From Alcanivorax sp. DG881 (GTDB lineage: Bacteria > Pseudomonadota > Gammaproteobacteria > Pseudomonadales > Alcanivoracaceae), in contig NZ_DS989915.1 in the NCBI RefSeq assembly GCF_000155615.1, positions 2,063,955 to 2,127,954 of the forward strand: a stretch of 64,000 nt of DNA, given 5' to 3'. The position numbers and the translations under genes are program-made. Position 1 is the first letter of the stretch, and each line of letters begins with the position of its first letter. A model generated the notes under the pieces. That model was not told the origin of the DNA. It worked only from the letters and a program-made list of their open reading frames with translations, and ran no database searches. Shown piece by piece: positions 1 through 64,000 of this stretch.

Positions 1-2
1 AG

Positions 3-476
3 GAAAACATTCTGCTTCGCTACGGCGTCGATCTGCTGCTGGTCGGCCATGACCACATTTACCAACGCTCCGTCCCCATGGGCTTTGGCATCCCTTCGCG
101 GCTGGGTTATGTGCAGGTGCTTACCGGCACTGGCGGTCAATCCGTCCGGCTGTTTGACGACAACGGGATACAGCGCTGGTCTGCCAGCGAATTCGTGGGC
201 ATCGGCTTCTCCCGTTTCGAAGTGGAACCCGGCCGCATCAAGGGCTATTTCTACGGCGCGGCCCCCCAGGGCCTGGGGGACGACGTTCGCCAGACGGTCA
301 CCGACCCCTTTGCCCTGCATGATGAATTTGAGGTGGAACAGCGCGACTGGCTGGCCTGCCAGAACTGCGCCTTACCTGCCCGCCCGGCCAGCGAACTACT
401 ACAAGACTTCCCAGCGCTGGTTGCGCACACCCGGGAACGTAATCGACGCGCCATGGAGCACCACAGCCATGGCTGA
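3..476 (+). CDS. Metallophosphoesterase, C-terminal part (5' end outside window)
   Basis: The reading frame is already open at base 3 and runs to a TGA at 474-476, leaving the last 157 codons of a larger protein. The fragment opens with a hydrophobic strand followed by GHDH (fragment residues 15-18), the late metal-binding motif of calcineurin-like and purple-acid-phosphatase-like phosphoesterases. A GxGG turn (TGTGGQS) follows, then a beta-rich tail that is usual in secreted PAP-like enzymes. The remaining metal-ligand motifs lie upstream of the window, so the substrate cannot be judged. The gene converges on radC, which ends 22 bp away on the other strand. Confidence 0.7.
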   Translation, partial: ENILLRYGVDLLLVGHDHIYQRSVPMGFGIPSRLGYVQVLTGTGGQSVRLFDDNGIQRWSASEFVGIGFSRFEVEPGRIKGYFYGAAPQGLGDDVRQTVTDPFALHDEFEVEQRDWLACQNCALPARPASELLQDFPALVAHTRERNRRAMEHHSHG

Positions 477-498
477 TCCGAACTGGCCCAGACAAGGC

Positions 499-1173
499 TC
501 ACAACGCTCCTCGCGAAGCCAGTGACACCCAGCCACCATCACCGATTACCAGATGGTCTAACACTCGGACTTCCACCAATCCTAGCGCCTCCACCAATCG
601 CCGGGTGATGGCATGGTCCGACTGGCTGGGCTCAGCCACGCCCGATGGGTGATTGTGGGCCAGGATCACAGCTGCGGCGTTGTGCTCCATGGCCCTACGC
701 ACCACTTCCCGCGGATAAACCGCCGCCGCATCGATGGTGCCCTGAAACAACTTCTCAAAGGCAATCAGTCGATGCTTATTATCCAGGAACAGGCAAGCGA
801 ACACCTCAAACGGTAACCCGCGCAACTGGGCCGTAAGCAACTGCCCGGCCTTGTCCGGATTATCCAGTGGCTGCCCCCGCTCCAGAGGCTCCGCCAGATA
901 GCGCCGCCCCAGCTCCAGCGCCGCCAGCAACAACGCCCGCCGGGCGGTCCCCATACCGGGCAAATGCGCCATGCGTTCCGGGCCCAGATCCAGCATGGCC
1001 CGCAAACCACCGCTGCCCGCCAACTGCCGGCGCGCCAGATCCACCGCCGTCATGCCCTGCTGGCCGGTACGTAGAAAGATCGCCAACAACTCCGCATCAC
1101 TGAGCGCCCCGGCACCCCGCGCCAGCAACTTCTCCCGCGGCCGCTCATCCGCCGGCCAGTCTGTTATGGCCAT
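499..1173 (-). CDS. radC: RadC family protein (UPF0758, JAB/MPN domain)
   Basis: This 224-residue protein begins with the family's typical [11 protein letters not shown] segment. A helix-hairpin-helix stretch ([13 protein letters not shown]) follows, and then the JAMM metalloprotease-like core with EVFACLFLD and the HNHPSG..D zinc-ligand pattern. The length fits the family. I chose the ATG at 1173 over an in-frame GTG at 1188 because the longer version overlaps the upstream gene, while the ATG lies 2 bp after that gene's stop and gives the usual N-terminus. Despite the name, a DNA-repair role for RadC is not established. A shorter RadC-like gene without the HhH part lies on the island at 51996-52490. 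Confidence 0.92.
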
Positions 1174-1175
1174 GG

Positions 1176-1565
1176 TTATACGCCCCACGCCTGAGGCCGG
1201 ATGCCTGACGCTAAAAACGTCTCATCCTGCATACGGGTGATCAACGCTGACAACTGGGCGAACACTTTCTCCGTTTGTCCAATAAGCACGTTGGCACCGG
1301 CATATGCCAGCCTTGCGGCTATGGCAATCTGGGTCTCGAGCTCCATCAACGAGCCTCTGGCGATATAAAAGAACCGCAGTCGGTCAGCCTGCGAACCCCG
1401 CCCATATCCCTCCGCTATATTGGAGGGAACGCTGACCGACGCCCTGCGCATTTGGCTAACGAGTCCAAATTGCTCGCTCCGTGGGAAATCCTGCGTTGCC
1501 TTATAGATCAATACCACCAAGTCCATGGCTGACTGCCAAACCCGAATTTTCTCGTACGTCCTCAC
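1176..1565 (-). CDS. Four helix bundle protein (23S rRNA intervening-sequence protein family)
   Basis: This 129-residue protein has the hallmarks of the S23/four-helix-bundle family: an N-terminal [12 protein letters not shown] segment, the central [19 protein letters not shown] signature and an [11 protein letters not shown] helix. Members were first seen inside intervening sequences of 23S rRNA genes but are widespread as solitary genes, and their function is unknown. Its stop lies 2 bp before the radC ATG, so the two genes are probably co-transcribed. It is a small gene added immediately upstream of a housekeeping gene, which fits the mobile character of this family. Confidence 0.85.
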
Positions 1566-1740
1566 AATCTTGCTCCCTCTTTTGCGTCAGGCATCAGGCA
1601 TGTGGCGTCCTGCCAACCGTCCTGCGTGCCGCGTCTCTTATACAGTGCTACTCTATGCAGCCTGACTTGATAGCAGCCTTGCAGCTGCAGCGGCAGTGGA
1701 GATTCGCCATGCCTGCCGTCATCCAAACAAGGGTTTTTGC

Positions 1741-2940
1741 ATGCAACGTCTGATGAACAAACGGGTCCTGCTGGGCGTCACCGGTGGTATTGCCGCCTAT
1801 AAAGCCGCTGATCTGGTGCGCCGGCTGCAAGATGTGGGCGCACAAGTGCGGGTGGTCATGACCCAGGGCGCCTGTGAATTCATCACCCCGCTGACCATGC
1901 AGGCCCTCTCCGGCCACCCGGTGCACACCACCCTGCTGGACCCCACCGCCGAAGCGGCCATGGGCCATATCGAGCTGGCCCGCTGGGCAGACCTGGTGCT
2001 GATTGCACCCGCGTCCGCCAATTTCATGGCTCGCCTGGCCCATGGCCACGGCAACGACCTGCTCACCACCCTGTGCCTGGCCACTGGCGCCCCCATCGCC
2101 ATTGCCCCGGCCATGAACCAGCAGATGTGGGCAGACCTCAGCACCCAGAAGAACCAGCTGATCCTGCAGGAAAAAGGCATCACCGTATTCGGCCCCGGCA
2201 GCGGCAGCCAGGCCTGCGGCGAAGTGGGCGCCGGGCGCATGATCGAACCGCTGGAAATCATTCAGCAGGCCGCGGAAGTGTTCGACTACCAGCTACTCAC
2301 CGGCAAGCATGTGGTGATCACCGCCGGCCCCACCCGCGAATCCATCGACCCGGTGCGCTACATCACCAACAAGAGCTCCGGGAAAATGGGTTTTGCGCTG
2401 GCCGAAGCCGCCGCCGAAGCGGGCGCCAAAGTCACCCTGATCGCCGGGCCGGTGAATCTGCCCACCCCGTCACGGGTGGAACGCGTGGATGTGGTGCGCG
2501 CCGTGGACATGTACGAGACTTGCATGGACGTGGTGGAAAACGGCTGCGATGTGTTTATCGCCACCGCCGCCGTGGCGGATTACCGCCCCACCGTGACCGC
2601 TGACCACAAGATCAAGAAATCCACCGAGGAAATTCACCTTACACTGGTGAAAAACCCGGACATCGTGGCGTCCGTGGCCGAGCACGCCAAGCGCCCCTTT
2701 ACCGTGGGCTTTGCGGCGGAAACCCAGGACGTGATGGCCTACGCCCAGGGCAAGCTGGTGAACAAGAAACTGGACATGATCGCCACCAACGACGTTTCCG
2801 GTACCAACGTGGGCTTCAACAGCGACAACAACGCCCTCACGGTGATCTGGCCCAGCGGCCACAAGGTGCTGCCACTGGCCTCCAAGGCCCAGATTGCCAA
2901 GCAGCTGATCGAATTGATCGCGATACGGTATAAAGACTAA
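1741..2940 (+). CDS. coaBC: Bifunctional phosphopantothenoylcysteine decarboxylase / phosphopantothenate-cysteine ligase
   Basis: CoaBC adds cysteine to 4'-phosphopantothenate and decarboxylates the product, two steps of coenzyme A synthesis in the cytoplasm. The 399-residue protein has both halves. The N-terminal flavoprotein CoaC half carries VLLGVTGGIAAYKA, the APAMNQQMW substrate motif and the active-site cysteine region GSQACGEVGAGRM. The C-terminal CoaB half carries ITAGPTRESIDPVRYI, the SSGKMG dimer loop and ADYRP with the following lysines. The start is ATG 1741 or 1753; the frame stays open to 1696 but homologues begin near MNKRVLLG. There is no strong ribosome site. It precedes dut, as in many gammaproteobacteria. 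Confidence 0.95.
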   Translation: MQRLMNKRVLLGVTGGIAAYKAADLVRRLQDVGAQVRVVMTQGACEFITPLTMQALSGHPVHTTLLDPTAEAAMGHIELARWADLVLIAPASANFMARLAHGHGNDLLTTLCLATGAPIAIAPAMNQQMWADLSTQKNQLILQEKGITVFGPGSGSQACGEVGAGRMIEPLEIIQQAAEVFDYQLLTGKHVVITAGPTRESIDPVRYITNKSSGKMGFALAEAAAEAGAKVTLIAGPVNLPTPSRVERVDVVRAVDMYETCMDVVENGCDVFIATAAVADYRPTVTADHKIKKSTEEIHLTLVKNPDIVASVAEHAKRPFTVGFAAETQDVMAYAQGKLVNKKLDMIATNDVSGTNVGFNSDNNALTVIWPSGHKVLPLASKAQIAKQLIELIAIRYKD

Positions 2941-3031
2941 CGCTGGCACGCGCCACGCGGCATGCAACACGCCGGGCTTTCCCGCGTGATGCGTGTAGCG
3001 TGAAGCTTGCTGCCTGACCGAAGGGAAAAGC

Positions 3032-3484
3032 ATGAAACTGCAATACCGGGTACTCGACGCCCGCCTTGGCGACAGCATTCCGCTGCCCCACTACGCCACC
3101 GATGGCTCCGCCGGGCTAGACCTGCGCGCCATGGTCAAGGAACCGCTAACGCTCCAGCCCGGCGACACCGAACTGTTGCCCACTGGCATGTCCATTTTTA
3201 TTGACGATCCGGGCTACGCCGGCATGATCCTGCCGCGCTCCGGTCTGGGCCATAAGCACGGCATCGTGCTGGGCAATCTGGTGGGGCTGATCGACTCCGA
3301 CTACCAGGGCGAGCTGATGGTGTCCTGCTGGAACCGGGGGCAACAGCCCTTCACCCTGGAGCCCGGTGAGCGCATCGCCCAGCTGGTGATCGTGCCGGTC
3401 ATGCAGGTGGAACTGGAACAGGTGGAAAGCTTCAGTGCCAGCGAACGGGGCGAAGGCGGTTTCGGGCACAGCGGGCGCCATTGA
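3032..3484 (+). CDS. dut: Deoxyuridine 5'-triphosphate nucleotidohydrolase (dUTPase)
   Basis: Dut hydrolyses dUTP to dUMP and pyrophosphate, keeping uracil out of DNA and supplying the thymidylate precursor. All five trimeric dUTPase motifs are present in 150 residues: [34 protein letters not shown], the RIAQLVI segment and the C-terminal [10 protein letters not shown] arm that closes over the nucleotide. The length is standard. An AGGGAAA ribosome site precedes ATG 3032. The 90 bp between coaBC and dut contain imperfect palindromic sequence. Confidence 0.96.
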
Positions 3485-3605
3485 GGCCTGACACAAAAAG
3501 CACCGGACACAAAACAACAACCACAGCAGCACAAGCACGCACCACAGCGCGCACCACGACCCAACCACAATAATACCGTGGCAGCGCCGGGCAAGCGGAG
3601 GGGAT

Positions 3606-6005
3606 ATGGGGAACAAGAGCGACAACAAACAAGGCAAGTCCACCAGCGCCATGAAGCAGCTACTGCCTCTGGTCGCCGCCGGCATCGTAGCCGTAATCGC
3701 CGCCACCGGCTGCCTCTACGCCTACCAGGCCAGCCAGCTGCAGCCCGAGCAACAGAACGCCCAGGCCCGGCTGCTGGCCCAATCACTGGCCAGCCAGGCG
3801 AGCAACACCATCCAGACCTCACGCCAGCAGCTGGACATCCTCAGCGACCGCAGCGATGTGAACAAGGCGCTCTCCGACGGCAACCTGTCCAGCTTTAACG
3901 TACACCAGAACCAGTGGCTTCCTGATGCCACCGTGCAGCTCGTCCCGCGCCGCGGCGCAGACACCGCCCAGTTCAGCTACACCGCCCAGGAGCTTCTCAA
4001 GAACGTCCGCCTGGGCCAAGAACCCGGCCCGGTGATCATTGCCGGCAAAACACCCCAGCTGGTCATGGCCCGCGCCACCAAGAACCAGACCGGCAGCCTG
4101 CTGCTTACCCAGTCCCTGGCTCCGCTGGCCACTACCCTGCGTACCGCCATGCCGGAGGGCAGCGCACTCAGCGTCACCTACGGCGGCAGCCCCCTGTTCG
4201 ACAACAAACAACACGCCAACGGCGGCACTGCCCAGGTCAGCCAGGGCCCGGTTCAGGTCACCCTGACCCTGCGCGCCCCCGACGGCAACAGCCTGATCGT
4301 CGCCACCCTGGGCATCGCCCTGGGGGTAGTCGTGATCCTGCTGTGCACCCTGCTGGTGAACCGGCTGCTGACCCGGGCCTTGCGCCAGGACGCCGCCGAA
4401 CTGATTCGCTACAGCGATGAGCTAACGCGCCAACCCGGCGTCACCGCCCGCGACCATTTCCACTTCCCGCTCTTCACCAGCGTCAACGATGCCTCCGCCC
4501 GCCTGGCCAAAAAACTGCGCGACCGCGCCGGCCCCGCACGCCCCCAGGCCACCGCCAAACCCGACGCCCTGATAGTGGAAGAAAGCGACGACGACAGCAT
4601 TCTGTTGATGGATGACGACAACGGCGGCGAGTCCCTGCCGGACAGTATTTTCCGCGCCTACGACATCCGCGGCGTGGCCGGCGACACCCTCACCGCCCAG
4701 GGCGTTTACCTGTTGGGCCGCGCCATTGGCACCGAAGCCGGCGAACTGGGCCAGCAAACCGTGCTGGTGGCCCGCGATGGCCGCCTGTCCAGCCCGGAGT
4801 TAAGCCGCTCACTGATCAAGGGCCTGCTGGAATCCGGCCGCGACGTGGTCAACCTCGGGCTAGTGCCCACCCCGGTGCTCTACTACGGCACCGAAGTGCT
4901 GGAAACCCAAACCGGCATCATGCTCACCGGCAGCCACAACCCATCGCAACATAACGGCCTGAAAATCGTCATGAACGGCGAAACCCTGCACGGCGACCGC
5001 ATTCAGGCCTTCAAGCAACGCATCCACAACAAGGCCTTCAGCGAAGGCAGCGGCCACGAAGAAGAACGCGATATCAGCGACCGCTACCTGAACGATATCG
5101 CCAACGACATCGTGCTGGCCCGGCCCCTGAAAATTGCCATCGACTGCGGCAACGGCGTCACCGGCGAACTGGCCCCACGGCTGTTCACCCAACTGGGCTG
5201 CGACGTCACACCGCTGTACACCGAGATCGATGGCAACTTCCCCAACCACGCCCCGGACACCGGCAACCCGGACAACCTGGCCGACCTGATCCGTATCGTC
5301 CAGCAGGAAGACCTGGACCTGGGCCTGGCGTTCGACGGCGACGGCGACCGCGTGGCCGTGGTCACCAACAGCGGCGAAATCATCTGGCCGGACCGCCTGC
5401 TCATGCTGTTCGCCAAGGACCTGCTCGGCCGCAGCCCCGGCGCCGACATCCTGTTCGACGTAAAATGCAGCCGCGCCCTGCCCGCCATTATTCGCAAGAA
5501 CGGCGGCCGGCCCCTGATGTACAAAACCGGGCACTCGCTGATCAAGGCCAAAATGAAGGAAAGCGGCGCCGCCCTGGCCGGGGAAATCAGCGGGCATATC
5601 TTCTTTGCCGACCGCTGGTTCGGCTGTGACGACGGCGCCTATGCCGGCGCCCGGCTGCTGGAAATTCTCTCCCTGCAGGACGACACCGCCGGCCAGGTGT
5701 TCGATCAGTTTAAGACCGGCGTCACCACCCCGGCGCTCTATATTGATGCCAGCGATGACAACAAGTTTGCGCTGATCGAGGCCCTGATGGCCCGCGCCGA
5801 GCAGTTCGCCGGTGGCCGCCCCACCACCATCGACGGACTCCGCGTGGACTTCCCCGATGGCTGGGGGCTGGTGCGCGCCTCGAACACCACACCATCACTG
5901 GTCGCCCGCTTCGAAGGCCGTGATGAAGAAGCGCTGGAACGGGTCAAAGGCCAGTTCCGCAAGCACCTCAAGGCGGTGGACGAGAGCCTTGAGCTTCCGT
6001 TTTGA
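3606..6005 (+). CDS. algC: Phosphomannomutase/phosphoglucomutase with membrane-anchored N-terminal extension
   Basis: The C-terminal half, from about residue 345, is a complete alpha-D-phosphohexomutase. It has the phosphoserine loop TGSHNPSQHNG near residue 440, metal-binding DGDGDR near 577, sugar-binding GEISGH near 659 and the phosphate-binding RASNTTPS near 757. It interconverts mannose/glucose 6- and 1-phosphates for polysaccharide and lipopolysaccharide precursors. The N-terminal half is different: a membrane helix at about residues 19-40, some 190 extracytoplasmic residues, a second helix at about 235-257, then a HAMP-like amphipathic stretch and an acidic linker (EESDDDS). At 799 residues it is far longer than the roughly 460-residue soluble enzyme. 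Long AlgC forms exist in related bacteria, so this is not a local fusion. AGGGGAT precedes ATG 3606. Confidence 0.93.
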   Translation: MGNKSDNKQGKSTSAMKQLLPLVAAGIVAVIAATGCLYAYQASQLQPEQQNAQARLLAQSLASQASNTIQTSRQQLDILSDRSDVNKALSDGNLSSFNVHQNQWLPDATVQLVPRRGADTAQFSYTAQELLKNVRLGQEPGPVIIAGKTPQLVMARATKNQTGSLLLTQSLAPLATTLRTAMPEGSALSVTYGGSPLFDNKQHANGGTAQVSQGPVQVTLTLRAPDGNSLIVATLGIALGVVVILLCTLLVNRLLTRALRQDAAELIRYSDELTRQPGVTARDHFHFPLFTSVNDASARLAKKLRDRAGPARPQATAKPDALIVEESDDDSILLMDDDNGGESLPDSIFRAYDIRGVAGDTLTAQGVYLLGRAIGTEAGELGQQTVLVARDGRLSSPELSRSLIKGLLESGRDVVNLGLVPTPVLYYGTEVLETQTGIMLTGSHNPSQHNGLKIVMNGETLHGDRIQAFKQRIHNKAFSEGSGHEEERDISDRYLNDIANDIVLARPLKIAIDCGNGVTGELAPRLFTQLGCDVTPLYTEIDGNFPNHAPDTGNPDNLADLIRIVQQEDLDLGLAFDGDGDRVAVVTNSGEIIWPDRLLMLFAKDLLGRSPGADILFDVKCSRALPAIIRKNGGRPLMYKTGHSLIKAKMKESGAALAGEISGHIFFADRWFGCDDGAYAGARLLEILSLQDDTAGQVFDQFKTGVTTPALYIDASDDNKFALIEALMARAEQFAGGRPTTIDGLRVDFPDGWGLVRASNTTPSLVARFEGRDEEALERVKGQFRKHLKAVDESLELPF

Positions 6006-6025
6006 GGTAGAATTGCCGGGCAGTG

Positions 6026-7100
<1,075 letters not shown>

Positions 7101-7102
<2 letters not shown>

Positions 7103-7255
7103 TTGAAAGATGAAAGTTCAAAGTTGAAAAGCGCGCCAAACGTGTTTTGGTTTTTAACGGCAGCAGCCCGCGCCCTTACCGGCAATCGCGGGCACGCACC
7201 TGCAAAATCCACAGACTCAAAGCGCGTTTCAACTTTAAACTTTTCACTTTCAACT
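7101..7255. repeat. Palindromic intergenic repeat, copy 2 (after argB)
   Basis: This is the second copy of the element at 6026-6174 and is 155 bp long. The left end is AGTTGAAAGATGAAAGTTCA and the right end finishes CACTTTCAACT, again forming inverted ends. The interior GCGCGCCAAACGTGTTTT and CAGCAGCCCGCGCCCTTACC matches copy 1. The first two bases are the last two of the argB stop codon. It may fold into an RNA hairpin that ends or protects the argB message. Confidence 0.75.
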
Positions 7256-7420
7256 CAAACACCGGCAAAGGGGATTGCCGCGAAACGCTACAGCAGCGAA
7301 AAACAAAACCGCAGTAACAAGCCCGGGAACGTTGGGCGCGGTGTTTGCCTGTGATATACCTCTGGGCCACACTCGCGTTGCAGCCAGAAGCTTGTTGCTT
7401 AGAACTGGGAACGATACTTC

Positions 7421-8005
7421 ATGACCGATAAAAAACCGTCGCGCAAAGAGCAGATTCTGCAGTCGCTCGCCCACATGCTGGAAGCCGCACCCGGTGGGCG
7501 CATTACCACCGCCGGGCTGGCGAAGGAAGTGGGGGTATCCGAGGCGGCGCTGTACCGGCATTTTCCCAGCAAGGCGAAGATGTTCGAAGGGCTGATCAGC
7601 TTTATCGAAGAAGCCATTTTTTCGCGCATCAACCGCATTATGGAAGACGGCAAGGCCAGTGATCAGGTAGAACAGATTCTCACCCTGCTGCTGGCGTTCA
7701 CCGAGCGCAACCCGGGCATTACCCGGCTGCTCACCGGCGACGCCCTGACCGGCGAAAACGCCCGTCTGCACCAGCGTATCCAGCAGTTCTATGATCGGGT
7801 GGAAAGCCAGGTAAAGCAGGTGCTGCGTGATGCAGAATTCAAAGAAGGGTTGCGCACCCAGGCGACCCCGACCATCACCGCCAACCTGCTGCTGGCCGTG
7901 GCCGAAGGGCGCATCGCGCAATTTGTGCGTTCCGGTTTCAAAACCCTGCCCAGCCAGGACTGGCCAGCTCAATGGGCGCTGCTGCAGCCCACCCTGTTTC
8001 GTTAG
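7421..8005 (+). CDS. slmA: Nucleoid occlusion factor SlmA (TetR family)
   Basis: SlmA binds specific chromosomal sites and, when DNA-bound, disrupts FtsZ polymers so that division does not cut the nucleoid. The 194-residue protein has the N-terminal TetR-type helix-turn-helix (ITTAGLAKEVGVSEAALYRHFPSKAKMFEGLI) and an all-helical C-terminal domain of the expected length. Position after argB and before a convergent DUF4124 gene agrees with related genomes. A clear intrinsic terminator follows 12 bp after the stop. Confidence 0.93.
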   Translation: MTDKKPSRKEQILQSLAHMLEAAPGGRITTAGLAKEVGVSEAALYRHFPSKAKMFEGLISFIEEAIFSRINRIMEDGKASDQVEQILTLLLAFTERNPGITRLLTGDALTGENARLHQRIQQFYDRVESQVKQVLRDAEFKEGLRTQATPTITANLLLAVAEGRIAQFVRSGFKTLPSQDWPAQWALLQPTLFR

Positions 8006-8016
8006 CCTCTTGCATG

Positions 8017-8045
8017 ACGAAGGCGGCCTCAGCCGCCTTCGTTTT
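8017..8045 (+). terminator. Intrinsic terminator of slmA
   Basis: An 11-bp perfect stem (ACGAAGGCGGC at 8017-8027 pairing with 8032-8042) closes on a CTCA loop and is followed by a short T run. It lies just after slmA and overlaps the stop codon of the convergent DUF4124 gene. In the minus direction no T run follows, so it should mainly stop slmA transcription. Confidence 0.85.
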
Positions 8046-8655
8046 GTTGTTGCTCAATCGCCTCAAGCCGCTCGATAATCGGGGCGTATTGCTGGTTGGC
8101 CTGTTCAATTTCCCTGTCGAATTCCAGCAGCTTTTGCTCCGCCGTTTGGATCTGGCGCTGCAGGCGGTCGATGGCCTCTTTCACCACCTCCGGCACGTCC
8201 CGGCCCGCCCTTTCGTTGCGCGCCGCCGTGGCAATTTCGTCATCCAGCTTCATCTGCAACTGGGCAAGATTGTTCTCTTCGTAGCTGATACTCAGCTCCA
8301 GCGCCTCGACCTTGCGATCGCGCGCCCGCACCGCATCTTCCGGGCCGGCATACAGGCGCAGCATGTCCCGGTCTTCACGGGCCTGGCGAGCCTGCTGCAT
8401 CCGCTGGGCTTTCGCCTCAGCGTCATTCAGCTGCACCCCCTCCACGTCTTCCAGCACCCGGCCATACTGATCCAGCAACTGGTAACCACTGCGGATGGCA
8501 TCCATGGTCAGGGTTCGGTTCAGGTGCACCACGCCGTCAGAAGTTTCATGTCGAAAGTAGGCGCCATCCGGCATGCGCTCATTGGCACGTTGTCCCGAGC
8601 GAGCCCACACTGACGAAGTCAGGATCAGCGCCATCAACAAGACGACGATTTTCAT
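8029..8655 (-). CDS. DUF4124 domain-containing exported protein with coiled coil
   Basis: This 208-residue protein has a signal peptide of about 18 residues ending SSVWA. A short DUF4124-like beta segment follows (YFRHETSDGVVHLNRTLT...GYQLLDQYGRVLEDV), then a long charged coiled coil with many E, K, Q and R residues from about residue 70 to the end. DUF4124 proteins are periplasmic and of unknown function. The gene starts 2 bp after pyrE, so it is probably the last gene of rph-pyrE-DUF4124. Confidence 0.75.
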   Translation of the reverse strand: MKIVVLLMALILTSSVWARSGQRANERMPDGAYFRHETSDGVVHLNRTLTMDAIRSGYQLLDQYGRVLEDVEGVQLNDAEAKAQRMQQARQAREDRDMLRLYAGPEDAVRARDRKVEALELSISYEENNLAQLQMKLDDEIATAARNERAGRDVPEVVKEAIDRLQRQIQTAEQKLLEFDREIEQANQQYAPIIERLEAIEQQQNEGG

Positions 8656-8657
8656 TA

Positions 8658-9320
8658 TTATTGCACTCCATAACGCTCCCGGTACTCACGCATAGGCGCC
8701 ACCATTGTCTGGCTGTCCGGTTGCTGTTCCAGCCAGTCGATGATATCGCTCATGGTGACGATACACCCCACTGGCACCCCCAATGCTTGTTCCACTTCCT
8801 GGATCGCCGACAGGCCCTTGCCCGCTTCGGAAGGCTCTTTAGCGCATTCCTGCCGATCCAGCGCCACCATCACCCCCGCCATGGTCGCGTCAGTCTTCTC
8901 GAACAGCGTCGCCACTTCGCGAATCGCCGTTCCTGCTGTAATCACATCATCTATCACCAGCACCCGGCCCTGCAATGGCGCGCCGACCAGCCAGCCGCCC
9001 TCGCCATGGTCCTTGGCTTCCTTGCGGTTGAACGCCCAGGGGTAATCCCGGCCATGGTGCTCAGCCAATGCCACAGACACCGCCGCCACCAGCGGGATGC
9101 CTTTATAGGCCGGCCCGAACAACATATCGAATTCCAGCCCGGATGCCATGATCGCATCCGCATAATAGCGACCCAGCCGAGCCAGGGCCTCGCCGGTGTG
9201 GAAAGTCCCCGCATTGAAGAAATACGGGCTTTTGCGTCCGGACTTCAGGGTAAATTCCCCGAATTTCAGCGCGTCACGCTCTTCAGCAAAGCGCAGAAAA
9301 TGCTTCTTGTAGTTCTTCAT
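8658..9320 (-). CDS. pyrE: Orotate phosphoribosyltransferase
   Basis: PyrE joins orotate to PRPP to form OMP in pyrimidine synthesis. The 220-residue protein has the typical [19 protein letters not shown] start, the [10 protein letters not shown] loop, [13 protein letters not shown] and the PRPP-binding signature [14 protein letters not shown]. Length and motifs are standard. I take ATG 9320 (MKNYKKHF); a second ATG lies two codons upstream. It follows rph on the same strand, the classical rph-pyrE pairing. Confidence 0.96.
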
Positions 9321-9409
9321 ACTCAAGCCTGTGTGCTAGCCAGTCTGTTCGCAACTGCGCGAAGCCGCGCCACCACAGCGACACGGCCCGCCTTTCTCTC
9401 TTTAGCGTA

Positions 9410-10126
9410 TTACCAGCCCAGCGCGACCTGCTGGGCCTTGATGATCTCGCCAATGCCCTTCTCCGCCAGCCCCAACAGGCTGTCGGACTGCTCACGGGTA
9501 AACGGCGCGCCCTCTGCGGAACCCTGAATCTCGATAAAGCCGCCCTGCTGGGTCATCACCACGTTCATGTCGGTGCCCGCATTGGAATCTTCGGCGTAAT
9601 CCAGATCCAGCACCGGGGCACCCTCGTACATGCCCACGGACACCGCGCCCACCAGGCCGGTGAGCGGATCACTCTTGATCTTCTTGGTTTCCAGCAGGTG
9701 GGTAAAGGCATCCACCAGCGCCACGCAGGCCCCGGAAATAGAGGCCGTCCGCGTGCCACCGTCGGCCTGCAGTACGTCGCAGTCCAGGTAGATGGTGCGT
9801 TCACCCAGCGCCTTCATGTCCACCGCGGCACGCAGGGAGCGGCCGATCAGGCGCTGAATTTCCAGCGTGCGCCCGCCCTGCTTGCCCCGTGTCGCCTCAC
9901 GGCCGGAGCGGGTGTGGGTGGAACGCGGCAGCATGCTGTACTCCGCGGTCAGCCAGCCCTGGCCCTTGCCCTTGAGAAAGCGCGGCACGCCCTCTTCCAC
10001 GGACGCGGTACACAGCACCTTGGTACCCCCGAACGCCACCAATACGCTGCCCTCGGCATGAACGGTGTAGTTGCGGGTAAAGCTCAGTTCACGCAATTGG
10101 TCGGGGGCTCGGCCGGATGGGCGCAT
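9410..10126 (-). CDS. rph: Ribonuclease PH
   Basis: RNase PH is a phosphorolytic 3'-5' exoribonuclease that trims tRNA 3' ends. The 238-residue sequence starts [13 protein letters not shown] and contains the phosphate-binding [20 protein letters not shown] region (split here by family convention), [17 protein letters not shown] and the C-terminal [11 protein letters not shown]. The frame extends 26 codons further upstream, but ATG 10126 has an AGGAG site 6 bp before it and matches the family N-terminus. It is the first gene of the rph-pyrE-DUF4124 unit and diverges from yicC. Confidence 0.96.
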
Positions 10127-10266
10127 GGAATCTCCTGGTAGTCTTGGAATCAAAAGGGCGACCATTGTAGCAAACACCGGCGCCGATGCCTGCCTTGCAC
10201 CCAACCCCGTCTCGACTAGACTAGGGAGCCCGGCACCGCCCGCGGTTTTTCATGCCGCAGGAGCTT

Positions 10267-10403
10267 GCCTGCAGGCGAAAAGACAAGACCAGAAGCGAGT
10301 GACGAGTGTCCAGTTGCGAAAACCCGGGCTTCCCACCATCGGGGTTTGCCTTTCGAAACTCGCTTCTCGTCACTCGCAGCGGCCTTTTCGCCTGAAAGCA
10401 GGC
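10267..10403. repeat. Long imperfect inverted repeat between rph and yicC
   Basis: The outer arms are GCCTGCAGGCGAAAAG (10267-10282) and the complementary CTTTTCGCCT-GAAA-GCAGGC (10384-10403). Inside, a perfect 12-bp pair GCGAGTGACGAG (10295-10306) and CTCGTCACTCGC (10366-10377) continues the stem. The result is a roughly 137-bp cruciform or hairpin upstream of yicC. It is unrelated in sequence to the argB repeats. Confidence 0.7.
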
Positions 10404-10459
10404 GCCTTCAGCACACCGACCGGGACAGCCCCATTCCCTGGCCAACACAGAGGTTCACC

Positions 10460-11323
10460 ATGATTTGCAGCATGACCGCTTTTGCCCGCGCCGACCGCCC
10501 GCTTGAAGGCTACGGCCTGGTCTGGGAAATCAAGGCCGTGAACCACCGTTACCTGGAAATCAGCCCACGCCTGCCCGACGCCCTGCGCTCACTGGAAAAC
10601 GCCGTGCGCGAGCGCTGCCGCAAGGCCCTCGCCCGGGGCAAGGTGGAAATCACCCTGCGCTACCAGCAGGACGCCAGCGACGCCGACCTGGAACTGAACG
10701 AGCCCCTGGTCAAACAGTTGTCCGAGATCTCCCGCCGGGTAGGCGACCTGGTGCAGCACCCCGGCCAGGTCAATCCCATGGAAATCCTCCGCCATCCCGG
10801 CGTGCTCAGCACCCGCGAACTGGACGTGGACCTGCTGCAACGCGAATCCCTCACCCTGCTGGATGAAGCCCTGCAGGCCCTGATCGACACCCGCAGCCGT
10901 GAAGGGGAACAACTGGGCAAACTGATCGAAGAACGCCTCGACGGCATCATCACCCAGGTCGAGATCGTCAAAACCGCCGTGCCGCGCATCAAGGAAGCCC
11001 AGCGCGAACGCCTGCGCAGCCGCATCCAGGACGTGATCGACTCCCCGGATCCGGACCGCCTGGAACAGGAGCTGGTCCTGCTGGCGCAAAAAATGGACGT
11101 GGACGAAGAACTGGACCGCCTGCTCACCCACGTCACCGAAGTGCGCCGCATCCTCAAAAAAGGCGGCCACATCGGCCGGCGCCTGGACTTCCTGATGCAG
11201 GAACTCAACCGCGAAGCCAACACCCTGGGCAGCAAGTCCGTGGACAGCGAAACCACAGCGGCAGCGGTAGAATTGAAGGTGTTAATAGAGCAGATGCGGG
11301 AGCAGATTCAGAATATCGAGTAA
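10460..11323 (+). CDS. yicC: YicC family endoribonuclease-like protein
   Basis: This 287-residue protein is a typical YicC (YicC_N then DUF1732). The start is MICSMTAFAR, followed by WEIKAVNHRYLEISPRLP, a central helical region and the C-terminal KKGGHIGRRLDFLMQELNREANTLGSKS motif. YicC proteins have been linked to RNA cleavage and stationary-phase survival. ATG 10460 follows AGAGG and gives the canonical N-terminus; the frame stays open far upstream without family sequence. In relatives gmk normally follows yicC. Here an integrase follows instead, so the island appears to have inserted just behind yicC. Confidence 0.93.
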   Translation: MICSMTAFARADRPLEGYGLVWEIKAVNHRYLEISPRLPDALRSLENAVRERCRKALARGKVEITLRYQQDASDADLELNEPLVKQLSEISRRVGDLVQHPGQVNPMEILRHPGVLSTRELDVDLLQRESLTLLDEALQALIDTRSREGEQLGKLIEERLDGIITQVEIVKTAVPRIKEAQRERLRSRIQDVIDSPDPDRLEQELVLLAQKMDVDEELDRLLTHVTEVRRILKKGGHIGRRLDFLMQELNREANTLGSKSVDSETTAAAVELKVLIEQMREQIQNIE

Positions 11324-11333
11324 AATCCAGGGA

Positions 11334-11392
11334 AGTCCATAATCGTATTTAATTCATTGTTTTTAAAGAATTAAATGCGAATCTCAGTCCAT
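11334..11392. other. Possible left attachment region of the island
   Basis: Directly after yicC the sequence turns AT-rich and holds a perfect inverted repeat (ATTTAATTC at 11347-11355, GAATTAAAT at 11368-11376). Two direct copies of AGTCCAT flank it at 11334 and 11386. This is where the core chromosome ends and the integrase region begins. Without the right end of the island the crossover core cannot be fixed. No tRNA gene is present here. Confidence 0.35.
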
Positions 11393-11429
11393 GGAAATCC
11401 ACAGCCATCCACCCCTATCCAGACAAAAG

Positions 11430-11579
11430 TGGTGGGCAAAATGGTGGGCAAAAACGTGACTTTTTCCTCCCCCGCACCTATATTGACCTGAAATGGTGGG
11501 CAGCCATCAAGAGACTGCCTGCATACCATTGATAACAGAGAATTTTTCTCTTTAATCAACAAACAAAAAGTGGTGGGCA
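11430..11579 (+). repeat. Four direct copies of TGGTGGGCA upstream of the integrase
   Basis: The nonamer TGGTGGGCA occurs at 11430, 11442, 11494 and 11571, all in the same orientation, the first two 12 bp apart. Multiple short direct repeats beside an integrase gene are typical of arm-type integrase binding sites. They could also regulate int, since the last copy ends 36 bp before its start. Confidence 0.6.
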
Positions 11580-11615
11580 GCCTGTTTTTATAGGCTCAAA
11601 CGCCACAAGGTCAAA

Positions 11616-12833
11616 ATGAGCAAACTCAGCGCCACTCAGATCAAGTCCCTGGCAAAGCAGGCCCCCAAGAAGCATACCGATGGTGGCGGCCTCTATTTCT
11701 GCGTGCGCAAGTCAGGCACGCCCTACTGGATGCTGCGCTACAGCGCCCAAGGCAAGCGCCACGAGATTACCTTGGGCCAATACCCTCAGATGTCCCTGGG
11801 CGACGCCCGGGAAGCCGCTGTGCTGACCAAGCAAGGCATCCGAACGGGCACCGACCCAATCCAGGAAAGGGCCAAAGTTGTCCAGCCCGACATCCGCACC
11901 GTCAAAGACCTCTTCCAGGACTGGCATGAGACCGATCTGTCCCGGCGCCTGAAACACCCCAACATCCCCAAGCGCATCTACCAGAAAGAAATCCACCCGG
12001 TGATCGGCCTCTACCCGATTGCCGACGTCACCCCAAGGGATATCCGGGCAGTCCTGCAGCGCGTTCAGCGCAGCAACCGCCCCACCATCGCCAATGACAC
12101 CCTGATGTACATGAAGCAGCTGTTTCGTCATGGCATCAAACTGGACCTGTGCCAGAACAACCCGGCCAGTCCCTTCACCGTCAGCGACGCCGGCGGCGTC
12201 GAAGCCAGCCGGGAGCGCACCCTGACGCTGGAAGAAATCGAACATTCCTTTGGGGTCTTCCGGGAGCACATCAGCAGCTTTGGTCGAGACAACTATCGGG
12301 CCTGCTGCTTGTTCCTGGTGCTAGGCGTGAGAAAAAGCGAGCTATGCGAGGCCCGCTGGGAAGAATTCGACCTCGAGGCCGGAATCTGGGATCTCTCCAA
12401 AGAGCGCAGCAAGACTGGCGCATCGATCACCATCCCTCTGCCAACCCAAGCCATTGAGTGGCTAAAGGTACAGCAAGGCCATGCCTGCGGCTCCCCCTAT
12501 GTGTTCCCTGCCAGGCGCGCCAGCAAACGCCCCCACATGGGCCCTGACACCCTGAACCGCGCCATTTCCAAGCTATTTGGCCGAGAGGCTGGCCGGAAGG
12601 TGCAGCCACCCAACAAAATGGACGACTTGGAACACTTCACCATCCACGACCTGCGACGCACCTTCCGCAGCCTCGCAGCTGCGGAAGGTGTGCCGAGCCA
12701 TGTGGCGGAGAGGTGTTTGAATCACAAGCTGAAGGGGGTTGAGGGGATTTATGATCGGTATGATTATTTTGAGGAGCGAAAAATAGCTCACCAGCGAGTA
12801 GCTAGCCTCATAGAAACTATGACACACCCATGA
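11616..12833 (+). CDS. int: Tyrosine recombinase / integrase (P4-like family)
   Basis: The 405-residue protein has the layout of P4-type integrases: an N-terminal DUF4102-like domain (KHTDGGGLYFCVRKSGTPYW), a SAM-like core-binding domain and the C-terminal catalytic domain. The catalytic set is visible: Arg239 in GVRKSEL, His344 and Arg347 in HDLRR, His370 in LNHKL and the nucleophile Tyr379 in GIYDRY. The enzyme should integrate and excise the island by site-specific recombination. P4-type integrases often use tRNA genes, but none is seen here. ATG 11616 follows AAGG. The gene looks intact. Confidence 0.93.
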   Translation: MSKLSATQIKSLAKQAPKKHTDGGGLYFCVRKSGTPYWMLRYSAQGKRHEITLGQYPQMSLGDAREAAVLTKQGIRTGTDPIQERAKVVQPDIRTVKDLFQDWHETDLSRRLKHPNIPKRIYQKEIHPVIGLYPIADVTPRDIRAVLQRVQRSNRPTIANDTLMYMKQLFRHGIKLDLCQNNPASPFTVSDAGGVEASRERTLTLEEIEHSFGVFREHISSFGRDNYRACCLFLVLGVRKSELCEARWEEFDLEAGIWDLSKERSKTGASITIPLPTQAIEWLKVQQGHACGSPYVFPARRASKRPHMGPDTLNRAISKLFGREAGRKVQPPNKMDDLEHFTIHDLRRTFRSLAAAEGVPSHVAERCLNHKLKGVEGIYDRYDYFEERKIAHQRVASLIETMTHP

Positions 12834-13018
12834 TGCACAGGTGTGTTTGCGGCTGTTTTTACTGCTTTGGATAAGGGATATAAGGCTAGCTACACCATAA
12901 GCTATACAAAAACCGTGGTTTCAGCTGGATGGACATGGACACTCTTGGACGAAAGTACGACCTTCATTGACACACCTCGTCATTAAGACCGGTTACAGAT
13001 AACAATTAGTTCCGTACT

Positions 13019-14251
13019 TCAGATTAAAGACTTCAGTTCAAAATTCAGATCACGCAATGCTTTAGCGCTGATGCTTTTGCGTTGCTGCACCAGCTTCTTA
13101 CCCACCATGAAAGCAATAGGCAGATTGACTGCATCAACAGCAATGACACACCCCTCGCATAGATAGAAAACTGCAAATTCCTTGTCAGTGATGTTGCCAC
13201 GTAGTACGCGCTGGTCATGATTTTGCGACAACCCTACCATCTGCAGGCGAACGTCATACTGGTTCGACCAGAACCAGGGGGCGCTATCGTAGGGCTTCTC
13301 CTCGCCCATAAGAGTCGCCGCCGCCGTACGCGCTTGATCCACAGCGTTAGCCACAGATTCAAGGCGCTGCCTCTTGTCGAAGAATAGATTCCGGTGGCGG
13401 GTACAATCGCCGATTGCCAAGATGTCAGGATCATCGGTGCGAGTAAATTCATCGACGACAATGCCGTCATCACAGAGCAGGCCAGCATGCTCAGCCAAGA
13501 CCGTTTCCGGTATTACACCAATTGAGACAAGCACGATATCCGCTGGCACCTTGCCCCCACCGGACAAGGTCACGCCAGAGACGTGCCCCTGACCATCTGA
13601 TTCAAAACCGGTTACAGCCGTCTCCAAGCGTACATCAACGCCGGCCCTCGCATGTTTGGCGTAGAAAAATTCGGACATCTCTGGCCCCGTAACACGCTGC
13701 ATCAGACGCTCAGCAGCTTCCAGGACGGTAACATTAACACCTTGCTTGGTCGCACTGGCTGCCACTTCAAGTCCGATATAACCGCCCCCCACGATGACTA
13801 GGCGTTTGCCGGGTGCTAGCTCACTACGCAGGGCATCCGTGTCCGCGATATCATGCAAATAATGAATGCCTTTCAAATCTGAGCCCGGCGCGTTAAGGCG
13901 GCGGACATGTGAGCCAGTGGCCAAGACCAGTCGGTCGTACTGTAAGGTGCTTTGATCTGACAAAATGAGGTTTTTGTCGTCTCTGTTAATCTGTTCTACG
14001 CGCACGCCGAGCCGTAATTGCTGTCCCGCATTCTCGTAAACCGAAGGCGGTTTAAGGTATAACGATGCCTGATCAACCTCCCCCGCAAGGTAATTCTTTG
14101 ACAAGGGCGGCCGCTGGTAGGGAGGGTGTGGTTCTTCGCTAACCAAAATCACTTCATTTGGGTATTTTTTTTGCAGCAAGGCGGTCAGAAGTGTTCCCGC
14201 TGCGTGTCCACCACCAATGATGACGGTGGTCTCTTTCTTTTTTTTGGTCAT
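13019..14251 (-). CDS. FAD-dependent ferredoxin reductase for the P450 system
   Basis: This 410-residue flavoprotein has two dinucleotide-binding folds: FAD site VIIGGGHAAGTLL near the N-terminus and NAD(P)H site LVIVGGGYIGLEVAAS around residues 150-165. An ILAIGDCTRH FAD motif follows, and then the reductase C-terminal domain. It belongs with putidaredoxin, rubredoxin and terpredoxin reductases. Lying on the same strand as the ferredoxin, CYP153 and GMC dehydrogenase genes, it most likely passes electrons from NADH to the [2Fe-2S] ferredoxin. A 102-bp gap separates it from the GMC gene, and the ribosome site is weak. Confidence 0.88.
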   Translation of the reverse strand: MTKKKKETTVIIGGGHAAGTLLTALLQKKYPNEVILVSEEPHPPYQRPPLSKNYLAGEVDQASLYLKPPSVYENAGQQLRLGVRVEQINRDDKNLILSDQSTLQYDRLVLATGSHVRRLNAPGSDLKGIHYLHDIADTDALRSELAPGKRLVIVGGGYIGLEVAASATKQGVNVTVLEAAERLMQRVTGPEMSEFFYAKHARAGVDVRLETAVTGFESDGQGHVSGVTLSGGGKVPADIVLVSIGVIPETVLAEHAGLLCDDGIVVDEFTRTDDPDILAIGDCTRHRNLFFDKRQRLESVANAVDQARTAAATLMGEEKPYDSAPWFWSNQYDVRLQMVGLSQNHDQRVLRGNITDKEFAVFYLCEGCVIAVDAVNLPIAFMVGKKLVQQRKSISAKALRDLNFELKSLI

Positions 14252-14353
14252 AACTTGTCTCTTTCTATGCGCCTTGGAACCGAGTTATCCATAAGCCAAA
14301 AACTTAGTGAAGAACAAGAAACTGTAATATCCAGCGAGCTAGGCACATGATGC

Positions 14354-16009
14354 CTAACCGCCTGCCATCGCGGCGTCCTCAAGAATCATCGCAGCCCCTT
14401 TCTCACCGATCATGGTCACCGGCTGATTAGTATTCCCACCAACCAGCGTTGGCATGATGGAAGCATCAACCACCCGCAACGATTGCAAACCGTGCACGCG
14501 AAGTCGGGAATCCACCACAGCCATCGGATCTCTCCCCATCTTGCAGGTGCCGACCGGGTGATATGCCGATTCGCCGCTGCGACGCACCCACTCGGCGAGA
14601 TCTACGTCCTCCTGTATGGACTGGCTTGGTGAAATCTCTACGTCCTGGTGCACATAAAATGCACGCTGCGACAAGATCTTACGAACAAGCTTTACCCCAC
14701 GAACGAGCTGCTCGACATCGGCAGGCTCAGCCATATAGTTGGGATCAATCAACGGGGCCGCCAGCGGATCGGCACTGTTTAAACCAATACGGCCACGGGA
14801 CAAAGGCCTGAGCCCATAGAGCATCACTATGTAGCCATAACCGCTCATTGCGGTTTTCATGTCTCGCCCGTGATCGGCGTACAGCATTGGCCCGAAGTGT
14901 AGTTGCAGATCAGGTATCGCCAGCTCTGGCCGGGAGCAGATGAACCCACCAGCTTCAGCCCCGTTGCTCGACAGCACACCTCGACGACCGCTCAGGTATT
15001 GCAGTAAGGCCCACGCGCCCTTCAGCCAGTAGCTCGGATGCATCGAGATACTCTGACGGCTGCGAGCCCTGACCCGGACAAAAACATCGATATGGTCCTG
15101 AAGATTGCGACCCACACCCGCCAGTGCATGACGTAGCTCAATGCCATGTCGAGCAAGTTCCTCGCGGGGACCGATGCCTGACAACATAAGCAGTTGCGGC
15201 GAGTTAAACGCACCACCGCAGAGGATAACCTCACGCCCTGCACGAGCTCGCACCAGACCCTTTGCGCTGCGATACTCGACACCAATAGCGCGAGTGCCAT
15301 CAAACAACACCCGAGTAACATGTGCATCACTACGAACGTTCAGGTTCGAACGCCCCGTCGCTGGATCAAGATAAGCACGCGCATTACTAAAACGCGAGCC
15401 GTCCTTCTGGTAAGTATAGTAATAGCCCACCCCCTCCTGTTCGGGGCCGTTGAAATCCCGATTGCGTCGATGCCCCGCCTGTACTCCCGCCTCGACAAAC
15501 GCCGCACTCAACGGGTTGGTATAACGTCGCTCCGCCACATTGAGAGGGCCATCCTTACCATGGAATACTGCCGTACCCGGCACCGTCTCAGGCTCGTAAT
15601 GTTCTGACTTACGAAAATACGGCAGCACCTCGGCGTATGACCAACCGTGACACCCCTGCCGTGCCCACTCGTCGTAATCCCTGGCGTGACCACGGATATA
15701 GACCTGGGCGTTAATCCCGCTCGAACCGCCAAGCATCTTGCCCCGCGGCTGGAACAACGAACGACCGTACATGTGACGCTGTGGCTCGGTATAGAACTGC
15801 CAGTTGAAACGGCGACTGAACATCAACTGCAAAAATCCCAGCGGCGTGTTGACGAAAGGGTTGCGGCGACTCTCCGGCCCGGCTTCGAGTAGCAACACCG
15901 AATAGAGGCCACTCTCGGACAAACGATTGGCTACCGCGCACCCTGCCGAGCCAGCGCCCACAACGATATAGTCGAATTCTTCAGTCGCCAGCCCGGTCAA
16001 ACTTTTCAT
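14354..16009 (-). CDS. GMC-family alcohol dehydrogenase (AlkJ-like)
   Basis: This 551-residue flavoprotein has the GMC signatures: FAD-binding DYIVVGAGSAGCAVANRL, GGSSGINAQVYIRG and the C-terminal YHPVGTCKMG with the catalytic histidine. In alkane loci such enzymes oxidise primary fatty alcohols to aldehydes and feed electrons to the respiratory chain. The ATG at 16009 shares its A with the TAA stop of the upstream CYP153 gene, which indicates translational coupling. The open frame reaches 16129 but only overlaps the P450. A second GMC enzyme lies at 33585-35186. Confidence 0.9.
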   Translation of the reverse strand: MKSLTGLATEEFDYIVVGAGSAGCAVANRLSESGLYSVLLLEAGPESRRNPFVNTPLGFLQLMFSRRFNWQFYTEPQRHMYGRSLFQPRGKMLGGSSGINAQVYIRGHARDYDEWARQGCHGWSYAEVLPYFRKSEHYEPETVPGTAVFHGKDGPLNVAERRYTNPLSAAFVEAGVQAGHRRNRDFNGPEQEGVGYYYTYQKDGSRFSNARAYLDPATGRSNLNVRSDAHVTRVLFDGTRAIGVEYRSAKGLVRARAGREVILCGGAFNSPQLLMLSGIGPREELARHGIELRHALAGVGRNLQDHIDVFVRVRARSRQSISMHPSYWLKGAWALLQYLSGRRGVLSSNGAEAGGFICSRPELAIPDLQLHFGPMLYADHGRDMKTAMSGYGYIVMLYGLRPLSRGRIGLNSADPLAAPLIDPNYMAEPADVEQLVRGVKLVRKILSQRAFYVHQDVEISPSQSIQEDVDLAEWVRRSGESAYHPVGTCKMGRDPMAVVDSRLRVHGLQSLRVVDASIMPTLVGGNTNQPVTMIGEKGAAMILEDAAMAGG

Positions 16010-17421
16010 TAATTTTTTGCCGTCAGTTTGACCATCAACTTCGAATAACCGCGCACGAAGTTGGACTGTACACGCTCCGGCTCGCCAACCACTTCGATAT
16101 TTTCGAAGCGCTTGAGCAGTTCTTCCCACAAAATGCGCAATTGCAGTTCGGCCAGGCGGTTACCCATACAACGATGAATACCGTAGCCAAAAGAAATATG
16201 GTTCCGTGCGTCCTTGCGATCAATAATGAGTTGATCGGGGTTGTCAAACTTGCGTTCGTCTCGATTACCTGAGGCATACCACATTAACACCCGGTCCCCT
16301 TTCTTGATGGTCTGGCCACGAAGTTCTACGTCCTGTGTCGCGACCCTGCGCATGTTGGCCAGTGGAGTTTGCCAACGAATGATTTCCGAAACCATGTTCG
16401 GAATCAGGTCCGGATTAGCCTTCAGCTTGGTGAACTCCTCGGGGAATTGATTCAAGGCCAAGACACCACCGCTCATGGAATTCCTTGTGGTGTCATTGCC
16501 GCCAACGATGAGCAGAGCCAGATTCCCGATAAACTCCATCGGCCGATTGATCAGGTCTTTTGTGTCGTCGTTGCTCTGCAACATATTGATCAAGTCAAAA
16601 CCGGGTTCTTCGCCGGCTGCACGACGTGCCTCCTTGTCTCGCCACAGCCTTGAGAACGCCCTCGCCATGTCTGCCGCATCGTCAAACATGACATCTGGGT
16701 CGGTAAATTCGCCACCCGTGGCAGATGCCGCACCGGACAAGCGATCAGACCATTCAACGAGTTTATGGCGGTCTTCATAAGGGAAATCCAGCAGTGTAGC
16801 CAGCATGCGGCCAGTCAGCTCTTTGGATACTGCAGGCACCCAGTTGAAGGGTTTATCCAGCGGCAGGCTGTCTAGCACTTCGGCTGCTCGGGACCGGATT
16901 AAACCTTCCATTTCCTTAAGGTTTTTTGGCGCTACCACACCCTGCACCGCCCGACGTTGCACATCATGCTTGGGCGGATCCATGGCGATAAACATTTCCA
17001 CCGATAGTCCGTCCGGTGGATCACCCAGAATAATTTGCGGTTCAGAGGAGAACAGTTCGTGACTCTTGTCCACGAACAAAATATCTTCATAGCGAGTTAT
17101 CGACCAGAAAGGCCCGAATGGACTCTTCTTCTGGTAGTGTACCGGAGCTTCATCTCGCAGCCGCTTAAAATAGGCCCGCCACTGATCTTGTCGATACAAA
17201 AAAGGGTTGCTGGTGTCGATATCTTCGAGTGCCAAGGTGTTGACATCAGGCAAGGAGGTTTCGACGAATTCCATTTGTGTGGATCGAGAACCCACTGTCT
17301 TTCTCTTCGCCTTCATCAGCATTTTCATCGTTTTAATCTGAAAATGCATCGGCACCACTTTGGACGAGGCGTTGAATACTTTTGTCTGAAACGCATTGCT
17401 TGATCTTGTTTTTGTTGACAT
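16009..17421 (-). CDS. cyp153: Cytochrome P450 CYP153, alkane terminal hydroxylase
   Basis: The 470-residue P450 shows the heme-ligand motif FGYGIHRCMG with Cys418, the I-helix oxygen-activation motif GGNDTTR (307-313), the K-helix EIIR and FVETSLPDVNTLALEDIDTSNP-type sequence (given here only as the family's N-terminal signature). The overall sequence closely resembles CYP153A enzymes of Alcanivorax and Marinobacter as I recall them. CYP153 enzymes hydroxylate medium-chain n-alkanes at the terminal carbon using a ferredoxin and a ferredoxin reductase, both encoded in this operon. The N-terminal extension is soluble in character. GGGAGA precedes ATG 17421. Confidence 0.95.
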   Translation of the reverse strand: MSTKTRSSNAFQTKVFNASSKVVPMHFQIKTMKMLMKAKRKTVGSRSTQMEFVETSLPDVNTLALEDIDTSNPFLYRQDQWRAYFKRLRDEAPVHYQKKSPFGPFWSITRYEDILFVDKSHELFSSEPQIILGDPPDGLSVEMFIAMDPPKHDVQRRAVQGVVAPKNLKEMEGLIRSRAAEVLDSLPLDKPFNWVPAVSKELTGRMLATLLDFPYEDRHKLVEWSDRLSGAASATGGEFTDPDVMFDDAADMARAFSRLWRDKEARRAAGEEPGFDLINMLQSNDDTKDLINRPMEFIGNLALLIVGGNDTTRNSMSGGVLALNQFPEEFTKLKANPDLIPNMVSEIIRWQTPLANMRRVATQDVELRGQTIKKGDRVLMWYASGNRDERKFDNPDQLIIDRKDARNHISFGYGIHRCMGNRLAELQLRILWEELLKRFENIEVVGEPERVQSNFVRGYSKLMVKLTAKN

Positions 17422-17435
17422 AGCATTCTCCCTGT

Positions 17436-17756
17436 TTACATCTGGAATTCAGGCAAATGCACGGTCATACCGTCCATCGCCTCAGTAATTTCTACCTGAC
17501 ACCCCAGGCGCGAGGTTCTCGCCCGCTCCGGGGTCATGGACAACATCTGTTCTTCTGCGTCACCAACCCTTCCGGTCTTGCCGAACCACTCATCGGGAAC
17601 AATCATGTGACAGGTACCACAGGCGCATTCGCCGCCGCAGTCACCGTCAATACCTGGAACGGCGTTATCAACGGCGATTTGCATTAGCGTAGAACCCACC
17701 CCGAACTCCGTAACATGCTCGGTGTCGTCATGTTCAATAAAGATAATTTTTCCCAC
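17436..17756 (-). CDS. [2Fe-2S] ferredoxin, adrenodoxin type
   Basis: The 106-residue ferredoxin has cysteines 40, 46, 49 and 86, exactly the C-x5-C-x2-C-x36-C spacing of adrenodoxin and putidaredoxin. An extra cysteine sits at 44. It should carry electrons from the reductase at 13019-14251 to CYP153. It is the first gene of the operon, 14 bp before the P450. The start is GTG 17756, supported by AGGAGA 7 bp upstream; no better ATG exists. Confidence 0.93.
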   Translation of the reverse strand: MGKIIFIEHDDTEHVTEFGVGSTLMQIAVDNAVPGIDGDCGGECACGTCHMIVPDEWFGKTGRVGDAEEQMLSMTPERARTSRLGCQVEITEAMDGMTVHLPEFQM

Positions 17757-17817
17757 AGCGTGTCTCCTAGCATTTATATCTACCTTGAAGATTGGCTATG
17801 TGTCGGAACACCGACGA

Positions 17818-17854
17818 GGACATTTCTTGACAGACCGGGGACATTTAAAGACAG
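17818..17854. promoter_or_regulatory. Tandem direct repeat, probable AraC-type operator
   Basis: GGACATTTCTTGACAG (17818-17833) and GGACATTTAAAGACAG (17839-17854) are direct repeats exactly 21 bp apart, two helical turns, which is the arrangement AraC-family dimers recognise. They lie in the divergent region between the ferredoxin operon and the AraC gene. A GTCGG-aaca-CCGAC palindrome at 17802-17815 lies next to them. Confidence 0.65.
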
Positions 17855-17878
17855 TTACCGCATTCCGAGGAATCGCTG

Positions 17879-18922
17879 ATGGCAATAACGACGCTCAAAC
17901 AGGGTTTGAAAAACGTGGATGCGGATATCCCGTCGAACTACTCACGCCTTATCGCCCGAGAACTTGGCTTGAGTGTACGAGAACTCCCTAGCCTCTTGCG
18001 CAACACGGGTGTAGATGTCGAACAATTACTCAAAGATGAAAGCTTGCTCACTGCAACCCAGCAGATTCAGATCTTGCGTAATGCTTTAGATTTATCCGGC
18101 AAACCAGAGTTCGGGTTACGGCTGGGCAGGCGTCTCACCCCCGCAACCCATGGGGTGATGGGATTTGTTGCTAACAGCAGCCCCGACCTTTATACCGCGC
18201 TGCAAGCCGTTCACACTTTCCTGCCTACCCGGGCGAGCTTTATTCAAGTGGACTTGCAGCGGGCTGAGGACTACCTGGAATGCGTTGTAAACTTCCAAGT
18301 ACCGATGGAAAATGATGTGGAGCGCTGCCTGGAAGATACTGTGATCAAGGCTTTTTTCGAAATCGGCGAGTTCATCGTAGGCCGCCCTCTATATGAATCT
18401 GAAGTCCACTTCCCTCATCCAGCTCCCGTCTACCAGGGCATGTACCGTGAGTATTTACCAGGCAAGGTTTACTTTAACTCCGATCACTTCAAGCTAAAAT
18501 TGGCAATGGGGTTGTGTCGAAAACCGAACGCATCGGCCAATCATGAAAGCTATCATCTAGCCTTTCAGCAGTGCGAATCCATGCTTGCGCGTCTTCAGAG
18601 TCCTGAACCGGACTATCGGACTCGGTTACAGAAAATGATGCTGTCCCGGCCACCCGGAACACTTAGTGAAGAAGAGGCGGCTGCCTCTCTCTTTATAAGC
18701 AAGCGCACCCTGGCACGGAAACTCAAAAATGAGAACAGCAGTTTCAGGAAGATTCGCGAGGAGGTACTATCGAAGCAAGCAGTAAGCTATTTGTGCAATA
18801 GCCAGCTGTCCGTCGAAGCCACCGCCACACTGTTGAATTATCACGACACGGCGAGCTTCAGACGGGCATTTAAACGCTGGTTTGGTCAGACACCCGATCA
18901 ATACAGGCAGCATGCAGGTTAG
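17879..18922 (+). CDS. AraC-family transcriptional regulator of the CYP153 operon
   Basis: The 347-residue protein has an N-terminal Arabinose_bd/OruR-like effector domain (LGLSVRELPSLLRNTGVD..., with the GLRLGRRLTPATHGVMGF motif) and a C-terminal double helix-turn-helix from about residue 250 (TLSEEEAAASLFISKRTLARKL and NYHDTASFRRAFKRWFGQTPDQYR). Its divergent position next to the ferredoxin-CYP153 operon and the tandem repeats between them point to it as activator of that operon, probably responding to alkane or fatty-acid derivatives. GAGGAA precedes ATG 17879. The family also includes the mycobacterial regulator VirS, which controls a BVMO operon, so wider control of the cluster is possible. 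Confidence 0.9.
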   Translation: MAITTLKQGLKNVDADIPSNYSRLIARELGLSVRELPSLLRNTGVDVEQLLKDESLLTATQQIQILRNALDLSGKPEFGLRLGRRLTPATHGVMGFVANSSPDLYTALQAVHTFLPTRASFIQVDLQRAEDYLECVVNFQVPMENDVERCLEDTVIKAFFEIGEFIVGRPLYESEVHFPHPAPVYQGMYREYLPGKVYFNSDHFKLKLAMGLCRKPNASANHESYHLAFQQCESMLARLQSPEPDYRTRLQKMMLSRPPGTLSEEEAAASLFISKRTLARKLKNENSSFRKIREEVLSKQAVSYLCNSQLSVEATATLLNYHDTASFRRAFKRWFGQTPDQYRQHAG

Positions 18923-18991
18923 TGTTTATAAACAGACTGCACTCACAATCAGCAGCGAGTACGGCCATCAGTTCTCACTGAATAGCAACGT

Positions 18992-19597
18992 CTACCGCTT
19001 GAGCACACCATCCTTAATTACCGTCCACACAAAATCTCCGACATCCTTCACCGTATATCGCCCCCCCTCATTGAACCACGTTGCTACCCAGTTCAACGCG
19101 CCCAGCCCGATAAGACGCAAAAGATCACGATCCACATCAGCACGAATCAGGCCCTGAGAGGACAAAGATTGCAACATGGCAGACCAAAGAAGCTCGTATT
19201 TGTCTCGTAGATCAATCATTTCCTGGCGGGACTCACCATGCAAGGAGCGCCATTCAAAAAGGAGGACATAGACCATATCCGACCCACCAACCAGCAACTC
19301 AAGGTGAGCATTGATCCCCTGACGCAACTGCTCAAGCGGCTCACTTTCCCCCCGAATGGCCTCAGACAAGGCCGTAGACGCTTGCTCAAGCGCAAGGCGC
19401 ATCAAGTCGACCAGAATGCTTTCCTTGGAGGGGTAACGGTAATGCAAGCTGCCAGGCAGCATGCCACAAGCCTCGGCGATTTCTTTAACGGTGGTTTTAT
19501 CGAACCCCTTTTGACGAAATAGACGAGCTGCAGCACCGAGCACAAACACTCGATCCGCCTCCGCCACCGGCGTTACCTGATTTTTCTTTCTTCCCAC
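18992..19597 (-). CDS. TetR/AcrR-family repressor, likely regulator of the neighbouring catabolic operons
   Basis: The 201-residue protein has a clear TetR DNA-binding domain (AARLFRQKGFDKTTVKEIAEACGMLPGSLHYRYPSKESILVDLM) in segments typical of the family, and a KstR2-like C-terminal ligand domain ending in a conserved W-rich helix (NWVATWFNEGG). KstR2-type regulators bind acyl-CoA-like intermediates of catabolic pathways. It starts with GTG 19597 after GGGAG. It converges with the AraC gene and diverges from the first catabolic operon. The shared palindrome in front of four operons makes it the best candidate for their repressor, but no copy of that palindrome precedes its own gene. Confidence 0.85.
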   Translation of the reverse strand: MGRKKNQVTPVAEADRVFVLGAAARLFRQKGFDKTTVKEIAEACGMLPGSLHYRYPSKESILVDLMRLALEQASTALSEAIRGESEPLEQLRQGINAHLELLVGGSDMVYVLLFEWRSLHGESRQEMIDLRDKYELLWSAMLQSLSSQGLIRADVDRDLLRLIGLGALNWVATWFNEGGRYTVKDVGDFVWTVIKDGVLKR

Positions 19598-19721
19598 AAG
19601 GCACTCCCATGCTGTAAGCCTTTGATTCTAGCATTCCTTTTAAAGTCGGCCCAGCCTTCCTGGCCGATGGCACTATTCGATCTATACAGATAAAAACACG
19701 CTGTCTACCTTATAATCTTGA

Positions 19722-19741
19722 ATTTGGTTGGTCATACAAAT
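19722..19741 (+). promoter_or_regulatory. Operator copy 1 (ATTTGGT-N6-TACAAAT) with promoter -10
   Basis: The left half-site ATTTGGT is perfect and the right half is degenerate (TACAAAT). A TATAAT box lies immediately upstream at 19711-19716, so the operator covers the expected transcription start. It is 38 bp before the first gene of the hydrolase/SDR/esterase/BVMO operon. Confidence 0.6.
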
Positions 19742-19778
19742 AAAGTCCAATGAATGCACTTTACTTGGGAGCGATCCA

Positions 19779-20723
19779 ATGGCTCTGGCAAACCGCAAGA
19801 TTGGTTACGACGAGGTTGTAACCCGTGACATTCACTTTCCCATGAACATCGAAAACGTGGCTCGCCACTGGTTTCGCAACGACCCGTGGTCCACTCACTG
19901 GATGAATGCCATTCTCGCCGCCGTCCCCGACGGTGAACGCTGGGTGATGAATTCTGCAAGACGGCAGCTTGGCAAGCTTGACGATCCAGAAGTGCTGAAC
20001 GCAGCTAAAGAATTCATTCGCCAGGAGCGCATTCATGCTCGTGAGCACGATGAAATGAACGCCATCGGCGTGCAACACGGGGTTCCCATCGACAAGGTTG
20101 AAGGCGTGTTCAAGCTGATCCGTAAGCAACTCCAACACCGCCTCAGTGACGATATGCAGAGCTCCATCGCAGCGGCGTTTGAACATTTCACGGCCATTAT
20201 TTCCTCGGTACTGCTTGAGCACCCGGAGCTGTTTGACGAAACCCACCCGGATTTGCGTGCCATGCTCTACTGGCACTTTGTCGAAGAAACCGAGCACAAG
20301 AGCGTCAGTTATGACGTCTTCGTCGATGCCAGTGGTGGTGGCTACCGCAGTTACCGACTGCGTATCAGTGGCATGCTACTGGCCATTGCCCTGGGCTTCC
20401 CCATTATGATCGGCAACCAGACCTATCTGCTCTACAAGGATCGTCAAATTCTGAATTTGTGGTCCGCCGCCAAAATGACCAAAGTCCTGTTCTGGCGTCC
20501 CGGCATTCTTTCCAAGGTACTCGCTGGCGTGCCCCCCTATTTCTCCCCCACTTTCCACCCGTGGGATGACGATAACCGTGATGTAATCCGGATCTGGAAA
20601 CGCGCCTACGAAAGAACTGGCGACCCTCATAAGGCCTATCAAGCGCTCAGAGACCATCGCGCCAACAATGTACACGGTACATCCGAAACGCCACAACCTG
20701 AACCCGCATGGGGGCAGGCATGA
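19779..20723 (+). CDS. PF10118 family protein, ferritin-like di-iron candidate (paralog A)
   Basis: The 314-residue protein belongs to the family named predicted metal-dependent hydrolase (PF10118). The visible conserved residues are Glu53 (PDGER), Glu83/His86 (QERIH), Glu135 (FEHFTA) and Glu170/His173 (EETEHKS). That is the E / ExxH / E / ExxH ligand set of ferritin-like di-iron oxygenases, so an oxygenase role is plausible, though unproven. A hydrophobic helix at about residues 199-220 suggests membrane association. It is the first gene of its operon; the SDR start overlaps its stop (ATGA). ATG 19779 with GGGAG is preferred over an upstream in-frame ATG lacking family sequence. Confidence 0.85.
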   Translation: MALANRKIGYDEVVTRDIHFPMNIENVARHWFRNDPWSTHWMNAILAAVPDGERWVMNSARRQLGKLDDPEVLNAAKEFIRQERIHAREHDEMNAIGVQHGVPIDKVEGVFKLIRKQLQHRLSDDMQSSIAAAFEHFTAIISSVLLEHPELFDETHPDLRAMLYWHFVEETEHKSVSYDVFVDASGGGYRSYRLRISGMLLAIALGFPIMIGNQTYLLYKDRQILNLWSAAKMTKVLFWRPGILSKVLAGVPPYFSPTFHPWDDDNRDVIRIWKRAYERTGDPHKAYQALRDHRANNVHGTSETPQPEPAWGQA

Positions 20724-21547
20724 AAAAGAAACCCTTGCACCCGTCAACTCAGGCGGCAGCTGTCATCACCGGGGCGGGTAGCGGCATCGGTCGTAGCTTT
20801 GCTTACGAAGTTGCCCGTCGAGGCGGTTCGGTACTGTGTGTCGATATCAATGAAGAGCGCGCCGAACAGGTGGCGATCAGCCTGCGAGCACTCGGTACTC
20901 ACGCGGTAGCCCTGGGGTGTGATGTCGGCGATGAAAAACAGATGGCATACCTGGCGGAAAATGCCGAGCCTTTGCTCGGCAGGCCGGTAACCCTGGTAAT
21001 CAACAACGCCGGCGTCGGCCTCGGTGGCCCAATCGGCGAGGTGTCACTTGAAGATTGGCACTGGTGCATGAACGTCAATCTATGGGGGGTTATTCACGGC
21101 TGCCATTATTTTGCCCCTCAGCTTCGCGATCTGGGCTATGGAGGCATCATCAATGTGGCCTCTGCTGCCGCATTCGGGTCCGCCCCGGAAATGGCCGCCT
21201 ACAACGTCACCAAGGCGGGGGTGCTGGCCCTGTCCGAAACGCTGTCTTCTGAACTGACCGGTACCGGCGTAAAAATCACGGCCCTGTGCCCAACCGTGGT
21301 CCCGACCAATATCGTCGAGAATGGCCGCCTGCCTGAGCGTCGTCGCGATTTTGCTCGTTCAGCAATGACTCGCTATGCCCTGACCAACGCCGACCAGGTT
21401 GCTCGCCAGACCCTCAATGCCCTTGATCGAGGTGAGCTTTACATGCTGCCACAAATTGACGGCCGGCTTGCCTGGCGGTTGAAACGCCTGACGCCACGAC
21501 TATACGCCCGCGCGATTGGCGAAGCTTACAGAATGCTGGCTGATTAA
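20720..21547 (+). CDS. Short-chain dehydrogenase/reductase
   Basis: This 275-residue SDR has the cofactor motif TGAGSGIG, the NNAGVG segment, a catalytic serine in the NVASAAAFG strand and the YNVTKAG (YxxxK) active site. Acidic Asp after the second strand (VDINEE) suggests NAD(H) preference. In this setting it could oxidise a secondary alcohol to the ketone used by the BVMO two genes downstream; this is inference. It overlaps the previous stop by ATGA at 20720, so the two are translationally coupled. The C-terminus carries basic helices like those of Rv3085-type SDRs. Confidence 0.88.
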   Translation: MKKKPLHPSTQAAAVITGAGSGIGRSFAYEVARRGGSVLCVDINEERAEQVAISLRALGTHAVALGCDVGDEKQMAYLAENAEPLLGRPVTLVINNAGVGLGGPIGEVSLEDWHWCMNVNLWGVIHGCHYFAPQLRDLGYGGIINVASAAAFGSAPEMAAYNVTKAGVLALSETLSSELTGTGVKITALCPTVVPTNIVENGRLPERRRDFARSAMTRYALTNADQVARQTLNALDRGELYMLPQIDGRLAWRLKRLTPRLYARAIGEAYRMLAD

Positions 21548-21585
21548 ACCGCATTTGAGGAAACGGAACACGCAAGGAATTCAAT

Positions 21586-22545
21586 ATGGCCTCCATTCCT
21601 ACAACAATTTTGAAGCTACTTTTTCGCGCCGGCATGAAGCGTGATATACGCGACCCGGACAAACTGGTAAGACATCTTCGCAGGGTGATGAACGCGCCTT
21701 TGGCCCCCTCTCTGCTGCCACGCGGAGTGCGACTCAAGCGAGGCAAGGTTGCAGGAATAGCTGGCCACTGGCTAGGCACCGCAGACCCACAAATCACCAT
21801 ACTCTACCTGCATGGTGGCGCCTTCATCGGCGGGCGGCTTGATACCTATCACCGCTTTTGTGGCCGTTTGGCTCACGCCCTGAATGCGCGGGTCTTTCTT
21901 CCGGATTACCGACTAGCCCCTGAGCACCCCTTCCCGGCAGCAACGGATGACGCCTTTAATGTGTATCGTGAACTGATCGCAGACCCTCGCCCTGTGGTCA
22001 TTGCGGGAGACTCTGCGGGAGGCAACCTGACGTTAGTCACATTGCTGCGTGCCCGTGATCAGCTGCTGAAAATGCCGGCTTGCGCCCTCGCCATTTCGCC
22101 GGCATCGGATGCGCGAGGCACCCTGATGTCCAGACAGGCGAATAGCGACAGCGATACCATGCTTTCCCATGGCATGATTGAGGTGGCAACGGATATCTAT
22201 CTGGCCGGCGCGGACCCCGCTCACCCGTATGCCTCACCAATCACCGCGGATTTCACCGGCTTGCCCCCTCTACTTTTCACTGTCAGTAGCGAAGAGTGTC
22301 TGCGCGACGATACCCATGCAGCAGCACAATGCGCGCGAGATGCGGGGGTGCCCGTGCAGGTTCTGGAGCGCGATGATATGCCGCACGTGTGGCCCGTATT
22401 CACCTTTTTGCTACCAGAGGCAAAGCAGGACTTCCCTACCATCGTCCGAATTCTGGGAAAGTATCTGACCAGCAATAACGTCGGCAAAGCCCCATCCCAA
22501 ACGGTCAATGCTAGCGATAGCGCCATAGTTGAGGTTGCATCATGA
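21586..22545 (+). CDS. Alpha/beta hydrolase, hormone-sensitive-lipase type esterase
   Basis: This 319-residue esterase shows the HSL-family oxyanion-hole motif HGGAF (His76), the nucleophile elbow GDSAGG (Ser143) and a C-terminal catalytic histidine in DMPHVWPVF. Such enzymes cleave short to medium esters. Encoded directly before a Baeyer-Villiger monooxygenase (4-bp ATGA overlap), it is well placed to split the ester that enzyme makes into alcohol and acid. AAGGA precedes ATG 21586. LipR next to MymA in mycobacteria is a similar pairing. Confidence 0.88.
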   Translation: MASIPTTILKLLFRAGMKRDIRDPDKLVRHLRRVMNAPLAPSLLPRGVRLKRGKVAGIAGHWLGTADPQITILYLHGGAFIGGRLDTYHRFCGRLAHALNARVFLPDYRLAPEHPFPAATDDAFNVYRELIADPRPVVIAGDSAGGNLTLVTLLRARDQLLKMPACALAISPASDARGTLMSRQANSDSDTMLSHGMIEVATDIYLAGADPAHPYASPITADFTGLPPLLFTVSSEECLRDDTHAAAQCARDAGVPVQVLERDDMPHVWPVFTFLLPEAKQDFPTIVRILGKYLTSNNVGKAPSQTVNASDSAIVEVAS

Positions 22546-24185
22546 ATATGGCTGCTGTTGCAATCCATAACCCTCGCCCCAGCGTTACTCCTGATCATGA
22601 AGTCATTATCATCGGCGCGGGAATTTCTGGAATTGGTGCGGCAATCCAGCTGCGTGCCGATGGCATCAAAGATATCTTGATCCTTGAGCGAAGCAAGGAT
22701 GTGGGAGGAACCTGGCGCGACAACCGTTATCCGGGAATCGCTGTCGACATTACCTCGTTTACCTATTCATTTTCCTTCGAACAAAACGCAAATTGGTCTC
22801 GCGTTTTTGCGCCGGGAAACGAGCTTTACCAGTATACAAGACAGGTAACAAGCAAGTATGGCATCTACCCACTGATTCGCTTTGGTGTCGAAGTCGCTAG
22901 CGCCCGTTTTGATCTCGACAGCCATGTCTGGTTGATCGATCTTACGGATGGCAGGCGACTTAGTGCACGCCATATTGTCTCGGCCTGTGGCGGTTTGATA
23001 TCACCCAAGATGCCAGATATTGAAGGGCTTGATACGTTCCAGGGCAATGTCATTCACACTGCACGCTGGCCAGATGACCTTGATCTTAGTGACAAGCGAG
23101 TAGCGGTAATAGGCACTGGCGCCACTGCAGTGCAACTGATTCCGAAAATTGCCCGCCAGGCTCGTCAACTTGACGTCTACCAGCGCACCCCCATCTGGGT
23201 GCTGAAGAAGCCGGATCAGACTCTGCCTGGCTGGCTCAAGGTATTGTTCCGAACCGTACCGGGCTTGCAACGCAGCCTTCGCGGCGCTACCGACACCGTC
23301 AGCGAAACCCTGATGGTGCTTTCCGCAATATATTACCGGCAGGCCCCTTGGCTGGTTCGCATGTGTGAAAAGGCGGGCATAAACAACCTGCGCGAACAGC
23401 TGCCCAACCGCCAGGACCTGTGGCAAGCACTGACACCGAAATACGGCTTCGGGTGCAAAAGGCCAACGTTTTCCAACGACTATTTCCGAACCTTTGCCCG
23501 AAACAACGTTGAGCTTGTCACGACCCCGATCAAGCGTATTACGTCCCGCGGCATCACCACCCAGGACGGCCGCTCACGGCGTATCGATACCTTGATCCTC
23601 GCCACCGGTTACAAAACCTTCGAGAAAGGAAATATTCCCTCGTTCGACGTCATCGGCAGCAACAACATCAATTTGGGCGATTTCTGGCATGACTACCGTT
23701 ACCAGGCCTATGAAGGGTTGACCATTCCGGGCTACCCGAACTTTTACATCATGCTCGGTCCCTATGCCCTTATCGGCACCTCTTACTTCAAGATGGTCGA
23801 AGGGAATGCCATCCACCTCTCTCGCTGTATTCGCGAAGCCAACCGACGTGGAGCCAGCCAAGTGGAAATACGTCAGTCCGTCCATGACGCGTATTTCCGC
23901 AATATCCAGAAACGCCAGCAAAACACCGTGTTCCTTAACCACAACTGCGCGCTGTCGAACAGTTATTACTTCGACCATCATGGTGACGCGCCAATGCTGC
24001 GGCCCTCTACCTCTCTGGAAATGCTGTGGCGAGCCAAGCATTTACCGATGGATCACTACCGATTCAGTGTACTGGCCGGGCACACTCCCAGCAGACACGA
24101 CGGCGGGAGACAAGCCTGTGAGCCACATCCCCAGCTGCCAGAGAAGGGCATTCCGGCAAAACAAACAGATAACAATTCTCAGTGA
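22542..24185 (+). CDS. Flavin monooxygenase, Baeyer-Villiger type
   Basis: This 547-residue flavoprotein has the FAD site IIIGAGISGIG (25-30), the BVMO fingerprint FxGxxxHxxxWP (F166QGNVIH172TARWP) and a second nucleotide fold VAVIGTGATAVQ. Family enzymes use NADPH and O2 to insert oxygen next to a carbonyl, turning ketones into esters. It is the last gene of the first operon, overlapping the esterase by ATGA. The closest known layout is the mycobacterial mymA locus. Substrate size cannot be read from the sequence. Confidence 0.9.
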   Translation: MNMAAVAIHNPRPSVTPDHEVIIIGAGISGIGAAIQLRADGIKDILILERSKDVGGTWRDNRYPGIAVDITSFTYSFSFEQNANWSRVFAPGNELYQYTRQVTSKYGIYPLIRFGVEVASARFDLDSHVWLIDLTDGRRLSARHIVSACGGLISPKMPDIEGLDTFQGNVIHTARWPDDLDLSDKRVAVIGTGATAVQLIPKIARQARQLDVYQRTPIWVLKKPDQTLPGWLKVLFRTVPGLQRSLRGATDTVSETLMVLSAIYYRQAPWLVRMCEKAGINNLREQLPNRQDLWQALTPKYGFGCKRPTFSNDYFRTFARNNVELVTTPIKRITSRGITTQDGRSRRIDTLILATGYKTFEKGNIPSFDVIGSNNINLGDFWHDYRYQAYEGLTIPGYPNFYIMLGPYALIGTSYFKMVEGNAIHLSRCIREANRRGASQVEIRQSVHDAYFRNIQKRQQNTVFLNHNCALSNSYYFDHHGDAPMLRPSTSLEMLWRAKHLPMDHYRFSVLAGHTPSRHDGGRQACEPHPQLPEKGIPAKQTDNNSQ

Positions 24186-24438
24186 CTGTGCCAGAGAAAG
24201 TGTGGAGCCTGCTTGTACATGTCACGCCAGCAGAGCTCTCCAGATCCAGTTGACCGTGCGCTTTAGCGCTGCCCAGGAGGCGTTATACCACTCGATAACC
24301 CATGCCTGGTCAGCAACAGAACACGGCATCTCGTCATAGACGACGACTGGGCGTCACGCATTAATGTGTGACATTACCGGAGCGCCAGAGCACAACGTCA
24401 TTACAGTCATGGACACAGACAGCTAAGCCTGAGACCAA

Positions 24439-24458
24439 TATTGGTTGTTTAACCAAAC
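24439..24458 (+). promoter_or_regulatory. Operator copy 2 (TATTGGT-N6-ACCAAAC)
   Basis: The palindrome TTGGT...ACCAA with a 6-bp spacer matches the other operators; an overlapping CCAATATTGG palindrome lies at 24435-24444. It is 61 bp before the FadL-like gene. The surrounding gap 24186-24519 (334 bp) holds no convincing gene and otherwise shows nothing recognised. No clear terminator follows the BVMO gene. Confidence 0.65.
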
Positions 24459-24519
24459 AAACAGAAAATCAGAACAACTCACCATCTATAACCAGAACAG
24501 CCCCCTTTAGGAGCCTGAA

Positions 24520-25881
24520 ATGTCTGCAAAAAAAACAAAACGGTTACCTCTCCTTTTCTTCACGTGCACTACAGCATTGCTCTCACCCGGCTTGGCCATT
24601 GGCGGTGCTGGCGACGGAGCGAGCACTTATGGGCTAGGCCCGATGAATGCCGGCACTGCCTTGGCATTCAGTCCTTTTGCATCCAACAGCTGGTCGGTGT
24701 ACTACAACCCGGCCGCCATGGCCCGCTCCCCGGAGGGCGAACTGGGAGTCATTGTGCAGTATGGCGACCAGGAATTACGTGCTAAATCACTGGGAGGAAC
24801 AGACCCTTTGGAGCGAGAGAATGATATCCTCTCTGACACCAGTTCCGAACTATTATTAATCGGCTTCAAAAGCCGCGTCGCCGGCATTTCCAGCATCGAC
24901 AAGCCCATTTACTTTGGCCTGAACGTGGGTGTAGACCAATACACATCCAACCTATTGCCCTATCAGGCCAATACCAGCCAGAAAGGGCAGTTTCTACGCT
25001 ATGAATCTCAGCCACTTTATCTCGCCTTTGGTGGCGCTATCAGCAACGTCCTGAGGGGCGTTGACGTCGGCGCATCAGCACGTCTTACCCTCCAGGCCAA
25101 AGCCAACCTGGAAGCAGTTTCAGACCTTGGCGGCAACACAGACTCTGAAAAACTTTCCCTGGAAGCCTCTCCATCCCTATCACCGGCACTAGGTATCAAT
25201 ATCCGCTCTGGAGAAATGTTTTGCGGTACAAGCGAGTGCATGCCTTTTGGAATGGATAAGATGGAGCTGGCTCTTTTCTGGCGGGGGGAAAGTAGCTATG
25301 AGGTATCCGTGGATGCCAATGTGGTTGTGCCGGGAGTTATCCCTGAACCAGGCCTGAGCCTAGCGCTTAGTACAATTGATACCTATCAACCTGAAGTTCT
25401 CGGCGCAGCCATTTTGCTTCCCGTTGGCAAATTCGAATTAACGGCAGGCATTGAGCAGCACAATTGGTCTGCGCTTGAAAGCGAGTTTGCCGACGATACT
25501 ATTCGCGATCAGGCTAATCTAGCGTTTGACGACATCACCATTCCCCGAATTGGCGTTAGCTATCAGTGGTCGGAGTCCATGAAACTCTTTGCCGGCGCAG
25601 CCCTGGAGGACTCACCTTTAAAATCCAGCCGATCCCAGGACGTTAACTATCTTGACACCGATAAAAAGGTTTTCGGTCTGGGTGCCAGCTACCGTCTGTC
25701 CAGCGCGCCAATAATAGATATGCCATTAGAACTCTCCTTCGCTTACCAGTATCAAATTCTGGATGAAGCTGATTTCGAATTGACCTCCATCAACTCTTCC
25801 ACCGATCCAGCCCCTTATGAAACGGTAAGGGCTGATGGTGAAATAAACGTATTTTCTTCCTCCCTGTCGCTAAAGTTTTAA
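24520..25881 (+). CDS. OmpP1/FadL-family outer-membrane transport protein
   Basis: The 453-residue protein has a signal peptide (about residues 1-27, ending LSPGLAIG). The mature N-terminus GGAGDGASTYGLGPMNAGTALAF...WSVYYNPAAMA is characteristic of FadL-type channels, where the plug domain begins. The rest alternates polar and hydrophobic residues as in a 14-strand barrel and ends in a terminal aromatic strand SSLSLKF. FadL relatives bring long-chain fatty acids or hydrocarbons through the outer membrane. Its place in the catabolic regulon makes it the likely importer of the substrate. AGGAG precedes the ATG. Confidence 0.88.
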   Translation: MSAKKTKRLPLLFFTCTTALLSPGLAIGGAGDGASTYGLGPMNAGTALAFSPFASNSWSVYYNPAAMARSPEGELGVIVQYGDQELRAKSLGGTDPLERENDILSDTSSELLLIGFKSRVAGISSIDKPIYFGLNVGVDQYTSNLLPYQANTSQKGQFLRYESQPLYLAFGGAISNVLRGVDVGASARLTLQAKANLEAVSDLGGNTDSEKLSLEASPSLSPALGINIRSGEMFCGTSECMPFGMDKMELALFWRGESSYEVSVDANVVVPGVIPEPGLSLALSTIDTYQPEVLGAAILLPVGKFELTAGIEQHNWSALESEFADDTIRDQANLAFDDITIPRIGVSYQWSESMKLFAGAALEDSPLKSSRSQDVNYLDTDKKVFGLGASYRLSSAPIIDMPLELSFAYQYQILDEADFELTSINSSTDPAPYETVRADGEINVFSSSLSLKF

Positions 25882-25915
25882 CAACAGGCATGCGATTAAT
25901 ACCAGGAGAAGAGCA

Positions 25916-28900
25916 ATGAATAATAACCCCATCACAATCCACCAGTTTCTGATTAGTCTGGCGGTCGCCATAGCAGCCCTTCTGACCGGGTGCGGTGGCG
26001 ATCAGGGCGATGTAAGCAATCCCTGGAGCACACCAGAGACATTAATTTTTTCTTACCCTTATCCTGGCCAGACCGAGGTTCCAGCTACCGCGCCAGTAAT
26101 CCTGCGATTTTCCTCTGCACTTGAGCAAGAGGTTATTGATGACATTGACTCACGCCTACAGCTGGTCAGTGATACTGATGGGAATACCGTCATGGTTGAC
26201 TATCAGGTGGTAGACAATGGCAGAGGCCTGGCCCTGTATCCTCAATCGCGGCTGGCTCCGGCGGAAGCGTACCATCTGGTTGTCAACGATGATGGCCTTG
26301 GAGCCATTGATGATAACTCCGTGGCCCGCGTTCGGTTTCGGACTGCAGGCAGTCAAGCCGGCGCATCGCAAACCATGGGAAGCGGCTCTTTCACCCTGCT
26401 TTCAGCCACTCCTCTAGACCAACCGTCATTGCTAGAGCCGATTGATGATGCCAGCCATCCCAACGACATGAGCACCTTCAGGATGTCGTTTAACCAAACG
26501 GTTGATCCGACCAGCACAGCATATGGCGAAACCGGATCGGTTCAACTTCGTGACAACCTCGGCAAGTTGGTTCCCGCATCGCTATTTTTGCAGGGTCGTT
26601 ACCTGACACTGGATCCTGACCAGGATCTGAAACCTGTGGAACACACACTAACGATTGCTGGGCTGCGGGCCCAGACTACCGGTGAACAGTTGCCGGAGTA
26701 CAATCGGACTTTTGTTCCGGAAGCCACTCTTCCCCGTGCTACATCCGTTCTAAAAGTTGGCAGTCTTGGAGCTGAGCAACCTGGACTAGTGTCAACTTTA
26801 ACCGGCAACCCGATCAATCAGGTGCCAGTACAATCCTTTGTGCTGGGAGATGAATCATTTACCGGGTTGAGCGGGGATCTAGCTGCAGATCTGGCTTTTG
26901 CTCCCAACTTTCCTAATGCCGTTCCACTGCGAGTACCCGCTGGTTCCGTACTCCGAGGCACCCCCGTGGACGTCAATATACTGGGCGAAATACCGTCCGG
27001 GCTGGAAACCGGTGAAGTCACCATCACGATACTCAGCGACGCTAATGGGTATCTGATCCCGAATCCATTCAGTGATTCCCCATCGGTTCCCCGCTATGCC
27101 CTGCTTAATATGGACGCAGCAATGACTGCAGCAGGTCAAGAGCCCAATGCGGCTCTCAGCCAGAACCTGCTTAATGTGCAGGTAGCGGGTTTAGCCGTTG
27201 TAAAGGATGGTGTACTAGTACTGGATGCGGTCAGTGTGGTTGAACCTGAAGTACTGGGCCTGGAGAAGGCATCCGGTCTGCTCTCATTCCGCATGGAGGC
27301 CTATCAAAACCAGCGCCAAGCGCCTGCCCCAAGCCAAGACACTCGACCCTTGCAGCTTCAGTCTTGGGCACCGGGAGAAACGTTCCAACCCAATGCAAGG
27401 CCTGGTGACCCCGTTATCCTGAACTTCAACAAACCATTAGACCCAGCTTCGGTGTTCCTTGACGGTGCCGTACAGGTTTCTGTTGATGATGTAGTAAAGA
27501 CGTACCCAATACGTCACGATGGAGCCACGATCATCATCGGAGGAGATATCCTTCAACACGGAAAAGACGTCGAGCTCACCCTCACCAGCCTGCTCCGAGA
27601 TACGCAGGGAAACCCGCTCAACCAGGACCAGACACTCAACATCCGCCTACCGGACTTCGTGCTTCCCAATGGCAGCACCAATGAGTTACGTGCACCACTT
27701 GTCGCTGCTGTTTTTCCCGGTTACCCCTGTGCGTTAACCGATGTCGATCTTACCGGCGAAAGAGAGACTTGGCGCAATGGCCGATGTGTAGGAGGTAAAA
27801 ATAGCGACCCGCTCTATCCTGTACCGAATCTGTTCAAGGATTTTAGTATTCGAGTCATCTTTAGCCGCAGTATCGACGGCGACACGGTTAATGATCAGAC
27901 TTTTGTTGTTGAACACTTCGATACCAACAATAACGCATGGGACCCCATCAATGGTCGTCTCAAGGTGCTTGCCCAGCGAATAGAGTTTCTCCCGAACAAC
28001 CCGTGGCAGATTGGCGAGCTTTATCGCTACACCCTGCACTCCGAGCAAAACTCGCCTGTTTGTGGCACCAATGCCATATGTTCAACCGATGGTGCACCGC
28101 TACAAACACGTCAAATCTCTCAGTCCAGTTCCTCAGCCCCAGAGCTTAGAGAAGGAGGTCCAGACCTAACCAATCACTTCGTTGTAACAGGGGAAGAGGA
28201 CCGGATCACCCGTGTGTCGTTACGCTCTCTGCCGGTTGCGGATGTTAACGCTAATCTTAGTATCGATGACAACGAGCAAGGTGCGATACCCGATGGTAAC
28301 GGCGGTGCCATTGCCGATGCCAACTACCTACAGCTTAGGCTAAAAAACAAATCGGGAGTAATAACCCATGCCAACATTGGCTGTGGTATAGGCGACGATT
28401 GCCCGGAAAAGAAATTTGCCTTTGTCGGGTCAGGCGCCTTGCAAGCCGGGGTAAGCCAGTATGAGCCGGATGTCACCATCAACCGACGCCTCATCGACAG
28501 CGACCCAATGACATCAAATGAAGTCACCGGCGCCGTCATTGCCAAAGTCTTCCCCACTGTTCTCCCAACGACGAGTGTGTTTCTGGAAGCCCGTGCACTG
28601 GGATTAATCACAATACCGTTAGACACCGGCCCCCTGGTGCTTCGCTTGGCATATGAAAACAATCAGCCCATTACTGGCTATATCACCCGAACCCCTGATG
28701 GCCCCTGGTTCAGTACTACGTTTGATCTCATGGTGGATGCACCAGAGTTAGAACCACGGCTAATTATAGAACTCGGGCATGACATCCGCAGCAAAGTAAT
28801 TACCGGAGTCACCCTCGAAGGCCCCCTGCGCTTTGTCGATGATGGTCGTCTGATTCTCAAAGTCCGTAACCCCGACCCTCTCATCATACCGGCCAACATT

Positions 28901-28996
28901 GATCTCGTGGGAATCGGCTTGGCGGGTGTTGAGCTGGAAGTCCCCCCCCTCGGCGTAGATCTGACCTTTACCTTTTTGCCGGTAAAAGATTTTTAA
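25916..28996 (+). CDS. Very large lipoprotein with bacterial Ig-like domains
   Basis: The 1026-residue protein starts with a lipoprotein signal whose lipobox is LLTGC (Cys at about residue 24). Repeated Big_5-type Ig-like modules follow, recognisable by PYPGQTEVPATAPVILRFS near residue 45, a related module near residue 160 and GDPVILNFNKPLDPASV near residue 495. The C-terminal third is beta-rich without a recognised domain. It lies 34 bp after the FadL-like gene with its own AGGAGAAG site, so the two form one operon. A role as a surface partner of the channel, for example substrate capture, is inference. A strong terminator follows. Confidence 0.78.
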   Translation: MNNNPITIHQFLISLAVAIAALLTGCGGDQGDVSNPWSTPETLIFSYPYPGQTEVPATAPVILRFSSALEQEVIDDIDSRLQLVSDTDGNTVMVDYQVVDNGRGLALYPQSRLAPAEAYHLVVNDDGLGAIDDNSVARVRFRTAGSQAGASQTMGSGSFTLLSATPLDQPSLLEPIDDASHPNDMSTFRMSFNQTVDPTSTAYGETGSVQLRDNLGKLVPASLFLQGRYLTLDPDQDLKPVEHTLTIAGLRAQTTGEQLPEYNRTFVPEATLPRATSVLKVGSLGAEQPGLVSTLTGNPINQVPVQSFVLGDESFTGLSGDLAADLAFAPNFPNAVPLRVPAGSVLRGTPVDVNILGEIPSGLETGEVTITILSDANGYLIPNPFSDSPSVPRYALLNMDAAMTAAGQEPNAALSQNLLNVQVAGLAVVKDGVLVLDAVSVVEPEVLGLEKASGLLSFRMEAYQNQRQAPAPSQDTRPLQLQSWAPGETFQPNARPGDPVILNFNKPLDPASVFLDGAVQVSVDDVVKTYPIRHDGATIIIGGDILQHGKDVELTLTSLLRDTQGNPLNQDQTLNIRLPDFVLPNGSTNELRAPLVAAVFPGYPCALTDVDLTGERETWRNGRCVGGKNSDPLYPVPNLFKDFSIRVIFSRSIDGDTVNDQTFVVEHFDTNNNAWDPINGRLKVLAQRIEFLPNNPWQIGELYRYTLHSEQNSPVCGTNAICSTDGAPLQTRQISQSSSSAPELREGGPDLTNHFVVTGEEDRITRVSLRSLPVADVNANLSIDDNEQGAIPDGNGGAIADANYLQLRLKNKSGVITHANIGCGIGDDCPEKKFAFVGSGALQAGVSQYEPDVTINRRLIDSDPMTSNEVTGAVIAKVFPTVLPTTSVFLEARALGLITIPLDTGPLVLRLAYENNQPITGYITRTPDGPWFSTTFDLMVDAPELEPRLIIELGHDIRSKVITGVTLEGPLRFVDDGRLILKVRNPDPLIIPANIDLVGIGLAGVELEVPPLGVDLTFTFLPVKDF

Positions 28997-29026
28997 TATA
29001 TTCCCCTTGTGCTAACGCACTTTCAT

Positions 29027-29049
29027 GCCCCCTTTATGGGGGCTTTTTT
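29027..29049 (+). terminator. Intrinsic terminator after the FadL/lipoprotein operon
   Basis: The stem GCCCCC (29027-29032) pairs with GGGGGC (29038-29043) around a TTTAT loop and is followed by six T residues. It ends the second plus-strand operon. Confidence 0.9.
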
Positions 29050-29131
29050 CTGTCCTCACCGTATGCCACACCGCTGAATGATCATCAATATCGTCAAATA
29101 GGACTTTTCTTTGTGTAGAAGAAACGCTAAT

Positions 29132-29151
29132 ATTTGGTTGTTTGGCCAAAT
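29132..29151 (+). promoter_or_regulatory. Operator copy 3 (ATTTGGT-N6-GCCAAAT)
   Basis: This is a near-perfect copy of the shared palindrome. A possible -10 (TAATAT, 29128-29133) overlaps its left arm. The operator ends only 6 bp before the first possible start codon of the next gene, so bound repressor would block the promoter or initiating polymerase. Confidence 0.68.
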
Positions 29152-29157
29152 AAATAA

Positions 29158-30126
29158 ATGCCTATAATGATGCATCCTCACGACAGCCTCGCAAGCCTTG
29201 CCTATAGCGATTCAAAGCACCCACCGGAATCTGGCAGGGATATACAGTTCCCGGGAAACGGCGGGTTGGTTCTTAGTGCAACCCAGTTCGGGGACCCGAA
29301 GTCACCGCAGGTGCTTTTGCTGCATGGCGGCGGACAGACCCGTCATGCCTGGGCGCACACGGCAACAGCTCTGGCCAGATCCGGGTACTGCGCTACCTGC
29401 ATTGATGCCCGCGGTCATGGTCAAAGCCAGTGGTGCCCTGAAGGGGATTACAGCGGCACCGCGCTGGTATCAGACCTCCGCGCCATCATCCAATCACTTC
29501 CCACATCACCTTATATCGTGGGAGCGTCAATGGGCGGACTGACGGCCATGCTTACCCTTGGGGAGGAGCCCCCCTTGCCCTGTCGAGGTCTGGTACTGGT
29601 GGATGTGGCCCCACGGCTTGAGACCAAAGGCGTTCGCCGGGTGATTGAGTTCATGCGCCGCCACCCTGACGGTTTCGACTCTCTGGATCAGGTTCAGGAT
29701 GCCGTGGCTGCCTATAACCCAACACGAAAAGCACCATCAAGCTCACAGGGCTTGCGAAAAAACCTCCGCCAGGACGCTAATGGCCGTCTCCATTGGCACT
29801 GGGATCCTGCGTTTCTTGATCATGCGGTAATCCCTGAAGCAAATGAAGGCATGTTCGGCCGAGCGCGACTCAATCTTGCAGCAAGCAAACTCAAATTACC
29901 GATATTACTCATCCGCGGCCATCACAGTGATGTACTCAGCGAAGCAGGAGCCCAGGAATTATTAGCCCTCGTGCCACATGCCAAGTACCGAGTAATCCAT
30001 CAAGCAGGTCATATGGTAGCGGGTGACCGCAACAGTATTTTTACCGGAGCAGTGCTGGACTTTCTTCAGCACCTTGACCCGCAAGGAAATCACATACGCT
30101 CCACCGATCGGAGACTTACACCATGA
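29158..30126 (+). CDS. Alpha/beta hydrolase (second esterase of the cluster)
   Basis: This 322-residue alpha/beta hydrolase has the oxyanion strand LLHGGGQTRHAW, the nucleophile elbow GASMGG (Ser124) and a late catalytic histidine in HQAGHMVAGD. It is a different subfamily from the esterase at 21586. It is the first gene of the third operon and is coupled to the AlmA-like gene by ATGA. The start is uncertain: ATG at 29158, 29167 or 29170, none with a visible ribosome site, so the message may have a very short leader. Substrate unknown; hydrolysis of a BVMO-made ester is the natural guess. Confidence 0.85.
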   Translation: MPIMMHPHDSLASLAYSDSKHPPESGRDIQFPGNGGLVLSATQFGDPKSPQVLLLHGGGQTRHAWAHTATALARSGYCATCIDARGHGQSQWCPEGDYSGTALVSDLRAIIQSLPTSPYIVGASMGGLTAMLTLGEEPPLPCRGLVLVDVAPRLETKGVRRVIEFMRRHPDGFDSLDQVQDAVAAYNPTRKAPSSSQGLRKNLRQDANGRLHWHWDPAFLDHAVIPEANEGMFGRARLNLAASKLKLPILLIRGHHSDVLSEAGAQELLALVPHAKYRVIHQAGHMVAGDRNSIFTGAVLDFLQHLDPQGNHIRSTDRRLTP

Positions 30127-31649
30127 AACATAAACACCTCGACGTGCTGATCATTGGCGCGGGCCTTTCCGGCGTCGGTGCGGCTTGTCACCTAAGCCGC
30201 AAGTGCCCAGATCTACGCTATGGCATCCTTGAGCGACGCAAGCGCGTTGGTGGCACCTGGGATTTATTTCGCTATCCCGGCATCCGTTCGGACTCCGATA
30301 TGTTCACACTCGGCTATAACTTTCAGCCTTGGACAGACACCAAGATGCTTGCCGATGGCCCCTCTATTCGCAATTACATCGAAGAAACCGCTGAGCATCA
30401 TCAGGTCCACAAGAAAATTCATTTTGGCCTGAAAGTCACTGCCGAGGACTGGAGCAGCGAATTCAATCGCTGGACGGTTACCGCGTTGAACGAGGAAACC
30501 GGTGAAGAAGAAGTTTTCACCGCTGGGTTTGTCCTCAACTGTACCGGTTATTATAACTATGACGCCGGCTACACACCGAAAATACCTGGAATCAATCGCT
30601 TTGGCGGCGACGTAATTCACCCGCAGCACTGGCCAGATAACTACGACTATACGGGTAAGCGAGTTGTCGTGATCGGCAGCGGCGCCACCGCCGTAACACT
30701 GGTGCCCGCGATGACCGACCGCGCTGCGCATGTCACCATGTTACAGCGCTCCCCTACTTATGTTGCCTCCGTCCCTGAGCAAGATCTCATCTCGAAAAAC
30801 CTGCGCCGAGTACTGCCAGAAATGCTTGTTTACCGCTTGGCGCGCACACGCAATATCCTGCTGCAGAGAACCGTATTTAACCTATCGATTCGTAAGCCCA
30901 AAGCGATCCGCAGATTACTGCTGGCCGCTGCTCGCAAACAACTGGGGCCGGATATCGACATGAAGCATTTTCAACCTCACTACAACCCATGGGAGGAACG
31001 AATGTGCGCAGTTCCCAAGGGGGATCTGTTCAAGGTGCTTCGTGAAGGCAAGGCTTCCGTGGTGACGGATCATATAAAAAATGTCACCAAAACCGGTATA
31101 AAACTGGAATCTGGGGATTGGATACCTGCCGATATTATCGTCACAGCTACCGGTCTGGATTTGCAAATGTTGGGCGGCGCAGAGCTACGTGTTGATGGTA
31201 CGCACGTCAATCTCTCAAACACCATGATGTACAAAGGCTTAATGCTGGAAAAAGTGCCTAATATGGCACTGGTCTTTGGCTATACCAACGCGTCCTGGAC
31301 CCTCAAGGCAGATATTGCCTCCGAATTTGTTTGTCGGCTTCTCAAGCATATGCGCAAGACAGGCGCAGAAAAGGTGACCCCTATCGACGAGGAAGGGTGT
31401 GGCTCTGATGTCAACTTTCTCAACCTTCGCTCTGGCTACATTCAACGTGCTGATGACCGCCTGCCACGCCAAGGCAACAAAGATCCTTGGCAAAACCTCA
31501 ACGATTATCTTCACGACCTGCCGGCGTTTCGTTATGGAAAAATGAATGATGGCCACCTTAAATTCGAAACGACAAACCTACATAAAACGAAACGCAATCT
31601 CGTCCAAAAACTTCTGAGCAACACACTCAATATAGAGGCGCAACGATGA
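30123..31649 (+). CDS. AlmA-like flavin-binding monooxygenase (BVMO/FMO family)
   Basis: The 508-residue enzyme has FAD site IIGAGLSGVGA near residue 10, GGTWDLFRYPGIRSDSD, the fingerprint F160GGDVIHPQHWP and a second nucleotide fold VVVIGSGATAV. Sequence through NCTGYYNYDAGYTP, DMKHFQPHYNPW and CAVPKGDLFKVLREGKAS resembles AlmA of Acinetobacter, a monooxygenase linked to growth on very long-chain alkanes. The biochemical reaction of AlmA proteins is not settled and may be Baeyer-Villiger. Both neighbours overlap it by ATGA, so the operon is tightly coupled. Confidence 0.9.
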   Translation: MKHKHLDVLIIGAGLSGVGAACHLSRKCPDLRYGILERRKRVGGTWDLFRYPGIRSDSDMFTLGYNFQPWTDTKMLADGPSIRNYIEETAEHHQVHKKIHFGLKVTAEDWSSEFNRWTVTALNEETGEEEVFTAGFVLNCTGYYNYDAGYTPKIPGINRFGGDVIHPQHWPDNYDYTGKRVVVIGSGATAVTLVPAMTDRAAHVTMLQRSPTYVASVPEQDLISKNLRRVLPEMLVYRLARTRNILLQRTVFNLSIRKPKAIRRLLLAAARKQLGPDIDMKHFQPHYNPWEERMCAVPKGDLFKVLREGKASVVTDHIKNVTKTGIKLESGDWIPADIIVTATGLDLQMLGGAELRVDGTHVNLSNTMMYKGLMLEKVPNMALVFGYTNASWTLKADIASEFVCRLLKHMRKTGAEKVTPIDEEGCGSDVNFLNLRSGYIQRADDRLPRQGNKDPWQNLNDYLHDLPAFRYGKMNDGHLKFETTNLHKTKRNLVQKLLSNTLNIEAQR

Positions 31650-32512
31650 AATCATTTTCAGGAAAAGTCGCGGCGATCACTGGCGCCGGGTCGGGCATCG
31701 GGCAAGCCACGGCGATTGCTCTAGCAAAAGAAGGCTGCCACTTAGCGATCTCTGATATCAGCGAAGAAAGCCTAGAGAAGACGGTCGAATTACTGGCAGG
31801 CTACGCCGTCAACATCAGCACTCATGTTGTTGATGTCAGCAACAAAAATGCGGTTTATCAATACGCGGAAGATACCGTCTCAACACACGGAAAAGTAAAT
31901 CTCATCATGAACAATGCCGGTGTGGGACTGGGTGAGACCGTCGAGAACATGAGCTATGAAAACTTTGAATGGCTGATGAATATCAATTTCTGGGGTGTCG
32001 TATACGGTACAAAGGCATTTCTTCCCCATCTCCAGAAAATAGGTGAAGGCCATATCGTCAACATCTCCAGCGTTTTCGGCATTATCGGTGTTCCAACCCA
32101 GTCAGCCTACAACGCCGCAAAATTTGCTGTTCGCGGATTTACAGAATCATTACGTGAAGAGCTGGATATCGCGGGCGGCCTTGTCAGCGCGACTTGCGTT
32201 CATCCAGGTGGAGTAAAGACCAACATAGCGCGTAATAGTCGCATGGGAGACATGGGCAGCATGAACATGGGCGACAAAGAAGAGATTGCCAGCATGTTCG
32301 AAAAAATTGCCATGACCACACCCGAAGCTGCCGCTAGAACCATCCTGAAAGGCGTGCGGAAAAACCGGCGAAGAGTTTTGGTAGGCGGTGACGCGGTCAT
32401 GCTGGACACCACACAGAGACTGATACCCACAGGCTACCAACGCTTGCTTGAAATTATGTTTAAAAAACAGCAAAGCAGCAAAAATAAAAAAACGCATCAG
32501 GGCATGGCCTGA
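31646..32512 (+). CDS. Short-chain dehydrogenase/reductase (second copy)
   Basis: This 288-residue SDR has ITGAGSGIGQAT, NNAGVGLGE, the catalytic serine strand NISSVFG and YNAAKFA (YxxxK). Asp in SDISEES suggests NAD(H). It is a paralog of the SDR at 20720, with the same relative setting beside a BVMO and a PF10118 protein. A basic C-terminal tail (KKQQSSKNKK) is unusual and may be a surface or membrane contact. It starts by ATGA overlap with the AlmA-like gene. Confidence 0.88.
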   Translation: MKSFSGKVAAITGAGSGIGQATAIALAKEGCHLAISDISEESLEKTVELLAGYAVNISTHVVDVSNKNAVYQYAEDTVSTHGKVNLIMNNAGVGLGETVENMSYENFEWLMNINFWGVVYGTKAFLPHLQKIGEGHIVNISSVFGIIGVPTQSAYNAAKFAVRGFTESLREELDIAGGLVSATCVHPGGVKTNIARNSRMGDMGSMNMGDKEEIASMFEKIAMTTPEAAARTILKGVRKNRRRVLVGGDAVMLDTTQRLIPTGYQRLLEIMFKKQQSSKNKKTHQGMA

Positions 32513-32553
32513 CATTTTTCTCTTTAACTATCACATTATTGATTGGAGGCGAT

Positions 32554-33438
32554 ATGCGCTCGTCTAATACGGTAAAAAGCATTAAGAAACTCAGCGGCGC
32601 GCTGGTGGGCATTCCACCGCGTCATATCAATTTTCAATTTCCGGATTCCATTCCAAAGTATTTTTATGCTGGAAATGCCACAGCAACGACTTTCTTTGCC
32701 ATGCTCTCCGGGTTTTTCCCACCTGGTGAGCGCTATTTCATGGAGTCTGTTAGACACTTTCGTGGTCAGGTTAAGGACGAATCTCTACGGGCGGCCATAT
32801 CGGGCTTCATGGGGCAGGAGGCCATTCACGGACGAGAGCATGACAGGCTGAACCAGATTCTCGCCGAATACGGCTATGACATGCAGTCGCCAGATCGGTT
32901 TGTCAAAATTGGCTTGGCCATACTAGAGAAGTTGCCGCCGAGCACTCGGCTAGCCGCCACCACGTTTATGGAGCACTTTACTGCGCTTCTCGCCGAGCAG
33001 CTGCTTGAAGACGAGAATTTTGTACGCCAGGCAGACCCTGAAATGCTCAAAATATGGCAGTGGCATGCGCTCGAAGAGCTGGAACACAAATCTGTTGCCT
33101 ACGACGTATATGAGCTTATTGGTAACAGCCGTACAGAGCGCGTGGCTGCAGCCCTCGCCTCGATGGTCGTCTTGCTGCCGATGCTGGGCATCACCTGGAG
33201 CTGGATGCTTGTCAAAGACGGCCAGCTCGGCAACATCAGCGATAATGTTAAAGGTCTGAATATTTTGCTAGGTCGTAACGGGTTTGTATCGCAAATCCTT
33301 TCGCGCCTTCCTGAGTTCATTCAGCCGGATTTCCACCCTGATCAACATGACACCAAAGGGCTGGAAAAACTGTGGCGTGAGAAGTTGTTCGCTGAAGGTG
33401 GCCAACTGCATGAGCTGTATAGCAATCCGGCGGCATAA
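32554..33438 (+). CDS. PF10118 family protein, ferritin-like di-iron candidate (paralog B)
   Basis: This 294-residue paralog shows the putative di-iron ligands at the same spacing: Glu59 (PPGER), Glu89/His92 (QEAIH), Glu140 (MEHFTA) and Glu175/His178 (EELEHKS). A hydrophobic stretch follows at about residues 200-220. ATG 32554 is chosen because GGAGG lies 4 bp upstream; the frame opens at a TTG at 32539. It closes the third operon, the mirror of paralog A which opens the first. Confidence 0.85.
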   Translation: MRSSNTVKSIKKLSGALVGIPPRHINFQFPDSIPKYFYAGNATATTFFAMLSGFFPPGERYFMESVRHFRGQVKDESLRAAISGFMGQEAIHGREHDRLNQILAEYGYDMQSPDRFVKIGLAILEKLPPSTRLAATTFMEHFTALLAEQLLEDENFVRQADPEMLKIWQWHALEELEHKSVAYDVYELIGNSRTERVAAALASMVVLLPMLGITWSWMLVKDGQLGNISDNVKGLNILLGRNGFVSQILSRLPEFIQPDFHPDQHDTKGLEKLWREKLFAEGGQLHELYSNPAA

Positions 33439-33511
33439 TAATGCTCAAGGGGGTTTAGGGAACCTCTGAATAGTTGACGACTCTGTCACCACCGTTTGCT
33501 AAAAGACACAC

Positions 33512-33550
33512 AAAAAAATGCCGGAATTGCTTCCATGCAACTCCGGCATT
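33512..33550 (-). terminator. Terminator between convergent operons
   Basis: AATGCCGGA (33517-33525) and TTGC (33527-33530) pair with GCAA (33537-33540) and TCCGGCATT (33542-33550), a 13-pair stem with one mismatch. On the minus strand it is followed by a run of T (A run at 33512-33518), so it should end the long minus operon and may also stop plus-strand transcripts. Confidence 0.85.
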
Positions 33551-33584
33551 ACACCTTTTATCATAGCTTTTCTCTAGCCGATCT

Positions 33585-35186
33585 TTATTGCGCATCCTCT
33601 AGAATGAATTGTGCCGCTCGCTCGCCAATCATCATACATGGCGCGTTCGTATTACCACTGATCAACAGTGGCATGATCGAGGCATCGGCGACACGCAACC
33701 CCTTCACACCGTTTACCCGCAGACGGACATCCACCACCGCTTTTTCATCACTACCCATTCGGCAAGTGCCGACGGGATGGTAGATTGTTTCAGCGCGCTG
33801 GCGAATATCCGCGTCAATCTGGTCATCACTCTCCACGCTGGAAGCCGGTTCGTCATCACCGCCAAAAGCAGAGCTGAAAGAATGACTGTGAAACACTTTT
33901 CTGGCTAGTTTCACGCCTTCACGGAGCACAAGAATATCGTCAGGATGAGAAAGATAGTTTGGGTCTATCAAAGGCGCAGCAAATGGATCGCTATTGGCCA
34001 ATCGAATCTGTCCTCGACTCTTAGGCCTGAGTTGGCACACATGAATCGTACAACCAAACCCTGGCGTCAACTGACGTCCATGATCTCGAAGATAAGCCGG
34101 TAAAAAGTGTAGCTGAGCATCCGGACGATCCGGCTCGCTGAGCAGGCTGACAAAAGCCCCTGCTTCCGCCGCGTTACTGGCAAGAAAGCCGCGCCGATGA
34201 CGAAAATACTGGTAGAAGGCACTAATCAGCCGAGGTATAAAAAACGGTGACATGCCGATTGATTGACGGCTTTTGTCCTTGATCATGACGGTCATATCAA
34301 GGTGATCTTGAAGGTTCTCCCCAACTTCCGGCGAGTCTTGCAAACAGGTGATGCCGATTTTCGATAGGTGCTCTCGCTCTCCAATACCCGACAACATCAG
34401 CAACTGAGGGCTATTGATCGCCCCACCGGACAGGATGACTTCTTTGTTCGTACGAATGACCGATTGAGCACCATCACTATCACAAATTTCGACGCCAATC
34501 GCCCTGCCGCAATCCAGTAACACCTTGGTTACCTGCACATCCGTCATGATGTGCAGGTTATCGCGGCCACGTGCAGGATCCAGGAAAGCACGCGCGGCAC
34601 TCCATCGGCGCCCTTCTTTTTGTGTTACCTGAAACCGGCCAAAGCCTTTCTGTTCCGGCCCGTTAAAATCATCGTTTCGGGTATAACCCAGCTCTTCACC
34701 GGACTTAATAAACAGCGGGGTTAACGGGTTAACATCCCTGACTCGGGTAACATTCAGTGGCCCACCCACACCATGCCAATTGTCAGCGGAGTATTGTTCA
34801 TTGTTTTCATGTGCATTGAATACCGGCTGCACATCTTTCCACGCCCACCCTGTTGCGCCTTGCGCTGCCCAGTCATCATAGTCTTGTTGTTGGCCTCGAA
34901 TGTAGACCATGGCATTGATTGAGCTGCTGCCCCCCAGTGTTTTTCCTCGCGGCCAGTAGAGGCGCCTTTTATTAAGGTGACTCTGTGGCGCGGTGTCGTA
35001 GCCCCAGTTTCGCTTTCCTTGTTTAATTAGACCGATGAGTCCAAACGGAATATTAATAAAACCGCTATTATCGTGGGGGCCGGCCTCAATAAGACAAACG
35101 GAATACTTGCCGCACTCGCTTAACCGGTTGGCAAGAACACAGCCCGAAGAGCCCGCCCCCACGACGATAAAATCAAACGACTTCAT
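33585..35186 (-). CDS. GMC-family alcohol dehydrogenase (second copy)
   Basis: This 533-residue enzyme has FIVVGAGSSGCVLANRL, GGSSSINAMVYIRG, the second GMC signature SGGAINSPQLLMLSGIG and the C-terminal YHPVGTCRMG catalytic region. It is clearly homologous to the GMC enzyme of the CYP153 operon but is not a recent duplicate. ATG 35186 with GGAG upstream overlaps the end of the acyl-CoA dehydrogenase by 14 bp; the frame runs on to 35240 inside that gene. Likely role: oxidation of the alcohol released by ester cleavage. It is the last gene of the long minus operon. Confidence 0.9.
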   Translation of the reverse strand: MKSFDFIVVGAGSSGCVLANRLSECGKYSVCLIEAGPHDNSGFINIPFGLIGLIKQGKRNWGYDTAPQSHLNKRRLYWPRGKTLGGSSSINAMVYIRGQQQDYDDWAAQGATGWAWKDVQPVFNAHENNEQYSADNWHGVGGPLNVTRVRDVNPLTPLFIKSGEELGYTRNDDFNGPEQKGFGRFQVTQKEGRRWSAARAFLDPARGRDNLHIMTDVQVTKVLLDCGRAIGVEICDSDGAQSVIRTNKEVILSGGAINSPQLLMLSGIGEREHLSKIGITCLQDSPEVGENLQDHLDMTVMIKDKSRQSIGMSPFFIPRLISAFYQYFRHRRGFLASNAAEAGAFVSLLSEPDRPDAQLHFLPAYLRDHGRQLTPGFGCTIHVCQLRPKSRGQIRLANSDPFAAPLIDPNYLSHPDDILVLREGVKLARKVFHSHSFSSAFGGDDEPASSVESDDQIDADIRQRAETIYHPVGTCRMGSDEKAVVDVRLRVNGVKGLRVADASIMPLLISGNTNAPCMMIGERAAQFILEDAQ

Positions 35187-36288
35187 TTTGCTTCTCCCCC
35201 GCCTGAATAAACCGTGACATGTGGTGCTCTCGGTCGCCATGACTCAATGATGCATGTGTCACCAGACGGAAGTAATGGCCAATGTTCAGCTCTTCCGTAA
35301 CACCAACGCCACCATGGATCTGGATACCTTGCTGAGTGATACCAACGGCCCGGTTTGCGTAGTAAGCCTTTGCCGCCGCTGTCGCGCGCCCGCGCTCACA
35401 GACGTTTGCGCTCTCTCCTTTTACTGACACCATCAAGAGCATGGATTCCAGCTGCTGGAGATCAATAAACGCATCAACAAGGTAGTGCTGGATTACCTGA
35501 AAACTGCCAATCGTTCTACCAAACTGTTTACGCGTTCGAGCGTATTCCAGAGTGGCCTGATACACCTCTCGGCAGGCGCCGTACATACGTGCGCAGTCCA
35601 ATGCGCACAGATAATCGAACCAGGCAGAAACCGCTTGCTTTGCCGCATCACCACGACACAAAACCATTTCGTCTGTGATGAGCACATCATCAAGCGTCAA
35701 ACTGGCAGCACGGCTTCCATCGAGCAGTCGATATCTTTCAACGTCACAGGCGTCGAAAGGTAGCGCGACAATGACCAACTCATCACCAGACATAGCGGAG
35801 ACGAGCACGGCGTCTGCAACACCACCATCAGACACAACGTGCTTCTGCCCGGAAAGTCGTTCTCCGTTTAGCCTCAAGGAAGGGTTCAGCACGTGATAAC
35901 CGGCATGCCGGTCATAAAGACCGCAAGCCACACGTGCCTCACCAGCAATAATGCGATCAAGCAACGCCAAGGATGTTGGCGTATTGGCGAACTCCAATAA
36001 CTTGCCGGGGGAAACAATTAAATCGACAAAAGGGTCAAGACAAAGCGCGGCTCCTAACTCCTGAACAATGGCGCACACGTCAAGCAATGAGCCGCCATAC
36101 CCTCCAACAGATTCAGCAAACGGAAGGCCAAACCAACCCAAATCATTCATGGCCTGCCAGCGATTCGCTTCAAGGTGATTACTCTCATTCAACTGTGCAA
36201 TGTAGCTGTCAAATGAATAGTTGTCTTTAAGATAACGGCGCGCGGTATCCGCAATCATGGTGGTATTTTCGGGTAACTTGAAATCCAT
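35173..36288 (-). CDS. Acyl-CoA dehydrogenase, probable non-catalytic partner subunit
   Basis: The 371-residue protein has the ACAD fold: an N-terminal helical domain with GWFGLPFAESVGGYGGS, a middle beta domain and the C-terminal ARTRKQFGRTIGSFQVIQH and IQIHGGVGVTEE signatures. Near the C-terminus the usual catalytic YEG(T/S) segment is replaced by THASLSHGDREHH. Such divergent members form alpha2-beta2 heterotetramers with a second ACAD, as in mycobacterial FadE26-FadE27 type enzymes. The neighbour 8 bp upstream is an ACAD, which supports such a pair. GAGGTG precedes ATG 36288. Confidence 0.82.
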   Translation of the reverse strand: MDFKLPENTTMIADTARRYLKDNYSFDSYIAQLNESNHLEANRWQAMNDLGWFGLPFAESVGGYGGSLLDVCAIVQELGAALCLDPFVDLIVSPGKLLEFANTPTSLALLDRIIAGEARVACGLYDRHAGYHVLNPSLRLNGERLSGQKHVVSDGGVADAVLVSAMSGDELVIVALPFDACDVERYRLLDGSRAASLTLDDVLITDEMVLCRGDAAKQAVSAWFDYLCALDCARMYGACREVYQATLEYARTRKQFGRTIGSFQVIQHYLVDAFIDLQQLESMLLMVSVKGESANVCERGRATAAAKAYYANRAVGITQQGIQIHGGVGVTEELNIGHYFRLVTHASLSHGDREHHMSRFIQAGEKQNEVV

Positions 36289-36296
36289 TTTTCACC

Positions 36297-37457
36297 TCAC
36301 AATCCGAGCAACATCTTCGCCAACACGTTTTTCTGGATCTCGTTAGATCCACCATAGATGGTGCACGCACGCAGGAAGTTATAGCGGCGACTGGCCTGAT
36401 TAAAAATTTGCTCCCCAATGGGCTCCTCGTTATCCCATGGCAAAGACATCAAACCTCCGATTTCCACCATCGCTTGGGAAACCCTTTGCTGTAGTTCCGT
36501 GCCTTTGATTTTCAGTCCTGACGATTCTGGGCCGAACGGCTTGCCTTCATCTGTGGCAGCAACGGTGCGAAAGTTGGTGTATTCCAGTGCCATAAGATCG
36601 ACTTCCAAGCCAGCCAACCGACGCACCGCCAACTGCTTATCTGTTTCCGTTGGTAGCGCATCGATAGCACTTTTAAGGCGATTGATTTCGTAGTGAATAT
36701 CCGCCACACCGGCAATGGTGGTGCGTTCGTGGGTAAGAAGAAATTTGGCAATGGTCCACCCCATTCCTTCTTGACCCACCAAATTTTCCACAGGCACTTT
36801 CACGTCGGTAAAATAGACTTCGTTAAGGTGATGATGCCCATCAATTGAATAAATCGGCCGTACTTCAAGCCCGGGGGTTTTCATATCGATCAGCAGGAAT
36901 GAAATACCCTGCTGCTGTTTCACGGTGCTATCCGTTCGCACCAAGCAAAACATCATGTCTGCCCAATGGGCCTGTGTCGTCCAGATTTTTTGACCATTAA
37001 CCAAATAATGGTCGCCATTACGCGTGGCTCGCGTTTTTAACGAGGCCAGATCTGAGCCCGCATTGGGCTCAGAATAACCTTGGCACCATAGCGTTTCGCC
37101 ACGCTGAATGCCGGGCAACCACCGTTCCTTCTGTGCTTCAGAACCAAAGGTATATAACACCGGCCCAACCATGGCCACACCAAAAGGACTTGTTGGCGGA
37201 GCCCCTGCCGAGGCGCGTTCCTGATCGAAAATATACCGCTGGGTTGCGCTCCACCCTGGGCCACCAAATTGTTCTGGCCAAGTAGACGTGAGCCAACCTT
37301 GACTGCCCAGCAAACGCTCCCATCGTTGCTGCATATTCTTGTCTGGCATCGCTCCTCGGGCAGTACAGCGCCGAATATCATCAGGCACATTTTCCTTCAT
37401 CCACTGCCGGATACTCTTACGAAATTCTTTTTCGTCATTACTGAAATCCAGATTCAT
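36297..37457 (-). CDS. Acyl-CoA dehydrogenase, larger subunit type
   Basis: The 386-residue ACAD has GWLTSTWPEQFGGPG, the flavin-contact region CQGYSEPNAGSDLASL, KIWTTQAHWAD and the C-terminal ACTIYGGSNEIQ. The YGGS form lacks the glutamate found in YEG-type enzymes, as in FadE26-like subunits where the base lies elsewhere. It should introduce the 2,3 double bond in a CoA ester together with the neighbouring ACAD. ATG 37457 has GGAGG five bases upstream; the longer frame would need a TTG start at 37469. Confidence 0.86.
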   Translation of the reverse strand: MNLDFSNDEKEFRKSIRQWMKENVPDDIRRCTARGAMPDKNMQQRWERLLGSQGWLTSTWPEQFGGPGWSATQRYIFDQERASAGAPPTSPFGVAMVGPVLYTFGSEAQKERWLPGIQRGETLWCQGYSEPNAGSDLASLKTRATRNGDHYLVNGQKIWTTQAHWADMMFCLVRTDSTVKQQQGISFLLIDMKTPGLEVRPIYSIDGHHHLNEVYFTDVKVPVENLVGQEGMGWTIAKFLLTHERTTIAGVADIHYEINRLKSAIDALPTETDKQLAVRRLAGLEVDLMALEYTNFRTVAATDEGKPFGPESSGLKIKGTELQQRVSQAMVEIGGLMSLPWDNEEPIGEQIFNQASRRYNFLRACTIYGGSNEIQKNVLAKMLLGL

Positions 37458-37504
37458 GGAAGCCTCCAAGCCAATAAATTTCGCAATACAAGGTCATCGA
37501 TTAC

Positions 37505-39055
37505 TCAATTAACCTGTTTACCGTTGCTCTCCCAAAAGGGGGCTCGCAGTTCGTTTTTCAGCACCTTACCTGCCCCACTCACCGGCAACGACTCTGCCTT
37601 AAAATCAACGCTACGAGGCACTTTGTAACCTGCAATTCTTTCACGGCAATGTTCGATAATCTCTGCCTCACTGGCGTGCTCTCCTTCACGCAGCACCACG
37701 ATTGCATGCACAGCTTCACCCCAGCGTTCATCGGGAATACCAATTACCGCGCACTCCTGTACCGCAGGATGGCTATAAATGGCACCTTCAACTTCAACAG
37801 AGAAAATATTTTCTCCACCGCTAATTACCATGTCCTTGGCTCGATCAACGATGAAGACAAATCCATCCTCGTCCATGTAGCCAAGGTCGCCGGTATGTAG
37901 CCAACCATTGCGCAAGGTATCAGCGGTTGTTGATTCCATTCCCCAGTAACCCAACATGACGTTTGGTCCCCGCGCACATATTTCGCCAACCGTACCTTGA
38001 GATACCACCTGATCATTTTCATCAAGCACCACCACCTCCACACCCAGTGCTGCGCGACCGGCGCTACGTAATTTTTCTCCGCCGGGAATGTGATGTTCTG
38101 GCCCGAGTGAGGTAATGATTGGGGAGGCTTCGGTCTGGCCATAGCCCTGAGCAAATGACACTGTCGGCATTTGTTCCATAGCACTAATCAATACCGCCTC
38201 TGGCATTGGCGAGGCGCCATACAGCATGCGTTTTATGCTGCTGACATCGTAATTGGCGATGCGCCCAGATGAGGCTAGAAGATTGACCATGGTCGGCACC
38301 AACAGGGTGTTCGTGACTTTCTCCTGCTCAATGAAAGCCAGCACTTCATCAACATCAAAGCGAGGAACAATGCCATGTGTCCCCGCAGCCAGTGTCACGG
38401 CAAACGTGCTGGCCATATCAGCCAAGTGGAACATGGGCCCGGCATGCATATATATGGTGTCACTGTCATAGCCCATCTCGGCAACCACGTTCAGGGCATT
38501 GAATACCAGGTTGTCATGACTCAGCATCACGCCTTTTGACCGCCCAGTGGTACCACCGGTATAAAACAGCCCCGCCAGATCGTCACCGCCAGCATTGGCG
38601 TCACGGATTCGATCGGCGTTGGCGACAAGGGATTCATAATCAATACACCCTTGTGGACACTCACCCTCACCCATGAAGACAACATGCTTGATAGACTCAA
38701 GCTGTGGCTGTAGGGATGGCAGCAATGCTGCAAAGGTGTCATCAACGAAAAGCACTTTAGAACCTGAGTCATTCAAGGTATAGGCGATTTCAGGTGGTGC
38801 GAGCCGAATATTGACGGGATTCACTGCCGCACCGGCCCACGACACTGCATAGAAATACTCCAGGTAGCGATCGCTGTTTAATGCCAGTATGGCAACCCTG
38901 TCACCCGCATTGATGCCCAGACTTAGCAACCCGTTAGCAAGGCATGCGATACGGTCTTCAAACTCTCGCCAGGTTTGCCGCCGACCAGCAAAAACGGTAG
39001 CCGTACCTTGGCCGTTTAATTGAACCGCACGGCGCAAAGTCTGTGAAATATACAT
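37505..39055 (-). CDS. Acyl-CoA synthetase (AMP-binding, FadD-like)
   Basis: The 516-residue ligase has the P-loop YTGGTTGRSKGV, the GYGQTEASP motif, the GWLHTGDLGYMDEDGFVFI hinge and the C-terminal catalytic lysine region LPVSGAGKVLKNEL. It activates a carboxylic acid with ATP and CoA before the two ACADs act on it. Overall it resembles medium- to long-chain ligases such as FadD13. GAGGAG precedes ATG 39055. It lies between the thioesterase and the ACAD pair. Confidence 0.9.
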   Translation of the reverse strand: MYISQTLRRAVQLNGQGTATVFAGRRQTWREFEDRIACLANGLLSLGINAGDRVAILALNSDRYLEYFYAVSWAGAAVNPVNIRLAPPEIAYTLNDSGSKVLFVDDTFAALLPSLQPQLESIKHVVFMGEGECPQGCIDYESLVANADRIRDANAGGDDLAGLFYTGGTTGRSKGVMLSHDNLVFNALNVVAEMGYDSDTIYMHAGPMFHLADMASTFAVTLAAGTHGIVPRFDVDEVLAFIEQEKVTNTLLVPTMVNLLASSGRIANYDVSSIKRMLYGASPMPEAVLISAMEQMPTVSFAQGYGQTEASPIITSLGPEHHIPGGEKLRSAGRAALGVEVVVLDENDQVVSQGTVGEICARGPNVMLGYWGMESTTADTLRNGWLHTGDLGYMDEDGFVFIVDRAKDMVISGGENIFSVEVEGAIYSHPAVQECAVIGIPDERWGEAVHAIVVLREGEHASEAEIIEHCRERIAGYKVPRSVDFKAESLPVSGAGKVLKNELRAPFWESNGKQVN

Positions 39056-39113
39056 AACAGAACTCCTCTATTGAGGCAGAAAAGGAAGGGGGGAGGGTTG
39101 TTTATAGATTGGA

Positions 39114-40052
39114 TTAGCTGGAAGCGAAGGCTCTCTTATAAATGAAGCGACCTCGGGAAACCTGGGCGCCATCAAGAAACACATCCACAACAACCACAAT
39201 GAAGCGCTTTCCTTCACGAATAATGTTCGGCTTGGCCACCAACGTACCCGCAAAGGCCGGGCGCAAATAATCCAGAGTCATACTTGAACATACTGGCTTA
39301 TTTTGTTCAGTCTGATTCGCTGTTAAGTGCGCGCCAGCAACAAGCTCCGCGAAGCTTGCGATAATACCGCCATGAAAAGTCTTGATCAGAGGGTTGCCAA
39401 TGTGCTGCTCGCGAAACGGCATTTTATAGGTTGCTTCGCCGTTATCGTCCGAAGCCGTCATACCAAGAAATTTTTCGTATGGTGATACATCGCCGACCAC
39501 AGTAGAGAGAGCGGTTACCCTTTCTGTTTCGAAGCTGATGATTCCTTCATCATCGATTGTTTTTTTCTTGGAGGGGGCTCTCTTATTGCTAGGATTCACA
39601 GATTGATCAAAGGACGGGCCTGCCGTTCCTATCGCAAAACTGCCTGATACCGACGCCAGCAAATTGCCGCCATCACGCCCAAATGCCTCTCCACGGACAT
39701 AGGCAATATTTTCTTCAACTGCAAAACAGGTGACATTACATGCCACCCCTTCGCCAGCCTCGGGTTTAGCGATGAAATCAACGCGCAAGTCAATTGTCGC
39801 AATTGGGCGCATGTCGCCGAGGCGCACAAAAATCGCCAAACCACATGCCGTATCAAGCAAGGTAGCGATGGCTCCCCGATGAAGCTTTCCCTGTTGATCA
39901 CAAACCTCTTCCACACAAGGCATGCTCATTACCGCGCCATCTTTGGTAATGTCATCCATTGCGATACCAAAAACCCTGAACAACGGATGCCCTGAACCAA
40001 AAAAAGCCTTTGCGGCAAGCAGTTCTCTCGGGAGTGATGTCTCAGCTGTCAT
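39114..40052 (-). CDS. Double-hotdog acyl-CoA thioesterase-like protein (PaaI type)
   Basis: The protein of about 312 residues contains two PaaI-like hotdog domains in tandem, each with the HGG/HRG active-site helix: LHRGAIATLLDTACGLA in the first and FHGGIIASFAELVAGAH in the second, joined by a basic linker (NKRAPSKKK). It could hydrolyse stalled acyl-CoA esters during catabolism. The start is uncertain: ATG 40052 follows the BtrH-like stop by 16 bp but has a poor ribosome site, and ATGs at 40088 or 40094 would overlap the upstream gene. Confidence 0.82.
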   Translation of the reverse strand: MTAETSLPRELLAAKAFFGSGHPLFRVFGIAMDDITKDGAVMSMPCVEEVCDQQGKLHRGAIATLLDTACGLAIFVRLGDMRPIATIDLRVDFIAKPEAGEGVACNVTCFAVEENIAYVRGEAFGRDGGNLLASVSGSFAIGTAGPSFDQSVNPSNKRAPSKKKTIDDEGIISFETERVTALSTVVGDVSPYEKFLGMTASDDNGEATYKMPFREQHIGNPLIKTFHGGIIASFAELVAGAHLTANQTEQNKPVCSSMTLDYLRPAFAGTLVAKPNIIREGKRFIVVVVDVFLDGAQVSRGRFIYKRAFASS

Positions 40053-40068
40053 AGTTAGCAACTTTTTA

Positions 40069-41070
40069 TCAGAATGTTGAAGCGGCATCCGCATACCGGG
40101 TCTCTGCAACACGCACAGATTCAATGGCGTCCGTTATTGCCTCTTCAGGGAATGTTTCACTTTCGGACCCCTTTCGCAGACAATCAGCCAGAGCGGACCA
40201 TGCCGCAGCACTCGTTCGCATCAACTCGACCAAGCCTGCCTCATGTATTTCAGGAACAATTTCACTCGCTTCATCGAGAAATTCTGAATACATCGCTCTA
40301 AAGCCGCTGCCCCCCGTTCCACGCTTCTCGATCACTTGATAGGCGAAACGGAGCAACCATTGCCATTTATCCACTGCCTTCCAGCGAGGAAGTTCCTGGA
40401 TCCAAGTTGTTAGCGCTTGAATACCGTGATTCCTGCTTCCTTGCAGGAGATTATCTGCATTCTTCACAATCGCACTGCGCACGTTCTCGGCAGACACCTG
40501 AACCGAAACACTTTCGGGTGCGAACAATGAACCATGATGGATAAAGGGTGGCGACAAGGAGAATCTGGCTTCAACCAACTTGTCACGAGGCACCTCTAAA
40601 AGCCCTGGGCGCTCGGTATCGCTAACGAGCATCGTCTCGCCCTTCTCGGCTCGCTGCCAGGCGACGATGGCGTGACCGGGGAAATGTGTACTGCTCTTGA
40701 AATAAGGAAGGTAAAAAATATCAGTTAAGAGAAGCGCAGGCCGCCCCGCATCAAGATGGGCATCCAGCGCATCGGCGGCAGCACATTTATCTTGCCAAGT
40801 TTCCCAGCGAAACGGCACGCCCAGTGTAGAGAACACCGTTTCCTCAAATCCCATTGAACGGACATGGACAATAAACGGGGTGTCCGTGCCTGGTATTTCC
40901 ACATAAGTAATACCAAGCCCGGCACCGAGACCGAAGCAGAAAGCTTCAGTTAAATTAAGCCCATGAAACTCCAGAAGATCCCTGATAGCTGAACTTCCAC
41001 AGTGGCGTCCGGGCCTATGAGTGTGCCGAAAATCAAAGGCACCGGGGTTACCCTGATCGTTGGTCTGCAT
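40069..41070 (-). CDS. BtrH N-terminal / DUF4872 domain protein
   Basis: The 333-residue protein has the BtrH_N pattern with an early HCGSSAIRDLL segment (candidate catalytic cysteine near residue 24) and an FPGHAIVAW histidine segment, followed by a helical DUF4872-like C-terminal half. BtrH of butirosin synthesis transfers an acyl group from a carrier protein; the fold resembles cysteine peptidases. Its task in a catabolic operon is unknown; an acyl transfer or amide hydrolysis step would fit. The ATG shares one base with the stop of the upstream PF10118 gene (TGATG). Confidence 0.78.
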   Translation of the reverse strand: MQTNDQGNPGAFDFRHTHRPGRHCGSSAIRDLLEFHGLNLTEAFCFGLGAGLGITYVEIPGTDTPFIVHVRSMGFEETVFSTLGVPFRWETWQDKCAAADALDAHLDAGRPALLLTDIFYLPYFKSSTHFPGHAIVAWQRAEKGETMLVSDTERPGLLEVPRDKLVEARFSLSPPFIHHGSLFAPESVSVQVSAENVRSAIVKNADNLLQGSRNHGIQALTTWIQELPRWKAVDKWQWLLRFAYQVIEKRGTGGSGFRAMYSEFLDEASEIVPEIHEAGLVELMRTSAAAWSALADCLRKGSESETFPEEAITDAIESVRVAETRYADAASTF

Positions 41071-41939
41071 CAGGCTGCCTCTCTCACAGGATCCGGACCA
41101 TAAATGGTCTCCGATGCCTGCATTGGATCACCATGAGCCTCATACTCTGCCAACCAGGCGGCAACCTTCTCAGGCATACCGGTGTCCCAAGGGTGAAACC
41201 CGGGACGAAACCAGGCAAGAAAATCAGGCAACATTCCTGTGAGAATACCTTTTCGCCCATAAAGTTTGTTCAAACCCTTCAGAATCACACCGGGCTGGCG
41301 CGTGACACCATCAAGCTTGAGCATATTCCAGAATACCGGTGCCACGACCAAATGAACCATCAGTGTCGCAACCACCAGCGCCGAGGCACGAGTCAGGTAG
41401 CCCCCCCCAGCCGCTCCCTGATAAAGATCATAGGCCACAGCCTTGTGTTCTACTTCTTCAACCCCGTGCCAAAGAAACAACGCTCTCATGACGGGATCGG
41501 CCTCGCCAAACATGTCGCTCTTCTCGCTAACCATGGCTTCGCCCAGGGTTGCCGTAAAGTGCTCAAACGCCGCAGTCATGGCGAGCTGATACTTCTTCGG
41601 CAGGTACTTTTGTGTGGTGCGAATAAACGTCCTTAAATTCGTAGTGACCTTATCTACATCCACGCCCTGGCTGGCCATCACATCGTTGAAACGATCATGG
41701 ACAATGCCGTGCTGACCTTCCTGGCGAATAAAGTGACGAATGTCCTCGATCAGCTGATCATCTGTCACCTGATCCTTGAAGTTACGCACTGACTGGATAA
41801 AGAAGCGCTCTCCCTCCGGGAAATGTACCGAGAGGGCGTCAAAAAAGCGGGTCAGCACGGGATCACCGCCATTCCAGTGCCGCGGCACTGATGAGACATC
41901 AAAAGCAACTTTACGTGGCTGGATTGGCAAAGAAGTCAT
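41070..41939 (-). CDS. PF10118 family protein, ferritin-like di-iron candidate (paralog C)
   Basis: The 289-residue paralog has Glu44 (PEGER), Glu74/His77 (QEGQH), Glu126 (FEHFTA) and Glu162/His165 (EEVEHKA), the same ligand pattern as paralogs A and B, and a hydrophobic helix at about residues 180-205. It is the first gene of the long minus operon. ATG 41939 is supported by GGAGG upstream and by alignment with the paralogs; the frame extends to 42044 across the promoter and operator. Confidence 0.85.
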   Translation of the reverse strand: MTSLPIQPRKVAFDVSSVPRHWNGGDPVLTRFFDALSVHFPEGERFFIQSVRNFKDQVTDDQLIEDIRHFIRQEGQHGIVHDRFNDVMASQGVDVDKVTTNLRTFIRTTQKYLPKKYQLAMTAAFEHFTATLGEAMVSEKSDMFGEADPVMRALFLWHGVEEVEHKAVAYDLYQGAAGGGYLTRASALVVATLMVHLVVAPVFWNMLKLDGVTRQPGVILKGLNKLYGRKGILTGMLPDFLAWFRPGFHPWDTGMPEKVAAWLAEYEAHGDPMQASETIYGPDPVREAA

Positions 41940-41984
41940 AATTCCTCCAATGAAACAGGTTGTCTTTAGGTTGACATCCTTCGA

Positions 41985-42013
41985 TGTTATTTGGTCAACT
42001 AACCAAATGTCAA
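41985..42013 (-). promoter_or_regulatory. Promoter with operator copy 4 (ATTTGGT-N6-ACCAAAT) for the minus operon
   Basis: On the minus strand a perfect -35 TTGACA (42013-42008) is followed at about 17-18 bp by a weak -10 (TAACAT, 41989-41984). The 20-bp palindrome at 41989-42008, with perfect 7-bp arms, fills the spacer. A repressor there would exclude polymerase. The outer GGTTGACAT...ATGTCAACC (41969-42015) makes a second, larger inverted repeat. Confidence 0.7.
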
Positions 42014-42236
42014 CCAGAACAAACCTACAAAGCGGCAAAACCACGTAAGTTTCATGCTTATAACTTTCGAAGTAGTGATTCGACCATGAAAGATGCGCTA
42101 AATATCAGCGCTATGGGCCGATCAAAAGCCAAGAAGTGAGAATCACCACATTTTACGAAATATTCAGAATTCCCTTAAACATTCGGTTCGACCCTGTCGT
42201 TTGTAACCGATAAATTTATAGAGCAAGGAAGTACCG

Positions 42237-44564
42237 ATGAATATTGCCAGTTTGAGCATGGCACAGCGATCTGCGGGAGAATGGCTTTCCTCCTTGCCAA
42301 CCATAATCCTGCTATTGCTCACTATTTTTCTAGCCTCTGGCGAAGTGATTCATTCCCAGTTACTCAAGATTGGTGAGAGCACATGGGAAGGTTACTTCAA
42401 GCTGCGAACAGCGGGACTTGTCGGCGCCCCCACCTGTAATTCAGATCCTAACATTGAACAGGAGATCCAGAAGGCCATCACCGAGAAGAAAGCACGAATG
42501 GCGGCCGATCCATTAGCCGGAATTTTGGGATCAGAGGTGAACGAAGGAGCGATACGTCAATCGCTGGAGTCATCCCGCTCCATTTGTCGCAATAAATGGA
42601 GCGACTACAGGATGGTTCAAGAGAACGCCACTCCTGGAGTGATTGCCTTCCGCAACCTGGAAACAGGGGTCGCCCATCTGGTCACCACCCTTGGGGGTTA
42701 CAAGCGCCTTTTACTCTGCCTACTTATCATAATCTGTGCAGCAACAGCTACATTCTCCCGACACCACATCGCACTTCGGCCTGCTCAAACGCGCAAGGAT
42801 CATTTGGTCTCAACTGTTGGTCAGCTAAGTGCAAACCTGATGCTATTGGCGTCAGCATGGGTTTATCGCAGTGCAGAATTATCCGCAGTGGCAGATGGAG
42901 TCAACGTTGATCACTTCTATCTTCATCAGTTCTGGATTGCAGGATTTAGTATTCTCAGCCTGGCAGCGTTCTACCAGTTGCTCCGTCCGCCGAAAGATCT
43001 AAGCGATGGCGGCTCTTGGGGGAAATCGCTGCTGACCATTCCGCTGTACAGCATCATGTGTATTTCCGCAGGTATCCAGTTCGCCCAACAAGGTTACTAT
43101 CACGGAATAAGTGTATACCTAGGTATGCTCATGGAGCTTTCCACACTGTTTTTGAGCCTCGCGCTGTATATCTGGATAGGCATGATGTTACGTCAAACCA
43201 AACTCGCCCACCTGGTATTTGATGTACTGCGACCCTGGAAAATGTCTCCAGAGCTCATGTGTTTTGTCGTGCTAGCAATTACCGCAATCCCGACAGCGTT
43301 CACCGGCGCTTCAGGTATTTTTGTAATCGCAGCTGGCGCCACCGTTTACCATGAGCTGATTCGCGCCGGAGCCCGCAAGCAGTTAGCTCTGGCAGCCACT
43401 GCTATGTCTGGCTCTCTCGGCGTCGTTCTTCGACCTTGTCTTCTGGTAGTGATTATTGCCGCATTGAATAACGCAGTGACGACAGATGAGATGTTTTCCT
43501 CAGGCTTGAAGGTTTTCTCTTTGTCTTTGTTCTTGTTCTTCGTTTACAGCCAGTTTGTACGCACATCACCCGCCCGTATTGCACCCTTATCTGAAGCAGT
43601 ACCCGCCAGTCTTAAACGCCTGGTCCCACTGCTTCCCTATATAATCATCATGGGCACGGTGGTAGTATTTTTCCGAGATATTCTGGGTGCGGAGTTAAAC
43701 GAAATCTACGCCCCCATCATTTTGCCTGTAATGATGCTGTCGATTCTGTGTTACGAGAAACTTAGCGTAAAATCTCTACACGTCTTCTCGTTGACGCTAG
43801 TCCCCCTCATTCTCTACTCCTCTTACAATATGGCTGGTATGCAGGAGGCCCTGAATAGCGGCAACATTCCTACTGGCACTTCAAAAAATGAACTTAACAG
43901 CCTGTTCTGGGAGCTTTTCTGGCGCAATATGTTACTTAGTGTCAGCCTGATTCTGCAGCATCTAGTAAAAAAACCCTCGGCAAAACCTCACCACCAGCCT
44001 GAACCAGGCACAGGAGAGAAGCTAGAGTCTTCACTGCGTTTTGCCACCAATGAAACCACCGGACATATCGGTGCCTTGTTGATTTTGATGGGCATGTCGG
44101 TAAGCCTTGGTGGCATCGTAGAACGTTCTGGGATGATGGAAAACTTACCTGAAACTTTTGCCAATATCTGGGTTGCAATGACTATATTGGTGATCACTAT
44201 GGTAATCATTGGCATGACCATGGATCCGATGGGCGCGGTGTTACTGGTGAACGCCACGATAGCTCCTGTGGCGTTCGCCAATGGAATTGAGCCCCTGCAC
44301 TTCTGGATGATCACTCTAGCGGCCTTCGAACTGGGCTACTTGTCACCACCGGTGGCACTTAACCACTTATTAACAAGACAGGTGGTCGGCGACGAGGAAG
44401 TGGAATCCGCCAAAGTTCACGGAGGCAGCTTTTACCGTCGCCACGAGAAGTATCTTCTGCCTATTGCCGTGATGCTGACCGCTCTATTGATGGTATCCTA
44501 CCTGCCACTGATGTCAGATACGCTCCACGGCTATATGTTCCAGAAAATATCGCACGGTGGTTAA
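42237..44564 (+). CDS. TRAP-type transporter permease, small and large subunits fused
   Basis: The 775-residue membrane protein has many hydrophobic helices. The C-terminal half carries DctM-like features: GMTMDPMGAVLLVNATIAPVA and ELGYLSPPVALNHLL. The N-terminal part has one helix, a roughly 110-residue hydrophilic region, then several helices like a DctQ unit. TRAP permeases import organic acids with a periplasmic binding protein, but no DctP gene is visible nearby. The gene diverges from the regulated minus operon and has AAGGAAG before ATG 42237. It may import a carboxylate related to the pathway; this is inference. Confidence 0.78.
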   Translation: MNIASLSMAQRSAGEWLSSLPTIILLLLTIFLASGEVIHSQLLKIGESTWEGYFKLRTAGLVGAPTCNSDPNIEQEIQKAITEKKARMAADPLAGILGSEVNEGAIRQSLESSRSICRNKWSDYRMVQENATPGVIAFRNLETGVAHLVTTLGGYKRLLLCLLIIICAATATFSRHHIALRPAQTRKDHLVSTVGQLSANLMLLASAWVYRSAELSAVADGVNVDHFYLHQFWIAGFSILSLAAFYQLLRPPKDLSDGGSWGKSLLTIPLYSIMCISAGIQFAQQGYYHGISVYLGMLMELSTLFLSLALYIWIGMMLRQTKLAHLVFDVLRPWKMSPELMCFVVLAITAIPTAFTGASGIFVIAAGATVYHELIRAGARKQLALAATAMSGSLGVVLRPCLLVVIIAALNNAVTTDEMFSSGLKVFSLSLFLFFVYSQFVRTSPARIAPLSEAVPASLKRLVPLLPYIIIMGTVVVFFRDILGAELNEIYAPIILPVMMLSILCYEKLSVKSLHVFSLTLVPLILYSSYNMAGMQEALNSGNIPTGTSKNELNSLFWELFWRNMLLSVSLILQHLVKKPSAKPHHQPEPGTGEKLESSLRFATNETTGHIGALLILMGMSVSLGGIVERSGMMENLPETFANIWVAMTILVITMVIIGMTMDPMGAVLLVNATIAPVAFANGIEPLHFWMITLAAFELGYLSPPVALNHLLTRQVVGDEEVESAKVHGGSFYRRHEKYLLPIAVMLTALLMVSYLPLMSDTLHGYMFQKISHGG

Positions 44565-45202
44565 TCGCGAGTCAATTTTAAAAGTTGGCTTTCAATAACT
44601 GATTCCATCGCTCAGCGAAAATTAAAATGTAAACTGATTGCATTTACAATAAGACGAAAAATTTTGGTCAGGAATAATCAAACTTTATCTGAACTCCTGA
44701 CCAAATCCGCCCCCCATCAACAGATGATGACCAGGGCAAACTCGACCGGCAACGTGCCGGGTTTGAGGCCCCAGCCACACCGCCGTGATACGCCCCTACT
44801 CCTATTTTGTATATCACACTCTGTCGTGACTGGATGCCTACGAAATCTGCCGCTTTTGCATTAGAAAAGACGATGGAGAGGGCGATGCCATTACCTATTT
44901 CTGAGGTGGCAGGCTCAATGACGCACATTCACTGATCGGCGCGGGCAAATGTGGTGTCGCTCTGTACCATGCATCACCCAGAGAGCAACGCCAGCATGAC
45001 TGAAAACGATTCGCCGCCGCGCCAACTGATAGAACTCATGCCGGATAGTCGCGTGAAACCCCAATCGCCCCCCTGATTTAGGACTGACGTGCGTTTTGGG
45101 GATGTCCTCAATTGAGAAAGGGAAAAGTCTCGCTCCCTAGAGCAATTTTCATATCATGCCCACTTTTATTTAATGAACCAATATTCGGAGGTAAAGTGGG
45201 TT
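44565..45202. other. Intergenic region between permease gene and IS element
   Basis: No convincing gene is seen in these 638 bp. A short open frame at 44996-45076 (starting MTENDSPPRQL, 26 residues) looks like the remnant of something larger. Base composition shifts here from the catabolic cluster toward the AT-rich defence segment, so this may be an old junction. Confidence 0.4.
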
Positions 45203-45216
45203 TGTCCACTCCCCCT

Positions 45217-46062
45217 TTAGTGAGGCAGTCCTAAACTAGAGTTTTCTACTTTCTGGCGATACACCGCTGGCGGTATGTCACCCAAGCTTTCATGCGGACG
45301 CTCGTCGTTGTAATCCAGCATCCACAGCCAGGCCATTTCCCGAACCTGGCCCAGACTCTCGAACAGATAGGCGTCCAGGAACTCATAACGGAACGACCCG
45401 TTAAATCGCTCGACGAAGCCGTTCTGTTGCGGTTTGCCAGGCTGGATGTAGGCGACCTCAATGCCTTTCTCTTCACACCAGTCATAGAACTCCGCTGCGA
45501 TCAGCTCTGGCCCGTTATCCACCCTGATCTGGTTTGGCAGCCCACGCTCTTGCTCAAGGCGCTCCAGCGTCCGCACTACACGTCCTGCCGGGAGGCTGGC
45601 ATCCACTTCGATGGCGAGACACTCGCGAGTGCCCTCATCGATGATATTCAGCGTACGGAAGCGCTTGCCGCAATAAAGCGTGTCGTGCATAAAATCCAAT
45701 GCCCACTGCTTGTTCGGATACATGCTGACCTCCAGCGGTTTGGCGATACGCTTGGGCAATACTCGCTTCGTGCGCCTGCGCAAATTCAGGCCCATCTGGC
45801 AATATACGCGGTAGACACGCTTGTGGTTGAAAGGCAGGCCTTTGTTCCTAATGCGCTTGTAGCACTTCCAGAAGCCTGCCCTCGGTGACTTCTTGAGTTG
45901 CTCGTTCAGCGCATCAATGACAGCAGCATCCGCTACACGCCAGTCCCGGGGCTTGCGGTAGTAGCTCGCCCGCCCCAGACCGACCAGCTTACAGGCGTGA
46001 GTGATCGATAATCCAAATTCGACCAGAGTCGTTGCCGACTCGCGTCTCTCCGCTGTCACCAA
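45217..46062 (-). CDS. IS407-like transposase OrfB (DDE catalytic part)
   Basis: The 281-residue integrase-core protein has an N-terminal HTH_21 region and the DDE triad: Asp in WALDFMHD, Asp in RVDNGPE and Glu in FVERFNGSFR. It overlaps orfA by 7 bp in the -1 frame and is probably produced as an OrfAB fusion by frameshifting at the A7G run in the end of orfA. Catalyses transposition of the element. Confidence 0.93.
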   Translation of the reverse strand: MVTAERRESATTLVEFGLSITHACKLVGLGRASYYRKPRDWRVADAAVIDALNEQLKKSPRAGFWKCYKRIRNKGLPFNHKRVYRVYCQMGLNLRRRTKRVLPKRIAKPLEVSMYPNKQWALDFMHDTLYCGKRFRTLNIIDEGTRECLAIEVDASLPAGRVVRTLERLEQERGLPNQIRVDNGPELIAAEFYDWCEEKGIEVAYIQPGKPQQNGFVERFNGSFRYEFLDAYLFESLGQVREMAWLWMLDYNDERPHESLGDIPPAVYRQKVENSSLGLPH

Positions 46063-46325
46063 CCCTTTTTTTCGAATAGATCCTTCAGGGCAGCATTTTC
46101 CAGGCTCAGATCAGCAAACATCTGCTTGAGTTTGGCATTCTCGTCCTGAAGCTCCTTGAGCTTCTTCACATCCGACGCTTCCATGCCACCGTACTTGCTC
46201 TTCCAGTTGTAATAGGTGGCATTGCTGATGCCATGCTTTCGGCAGATCTCCTCGACTTTCATGCCCGCATCGACCTCTTTGAGGATTGATACGATCTGAG
46301 TTTCAGTAAACCGTGATTTCTTCAT
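46056..46325 (-). CDS. IS407-like transposase OrfA (DNA-binding part)
   Basis: The 89-residue protein carries the HTH_Tnp_1 fold (FTETQIVSILKEVDAG, IDs of IS3-family OrfA, with CRKHGISNATYYNWKSKYGG) and a leucine-zipper-like helix (LKQMFADLSLENAALKDLF). Its last codons GAA AAA AAG form the slippery heptamer A-AAA-AAG in the register required for -1 frameshifting into orfB. Confidence 0.93.
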   Translation of the reverse strand: MKKSRFTETQIVSILKEVDAGMKVEEICRKHGISNATYYNWKSKYGGMEASDVKKLKELQDENAKLKQMFADLSLENAALKDLFEKKGW

Positions 46326-46570
46326 AGTCGTCTCCTGAGATGTGATATTCCCAGAAAACTCTAATCAGGTCTGTCTCAGTTTAGGGGGAGTGGACAGGTT
46401 TTTCTGATTCAACATACATCAATAATACAAAGGTGTCTGACATATGGATAAAAAGGGCATCTGTCTTTAACACGATAGTTTAGACACTATTTCCTACACT
46501 TTTATCAGGGGTATAAAATACACCAGTAAAATGGTTAATCGGTAGCCGAAGCCAAATCTGTATTGAATGC

Positions 46571-46885
46571 CTAGCAGTCCGTGATGTTTATTGAATCACG
46601 GTGCCCCCACAAACCTTCATTTTCCCCTGTCGAAAGCTTTATTTTTTTGCTCTTGCTACACAAATACTGAACTCTATCTTCAGTAAGATTAGTCCAGCTC
46701 GCAATTACCCTAGTGCTACGCCACTTTCCTCCTACTGAATTCCCTTGGAGCCATACGTTGACTCTTCGCATTTCAAATACCTCACGGACCATTTCATGCA
46801 GGTATTGGACCCCGTAGACTGTGAGCCCTGCAATTGCGCCACCAGAGGCACCAACCACAATCCCTTCTATAACATTACTTTCCAT
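46571..46885 (-). CDS. Small predicted membrane protein downstream of hamB
   Basis: This 104-residue protein of unknown function has one hydrophobic, glycine-rich N-terminal segment (GIVVGASGGAIAGLTVYGV, about residues 8-26) and a hydrophilic, Trp- and Lys-containing C-terminal domain. It begins 59 bp after hamB on the same strand and shares the AT-rich composition, so it may be transcribed with the Hachiman genes. I take ATG 46885 (MESNV) rather than the GTG three codons upstream. Confidence 0.55.
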   Translation of the reverse strand: MESNVIEGIVVGASGGAIAGLTVYGVQYLHEMVREVFEMRRVNVWLQGNSVGGKWRSTRVIASWTNLTEDRVQYLCSKSKKIKLSTGENEGLWGHRDSINITDC

Positions 46886-46944
46886 GCCAACCACCTGAAT
46901 AGACGCCGCGCTCTGCGGACATTTTGTCAGATTGCTGCGTTAAA

Positions 46945-49092
46945 CTAGCTGATCTTCGCACCAATACCCCGCTGAAAATCTTCAATAACCCTCTTTTCAA
47001 AGATTCCATCACCAAAACGATCAAGCTTTCGGTTTCGCAAATTATTCACGACCACATCTAATGAATCGTCCTTGTTAAAAACCCTTCCATTCAAGAGCTT
47101 TTCCGAAATTTCTGTCGGCAGGCCATACTCTTCAAGTGCAGAAAATGATGATGGTTGAAATAAGTGCTCTATTATCATAGCAAAAGGTAAATAGTTACAT
47201 CCTGACAAGCCCTTCAATTGCAAAACATGATTGACGACATCATTTAGCGCAGCAAGGTACTTAGGATAATTAAACGATGCCCAGCCTCTCAAGAAGGCAA
47301 GCACATTCTCTACCGCTTCGTCAGGCGAAGTATTCCGCTCTATTTGGCTTATTATCATTTCTCTTCTAAATTGAGGCACATTGCGCGAAGAGTAAAGACG
47401 CCATATCCAGAATGTCATCATGCTTGCACTTCGCATAGAACTCTGCCTAGCTGCTGCCGCCCCACCTAATTGCGTCCAAATCAGATCAGACGTAAGTTTG
47501 ATGTCATCATACACAGGCCTTGAAGCCCATACATAGCGTTCCAACTCTCTAACTTCCAAAGAAATCAGTGTTTTAGCGGCATCCAATAAATACTCAGGCT
47601 CAATACCTGAGTGTTGTTTTAGAAGCTCAACAGGAAGGAGTTTTTGCCTTAACAATGAGTCAACTTTCTCTCGAAGTGTCGATGGAACATCCATTTCTGA
47701 AAGATTAATCAGAAGACTGCTTGGCGTGTTCTCTCCTGGGTTTATGGCAGGCATATCCACAAAGGGAAGTTCTTCTTCAGGGGGAGCATCAAAAACAAAG
47801 ATATTCCCCATGAAATGACGAAACATACGACCAGATCGCCCTTTAATATTGCTAAAAGTGAAGAAATCTAGTGATCTTCTATTAAGCTTACTATCGTAGA
47901 CCACCACATTTTTAGCAGAGGTATTTACTCCCTCAATCAGGGTAGAAGTACAGAGGAGTATTTTTATCTTTCCCTCCTCAAAAGCGCGGATCATAAAGCG
48001 CCCAAGCGCACGAGGGAGGCGCCCATGATGAATTCCAATCCCATGCCGAAGAGCCACAGAGACTAACCACTCATCATGATAATTATCCGAGGTCCACTTC
48101 GCAGCCTCTAAAAGTTCACCATCTTGAGTCATCTCCACTTCTCTTATATCAAGATAAGATTTAATTAACTTTCTTGTACTTGCGGGAGACTGGCAATAAA
48201 TCATCGTTTGGCCGTCAATTTCATCCAAAAGATTAGCTAGAGCTTCATCCTTATTTGGCTTTTTCTTAAGAAAATGAAGTTCAACAGCTACTGTTTGAAA
48301 ATCCTCAATGAGAAATTTGCAATTTAGCTTCTCTTTAACAATAGCCGGTATTGACTTAATTGAAGGGCCCAACATATAGAACTGCGCCCCGGTATTGGAT
48401 AATCGCAGGAAAGCCTGATTTAGTAGAGTTGAACGACCTCCATCACTTGATATAGAAAGCTTATAGAATTCATCAATCACAAAAAAATCAATTCCTGGGA
48501 TATCATCTTCTAAAGAGAGATAACGCTCTTGCGTGAGAACAAATATATTTTTTTCAGCTATTTTTTGGTTACTAGAAGTGACTATCGAATACTCATCAAC
48601 GAATCTTGACATTCGTCGCCTAGTTTCTTCTACCAACGCCAAAGTTGGGACTATCAATACGACATTATCAAATCTCTTTGCTGATATAATTATGTCGATT
48701 AGAAGACTTTTTCCAAAAGAAGTAGGCGCACTCAAAATCACAGAAGCTCCTGACATTAGCCAGTTCAATACACGAGCTTGCGACCTATGCAAAACATACT
48801 CGCCCATTACCCCATCAGCCCGATGAGCGGCATGCATCAGTGCATTTCTTAAAGAAAGATCCTCAAGATCTGAAACATATGGGTAGAGGCCCACCTGCAT
48901 CGTCAAATCATTAAGTATATTTCTATAGTCTTGATCGAGGAAATCCTGCCCTTCAAGAGCTCGAATCACCAGATCACGGCCTAAATCGATACTAGAAGAA
49001 CAAACATTCGCTATTTCTGAGAGAATAATGAAGGGATCTTTTGTCCAGGTTTCTGATTTGAGTTTTTCACGAATAGCAGAAATATTCATCAT
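46945..49092 (-). CDS. hamB: Hachiman defence helicase HamB
   Basis: The 715-residue SF2 helicase has Walker A SAPTSFGKS (121-129), a DEFY Walker B (207-210), motif III MLGPS, and C-terminal HHGRLPRALGRF, TSTLIEGVN and GRSGRM motifs, as in Ski2-like and HamB enzymes. In Hachiman systems HamB senses damaged or phage DNA and releases the HamA nuclease, which then destroys DNA in the cell. The start overlaps the hamA stop (ATGATG), a tight two-gene operon. Low GC suggests transfer from another source. Identification rests on the pairing with hamA as well as the motifs. Confidence 0.85.
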   Translation of the reverse strand: MMNISAIREKLKSETWTKDPFIILSEIANVCSSSIDLGRDLVIRALEGQDFLDQDYRNILNDLTMQVGLYPYVSDLEDLSLRNALMHAAHRADGVMGEYVLHRSQARVLNWLMSGASVILSAPTSFGKSLLIDIIISAKRFDNVVLIVPTLALVEETRRRMSRFVDEYSIVTSSNQKIAEKNIFVLTQERYLSLEDDIPGIDFFVIDEFYKLSISSDGGRSTLLNQAFLRLSNTGAQFYMLGPSIKSIPAIVKEKLNCKFLIEDFQTVAVELHFLKKKPNKDEALANLLDEIDGQTMIYCQSPASTRKLIKSYLDIREVEMTQDGELLEAAKWTSDNYHDEWLVSVALRHGIGIHHGRLPRALGRFMIRAFEEGKIKILLCTSTLIEGVNTSAKNVVVYDSKLNRRSLDFFTFSNIKGRSGRMFRHFMGNIFVFDAPPEEELPFVDMPAINPGENTPSSLLINLSEMDVPSTLREKVDSLLRQKLLPVELLKQHSGIEPEYLLDAAKTLISLEVRELERYVWASRPVYDDIKLTSDLIWTQLGGAAAARQSSMRSASMMTFWIWRLYSSRNVPQFRREMIISQIERNTSPDEAVENVLAFLRGWASFNYPKYLAALNDVVNHVLQLKGLSGCNYLPFAMIIEHLFQPSSFSALEEYGLPTEISEKLLNGRVFNKDDSLDVVVNNLRNRKLDRFGDGIFEKRVIEDFQRGIGAKIS

Positions 49093-49958
49093 AGTTGCAA
49101 TGCCTTAAGTCGTGCATCAAGAGCTGCTATAAGCTGTTTTTTTTCTTTTAATGGGACAAAGATAACATGAACAACAAGAGGAAAATATTGATTGAATCTA
49201 TTCTCATATTCATGATTTATTTTCCCTCTTAAGTTAGCATAGGCATCTCTCATCTCGACTTTAATTTTCTCTCTGTATTCCTCGTTGTCACTCTCGCTAA
49301 CTCCGACAACATCGCTATCATAAGTAAGCAGTATCGGAATGCACGCTTGTTTGAAGACAGAATCCAGAGATGTGTTCTCATGCAATAACTTATTAAGCGC
49401 TTCAGCCTCTGACCAAGTGGGGTCAATTTTATTTTTTATGAGAATAAACTCTGACCTCAAGTAGTCGGTTTCCAAATGGTCAACAACCTCTTTAGAAACA
49501 TCATAAACAGCCCTGGTTATATTTTCATAGAACTTAGTCTCACCTATCCACAACTCAAGATCACCATCTTTCCTGACAACATGCACAGCATCAAATCCCT
49601 TTACTGTTTCATTAACTGCGCTTTTATAATAAATCTTGCTGACAGCAGGAAGCGTTTCATAAACCTGACGAATAGCTATATGCAGCAAAATCTCACCAAA
49701 CTCTCCCCTTAACCCGTATTTTTCTGTTTGATAAACAATTTTTGCTGCCTTTTTCGTCATCCTCAATGCATTAGCGTGACCTATATCGTTCAACTCTGAA
49801 TAATCCAATGCGAACTCAGGCAGCCACTCCATCATGTGGTCTGCTAACTGGTCATTCCTCCATTCCCCACGTTCAAATCCTGCACAGAGAGCCAAATCAT
49901 CCCCAGTCCCACTGAGCTCATGAAAAATAACTTTCAAAAAATCGTCTGGATGTTCCAT
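49089..49958 (-). CDS. hamA: Hachiman defence nuclease HamA (DUF1837)
   Basis: The 289-residue protein matches DUF1837/HamA: a helical region with GEFGEILLHIAIRQ, then a PD-(D/E)XK core with Glu89, Asp123 (KGFDAVHV) and Glu140/Lys142 (WIGETKFY). HamA is the nuclease effector of Hachiman. All catalytic residues appear present. AAGGGA lies before ATG 49958. The 261 bp upstream (49959-50219) contain no gene and presumably the promoter. Confidence 0.86.
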   Translation of the reverse strand: MEHPDDFLKVIFHELSGTGDDLALCAGFERGEWRNDQLADHMMEWLPEFALDYSELNDIGHANALRMTKKAAKIVYQTEKYGLRGEFGEILLHIAIRQVYETLPAVSKIYYKSAVNETVKGFDAVHVVRKDGDLELWIGETKFYENITRAVYDVSKEVVDHLETDYLRSEFILIKNKIDPTWSEAEALNKLLHENTSLDSVFKQACIPILLTYDSDVVGVSESDNEEYREKIKVEMRDAYANLRGKINHEYENRFNQYFPLVVHVIFVPLKEKKQLIAALDARLKALQL

Positions 49959-50219
49959 TTATTCCCTTTTATTATCCATTTCCATATTTCCCCTGCGCAG
50001 CTTCACGCCTGACCTAAATACCAAGATAGCCGAAATTTATTGGTTCTTGTCCAGATGGATTCTTTCCTAAATCATCCTTTAAGCATGACAGCGCCCCCAT
50101 CAACCTCATCAATTCGGCTAAGTCTTGGCAAAGACCATCTCGCTTAAGGATTAATTATTACCAATAATTCTACCCCCCCCACTGCCTCGGTGCTGCAGCA
50201 CAGATTTGAATAATTTCAT

Positions 50220-51314
50220 TCATCTCACCAAGCATTTATATTGATTTCTTAACTCAGATTCAACAATCCGTGCAGATTCCATTGGCGATCTCGCAATATC
50301 AGTACCACAAATCCGCAGACTCTGGATTCCTATTTTATTCAGCTTCTCATCAATTTCCTGATCTTTCTTCTTGGCTTCTGGCGATGAATGGTGGGCGACA
50401 GAATCACAAAATACAGCCAGCTTCTTATCCGGAAAATAAAAATCAGCATCAGTAATACTTTTCAGGCGCTTCCGCGATTTTAGGTTCTCCCAAAGCTTAT
50501 GAAAGCTAGGAACTGTAAATCCATCCTCGCAGATAATGGTTTGTAGCTCAGGATTCAATCCGATAGAATCCATCGCATGCAAAAGAAACAATTCAATGGG
50601 CGAATCACAGCCCCATATTTTTTTAGGCTTCAGCTTTCTAAAACTCTTAAAATACCAGTTATTCCTATATTTTTTATAGTCTTTCAGGACTTGGCCATGA
50701 CCTTGCAGCTTCGGAATTCCTGGCAGAAGAACCTCACTGTGTTCGAACTTGTCGGCTAGTGCATATACGCTATGAACAAAACCCAGCATGTCCGACTCAA
50801 TATTCGAGTAATCGTGCATGCCTAGCATATGTAAACCAAACGCACCTCGAAACGGATTGAACCCTTTATACAATTTTGGAACTCCATCCATTCGCTCAAG
50901 ATCGATATTCTCTACCCATTCCGGCGGGACAGAGGAAATCGCCCCCCTTTTGCTAGCTGGCATTAACGAAATACGGTAGGGCTTACCTACTAACTCGCCA
51001 TTTTCATCTCTGAAGCCATAGGCATTAATGACAACATATATAAGCTGAAAATTAACACGCTCTTTTTTATATATTTCAATCGACTCCTGAGATGCATTAA
51101 CACCTATCAATCCGTTATTAGCCTCAATATGTCTTTTCTCTAGTGGTTGAACTCCATCGAGCTGAAATATGTCGTAGTTCAAAAAGTCACCAATAGCCCC
51201 CTCGACATCAATTCTGATCGGCATCAGTGGTAAATTTTTATAGAAGGGAAGGTTTTCGAGCTCCTTCGGGCGATTCTCTATGTTTTTAATTTGATCTTCT
51301 GACACTGAAAGCAC
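50220..51314 (-). CDS. DUF559/Vsr-like endonuclease-fold protein, possible defence accessory
   Basis: The 364-residue protein has an unrecognised N-terminal 230 residues and a C-terminal restriction-endonuclease-like domain: SPIE (Glu241), DADFYFP (Asp291), LAVFCDS (Asp304) and AHH (His308), then the KKKDQEIDEKLNKIGIQSLRI helix-strand that is typical of DUF559 and Vsr-like nucleases. It lies upstream of hamAB on the same strand with the same AT-rich composition. It may be a separate defence gene. Starts are GTG 51314 or GTG 51305, both with weak ribosome sites. Confidence 0.65.
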   Translation of the reverse strand: MLSVSEDQIKNIENRPKELENLPFYKNLPLMPIRIDVEGAIGDFLNYDIFQLDGVQPLEKRHIEANNGLIGVNASQESIEIYKKERVNFQLIYVVINAYGFRDENGELVGKPYRISLMPASKRGAISSVPPEWVENIDLERMDGVPKLYKGFNPFRGAFGLHMLGMHDYSNIESDMLGFVHSVYALADKFEHSEVLLPGIPKLQGHGQVLKDYKKYRNNWYFKSFRKLKPKKIWGCDSPIELFLLHAMDSIGLNPELQTIICEDGFTVPSFHKLWENLKSRKRLKSITDADFYFPDKKLAVFCDSVAHHSSPEAKKKDQEIDEKLNKIGIQSLRICGTDIARSPMESARIVESELRNQYKCLVR

Positions 51315-51589
51315 CTAACTAGTAATCTGTATAACGGCTATTTCAACTACAGATGCCGAGTATCTAAAGCCGTTAGGCTCTATGACACGACAACATGTCA
51401 CAAATTTCAATAGGCTTAGCTCTCGACTAACAACACGAATAGAAGAGAAATTAAACTACCGTGGTTAAATTCTGGGTTTTCACTCTTGCTTGCAAGTTCA
51501 CATGCCCGATTCCAATTTTTTTTACCCACATATCACCACCATGAAACCAGGAAGGAATGACCTTCCTGACCCCACTTCATGGAGGTTTC

Positions 51590-51922
51590 ATGATCATTCA
51601 ATGTCCGTCTTGCCGCTCCATCCGCGTTGTAGCCCTCCAAAATGGCCGCAAGGTCGGCGGCTCTGTAGGCACGGTTGCAGGTGCTGCCAGCGGCGTCGCC
51701 ATGGCGACAAGCGGGGCTCGTGTCGGTGCAACTGTAGGTATGGCATTTGGGCCTGCTGGATCAGCTATCGGAGGCATCGCCGGTGCTGTGTTTGGTGGCC
51801 TGGCGGGAGCCGTGGCCGGCGGTGAAGCTGGTGCTGCACTGGGAGCCAAGCTCGACGAGACCTATCTCGACAACCTGGAATGCCTGGACTGCGGTCACAG
51901 CTTCCGCCTCGATTCTGAGTAA
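51590..51922 (+). CDS. Zinc-ribbon protein with glycine-zipper core
   Basis: The 110-residue protein begins with CPSC, ends with CLDC-GH and between them has about 60 residues of G/A-rich repeats (GTVAGAASGVAMATSG..., GAVFGGLAGAVAGGEAG) like glycine-zipper membrane-insertion segments. The two CxxC pairs could bind one zinc and clamp the hydrophobic hairpin. Function unknown. GGAGG precedes ATG 51590. It opens the plus-strand mobile-element gene block. Confidence 0.65.
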   Translation: MIIQCPSCRSIRVVALQNGRKVGGSVGTVAGAASGVAMATSGARVGATVGMAFGPAGSAIGGIAGAVFGGLAGAVAGGEAGAALGAKLDETYLDNLECLDCGHSFRLDSE

Positions 51923-51950
51923 TCCCCTCTCCCCTTTACCCACTACTCCG

Positions 51951-51975
51951 AAGCCCGCCCTGTGCGGGCTTCTTT
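51951..51975 (+). terminator. Hairpin between glycine-zipper gene and RadC-like gene
   Basis: The 8-bp stem AAGCCCGC (51951-51958) pairs with GCGGGCTT (51964-51971), followed by CTTTAT. It resembles an intrinsic terminator but has a short T run, and the next start lies only 20 bp further on. Confidence 0.6.
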
Positions 51976-51995
51976 ATGCCGCCTTGGAGGCCTGA

Positions 51996-52490
51996 ATGGA
52001 TATCCCCACTTTCGTAAAGAACGAGCAGGGCCTGTACCACGTACAGGGCTGCGTTAAGCCTGAGGAGATTGTCAGTACGGCGGCCACCATTCTGCTGGAT
52101 GAGCTAACCGGCCGGGAGGCACTCACCTCTCCCACCGATGTCGCCCAGTTCCTGCAGATGGCCCTAGCCCAGGAAAAAAACGAGGTCTTCGCGGCCATCT
52201 TCCTCAACAACAAGCACAAGGTGCTCAGTTTCGAGCCCTTGTTCAACGGCACCATTGATGGCGCGGCGGTGTATCCCCGTGTGGTGGTACAGCAGGCCCT
52301 GGCCTGCAATGCCGCTGCAGTGATCTTCGCCCACAACCATCCCTCCGGGTGCTGTGAGCCCTCCCAAGCTGATCGCACCATCACCACCCGGCTCAAGGAC
52401 GCCCTAGCCCTGATCGATGTGCGGGTCTTGGATCACTTCGTAGTGTCCCGCTCCGAGTGGGTCAGCCTAGCCCAGCGTGGCTGGCTCTGA
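51996..52490 (+). CDS. RadC-like JAB domain protein, mobile-element type
   Basis: This 164-residue protein has the JAMM pattern [14 protein letters not shown] and [15 protein letters not shown] but lacks the helix-hairpin-helix part of chromosomal RadC. Short RadC proteins are common on islands and plasmids, often beside DUF932 and YqaJ genes as here. Their role is not known, possibly in anti-restriction or DNA processing. GGAGG precedes ATG 51996. Confidence 0.88.
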
Positions 52491-52591
52491 GTTTTCCTCT
52501 TCTGCTTTTGCTCTACCCCTGACTCTCCACACCTCTTCTCATTCGTTAACCCGCCCGCTTCGGGCGCACTGCTATTTCTTGGAGATTTACC

Positions 52592-53560
52592 ATGGCACAT
52601 CTTGTCAAAAGCATGGCCTATGCAGGCCGCACTCCCTGGCACGGGCTGGGCAACCAGCTCGCCGCCCAACAACCCCTCAATGTCTGGATGCAGGAAGCCG
52701 GCATGGACTGGGAGATCCGCGAAACCCCTGTCCGCTTCATCAGCAGCGAGGCTGGCGCCCTCGGACAGATCTCATCCTTCCCGGATCAGAAGGTCCTGTT
52801 CCGCTCAGACAATCAGACGCCTCTGTCGGTAGTGAGTAACCGCTTCAAGGTGGTTCAGCCACGGCAGATCCTGGAGTTTTACCGGGATCTCACCGAGCGC
52901 TCTGGCTTTGAACTGGAAACGGCTGGCGTCCTTAAAGGTGGCCGCAAGCTGTGGGCGCTAGCCCGCACCGGGCAAACGGGCTCCTTGGCAGGCAATGACC
53001 AGACCAACGGCTATGTGCTGCTGGCTACTGCCTGTGACGGCACCCTGGCTACCACTGCCCAGTTCACCAGCATCCGGGTGGTGTGCAACAACACCCTGGC
53101 GGTAGCCCTGAATGGTGCCGGCCAGGCGGTGAAGGTCCGCCACAACACCACCTTTGATGCCCAGGCCGTCAAGAAACAGCTGGGGATCTCCGTCTCCGCC
53201 TGGGATGACTTCATGTACCGGTTGAAAACTCTCAGCGAGCGGCGCATCACCCGCAAGACCGCCGAGAAAGTCATGCGCTCGGTCTTCACCGATGTGAACT
53301 ACTCCTCTGGTGACATGCTGGTGAAGCCCAACGAGCAGGCCATGAAGAAGGCCATGTCTCTGTATGACGGGGCCGGTCGCGGCGCGGAGTTGCCGTCTGC
53401 CAAGAGCACGGCCTACGGACTGCTCAATGCAGTCACCGAGTTCGTGGACCACGAACGCCGCGCCCGCAGTACCGACAACCGTCTGGATTCCGCCTGGTTC
53501 GGCAAGGGCGCGCAGATCAAGCAGCGAGCCCTGAGCCAGACTCTGGAACTGGTGGCCTGA
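52592..53560 (+). CDS. DUF932 domain-containing protein
   Basis: This 322-residue protein is typical of the DUF932/TIGR03299 phage-plasmid family: WHGLGNQL, then FRSDNQTPLSVVSNRFKVVQP, a conserved core with TSIRVVCNNTLAVAL and a NAVTEFVDH segment near the C-terminus. Function is unproven. Its frequent neighbour is a YqaJ-type exonuclease, which suggests a place in recombination or replication of the element. GGAG lies before ATG 52592. A 393-codon antisense frame over this gene is a shadow. Confidence 0.85.
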   Translation: MAHLVKSMAYAGRTPWHGLGNQLAAQQPLNVWMQEAGMDWEIRETPVRFISSEAGALGQISSFPDQKVLFRSDNQTPLSVVSNRFKVVQPRQILEFYRDLTERSGFELETAGVLKGGRKLWALARTGQTGSLAGNDQTNGYVLLATACDGTLATTAQFTSIRVVCNNTLAVALNGAGQAVKVRHNTTFDAQAVKKQLGISVSAWDDFMYRLKTLSERRITRKTAEKVMRSVFTDVNYSSGDMLVKPNEQAMKKAMSLYDGAGRGAELPSAKSTAYGLLNAVTEFVDHERRARSTDNRLDSAWFGKGAQIKQRALSQTLELVA

Positions 53561-53592
53561 CTGATTCCCTACCCATTCTTTTCCCTCGACTA

Positions 53593-53626
53593 AAGCCCGA
53601 CCCGCTCTGTGCCGGTCGGGCTTTTT
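53593..53626 (+). terminator. Intrinsic terminator after the DUF932 gene
   Basis: The 10-bp stem AAGCCCGACC (53593-53602) pairs with GGTCGGGCTT (53614-53623) and is followed by a T run. The next ATG is at 53645. Confidence 0.8.
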
Positions 53627-53644
53627 ATTGTTTGGAGCCTGACC

Positions 53645-54145
53645 ATGACAGAACGTAATCACGATAGCAGTGTAGCCCCGGAAGCCAGATGCTCTGCGCC
53701 ACCGCTCTCCCCACATCTGGCCGCCATCTGGGGCGCCTTTCTCCATGAAGGAATGATGCTGAACAAGGAGCGCGGCACCCGGCTTCTGGAGCTCTGGGGT
53801 AATGGCTGTATCGAGCTGATCAGCACCCTGTGTGACTTCATCCCCGATATCTGGAAACAGGCGCAACCCTACTGGTACGGCCCGCAAGGGTTTCCTGGGG
53901 TGTTCGAGTACGAGGTGGTGTCCATTCTGGGCGAACAGCTGGGCACCTATCTGCTCGAGAATGACGGCAATTTGCCGCCAAACGCCGACATCCAACAGAT
54001 GATCACCGAGCTGGTGGTCACCTTCTTCAGCCAGGGTGGCAGCCATGAGATCCCGTCGGATCAGACGCCCCAGGCCCATCGGCTGATCAATCTCCATGAT
54101 CGCTTTACCGAGCGGCTGACCCAACTGGAAGGAGGTCACTCATGA
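53645..54145 (+). CDS. Hypothetical protein of the mobile-element block
   Basis: The 166-residue acidic protein is not recognised. It is largely helical by composition, with Trp-rich patches (IWGAFLHEG, IWKQAQPYWYG). It overlaps the exonuclease gene by ATGA and has GGAG before ATG 53645, so it is probably made with the exonuclease and may act in the same process. Confidence 0.65.
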   Translation: MTERNHDSSVAPEARCSAPPLSPHLAAIWGAFLHEGMMLNKERGTRLLELWGNGCIELISTLCDFIPDIWKQAQPYWYGPQGFPGVFEYEVVSILGEQLGTYLLENDGNLPPNADIQQMITELVVTFFSQGGSHEIPSDQTPQAHRLINLHDRFTERLTQLEGGHS

Positions 54146-55149
54146 GCACTCCCCGCGCTATCAAACCCTCATCCCGTCCGGCGCTGCGCCTGGTGTCCAC
54201 CAAGGGCATGAACCGGGAGCAGTGGCTCAAGGTTCGCAAGCAAGGTATCGGCGCCAGCGATGCCGCTGCGGCGGTGGGGCTCAACCCGTATCAGTCACCG
54301 CTTGAGCTGTGGATGATCAAGACCGGGCGAGATGGGCTGTTACCGGCCCCCGACCCGGACGACATCCATACTCCGCTGTACTGGGGCAATCTGCTTGAAC
54401 CCAAGGTGGCCGAGGCTTATGCCAAAGCCACCGGCAACAAGGTGCGGCGAGTGAATGCGGTCTTGCAGCACCCGGATGCCGACAAGCCCTGGATGCTGGC
54501 CAATCTGGATTACTCGGTAGTGGGAAATCCAGAGGTGCAGATCCTGGAGTGCAAAACCACTGGCCTTAATGGTGCCCGGCTCTGGGCCGACGGGGTGCCG
54601 GAGTACATCCAGTGTCAGGTACAGCATCAGCTGGCCGTCACCGGCAAGCAGGCAGCGGACGTGGCGGTACTGATCTGCGGGCAGGAGTTGCAGGTGCATC
54701 GCATTGAGCGGGATGACGCCGTCATCAAGCAGCTGATCGAGCTGGAGAGGGCCTTCTGGCATCAGGTGGAGAGCGATACGCCACCCGACGCTGACGGCTC
54801 CGACTCCGCCGATCAGGCCCTGCGGGCACTCTATCCCCATGATGATGGCGAAACCCTGGATCTCATTGAAGACACCGCACTCAACGGCGACTTCAGTGAG
54901 ATGCTGGATATCCGGGAACGCTTAGCTCGTCTGGCCGAACGGGAAGCCCGGCTCAAGCAGCGCATCCAGCAACGCATGGGGGATGCCGCTCGGGCTTACT
55001 TCATAGATGGCCAGGTGAGCTGGAAGCGCAGCAAGGACAGTACGGTGCTCGACACTGACGCCCTGCTCAAGGCTCAGCCCGCGCTACTGCAGCAATTCCC
55101 CAAGCATCGGGCCGGCAGCCGCCGGTTCCTGGTCAAGCCCAACACCTGA
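54142..55149 (+). CDS. YqaJ-type viral recombinase / lambda-exonuclease-like nuclease
   Basis: The 335-residue protein has the YqaJ signature GIGASDAAAAVGLNPYQSPLELW and the PD-(D/E)XK residues Glu86 (WGNLLEP), Asp123 (NLDYS) and Glu136/Lys138 (LECKTT), followed by a QHQLAVTG helix. Such exonucleases resect DNA ends for single-strand annealing recombination of phages and mobile elements. The C-terminal third is a charged coiled coil. No RecT or Beta homologue is obvious; DUF932 or the next gene may substitute. Start by ATGA overlap. Confidence 0.88.
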   Translation: MSTPRAIKPSSRPALRLVSTKGMNREQWLKVRKQGIGASDAAAAVGLNPYQSPLELWMIKTGRDGLLPAPDPDDIHTPLYWGNLLEPKVAEAYAKATGNKVRRVNAVLQHPDADKPWMLANLDYSVVGNPEVQILECKTTGLNGARLWADGVPEYIQCQVQHQLAVTGKQAADVAVLICGQELQVHRIERDDAVIKQLIELERAFWHQVESDTPPDADGSDSADQALRALYPHDDGETLDLIEDTALNGDFSEMLDIRERLARLAEREARLKQRIQQRMGDAARAYFIDGQVSWKRSKDSTVLDTDALLKAQPALLQQFPKHRAGSRRFLVKPNT

Positions 55150-55197
55150 TCGTTCTCGCATCACCTTACTCAACACCCCACGCCTAACAGCATAAAC

Positions 55198-55230
55198 GCC
55201 GGGCCCTGCCCGGCGGCTGTGTGCTTTTTT
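55198..55230 (+). terminator. Hairpin with T run before the Gp3-like gene
   Basis: The 7-bp stem GCCGGGC (55198-55204) pairs with GCCCGGC (55208-55214). Ten bases later a run of six T residues follows (55225-55230), then the ribosome site of the next gene. Partial termination or processing is possible. Confidence 0.55.
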
Positions 55231-55246
55231 ATAACAGGAGATTCTC

Positions 55247-56128
55247 ATGATCAAAGGACTCGCCATTACTCCACCCGTGATTGGCCGTATCAGCATTGGC
55301 CGCATGGTGGAAAAGAACGGCAAGCGTCTGCCGGAGAAAGACGACCAATTCACCATCACTACCCAGATCCAGACCCGGGAGGGCTGGCTACCGCACCCAC
55401 TGGATGAGGCCCTACGCCAGGAGGTACAAGGCAAGAAGCTACGCAGCATTCCCGTCACCCTGCCCTTCAATGATCCGGACCTGAACCTGCGGGCGGAGTA
55501 CACCTTCTTCGAGCGCAAGAGTGGCCGGCCCCTGTGCAGTGGCGACGGGGAGACCTGCCGACGCCGCACCGACCAGGGCCTGGAGCAACTGCCTTGCCCC
55601 TCACCCGACCTATGCGAATTCGGCGCCCACGATCTGTGCAAACCCTACGGGCGGCTGTATGTACGGATCAGGGAAGAGGATGAACTGGGCTGCTTCGTGT
55701 TCCGGACCACTGGCTACAACAGCATCCGCACCCTGGCGGCTCGGCTTCGCTACTTCCATGCCATCAGTGGTGGCAACCTGGCCACCCTGCCGCTGGAGCT
55801 GAAGCTGCGCGGGAAGAGCACCACCCAGAGCCACCGGGCACCAATCTACTACGTGGATCTGACACTGCGCGCTGAGCAATCCATGGAGGACGCCGTCAGC
55901 CACGCCAGGGAAACGGCCAAGGCCAGGGAAAACCAAGGTATCAACCAGGCAGAGCTGGACAAGGTAGCCCATACCGGCCTACTCAACGCTCAGTTCGAAT
56001 ACTCGGAGGAGGAAGGGTTACAGGTCGTGGAGGAGTTCGTGCCGGAAGGCACTGCCCCACCGGGCAATGCTCAACCGCAGCCCGTACAGGGACTCAGCCA
56101 GAAGCTGGCCGGGAAACAGGCAGGCTAA
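55247..56128 (+). CDS. Gp3-like / 'hydrolase or metal-binding' protein of mobile elements
   Basis: The 293-residue protein begins IKGLAITPPVIGRISIGR and contains a cysteine cluster (GDGETCRRR, LPCPSPDLCEFG, DLCKPYG) that could bind zinc or another metal, as in Gp3-like recombination directionality factors. The middle strand FRTTGYNSIRTLAARL is also typical. The C-terminus is low-complexity and Pro/Gln-rich. It ends the RadC-DUF932-YqaJ block. A role in excision or in DNA annealing is possible but not shown. AGGAG precedes the ATG. Confidence 0.68.
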   Translation: MIKGLAITPPVIGRISIGRMVEKNGKRLPEKDDQFTITTQIQTREGWLPHPLDEALRQEVQGKKLRSIPVTLPFNDPDLNLRAEYTFFERKSGRPLCSGDGETCRRRTDQGLEQLPCPSPDLCEFGAHDLCKPYGRLYVRIREEDELGCFVFRTTGYNSIRTLAARLRYFHAISGGNLATLPLELKLRGKSTTQSHRAPIYYVDLTLRAEQSMEDAVSHARETAKARENQGINQAELDKVAHTGLLNAQFEYSEEEGLQVVEEFVPEGTAPPGNAQPQPVQGLSQKLAGKQAG

Positions 56129-56454
56129 TCAATCATGGCCAGCAGACCTTGGCGACGTTTAACGGACAGGCGCCGGTAGCCCTTGAGCAGTTGGGCTTCG
56201 GCGTCATTGCGTACCTGGGCGTCATACTTGGACTTCAGCTCTGAGGCACCCTCAACCTGATCACCGCAGATCAGATGATCCAGCGATACACCGAGGACCG
56301 CCTTCAACTTCGGCAGTAAACGAAATCCGGGCGAATCACGGCCATTTTCCCAGGCAGATATCGTGGATTTGGTCACCTCTAGTTCGAAGCCCAGCTGTTC
56401 TTGCGTCATACCCAACGCCAACCGTGCCGCCTTCAGGCGCTCGGGAAAGCTCAT
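56125..56454 (-). CDS. XRE-family helix-turn-helix repressor
   Basis: The protein of about 109 residues has an N-terminal XRE/cro HTH (LKAARLALGMTQEQLGFELEVTKSTISAWENG in segments) and a short C-terminal oligomerisation helix. It overlaps the convergent upstream gene by 4 bp. ATG 56454 (MSFPERLKAARL) is chosen; the open frame continues to 56577 through its own promoter region. It probably controls itself and the plus-strand genes starting at 56705. Confidence 0.85.
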   Translation of the reverse strand: MSFPERLKAARLALGMTQEQLGFELEVTKSTISAWENGRDSPGFRLLPKLKAVLGVSLDHLICGDQVEGASELKSKYDAQVRNDAEAQLLKGYRRLSVKRRQGLLAMID

Positions 56455-56496
56455 CACGCCCACTCCATCAATCAGATAGAGCAACGCTACGGCAGA

Positions 56497-56553
56497 GCCA
56501 TACTTCTGTCGTACCGCAATACTTGACCCCACAGGTATAGCATTGCAATACTT
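56497..56553. promoter_or_regulatory. Three direct repeats GCMATACTT upstream of the XRE gene
   Basis: GCCATACTT at 56497, GCAATACTT at 56516 and GCAATACTT at 56545 lie within 100 bp of the XRE start. They are candidate repressor sites for autoregulation and for the divergent gene at 56705. Confidence 0.45.
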
Positions 56554-56704
56554 TGCGAGTCTTGAATTACATAACACTCAAACTGAGACACACCTTCCAA
56601 ACCAGCGGACACAGCGCCAGGGGGAGACCGCTCTTCCCAGGCACAGCACTCGACCTGTGCTTGGCTAAAAACCATGGAAGGACAGCCACTACAAGGAATG
56701 AACA

Positions 56705-57265
56705 ATGGAAAACAGCACCACGGGGAACGAGATCTGGTCCTACGAACTCAACGGAGAAAGGAAAGGGGGCGTTTCTGAAACCGATCTCATCACCCTGATC
56801 AGCAACGGCACACTGCGCCACGGATCATCCGTCTGGAAGAAGGGGTTCGCGGACTGGACCAACATCGAAGATACCCAGCTTCGAGAGCACCTTGATGATA
56901 CGACCCCACCGCCGCTAACCGGCGCCAAAGTCAACAACACCGTTGTATGGATTCTGGCGTTTGCCCCACTGATCGGCCTCACCCTGGAATACTTTGTGGC
57001 CTACATGGTTCACAGCAGCGAGTACCGTGCCGAGCAAGCCGTTGCCAGCGGCCATTTCATTTACATCACTCTCATACTCAATATCGCCCTGTCTTTCCTG
57101 GATGAAAAGAGACTCAAGAAAGCCGGCACTGACACCAGCACATTTGGTGGATGGGTGTGGCTGGTGCCCGTTTATCTCTACCAACGATCCCAAGCCCTGA
57201 AGCAGAACCTGGCGTACTTCATCGTCTGGATCGTCTGTTTCCTATTAATTGTGGTTGGTGCTTAA
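56705..57265 (+). CDS. GYF_2 domain membrane protein
   Basis: The 186-residue protein starts with a GYF_2 (DUF4339) domain: IWSYELNGERKGGVSETDLITLISNGTLRHGSSVWKKGFADW in segments, about residues 7-50. It is followed by three to four membrane helices (VVWILAFAPLIGLTLEYFV; FIYITLILNIALSFL; VWLVPVYLY; FIVWIVCFLLIVVGA). The GYF_2 part should face the cytoplasm and bind a partner. Partner unknown. It opens a short gene string with the lipoprotein and the 118-residue protein that follow. Confidence 0.72.
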   Translation: MENSTTGNEIWSYELNGERKGGVSETDLITLISNGTLRHGSSVWKKGFADWTNIEDTQLREHLDDTTPPPLTGAKVNNTVVWILAFAPLIGLTLEYFVAYMVHSSEYRAEQAVASGHFIYITLILNIALSFLDEKRLKKAGTDTSTFGGWVWLVPVYLYQRSQALKQNLAYFIVWIVCFLLIVVGA

Positions 57266-57304
57266 GCCAATCACCTCATGGAACGATTTTAAAAGAGAAC
57301 CATC

Positions 57305-58093
57305 ATGAAAAACCTCAAAGTAGCCCTAGCATGCATTTCCCTAGCAGCCCTATCCGGATGTTCTTCTGAAATAGACGTCATTCGGGAAGGGCGCCTTGAA
57401 TTACTCCCTGAATATAAAGTTGGCCAGGCGCTGGATAACCGTAAGCTTTGTGAGAGCACATACTGGTCTGTCATTGAGGACGAACGGGGCCGAGATGTCG
57501 TTCGTTACACCTGTGATTTCAAGGACATAGAAAAGAATTACAGGGATACAGCAAATGAAATGATCGATGCTGCAAAAAACGACAGCAGGCTGATCACATT
57601 GCAGGAAAGGTTAAACGAACTCGAATCAGAAATAGCGAGAGAAAAACAACTATTAAAGAAAGCCCAAAATCATATCGATAACGGGAATTCTTGGACTGAA
57701 AGGAAAACAGAAAACGGCTCCAGCTACACGGTTTGGCCTCGTGTGAAACAGCAATCAATAACCGATATAGAAAATCACGAAAGAGGGGTCCGGAGCATAA
57801 AAAACCAGATCTCGATGATTGAAAAAGAAAATCAGGACTCCCTCTCTCTGGCTCAGGAGACTATTGAGAAATACAAAGGAGCCAGGGCCTTTGAAACCAT
57901 TGACTGGGTGGTAATGGAGGACGGCAGCTTCATGGTGCTTTCCGGAAGCATGCATCATACCAACATATTCAAAGATACCATCGAAGAAACGCCACACGAG
58001 AACATACAGTCCGCCCTCTACCTAATTTACAACGAAAACTTCGACACACTATTTGCTTATGAAGATGCGCTACAGCAAATAGCGGAGCTTTGA
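57305..58093 (+). CDS. Lipoprotein with coiled coil, unknown function
   Basis: The 262-residue protein has a lipoprotein signal ending LSGC (Cys at residue 19). A central coiled coil follows at about residues 90-195, rich in E, K, Q and L (LQERLNELESEIAREKQLLKKAQ in part), and a mixed C-terminal domain. Not recognised. It sits 39 bp after the GYF_2 gene and ends before a terminator. Confidence 0.65.
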   Translation: MKNLKVALACISLAALSGCSSEIDVIREGRLELLPEYKVGQALDNRKLCESTYWSVIEDERGRDVVRYTCDFKDIEKNYRDTANEMIDAAKNDSRLITLQERLNELESEIAREKQLLKKAQNHIDNGNSWTERKTENGSSYTVWPRVKQQSITDIENHERGVRSIKNQISMIEKENQDSLSLAQETIEKYKGARAFETIDWVVMEDGSFMVLSGSMHHTNIFKDTIEETPHENIQSALYLIYNENFDTLFAYEDALQQIAEL

Positions 58094-58125
58094 TCATACT
58101 TCAATAAAACCCAGTCGCTGACTTG

Positions 58126-58150
58126 AACGGGCGGCGAATCTGCCCGTTTT
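58126..58150 (+). terminator. Intrinsic terminator after the lipoprotein gene
   Basis: AACGGGC (58126-58132) pairs with GCCCGTT (58142-58148), followed by TT. It lies between the lipoprotein and the 118-residue protein gene. Confidence 0.7.
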
Positions 58151-58177
58151 ATCACCTCTTCCCAAAAGGACAACTCA

Positions 58178-58534
58178 ATGAGCAAAGATATTGACATCGA
58201 AAAATACACCTCCGAAGACATCACTACTGAAAAGCTCTCTGAACTCATTTCCAAGAAAGCTTCCTTTCAAATTGTCGCAGTCAAGAACATCAGCTCCGTG
58301 GTAAACAAAGTCGAGGGCGCTATTGAAAAGAAAGGACTACGTTGCCGCGTGTACACGGAATACAGAGCGGCCTCCTTAGCCAGCTTCGCTATCCCGACTG
58401 GCTTTACCCAGGTTACTGGCTTTGCCTCAGTGATTGGCATCGCCGCTCATAACCTCGCCACTTTCAACCCTGATTATGAGATAGGTAAGAACAAACCTGC
58501 CGGCAAAGTCACCGTCATTTACAAAAAGGACTGA
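58178..58534 (+). CDS. Small hypothetical protein (118 residues)
   Basis: The 118-residue protein is not recognised. The N-terminal half is charged (MSKDIDIEKYTSEDITTEKLSE-like), the C-terminal half more hydrophobic with FAIPTGFTQVTGFASVIGIAAHNLATF, which could insert in or contact a membrane. AAAAGGA precedes ATG 58178. A perfect 9-bp hairpin (ACTGATTCT/AGAATCAGT, 58530-58551) covers its stop codon. Confidence 0.6.
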   Translation: MSKDIDIEKYTSEDITTEKLSELISKKASFQIVAVKNISSVVNKVEGAIEKKGLRCRVYTEYRAASLASFAIPTGFTQVTGFASVIGIAAHNLATFNPDYEIGKNKPAGKVTVIYKKD

Positions 58535-58664
58535 TTCTCAACAGAATCAGTTAGTCGATCAGCCCACTTCAGGTTGGTGTACAAACTCTTCTTATCCATA
58601 TTCGGGATGGCAAAACCCTACACCATCAAGAGGATTTGCGAACTCGAAACAACGGCAAAGAAGA

Positions 58665-59195
58665 TCAGTAACCCATGTCCTGATGTTGGGCTTGCTCGGC
58701 TAGGGAACGCATGGCTTCCTGACTCTGCTCATCCCGTCTTACTTCGATCAAAAGCTGATCCCAGTCATCGGGAGGGCGGCCACTTTTCAACATTTTGCGG
58801 AAAACCCGGCAGGCATCATCTGTGCTCTCATACGCCCACTTAGTGCCTTCATCATTTACCCAAGCATAGACAATCACCTTGCTTGAGGCGTGATAACGAA
58901 AGAATAACCGGTATTGCTGAGAAAACTTCGCGCAGAACCAGTGCTTGTGATCAGCGCCAAGCGTACCACCCTGCCGGCACTCCGGCCTTGCAGGGTCCTG
59001 CGGGATAACCTCGAATGCTAACTTGGCAATCGCAGCCAATCGCTTGGTAGCATTTTTTTTGGCGAACCCCTCGGCACTTTTTTCTTTGTGACTTTCGACT
59101 TGTCTTGCCAGAGTTTCAAGCTGTTCCATAAATAATGGGTGAGCGTAAACCGCCCACCCACTGATAGTTAGAGTGGTCGATTGCCTCCCACTCAT
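58665..59195 (-). CDS. yhaV: Type II toxin YhaV, ribonuclease
   Basis: The 176-residue protein matches E. coli YhaV as I recall it: GWAVYAHPLF, the KNATKRLAAIAKLAFEVIPQDP segment, YRLFFRYHASSKVIVYAWVNDE, then VFRKMLKSGRPPDDWDQLL. YhaV is a RelE-superfamily ribonuclease that stops growth and is neutralised by PrlF. The C-terminus is about 20 residues longer than in E. coli. It overlaps the antitoxin stop by ATGA, the usual antitoxin-first order. Confidence 0.9.
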   Translation of the reverse strand: MSGRQSTTLTISGWAVYAHPLFMEQLETLARQVESHKEKSAEGFAKKNATKRLAAIAKLAFEVIPQDPARPECRQGGTLGADHKHWFCAKFSQQYRLFFRYHASSKVIVYAWVNDEGTKWAYESTDDACRVFRKMLKSGRPPDDWDQLLIEVRRDEQSQEAMRSLAEQAQHQDMGY

Positions 59196-59518
59196 TCATC
59201 GTCTTCCTGTAAAGGCGCATCCAGATCAACCTCAACACCCTTCGTCAGCGACTGAATACGCTGCATTAACGCATCCTCAACCGCAAGGATGTGCTCCGGA
59301 TACTCGGCAATATCACGCGCCAGGAAATTCAAGAACGACCCCAGAGCCGGGTCGTCGCTTTCACTGGAGGCCGCGCGGGTCAAAACCACTTCGCCATTCT
59401 GGCGGATGACATAGTGAACCTTGTCTCGCTTGTTGAGTTTGAGAGCACGGCGAACCGTTTCCGGCACGGTGGTCTGATACCGATCTGTCAGCGTGGATTC
59501 AACTTCAAGGGTGGCCAT
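59192..59518 (-). CDS. prlF: Type II antitoxin PrlF (SohA)
   Basis: The 108-residue protein has an N-terminal AbrB-like swapped-hairpin domain (STLTDRYQTTVPETVRRALKL) followed by the PrlF-type acidic C-terminal half with FLNFLARDI. It binds YhaV and represses its own promoter. ATG 59518 follows AGGAGG. A perfect 7-bp-arm palindrome lies 38 bp upstream. Confidence 0.9.
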   Translation of the reverse strand: MATLEVESTLTDRYQTTVPETVRRALKLNKRDKVHYVIRQNGEVVLTRAASSESDDPALGSFLNFLARDIAEYPEHILAVEDALMQRIQSLTKGVEVDLDAPLQEDDE

Positions 59519-59555
59519 GGCCGCCTCCTGCACGATGGGGGATGACAGGCAGATA

Positions 59556-59573
59556 GTAATGCAATCGCATTAC
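59556..59573 (-). promoter_or_regulatory. Palindromic operator of the prlF-yhaV operon
   Basis: GTAATGC (59556-59562) and GCATTAC (59567-59573) form a perfect inverted repeat with a 4-bp AATC spacer in the promoter region just upstream of prlF. It is the likely site of PrlF-YhaV autorepression. Confidence 0.65.
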
Positions 59574-59581
59574 CAAAAACA

Positions 59582-59770
59582 TCACCCCGCCTGATCCCTT
59601 TCCCCAATTCTCTCCAGAATCCAGGACTCCACCTCGTCAGAGACCCACCCCGTTGCACGGGCACCCAGCGGAACCGGCTTTGGAAACACCCCGTCCGCAA
59701 TCAGCTTGTAAATGTAGGACCGCCCCAAGCCGGTGGTGTCCATCACTTCTTTCAAACGCATGATTCTCAT
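59582..59770 (-). CDS. AlpA-family excisionase/regulator
   Basis: The 62-residue protein is an AlpA-type winged HTH: RLKEVMDTTGLGRSYIYKLIADGVFPKPV and W-V-SDEVESWI. Such proteins activate integrase genes or act as excisionases in P4-like islands. ATG 59770 with GGAG upstream is preferred over a TTG at 59776. Its natural upstream neighbour was separated from it by the IS element at 59824. Confidence 0.88.
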   Translation of the reverse strand: MRIMRLKEVMDTTGLGRSYIYKLIADGVFPKPVPLGARATGWVSDEVESWILERIGERDQAG

Positions 59771-59841
59771 GAGCAATCTCCTTCATCTCATGAGATGCGG
59801 CATGGCTGTAAAAACTAACCAGCTGAATCGCCACCAGTACT

Positions 59842-60714
59842 CTAGACACTTCTCAGCCGTTCTTGGTGACGCTTTTCATACTCTACCGGCGACAACTGCT
59901 CATTAGAACCATGGTGTCGCCGGTTGTTATAGAACATCTCGATATAATCAAAAATATCTGCTCGGGCGGCGCCCCGGCTGCTGTAGATCTTTCGCTTTAT
60001 CCTCTCCCTCTTCAACAGCTGGAAGAAGCTCTCAGCAACAGCATTGTCGTGGCAGTTACCGCGCCGACTCATGCTGCCCTCCAGGTCGTGCGCCTTCAGA
60101 AACGAGTCCCAGTCGTGGCTGGTGTATTGGCTGCCTTGGTCGGAGTGCACAATCACTTTGCCCTCAGGCTTGCGACGCCAGACAGCCATCAAAAGTGCAT
60201 CCAGCGCTAGCTCCTTGGTTATCCTGGATTGCATTGACCAACCGATCACCCGTCTTGAGAACAGATCCAGAACAACCGCCAGATACAACCAGCCTTCATG
60301 TGTGCGGATATAGGTAATATCCGTTACCCAGCTCTCGTTCGGCGCTTGCGGATTGAACTGCCGCTGCAGGATATTCGGTGTCACCTTGTGTAGCTCCCCA
60401 GCCCTATGGCGTGGCTTACGATAACCAACCTGCGCTCGTATTCCCGCGTGGCGCATCAGCCGGTGGACTCGATTGGGCCCGCATTGCTCGCCATACTCGC
60501 GTAGATCAGTATGGATTTTCCGGTAGCCATACACGGCTCCGGATTCCAGCCAGAACTGCTTGATCAGACCGGACAGGCGCTCGTCCTCGATTGCACGAGC
60601 TGAACGAGGCTGTCTCTGCCAGGCGTAAAAGCCACTGGGGTGAACGTCCAACAGAGAACACAGTGAGCGAATTGGCCACCGCTCGCTGTGCTCCTGAATG
60701 AAGGCGTACCTCAA
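59842..60714 (-). CDS. IS3-group transposase OrfB
   Basis: The 290-residue DDE transposase has an HTH_21 region (VHPSGFYAWQRQPRS), Asp in WVTDITYI, Asp in HSDQGSQY and Glu in NAVAESFFQLLKRE. It lies in the -1 frame relative to orfA and is probably expressed as an OrfAB fusion by slippage on the A7 run. Confidence 0.93.
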   Translation of the reverse strand: MRYAFIQEHSERWPIRSLCSLLDVHPSGFYAWQRQPRSARAIEDERLSGLIKQFWLESGAVYGYRKIHTDLREYGEQCGPNRVHRLMRHAGIRAQVGYRKPRHRAGELHKVTPNILQRQFNPQAPNESWVTDITYIRTHEGWLYLAVVLDLFSRRVIGWSMQSRITKELALDALLMAVWRRKPEGKVIVHSDQGSQYTSHDWDSFLKAHDLEGSMSRRGNCHDNAVAESFFQLLKRERIKRKIYSSRGAARADIFDYIEMFYNNRRHHGSNEQLSPVEYEKRHQERLRSV

Positions 60715-60989
60715 TCGGACTGACTGGCGAAGTACGCCGCGGCTTTTTTTAGGATGTCTCGCTCTTCGGTAACGCGCTTGAGCTCTTTCTGGAGTCGGCG
60801 GATCTCGGATTGGTCATCTGCATTGGCCTGATGCTGCTCGGAATCCGGGCCGAACTTCCTGATCCAGGCGTACAGACTGTGGGTGGTGACGCCGAGTCGA
60901 TAAGCCACTTGGGCCACACTGTGACCACGATCGGTCACCTGACGAACCGCCTCAATCTTGAATTCTTCGGGATAGCGCTTGCTGCTCAT
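60711..60989 (-). CDS. IS3-group transposase OrfA
   Basis: The 92-residue protein has the HTH_Tnp_1 domain (YPEEFKIEAVRQVTDRG, VAYRLGVTTHSLYAWIRKF) and a leucine-zipper-like C-terminus (IRRLQKELKRVTEERDILKK). ATG 60989 follows GAGAGG; the frame is open to 61037 inside the IS end. Confidence 0.92.
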   Translation of the reverse strand: MSSKRYPEEFKIEAVRQVTDRGHSVAQVAYRLGVTTHSLYAWIRKFGPDSEQHQANADDQSEIRRLQKELKRVTEERDILKKAAAYFASQSD

Positions 60990-61062
60990 AGATACCTCTC
61001 TGGTTGCCATTTTGGATGGCTGAAAGGTGTCTAGCAAACTGGTGGCGATTCAAGCCTGACCG

Positions 61063-61749
61063 CTACCGACGGCTGCACCCAAAGCTATTGGAGCCATCTC
61101 CATATCGCTTGGTCTCGGCCTTGGCGAAATAGCTAAGCCTCCTGAATAGATCCACGTACCGGTCAAGTATCGTCATTGAGTTCGCATCAATGTAGTAGGT
61201 CCCATTGGAAGGGAAATGCACTAGCCCCTTTCCTTCAGCCCAAGGAAGCCTCAGCGCACTGCACCAGGCGCTACGGATTCTTCCCGACATATTTTCCGCT
61301 GCGATCCTTTCCTCTTCTTCCGGGTGGCCATTAGGGCTGAATGCCCCCAGATAACGATAAGCGTCTCCGTTCAGCAATATGCAACAATGGTAATGACGAT
61401 GGCGCGATCTGTTTTGCTCTCTCGCCCAGACATATCTGAGCTCACAAGAGTGCACCCGCTGTCCCTGCCTCGCCTTTCTCAATTGATGGGCGTTGATTTT
61501 CGCCTGTAGTGATTCAAAGAAGCTCGATATCACACTGGAGTCTGGTTCAGGGAAGTCGACAGGGATTCTGAGATCGAAGCGGATAGCCGTGGTTCGTCGG
61601 TACCTGTCCACCGCCTTCTTCATGGTTTCCAGGGTTCTCTCGAGATACTGCTCAATGTAGGGAGAGTGCTTGGGCAGCAGAGGAAGACCGTTCCATTCCG
61701 TATCTTCTACCAGGGTCAAGTTGGGGTTGTGGGGATGTCGTGTTGCCAT
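61063..61749 (-). CDS. Inovirus Gp2-like / YagK-YfjJ domain protein
   Basis: The 228-residue protein carries the YagK/YfjJ C-terminal domain: IRFDLRIPVDFPEPD, LRYVWAREQN and HYHCCILLNGDAY, the last an H-x-H hydrophobic strand like that of HUH-type Rep proteins. Inovirus Gp2 proteins nick the replication origin, but island versions are of unknown activity. It lay originally next to alpA, now split by the IS. ATG 61749 follows AGGACA. Confidence 0.82.
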   Translation of the reverse strand: MATRHPHNPNLTLVEDTEWNGLPLLPKHSPYIEQYLERTLETMKKAVDRYRRTTAIRFDLRIPVDFPEPDSSVISSFFESLQAKINAHQLRKARQGQRVHSCELRYVWAREQNRSRHRHYHCCILLNGDAYRYLGAFSPNGHPEEEERIAAENMSGRIRSAWCSALRLPWAEGKGLVHFPSNGTYYIDANSMTILDRYVDLFRRLSYFAKAETKRYGDGSNSFGCSRR

Positions 61750-62059
61750 GTCTGTGTCCTATTCGTTGTTGAACACAAGAACAGGCACACACGTAATTTC
61801 TTACTCGGATTCCCCCTCTACGCTATAGCTATCAACTACCAATCAACCCACAATGATCAAACCTATATATCTATAACCGACAGCTGAGACGCTCGAAAAA
61901 GTCACGCTGTAGCACAGCCAGCAAGGGATACGTCCGCAAAAACCGACGAATTTAGCTCTGGAAATATATGATGTCCTGACAACGCCCTTCTCCTTTCCCC
62001 CATCTGAAAATCCCGACGCACAGTCCCGACATCTAACCTCGCCTCCGGAAAGACGCTCC
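61750..62059. other. Intergenic region upstream of the Gp2-like gene
   Basis: No gene, RNA or strong repeat is recognised in these 310 bp. The region should hold the promoter of the Gp2-like gene. Confidence 0.4.
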
Positions 62060-63445
62060 CTATTCAGACAATCCGCTGACGATTCTTTTTCGCAGCCCCA
62101 TATGCATCAAAGAGATGCCTTTAATCTCCTTCTCTTGATTTAACCGCTCCCAACGTTTTTTCCCTCGTTGGCGATCCCGAAAAAGGAATATGCTCTCTTC
62201 CAGCCGCTCCTCTCCCCCTGGGAAAATCGCCAAAGTCCACTTCCTTCCAACGTCAGCATTGATCAGTTGATACGAGCCATAGATCCTGAACTTGGTGTTT
62301 TCACACAGAAAACACTCCAAATCCGCCTCCCTCAGAGCCTCCTTATAGAGGCTAGCGGCCACATCAGCCCATTTCTTCACCCCATGATCCACAAAATACT
62401 CCACCACATCAGGTAACAGTGCCCTCTTGTCTTCGGCCATATGCTTAAACCAATGTTCCGTTCCCAGCTCTCGTTCCAAATCCTTACTTAATGGCTCACC
62501 CTCCCCATCACCAAGGCTATCCTCATCCACAACACTCCTTTCAAGAAAAAGGCATGCATGCCGCCCCAGCAGGCAGGAGAGATGTCGTGCGGTCTTAAAC
62601 CACGGCCGGTCCCGGAAATATTCACTCCATCCAGCCGGCAAGCCCTCTCTTTGCTCAATCTTAGCCAGCTCCTCCTTATCAAGCCTCCTAAAAGTTCTTG
62701 CTCCAAAAAGGCCATAGAAATCGCATATCCTATCAAGCGGCCTCCAAGCCAACCGATCGAATACATAGATACAATGGACCCTATCCTCCCCGAAGAAAGA
62801 ATGCCCTAAATTGAGCCAATAGACCCCTGGCCTTCTCCCAAACAGATGTTTACTGCTAATACCGGGTAGCCAGTTTCTGAGCACCCCAACCTCAGCAAGT
62901 TGATTGAGCGCATACCGAAACTGTGACTTTTCAAGTCCCGCCATCTCTCTCAAAGCCTTCTCCCCATAGCCACTGACATACCCTGTCTTATCAGCAGACA
63001 TCACAAGCACCCCGAGCAAGACCAAGCTGTTCACAGTCAGCGCATCGCTCCCCTCTTCCCTTTTCACCCGAATCCGACCCAACCTTTCATTTTGGCAAAA
63101 GAGCCCCCTGATCAAATTTTGATTTAGTGAAAAAGTCTTATTACCCTCTACTAGCGCAGCCAGCCTCTCAATATTGATTCTGAAGCTTTTCTGCCTCCTG
63201 CCCCTTTTGCTCTCAGCTCCCGGCATAGGACAGGGCTCAACCACACCTACCTCAACCCAAGCATTCCTAGAGCTGCTCACATAGCGGTCATTGAGCTGGA
63301 TCTTTTGTGCTAGATCTTTTACTTTATCCGTGACGGTGTTGGTCCCGTAGCGCCTCCAAACCGCAATGAGGAAATACTTGTCTATTGCAGACACCCGGTC
63401 ATCCCGGAGTTTGAGAGCCCAGCAGATAACATCTTCGTTAGTCAC
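62060..63445 (-). CDS. Hypothetical protein, possible replication-initiator-like winged helix
   Basis: The 461-residue protein is not recognised. The N-terminal part looks like winged-helix segments (DKVKDLAQKIQLNDRYVSSSRNAW; a second YGEKALREMAGLEKSQFRYALNQLAEVGVL), the arrangement seen in replication and partition proteins. The rest is basic and helical. It starts with GTG 63445 after GGGGAT and diverges from the next gene, with ACTAGT repeats between them. A DNA-binding role is inference. Confidence 0.6.
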   Translation of the reverse strand: MTNEDVICWALKLRDDRVSAIDKYFLIAVWRRYGTNTVTDKVKDLAQKIQLNDRYVSSSRNAWVEVGVVEPCPMPGAESKRGRRQKSFRINIERLAALVEGNKTFSLNQNLIRGLFCQNERLGRIRVKREEGSDALTVNSLVLLGVLVMSADKTGYVSGYGEKALREMAGLEKSQFRYALNQLAEVGVLRNWLPGISSKHLFGRRPGVYWLNLGHSFFGEDRVHCIYVFDRLAWRPLDRICDFYGLFGARTFRRLDKEELAKIEQREGLPAGWSEYFRDRPWFKTARHLSCLLGRHACLFLERSVVDEDSLGDGEGEPLSKDLERELGTEHWFKHMAEDKRALLPDVVEYFVDHGVKKWADVAASLYKEALREADLECFLCENTKFRIYGSYQLINADVGRKWTLAIFPGGEERLEESIFLFRDRQRGKKRWERLNQEKEIKGISLMHMGLRKRIVSGLSE

Positions 63446-63543
63446 AATTAATCCCCATATTTTTACCCTAAAATTGTAGCGACTAGAGTAGCTTCGGCGC
63501 CAATGATGTTACAGCTCAACATTTTCTATTGCATTAATCTAAA

Positions 63544-63570
63544 ACTAGTTTAAAACTAGTATCCACTAGT
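63544..63570. promoter_or_regulatory. Three ACTAGT repeats in the divergent region
   Basis: ACTAGT occurs at 63544, 63555 and 63565, spaced 11 and 10 bp, that is once per helical turn; the first is inside the palindrome AAACTAGTTT. Such phased repeats suit a ribbon-helix-helix or similar regulator, or a small iteron set. Confidence 0.5.
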
Positions 63571-63595
63571 TTATAACGTTACGGACACGGCAGTC

Positions 63596-64000
63596 ATGTC
63601 AATAGTCGAGCTCTTGAATCAAGGCGATACCGCTGAATACGAATGGGCTCTGAGCTACCTACGGAAGAAAGGCTACTCTCGATCAGTCCCTCCACACGAC
63701 AGCACGTTTCAGCAACTACAACAGGTCAATCGCCTAGATAAAGAGGCAATGCGATTATTCGAGGCAGCCCTCGACCGCCACAGAAAGCGACAAGAATCAA
63801 AGCAAAAGGGGGAGAAAAATTACAACTTTTTTCTTAGCAAAAAAGCAGACGACCAACTCACAAAATTGCGTAACGAATACCGAAAATCCGTGCCTGAGAT
63901 GCTCGAGTTTCTGATCAATCAATCAGCCAAAGATTTTGAGTGGGGGAAGAGGGAGGGAAAGCGAATGGCCATGGCAACTGCCCACACCAGGAAAGCCACT
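63596..64000 (+). CDS. Hypothetical protein, 3' end outside window
   Basis: The frame begins at ATG 63596 and stays open to the last base, giving at least 135 residues with no stop. The sequence starts MSIVELLNQG and is charged and helical. The segment NYNFFLSKKADDQLTKLRN followed by VPEMLEFLINQ resembles a strand-helix-helix DNA-binding unit, so an RHH regulator is possible. No ribosome site stands out before the ATG. Not otherwise recognised. Confidence 0.6.
   Translation, partial: MSIVELLNQGDTAEYEWALSYLRKKGYSRSVPPHDSTFQQLQQVNRLDKEAMRLFEAALDRHRKRQESKQKGEKNYNFFLSKKADDQLTKLRNEYRKSVPEMLEFLINQSAKDFEWGKREGKRMAMATAHTRKAT

Follow-up and report, generated by a model that had tools for sequence, protein, structure and literature searches.

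PF10118 "metal-dependent hydrolases" of Alcanivorax sp. DG881 are probably ferritin-like dimetal enzymes that activate O2

The three-His di-iron N-oxygenases AurF, CmlI, DnfA, and AzoC lie within Pfam family PF11583, and the order of their four helices is common to the PF10118 proteins described here. The R2lox fold is capable of alkane hydroxylation because GkR2loxI has been reported to be a Mn-Fe alkane hydroxylase (PMC10867098). For CylC-type halogenases, a Gln before the first liganding Glu of ExxH is described as a mark of the group (PMC12101540), and the motif reported for mining dimetal halogenases is ExxQExxH (PMC12871659). Subterminal alkane oxidation has been followed in the proteome of Thalassolituus oleivorans, where the study describes a Baeyer-Villiger monooxygenase and an esterase of this route but not a specific first oxygenase, and suggests an AlkB-type enzyme as a possible one (PMC6304351); the term "metal-dependent" is absent from the main text of that paper. 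A 2025 study describes AlmA as acting on ketones and did not detect hydroxylation of alkanes by LadA (PMC12449030). In open-licence PMC text, PF10118 is named only by a paper that places the family among protease groups on its name alone (PMC8960859), and no mention was found there of UCP07580, PIRSF007580, IPR016516, COG3687, or Metal_hydrol. A ferritin-like assignment of PF10118 is possibly already present in some database.

The DNA analyzed here (the window) is a 64,000-nucleotide stretch of the Alcanivorax sp. DG881 genome that encodes three PF10118 (Metal_hydrol) proteins, all of which exceed the family cut-off of 33.2 bits in a Pfam scan. These are A (19779–20723, forward strand; 249.1 bits, E 6.7e-74), B (32554–33438, forward strand; 277.9 bits, E 1.1e-82), and C (41070–41939, reverse strand; 282.9 bits, E 3.3e-84), the last of which heads a seven-gene operon. 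An alternative TTG start for protein B is possible at 32539; its residues are counted here from the ATG at 32554, and the alignments use the TTG numbering, which is higher by 5. The initial annotation had described the series E, ExxH, E, ExxH in all three paralogs with nearly fixed spacings, and a script recovered every residue where it had been placed: E53, E83/H86, E135, and E170/H173 in A; E59, E89/H92, E140, and E175/H178 in B; and E44, E74/H77, E126, and E162/H165 in the translated ORF of C, with spacings of 30, 51–52, and 35–36 residues reproduced for each. To these six residues we add a third His, so that the proposed ligands are E53, E83, H86, E135, H166, E170, and H173 in A (codons at 19935, 20025, 20034, 20181, 20274, 20286, and 20295); E59, E89, H92, E140, H171, E175, and H178 in B (codons at 32728, 32818, 32827, 32971, 33064, 33076, and 33085); and E44, E74, H77, E126, H158, E162, and H165 in C on the reverse strand.

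The spaced motif is specific to the family. A search for E-x29-ExxH-x46..50-E-x33..37-ExxH among 2065 ORFs of at least 120 amino acids, drawn from the window and loci L001–L095 and in part duplicating window genes, returned 100 ORFs, all of them PF10118-like, and the same pool holds 108 PF10118-like ORFs in total. This co-occurrence exceeds chance. Conservation was assessed with two alignments. One has 72 rows (the three window proteins and 69 ORFs from 80 loci) and leaves out near-identical, truncated, extended, and chimeric ORFs; the other has 28 rows (B and ORFs from 27 of the 29 loci L096–L124, with L108 and L121 lacking a suitable ORF) that were collected by the PF10118 profile and not by the motif. 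We prefer the 28-row set as the fair test because the 72-row set was partly chosen on two of the ligand motifs. Each of the six residues first proposed is invariant in the 28-row set, and in the 72-row set only the last His departs from invariance (71/72). The third His, which lies four residues ahead of the last Glu, is likewise found in 28/28 rows, as are a His four residues past the first ExxH, a His immediately following the third Glu, and a Glu immediately preceding the last liganding Glu. The initial annotation does not contain these four further invariant positions. All 14 PF10118 genes of the Alcanivorax sp. DG881 genome keep the ligand pattern.

At the level of sequence, the third His turns the last motif into HxxxExxH, which is the arrangement of AurF and CmlI. 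A sharper reading of the ligand set would be a three-His, AurF/CmlI-like site instead of the usual two-His set. Helix 1 would carry the first Glu, helix 2 QExxHxxxH, helix 3 EH, and helix 4 HxxEExEH, and the resulting first shell would comprise three His and four Glu, the composition reported for AurF, CmlI, and DnfA. The likeness has its limits. The AurF group has an Asp before the first ExxH Glu, whereas PF10118 has Gln there (72/72 in the larger set; 24/28, with Glu in 4/28, in the smaller); the group also has an Asp before the last liganding Glu, whereas PF10118 has Glu in 28/28. Unlike the AurF group, PF10118 proteins have extra invariant His residues and a catabolic gene context.

Remote similarity points in the same direction. 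Beyond their own family, only the AurF and Rubrerythrin profiles matched more than two members in Pfam scans of the 72 and 28 sequences, with weak AurF matches in 31/72 and 11/28 members. Protein B scored 15.6 bits (E 0.009) and protein C 17.3 bits (E 0.0027), below the curated AurF cut-off of 29.6 bits, and A gave no match to this profile at E values up to 1. Even the top AurF score seen for a PF10118 protein (25.3 bits, from locus L100) lies under the cut-off; judged by these observed scores, PF10118 falls outside AurF proper. Comparison by hhalign with a four-protein, three-His subset of PF11583 gave a probability of 7% and a P value of 0.005, which is optimistic because the subset was picked after a mixed set of all ten PF11583 proteins (AurF-type and R2-like) had yielded no profile signal. 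In the subset alignment, 7/7 PF10118 residues are in register with the ligands reported for DnfA, and 0/150 column shuffles equal its score, a signal that hinges mainly on one DnfA-like sequence (L125), with which E, ExxH, E, HxxxExxH falls in register in a weak alignment. The global mode of hhalign gave no usable PF10118/PF11583 alignment. Against the R2-like members of the PF11583 set, which in the alignment lack the third His, unlike PF10118, the probability was 0.4%. As a yardstick, AurF and R2-like profiles compare with each other at 97%, far above the 7% of PF10118. Searches against the sequences of solved structures gave no match for B with phmmer at E values up to 1 and, for the profile of the 72-row set, a sole match to a designed repeat protein (E 7.8).

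The AlphaFold models of B and A are confident (mean pLDDT of 94.3 and 91.7, respectively). In both, the ligand residues are distributed over four distinct long helices in the order seen in ferritin-like proteins, and in the B model the last His sits one residue beyond the DSSP helix end. A predicted fold that keeps these residues apart had been named as counter-evidence; the helices and their order in the A and B models speak in part against such a fold, and the residues may converge on a metal site. By Foldseek, the best solved matches of B are CmlI structures (5hyh and 5hyg, probability 1.00), and those of A are R2lox followed by AurF (3chu), with probabilities of 0.99 and 0.97; R2lox also accounts for many listed matches of B. 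Neither A nor B has a Foldseek match that attains an E value of 0.001, and the TM-scores of the top matches are about 0.37–0.5. The 50 matches listed for each are mostly ferritin-like dimetal oxygenases or oxidases, covering CmlI, R2lox, AurF, desaturases, RNR R2, ADO, and MMO hydroxylase.

We consider it highly likely that A, B, and C all belong among the ferritin-like dimetal proteins, and likely that they are O2-activating redox enzymes. Our main reading, to which we assign a probability of roughly 0.85, is that these enzymes have a ferritin-like dimetal site, most likely di-iron, at which they activate O2, and are not hydrolases, with their ligands on four long helices. The motif, its conservation, the A and B models, and remote similarity all support the earlier preference for a di-iron oxygenase over a hydrolase; from this material we infer the metal, the O2 chemistry, the electron donor, the substrate, and the pathway.

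Operons A and B hold the same four functions (PF10118, SDR, Baeyer-Villiger-type FMO, and alpha/beta hydrolase) in a different gene order. On the forward strand, operon A contains an SDR (20708–21547; PF00106, E 7.9e-46), a hormone-sensitive-lipase-type esterase (21586–22545; PF07859, E 7.2e-57), and a flavin monooxygenase (22542–24185; PF00743, E 9.5e-14), and operon B an alpha/beta hydrolase (29158–30126; PF00561, E 2.9e-21), a flavin monooxygenase (30123–31649; PF00743, E 1.2e-17), and an SDR (31646–32512; PF00106, E 1e-49). Both monooxygenases carry FxGxxxHxxxWP (at 23037 and 30600), which we take to be a Baeyer-Villiger fingerprint; its count took in the FMO-like ORFs of loci L016–L095 and the window. 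The SDR, the Baeyer-Villiger-type monooxygenase, and the alpha/beta hydrolase are later enzymes of subterminal alkane oxidation, so that the operons hold the candidate dehydrogenase, monooxygenase, and esterase of the AlmA/BVMO route of T. oleivorans together with PF10118. In a neighbor test of the 14 PF10118 genes of this genome, which operons A and B themselves had suggested, five have an SDR within 3 kb (against a random mean of 0.91; P 0.0014), three have an FMO within that distance (P 0.0014), and one has an esterase, an association that is not significant; the test used 45/49 SDR, 13/14 FMO, and 5/7 esterase matches, with weak or split ones removed. An FMO within 4 kb is absent at 59/80 PF10118 loci, and in one Marinobacter-rich set of loci DegV, LysE, and a permease are among the recurrent neighbors. 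The DG881 genome also has an FMO-esterase-SDR cluster without PF10118 (L160), in which no substitute hydroxylase was recognized from ORF starts alone. No dedicated reductase gene was found adjoining A, B, or C; a nearby P450 operon on the reverse strand (13022–17756, assigned by Pfam) encodes a 2Fe-2S ferredoxin (17439–17756) and a ferredoxin reductase (13022–14251) as possible, unproven electron donors.

In the proposed mechanism, the two metals would be reduced and would bind O2, and a peroxo intermediate would oxidize a hydrophobic substrate. In the case of operons A and B, PF10118 would most likely hydroxylate an aliphatic carbon. The SDR would then form a ketone, the Baeyer-Villiger monooxygenase would convert this into an ester, and the hydrolase would split the ester into an alcohol and an acid. 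A role as the C–H hydroxylase that supplies the SDR, BVMO, and esterase steps is a tentative assignment that falls somewhat short of even odds. A broader proposal is speculative and on balance unlikely: PF10118 would be an unrecognized family of di-iron C–H hydroxylases with an AurF-like three-His site, and in Alcanivorax and its relatives it would start the subterminal oxidation of branched or long-chain hydrocarbons by turning the alkane into a secondary alcohol for the SDR, Baeyer-Villiger monooxygenase, and esterase encoded in the same operon. Under this proposal, the substrate range would be set by the many copies that a genome carries (14 in DG881). If PF10118 is a di-iron oxygenase, it becomes a concrete candidate for the first oxygenase of this route, for which the Thalassolituus proteome study names no specific enzyme (PMC6304351).

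Another oxidation by a ferritin-like dimetal enzyme (desaturation, aldehyde deformylation, N-oxygenation, or oxidation of acyl-CoA or acyl-protein) is quite conceivable, if not the outcome we would expect. Acyl-ACP desaturases and ADO, besides N-oxygenases, are among the listed Foldseek matches of B, and the ligand set is closest to that of N-oxygenases; however, no amine-metabolism gene was recognized among the annotated operon neighbors, and operons A and B contain ketone and ester enzymes instead of acyl enzymes. Protein C would fit best, since the six further genes of its operon (33585–41070, reverse strand; Pfam and ORFs) encode, in order of transcription, a BtrH-like protein, a double hot-dog thioesterase, an acyl-CoA ligase, two acyl-CoA dehydrogenases, and a GMC oxidoreductase. 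A ferritin-like metal protein with no oxygenase role, such as a rubrerythrin-like peroxide scavenger or a protein of iron or oxygen handling, is improbable: the Rubrerythrin profile matches 5/72 and 3/28 members and three paralogs lie near TonB-dependent receptors, but AurF matches are more frequent, the genome has 14 copies, and the operons are shared with catabolic enzymes.

That the database label is correct is very improbable. The label has in its favor the Pfam name, on which the protease listing also rests (PMC8960859), but no hydrolase family is matched by two or more members when the 72 and 28 sequences are scanned with Pfam (there is one Glyco_hydro_77 match, E 0.027), no hydrolase was recognized among the 50 Foldseek matches listed for either A or B, and operons A and B already contain alpha/beta hydrolases. 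The same scans lend no support to a mononuclear hydrolytic zinc site, the alternative that had been raised against the di-iron reading. Since neither a family nor a fold of hydrolases was prominent in these comparisons, the label is most probably mistaken. A CylC-like dimetal halogenase, which by motif description shares with PF10118 a QExxH with Gln (72/72 and 24/28) and, as in CylC and NocO, a three-His last motif, was rejected as scarcely credible, since ExxQExxH fails in 28/28 and 72/72 rows (its first position is Phe or Tyr in the smaller set and Phe throughout the larger), the last motif is HxxEExxH and not HxxDExxH, and the gene setting is catabolic.

Among the genomes sampled, 140 of 390 from the order and 29 of 200 from the phylum carry PF10118, often in multiple copies; viral contigs scanned with B gave no match. 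If the di-iron oxygenase reading of PF10118 is true, the annotations of all those members change.

Apparent fusions with a redox partner were discarded by eye: the long ORFs L041, L049, L063, L077, and L090:1140-2918 were judged to be mechanical start extensions, and L028:5950-7008 a GMC/PF10118 chimera, perhaps from assembly. All were kept out of the 72-row set, the L028 ORF after one alignment. The hydrophobic helix described past the last motif is present in A, B, and C but does not extend to the family as a whole, where a Kyte-Doolittle mean of at least 1.6 is reached by 11/28 and 37/72 rows, and the idea of a universal membrane anchor was dropped. In the window proteins, the hydrophobic stretch begins 19–21 residues past the last motif His, with best 19-residue means of 1.86 (A), 2.05 (B), and 2.22 (C).

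Open reading frames A (19779-20723, forward strand), B (32554-33438, forward strand) and C (41070-41939, reverse strand) were found at the positions originally assigned to them, and Pfam matching places all three in PF10118, 'Predicted metal-dependent hydrolase'. The initial annotation had instead read these proteins as ferritin-like di-iron oxygenases on the basis of E, ExxH, E and ExxH ligands, and a script check of the residues confirmed this pattern in A, B and C, with every residue number and spacing correct. The spaced pattern was matched by 100 of 2065 ORFs in the window and loci L001-L095, and all 100 are PF10118-like. The Alcanivorax sp. DG881 genome (3.80 Mb) holds 15 PF10118 matches, two of which are fragments of one broken gene, and thus has 14 PF10118 genes; the ligand residues are present in 14/14.

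Conservation was assessed with a 28-row alignment obtained by PF10118 profile search, which is the fair set for this question. In the numbering of B from its TTG start (five higher than from the ATG at 32554), E64, E94, H97, H101, E145, H146, H176, E179, E180 and H183 each occur in 28/28 rows, and Q93 in 24, the remaining four having Glu. In a 72-row alignment the same residues, including Q93, are present in 72/72 rows except H183 (71/72), but these loci were retrieved with two motif seeds, so some of this invariance is built in. The exception is L046:5956-6909, which has Tyr for the last liganding His; it comes from a Moraxellaceae MAG and has further PF10118 copies close to it. B recurs at 99-100% identity in loci from Alcanivorax and one Alcanivoracaceae MAG. 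A further DG881 copy (L156, ~7100-8000; also L010 and L015) is interrupted by a frameshift or stop codon; upstream of it are genes for an NAD-binding oxidoreductase domain protein and an FAD monooxygenase. An Agitococcus sequence (L028:5950-7008) joins a GMC oxidoreductase start to a C-like PF10118 protein without the first Glu and is a chimera, perhaps of assembly origin.

Predicted structures of B (pLDDT 94.3, pTM 0.89) and A (pLDDT 91.7, pTM 0.88) agree with the ferritin-like reading in that the proposed ligands lie on four helices (47-73, 81-110, 134-157 and 167-182 in B, with the last His just beyond the fourth; 36-66, 70-99, 124-147 and 157-185 in A) and the listed Foldseek matches in the PDB are mostly ferritin-like dimetal oxygenases and oxidases. 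The best 50 of 364 matches to B are headed by CmlI (5hyh, E 6.7e-3; 5hyg, E 1.3e-2; probability 1.00, TM 0.46-0.50), followed mostly by R2-like ligand-binding oxidase (R2lox), desaturases, RNR R2, ADO and MMO hydroxylase; rank 46 is taken by a TENA/THI-4 protein. For A, the best 50 of 259 begin with R2lox 6f6f (E 7.6e-2, probability 0.99) and AurF 3chu (E 9.5e-2, probability 0.97), and then comprise mostly R2 proteins. Because no match reaches E 0.001 or better among these best 50 for either protein, the result speaks to fold class only.

The spacing of H176xxxE180xxH183 is that of the AurF-type site, and HxxxExxH, visible in the printed CmlI and AurF chains, is common to PF10118 and AurF, CmlI and DnfA. 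The DnfA ligands are given as Glu88, Glu123, His126, Glu182, His209, Glu213 and His216, the same as in AurF and CmlI (available text of PMC9478400), and those modelled for AzoC are Glu102, Glu137, His140, Glu198, His225, Glu229 and His232 (excerpts of PMC6783550). The DnfA-like protein L125, the best match to PF11583 (the AurF family) in the AurF-profile search, has its ligand residues at the DnfA numbers.

The PF11583 profile matched B (E 0.009) and C (E 0.0027), with no match to A in the Pfam scan; at E up to 0.1 it matched 31/72 members of the seeded alignment (best 2.9e-5) and 11/28 of the profile-derived one (best 1e-5). Rubrerythrin matched 5/72 and 3/28, and no family besides these and PF10118 itself matched more than two members in these scans. 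A whole-genome search with the AurF profile recovered three PF10118 genes, in G054, G032 and G048 (E 1.7e-5, 1.6e-4 and 6.2e-4). When a profile of 99 PF10118 sequences was compared with one of four three-His proteins, the score was 27.9 (probability 7%, P 0.005), which 0/150 column shuffles reached (best 21.6; reversed, 12.6). This alignment pairs 7/7 ligands (E64/E88, E94/E123, H97/H126, E145/E182, H176/H209, E180/E213 and H183/H216) and also Q93/D122 and E179/D212. The signal is driven by L125 alone (14%), the other three proteins giving <1%; six R2-like proteins gave 0.4%, and the positive control, AurF-type against R2-like profiles, 97%. A mixed PF11583 set (AurF-type plus R2-like) had failed against the PF10118 profile before the three-His subset was tried. 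PF10118 is at most a very distant AurF relative, not an AurF member. The di-iron oxygenase interpretation is supported and is sharpened to a three-His AurF-like site, and the hydrolase label is very probably wrong. In the open-licence PMC text searched, one paper mentions PF10118, listing it as a protease candidate (PMC8960859).

Assignment as a dimetal halogenase was rejected. Those enzymes carry QExxH and HxxDExxH, with Gln replacing AurF Asp135 (excerpts of PMC12101540), and have been mined with ExxQExxH (available text of PMC12871659). PF10118 shares the Gln, which may be relevant for reactivity, but has Phe or Tyr at the first Glu of ExxQExxH, and the shared Gln is insufficient. A, B and C do have the hydrophobic helix that had been noted, but it is not family-wide, with only 11/28 profile-derived rows reaching a 19-residue Kyte-Doolittle mean of 1.6; A-C may contact the membrane, though not as a PF10118 trait.

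By Pfam family, operon A runs A, short-chain dehydrogenase (SDR), esterase, flavin monooxygenase (FMO), and operon B runs alpha/beta hydrolase, FMO, SDR, B; in both, neighbours overlap or lie at most ~40 bases apart. Operon C, on the opposite strand, has seven genes with C first. Both FMOs contain the Baeyer-Villiger fingerprint FxGxxxHxxxWP; it occurs in 23/25 FMO-like ORFs (L016-L095 plus window) and was not found in L159 or L160. Directly after C lies a BtrH-like protein (PF14399, DUF4872; 40069-41070), an odd partner for a catabolic operon, which is related below cut-off to the acyltransferase DarH; L028 also has a C-like gene with a BtrH relative nearby. Adjoining operon A is a P450 hydroxylase operon (13022-17756, reverse strand) of ferredoxin, cytochrome P450, GMC oxidoreductase and ferredoxin reductase genes, with an AraC-type regulator beside it. 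Between operons A and B (24520-28996) are a FadL/TodX-type outer-membrane transporter and a 1026-aa protein with a Big_5 domain and lipoprotein-like start, possibly serving hydrocarbon uptake.

Within 4 kb of PF10118 in 80 related loci, raw counts without a background rate were SDR 29, FMO 21 and B-type alpha/beta hydrolase 17. Twelve of these loci (L016-L027, 71-100% identical to B) share the B cassette and do not count as independent; the other 68 have SDR in 17 and FMO in 9. Unbiased clustering of 460 neighbours gave SDR as the largest group (23/80 loci); other PF10118 loci have different neighbours (DegV, LysE, a permease, acyl-CoA ligase). Among the 14 DG881 genes, a test suggested by A and B themselves found SDR within 3 kb of five (random mean 0.91, P 0.0014; circular shift P 0.0004), FMO of three (P 0.0014; circular shift 0.0058), both together at three (P 0.00025) and an HSL-type esterase at one (P 0.10). 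Besides A and B, 12 genes remain, of which one (L159) has both SDR and FMO and three have SDR. TonB-dependent receptors are encoded close to three paralogues (L149, L151 and L154), in one case together with a PepSY_TM protein; this setting is unlike that of A-C.

Subterminal oxidation requires an alkane oxygenase, an alcohol dehydrogenase, a Baeyer-Villiger monooxygenase (BVMO) and an esterase. By guilt by association, the alkane oxygenase step in operons A and B would fall to PF10118, which could receive electrons from the P450 operon nearby, through its ferredoxin and reductase. When T. oleivorans grew on C28 alkane, enzymes for the dehydrogenase, BVMO and esterase steps were upregulated and no specific subterminal monooxygenase was identified; the authors proposed that a co-expressed alkane monooxygenase might serve as first oxygenase (PMC6304351). 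AlmA is reported active on ketones, and alkane hydroxylation by LadA was not detectable in vitro (excerpts of PMC12449030). DG881 also combines FMO, esterase and SDR genes in a cluster that lacks PF10118. Other alkane hydroxylases occur in Alcanivorax, P450 and AlkB among them (A. borkumensis; excerpts of PMC6850023). The hydroxylase role is a good, unproven candidate.

Genes for a phage-type integrase and two rve transposases (11616-12830, 45220-46062 and 59845-60714) bracket or follow the cluster, and GC content drops from 60-62% at 1-12000 to ~50-56% at 16000-44000, which gives the three PF10118 operons the look of belonging to a mobile island. The 64,000-nt window yielded no tRNA gene. Beyond the three operons, 46948-51314 is low in GC (42.5% at 48001-52000) and encodes a DEAD-box/helicase protein along with others that match no Pfam family; it may be a foreign segment, perhaps defence-like.
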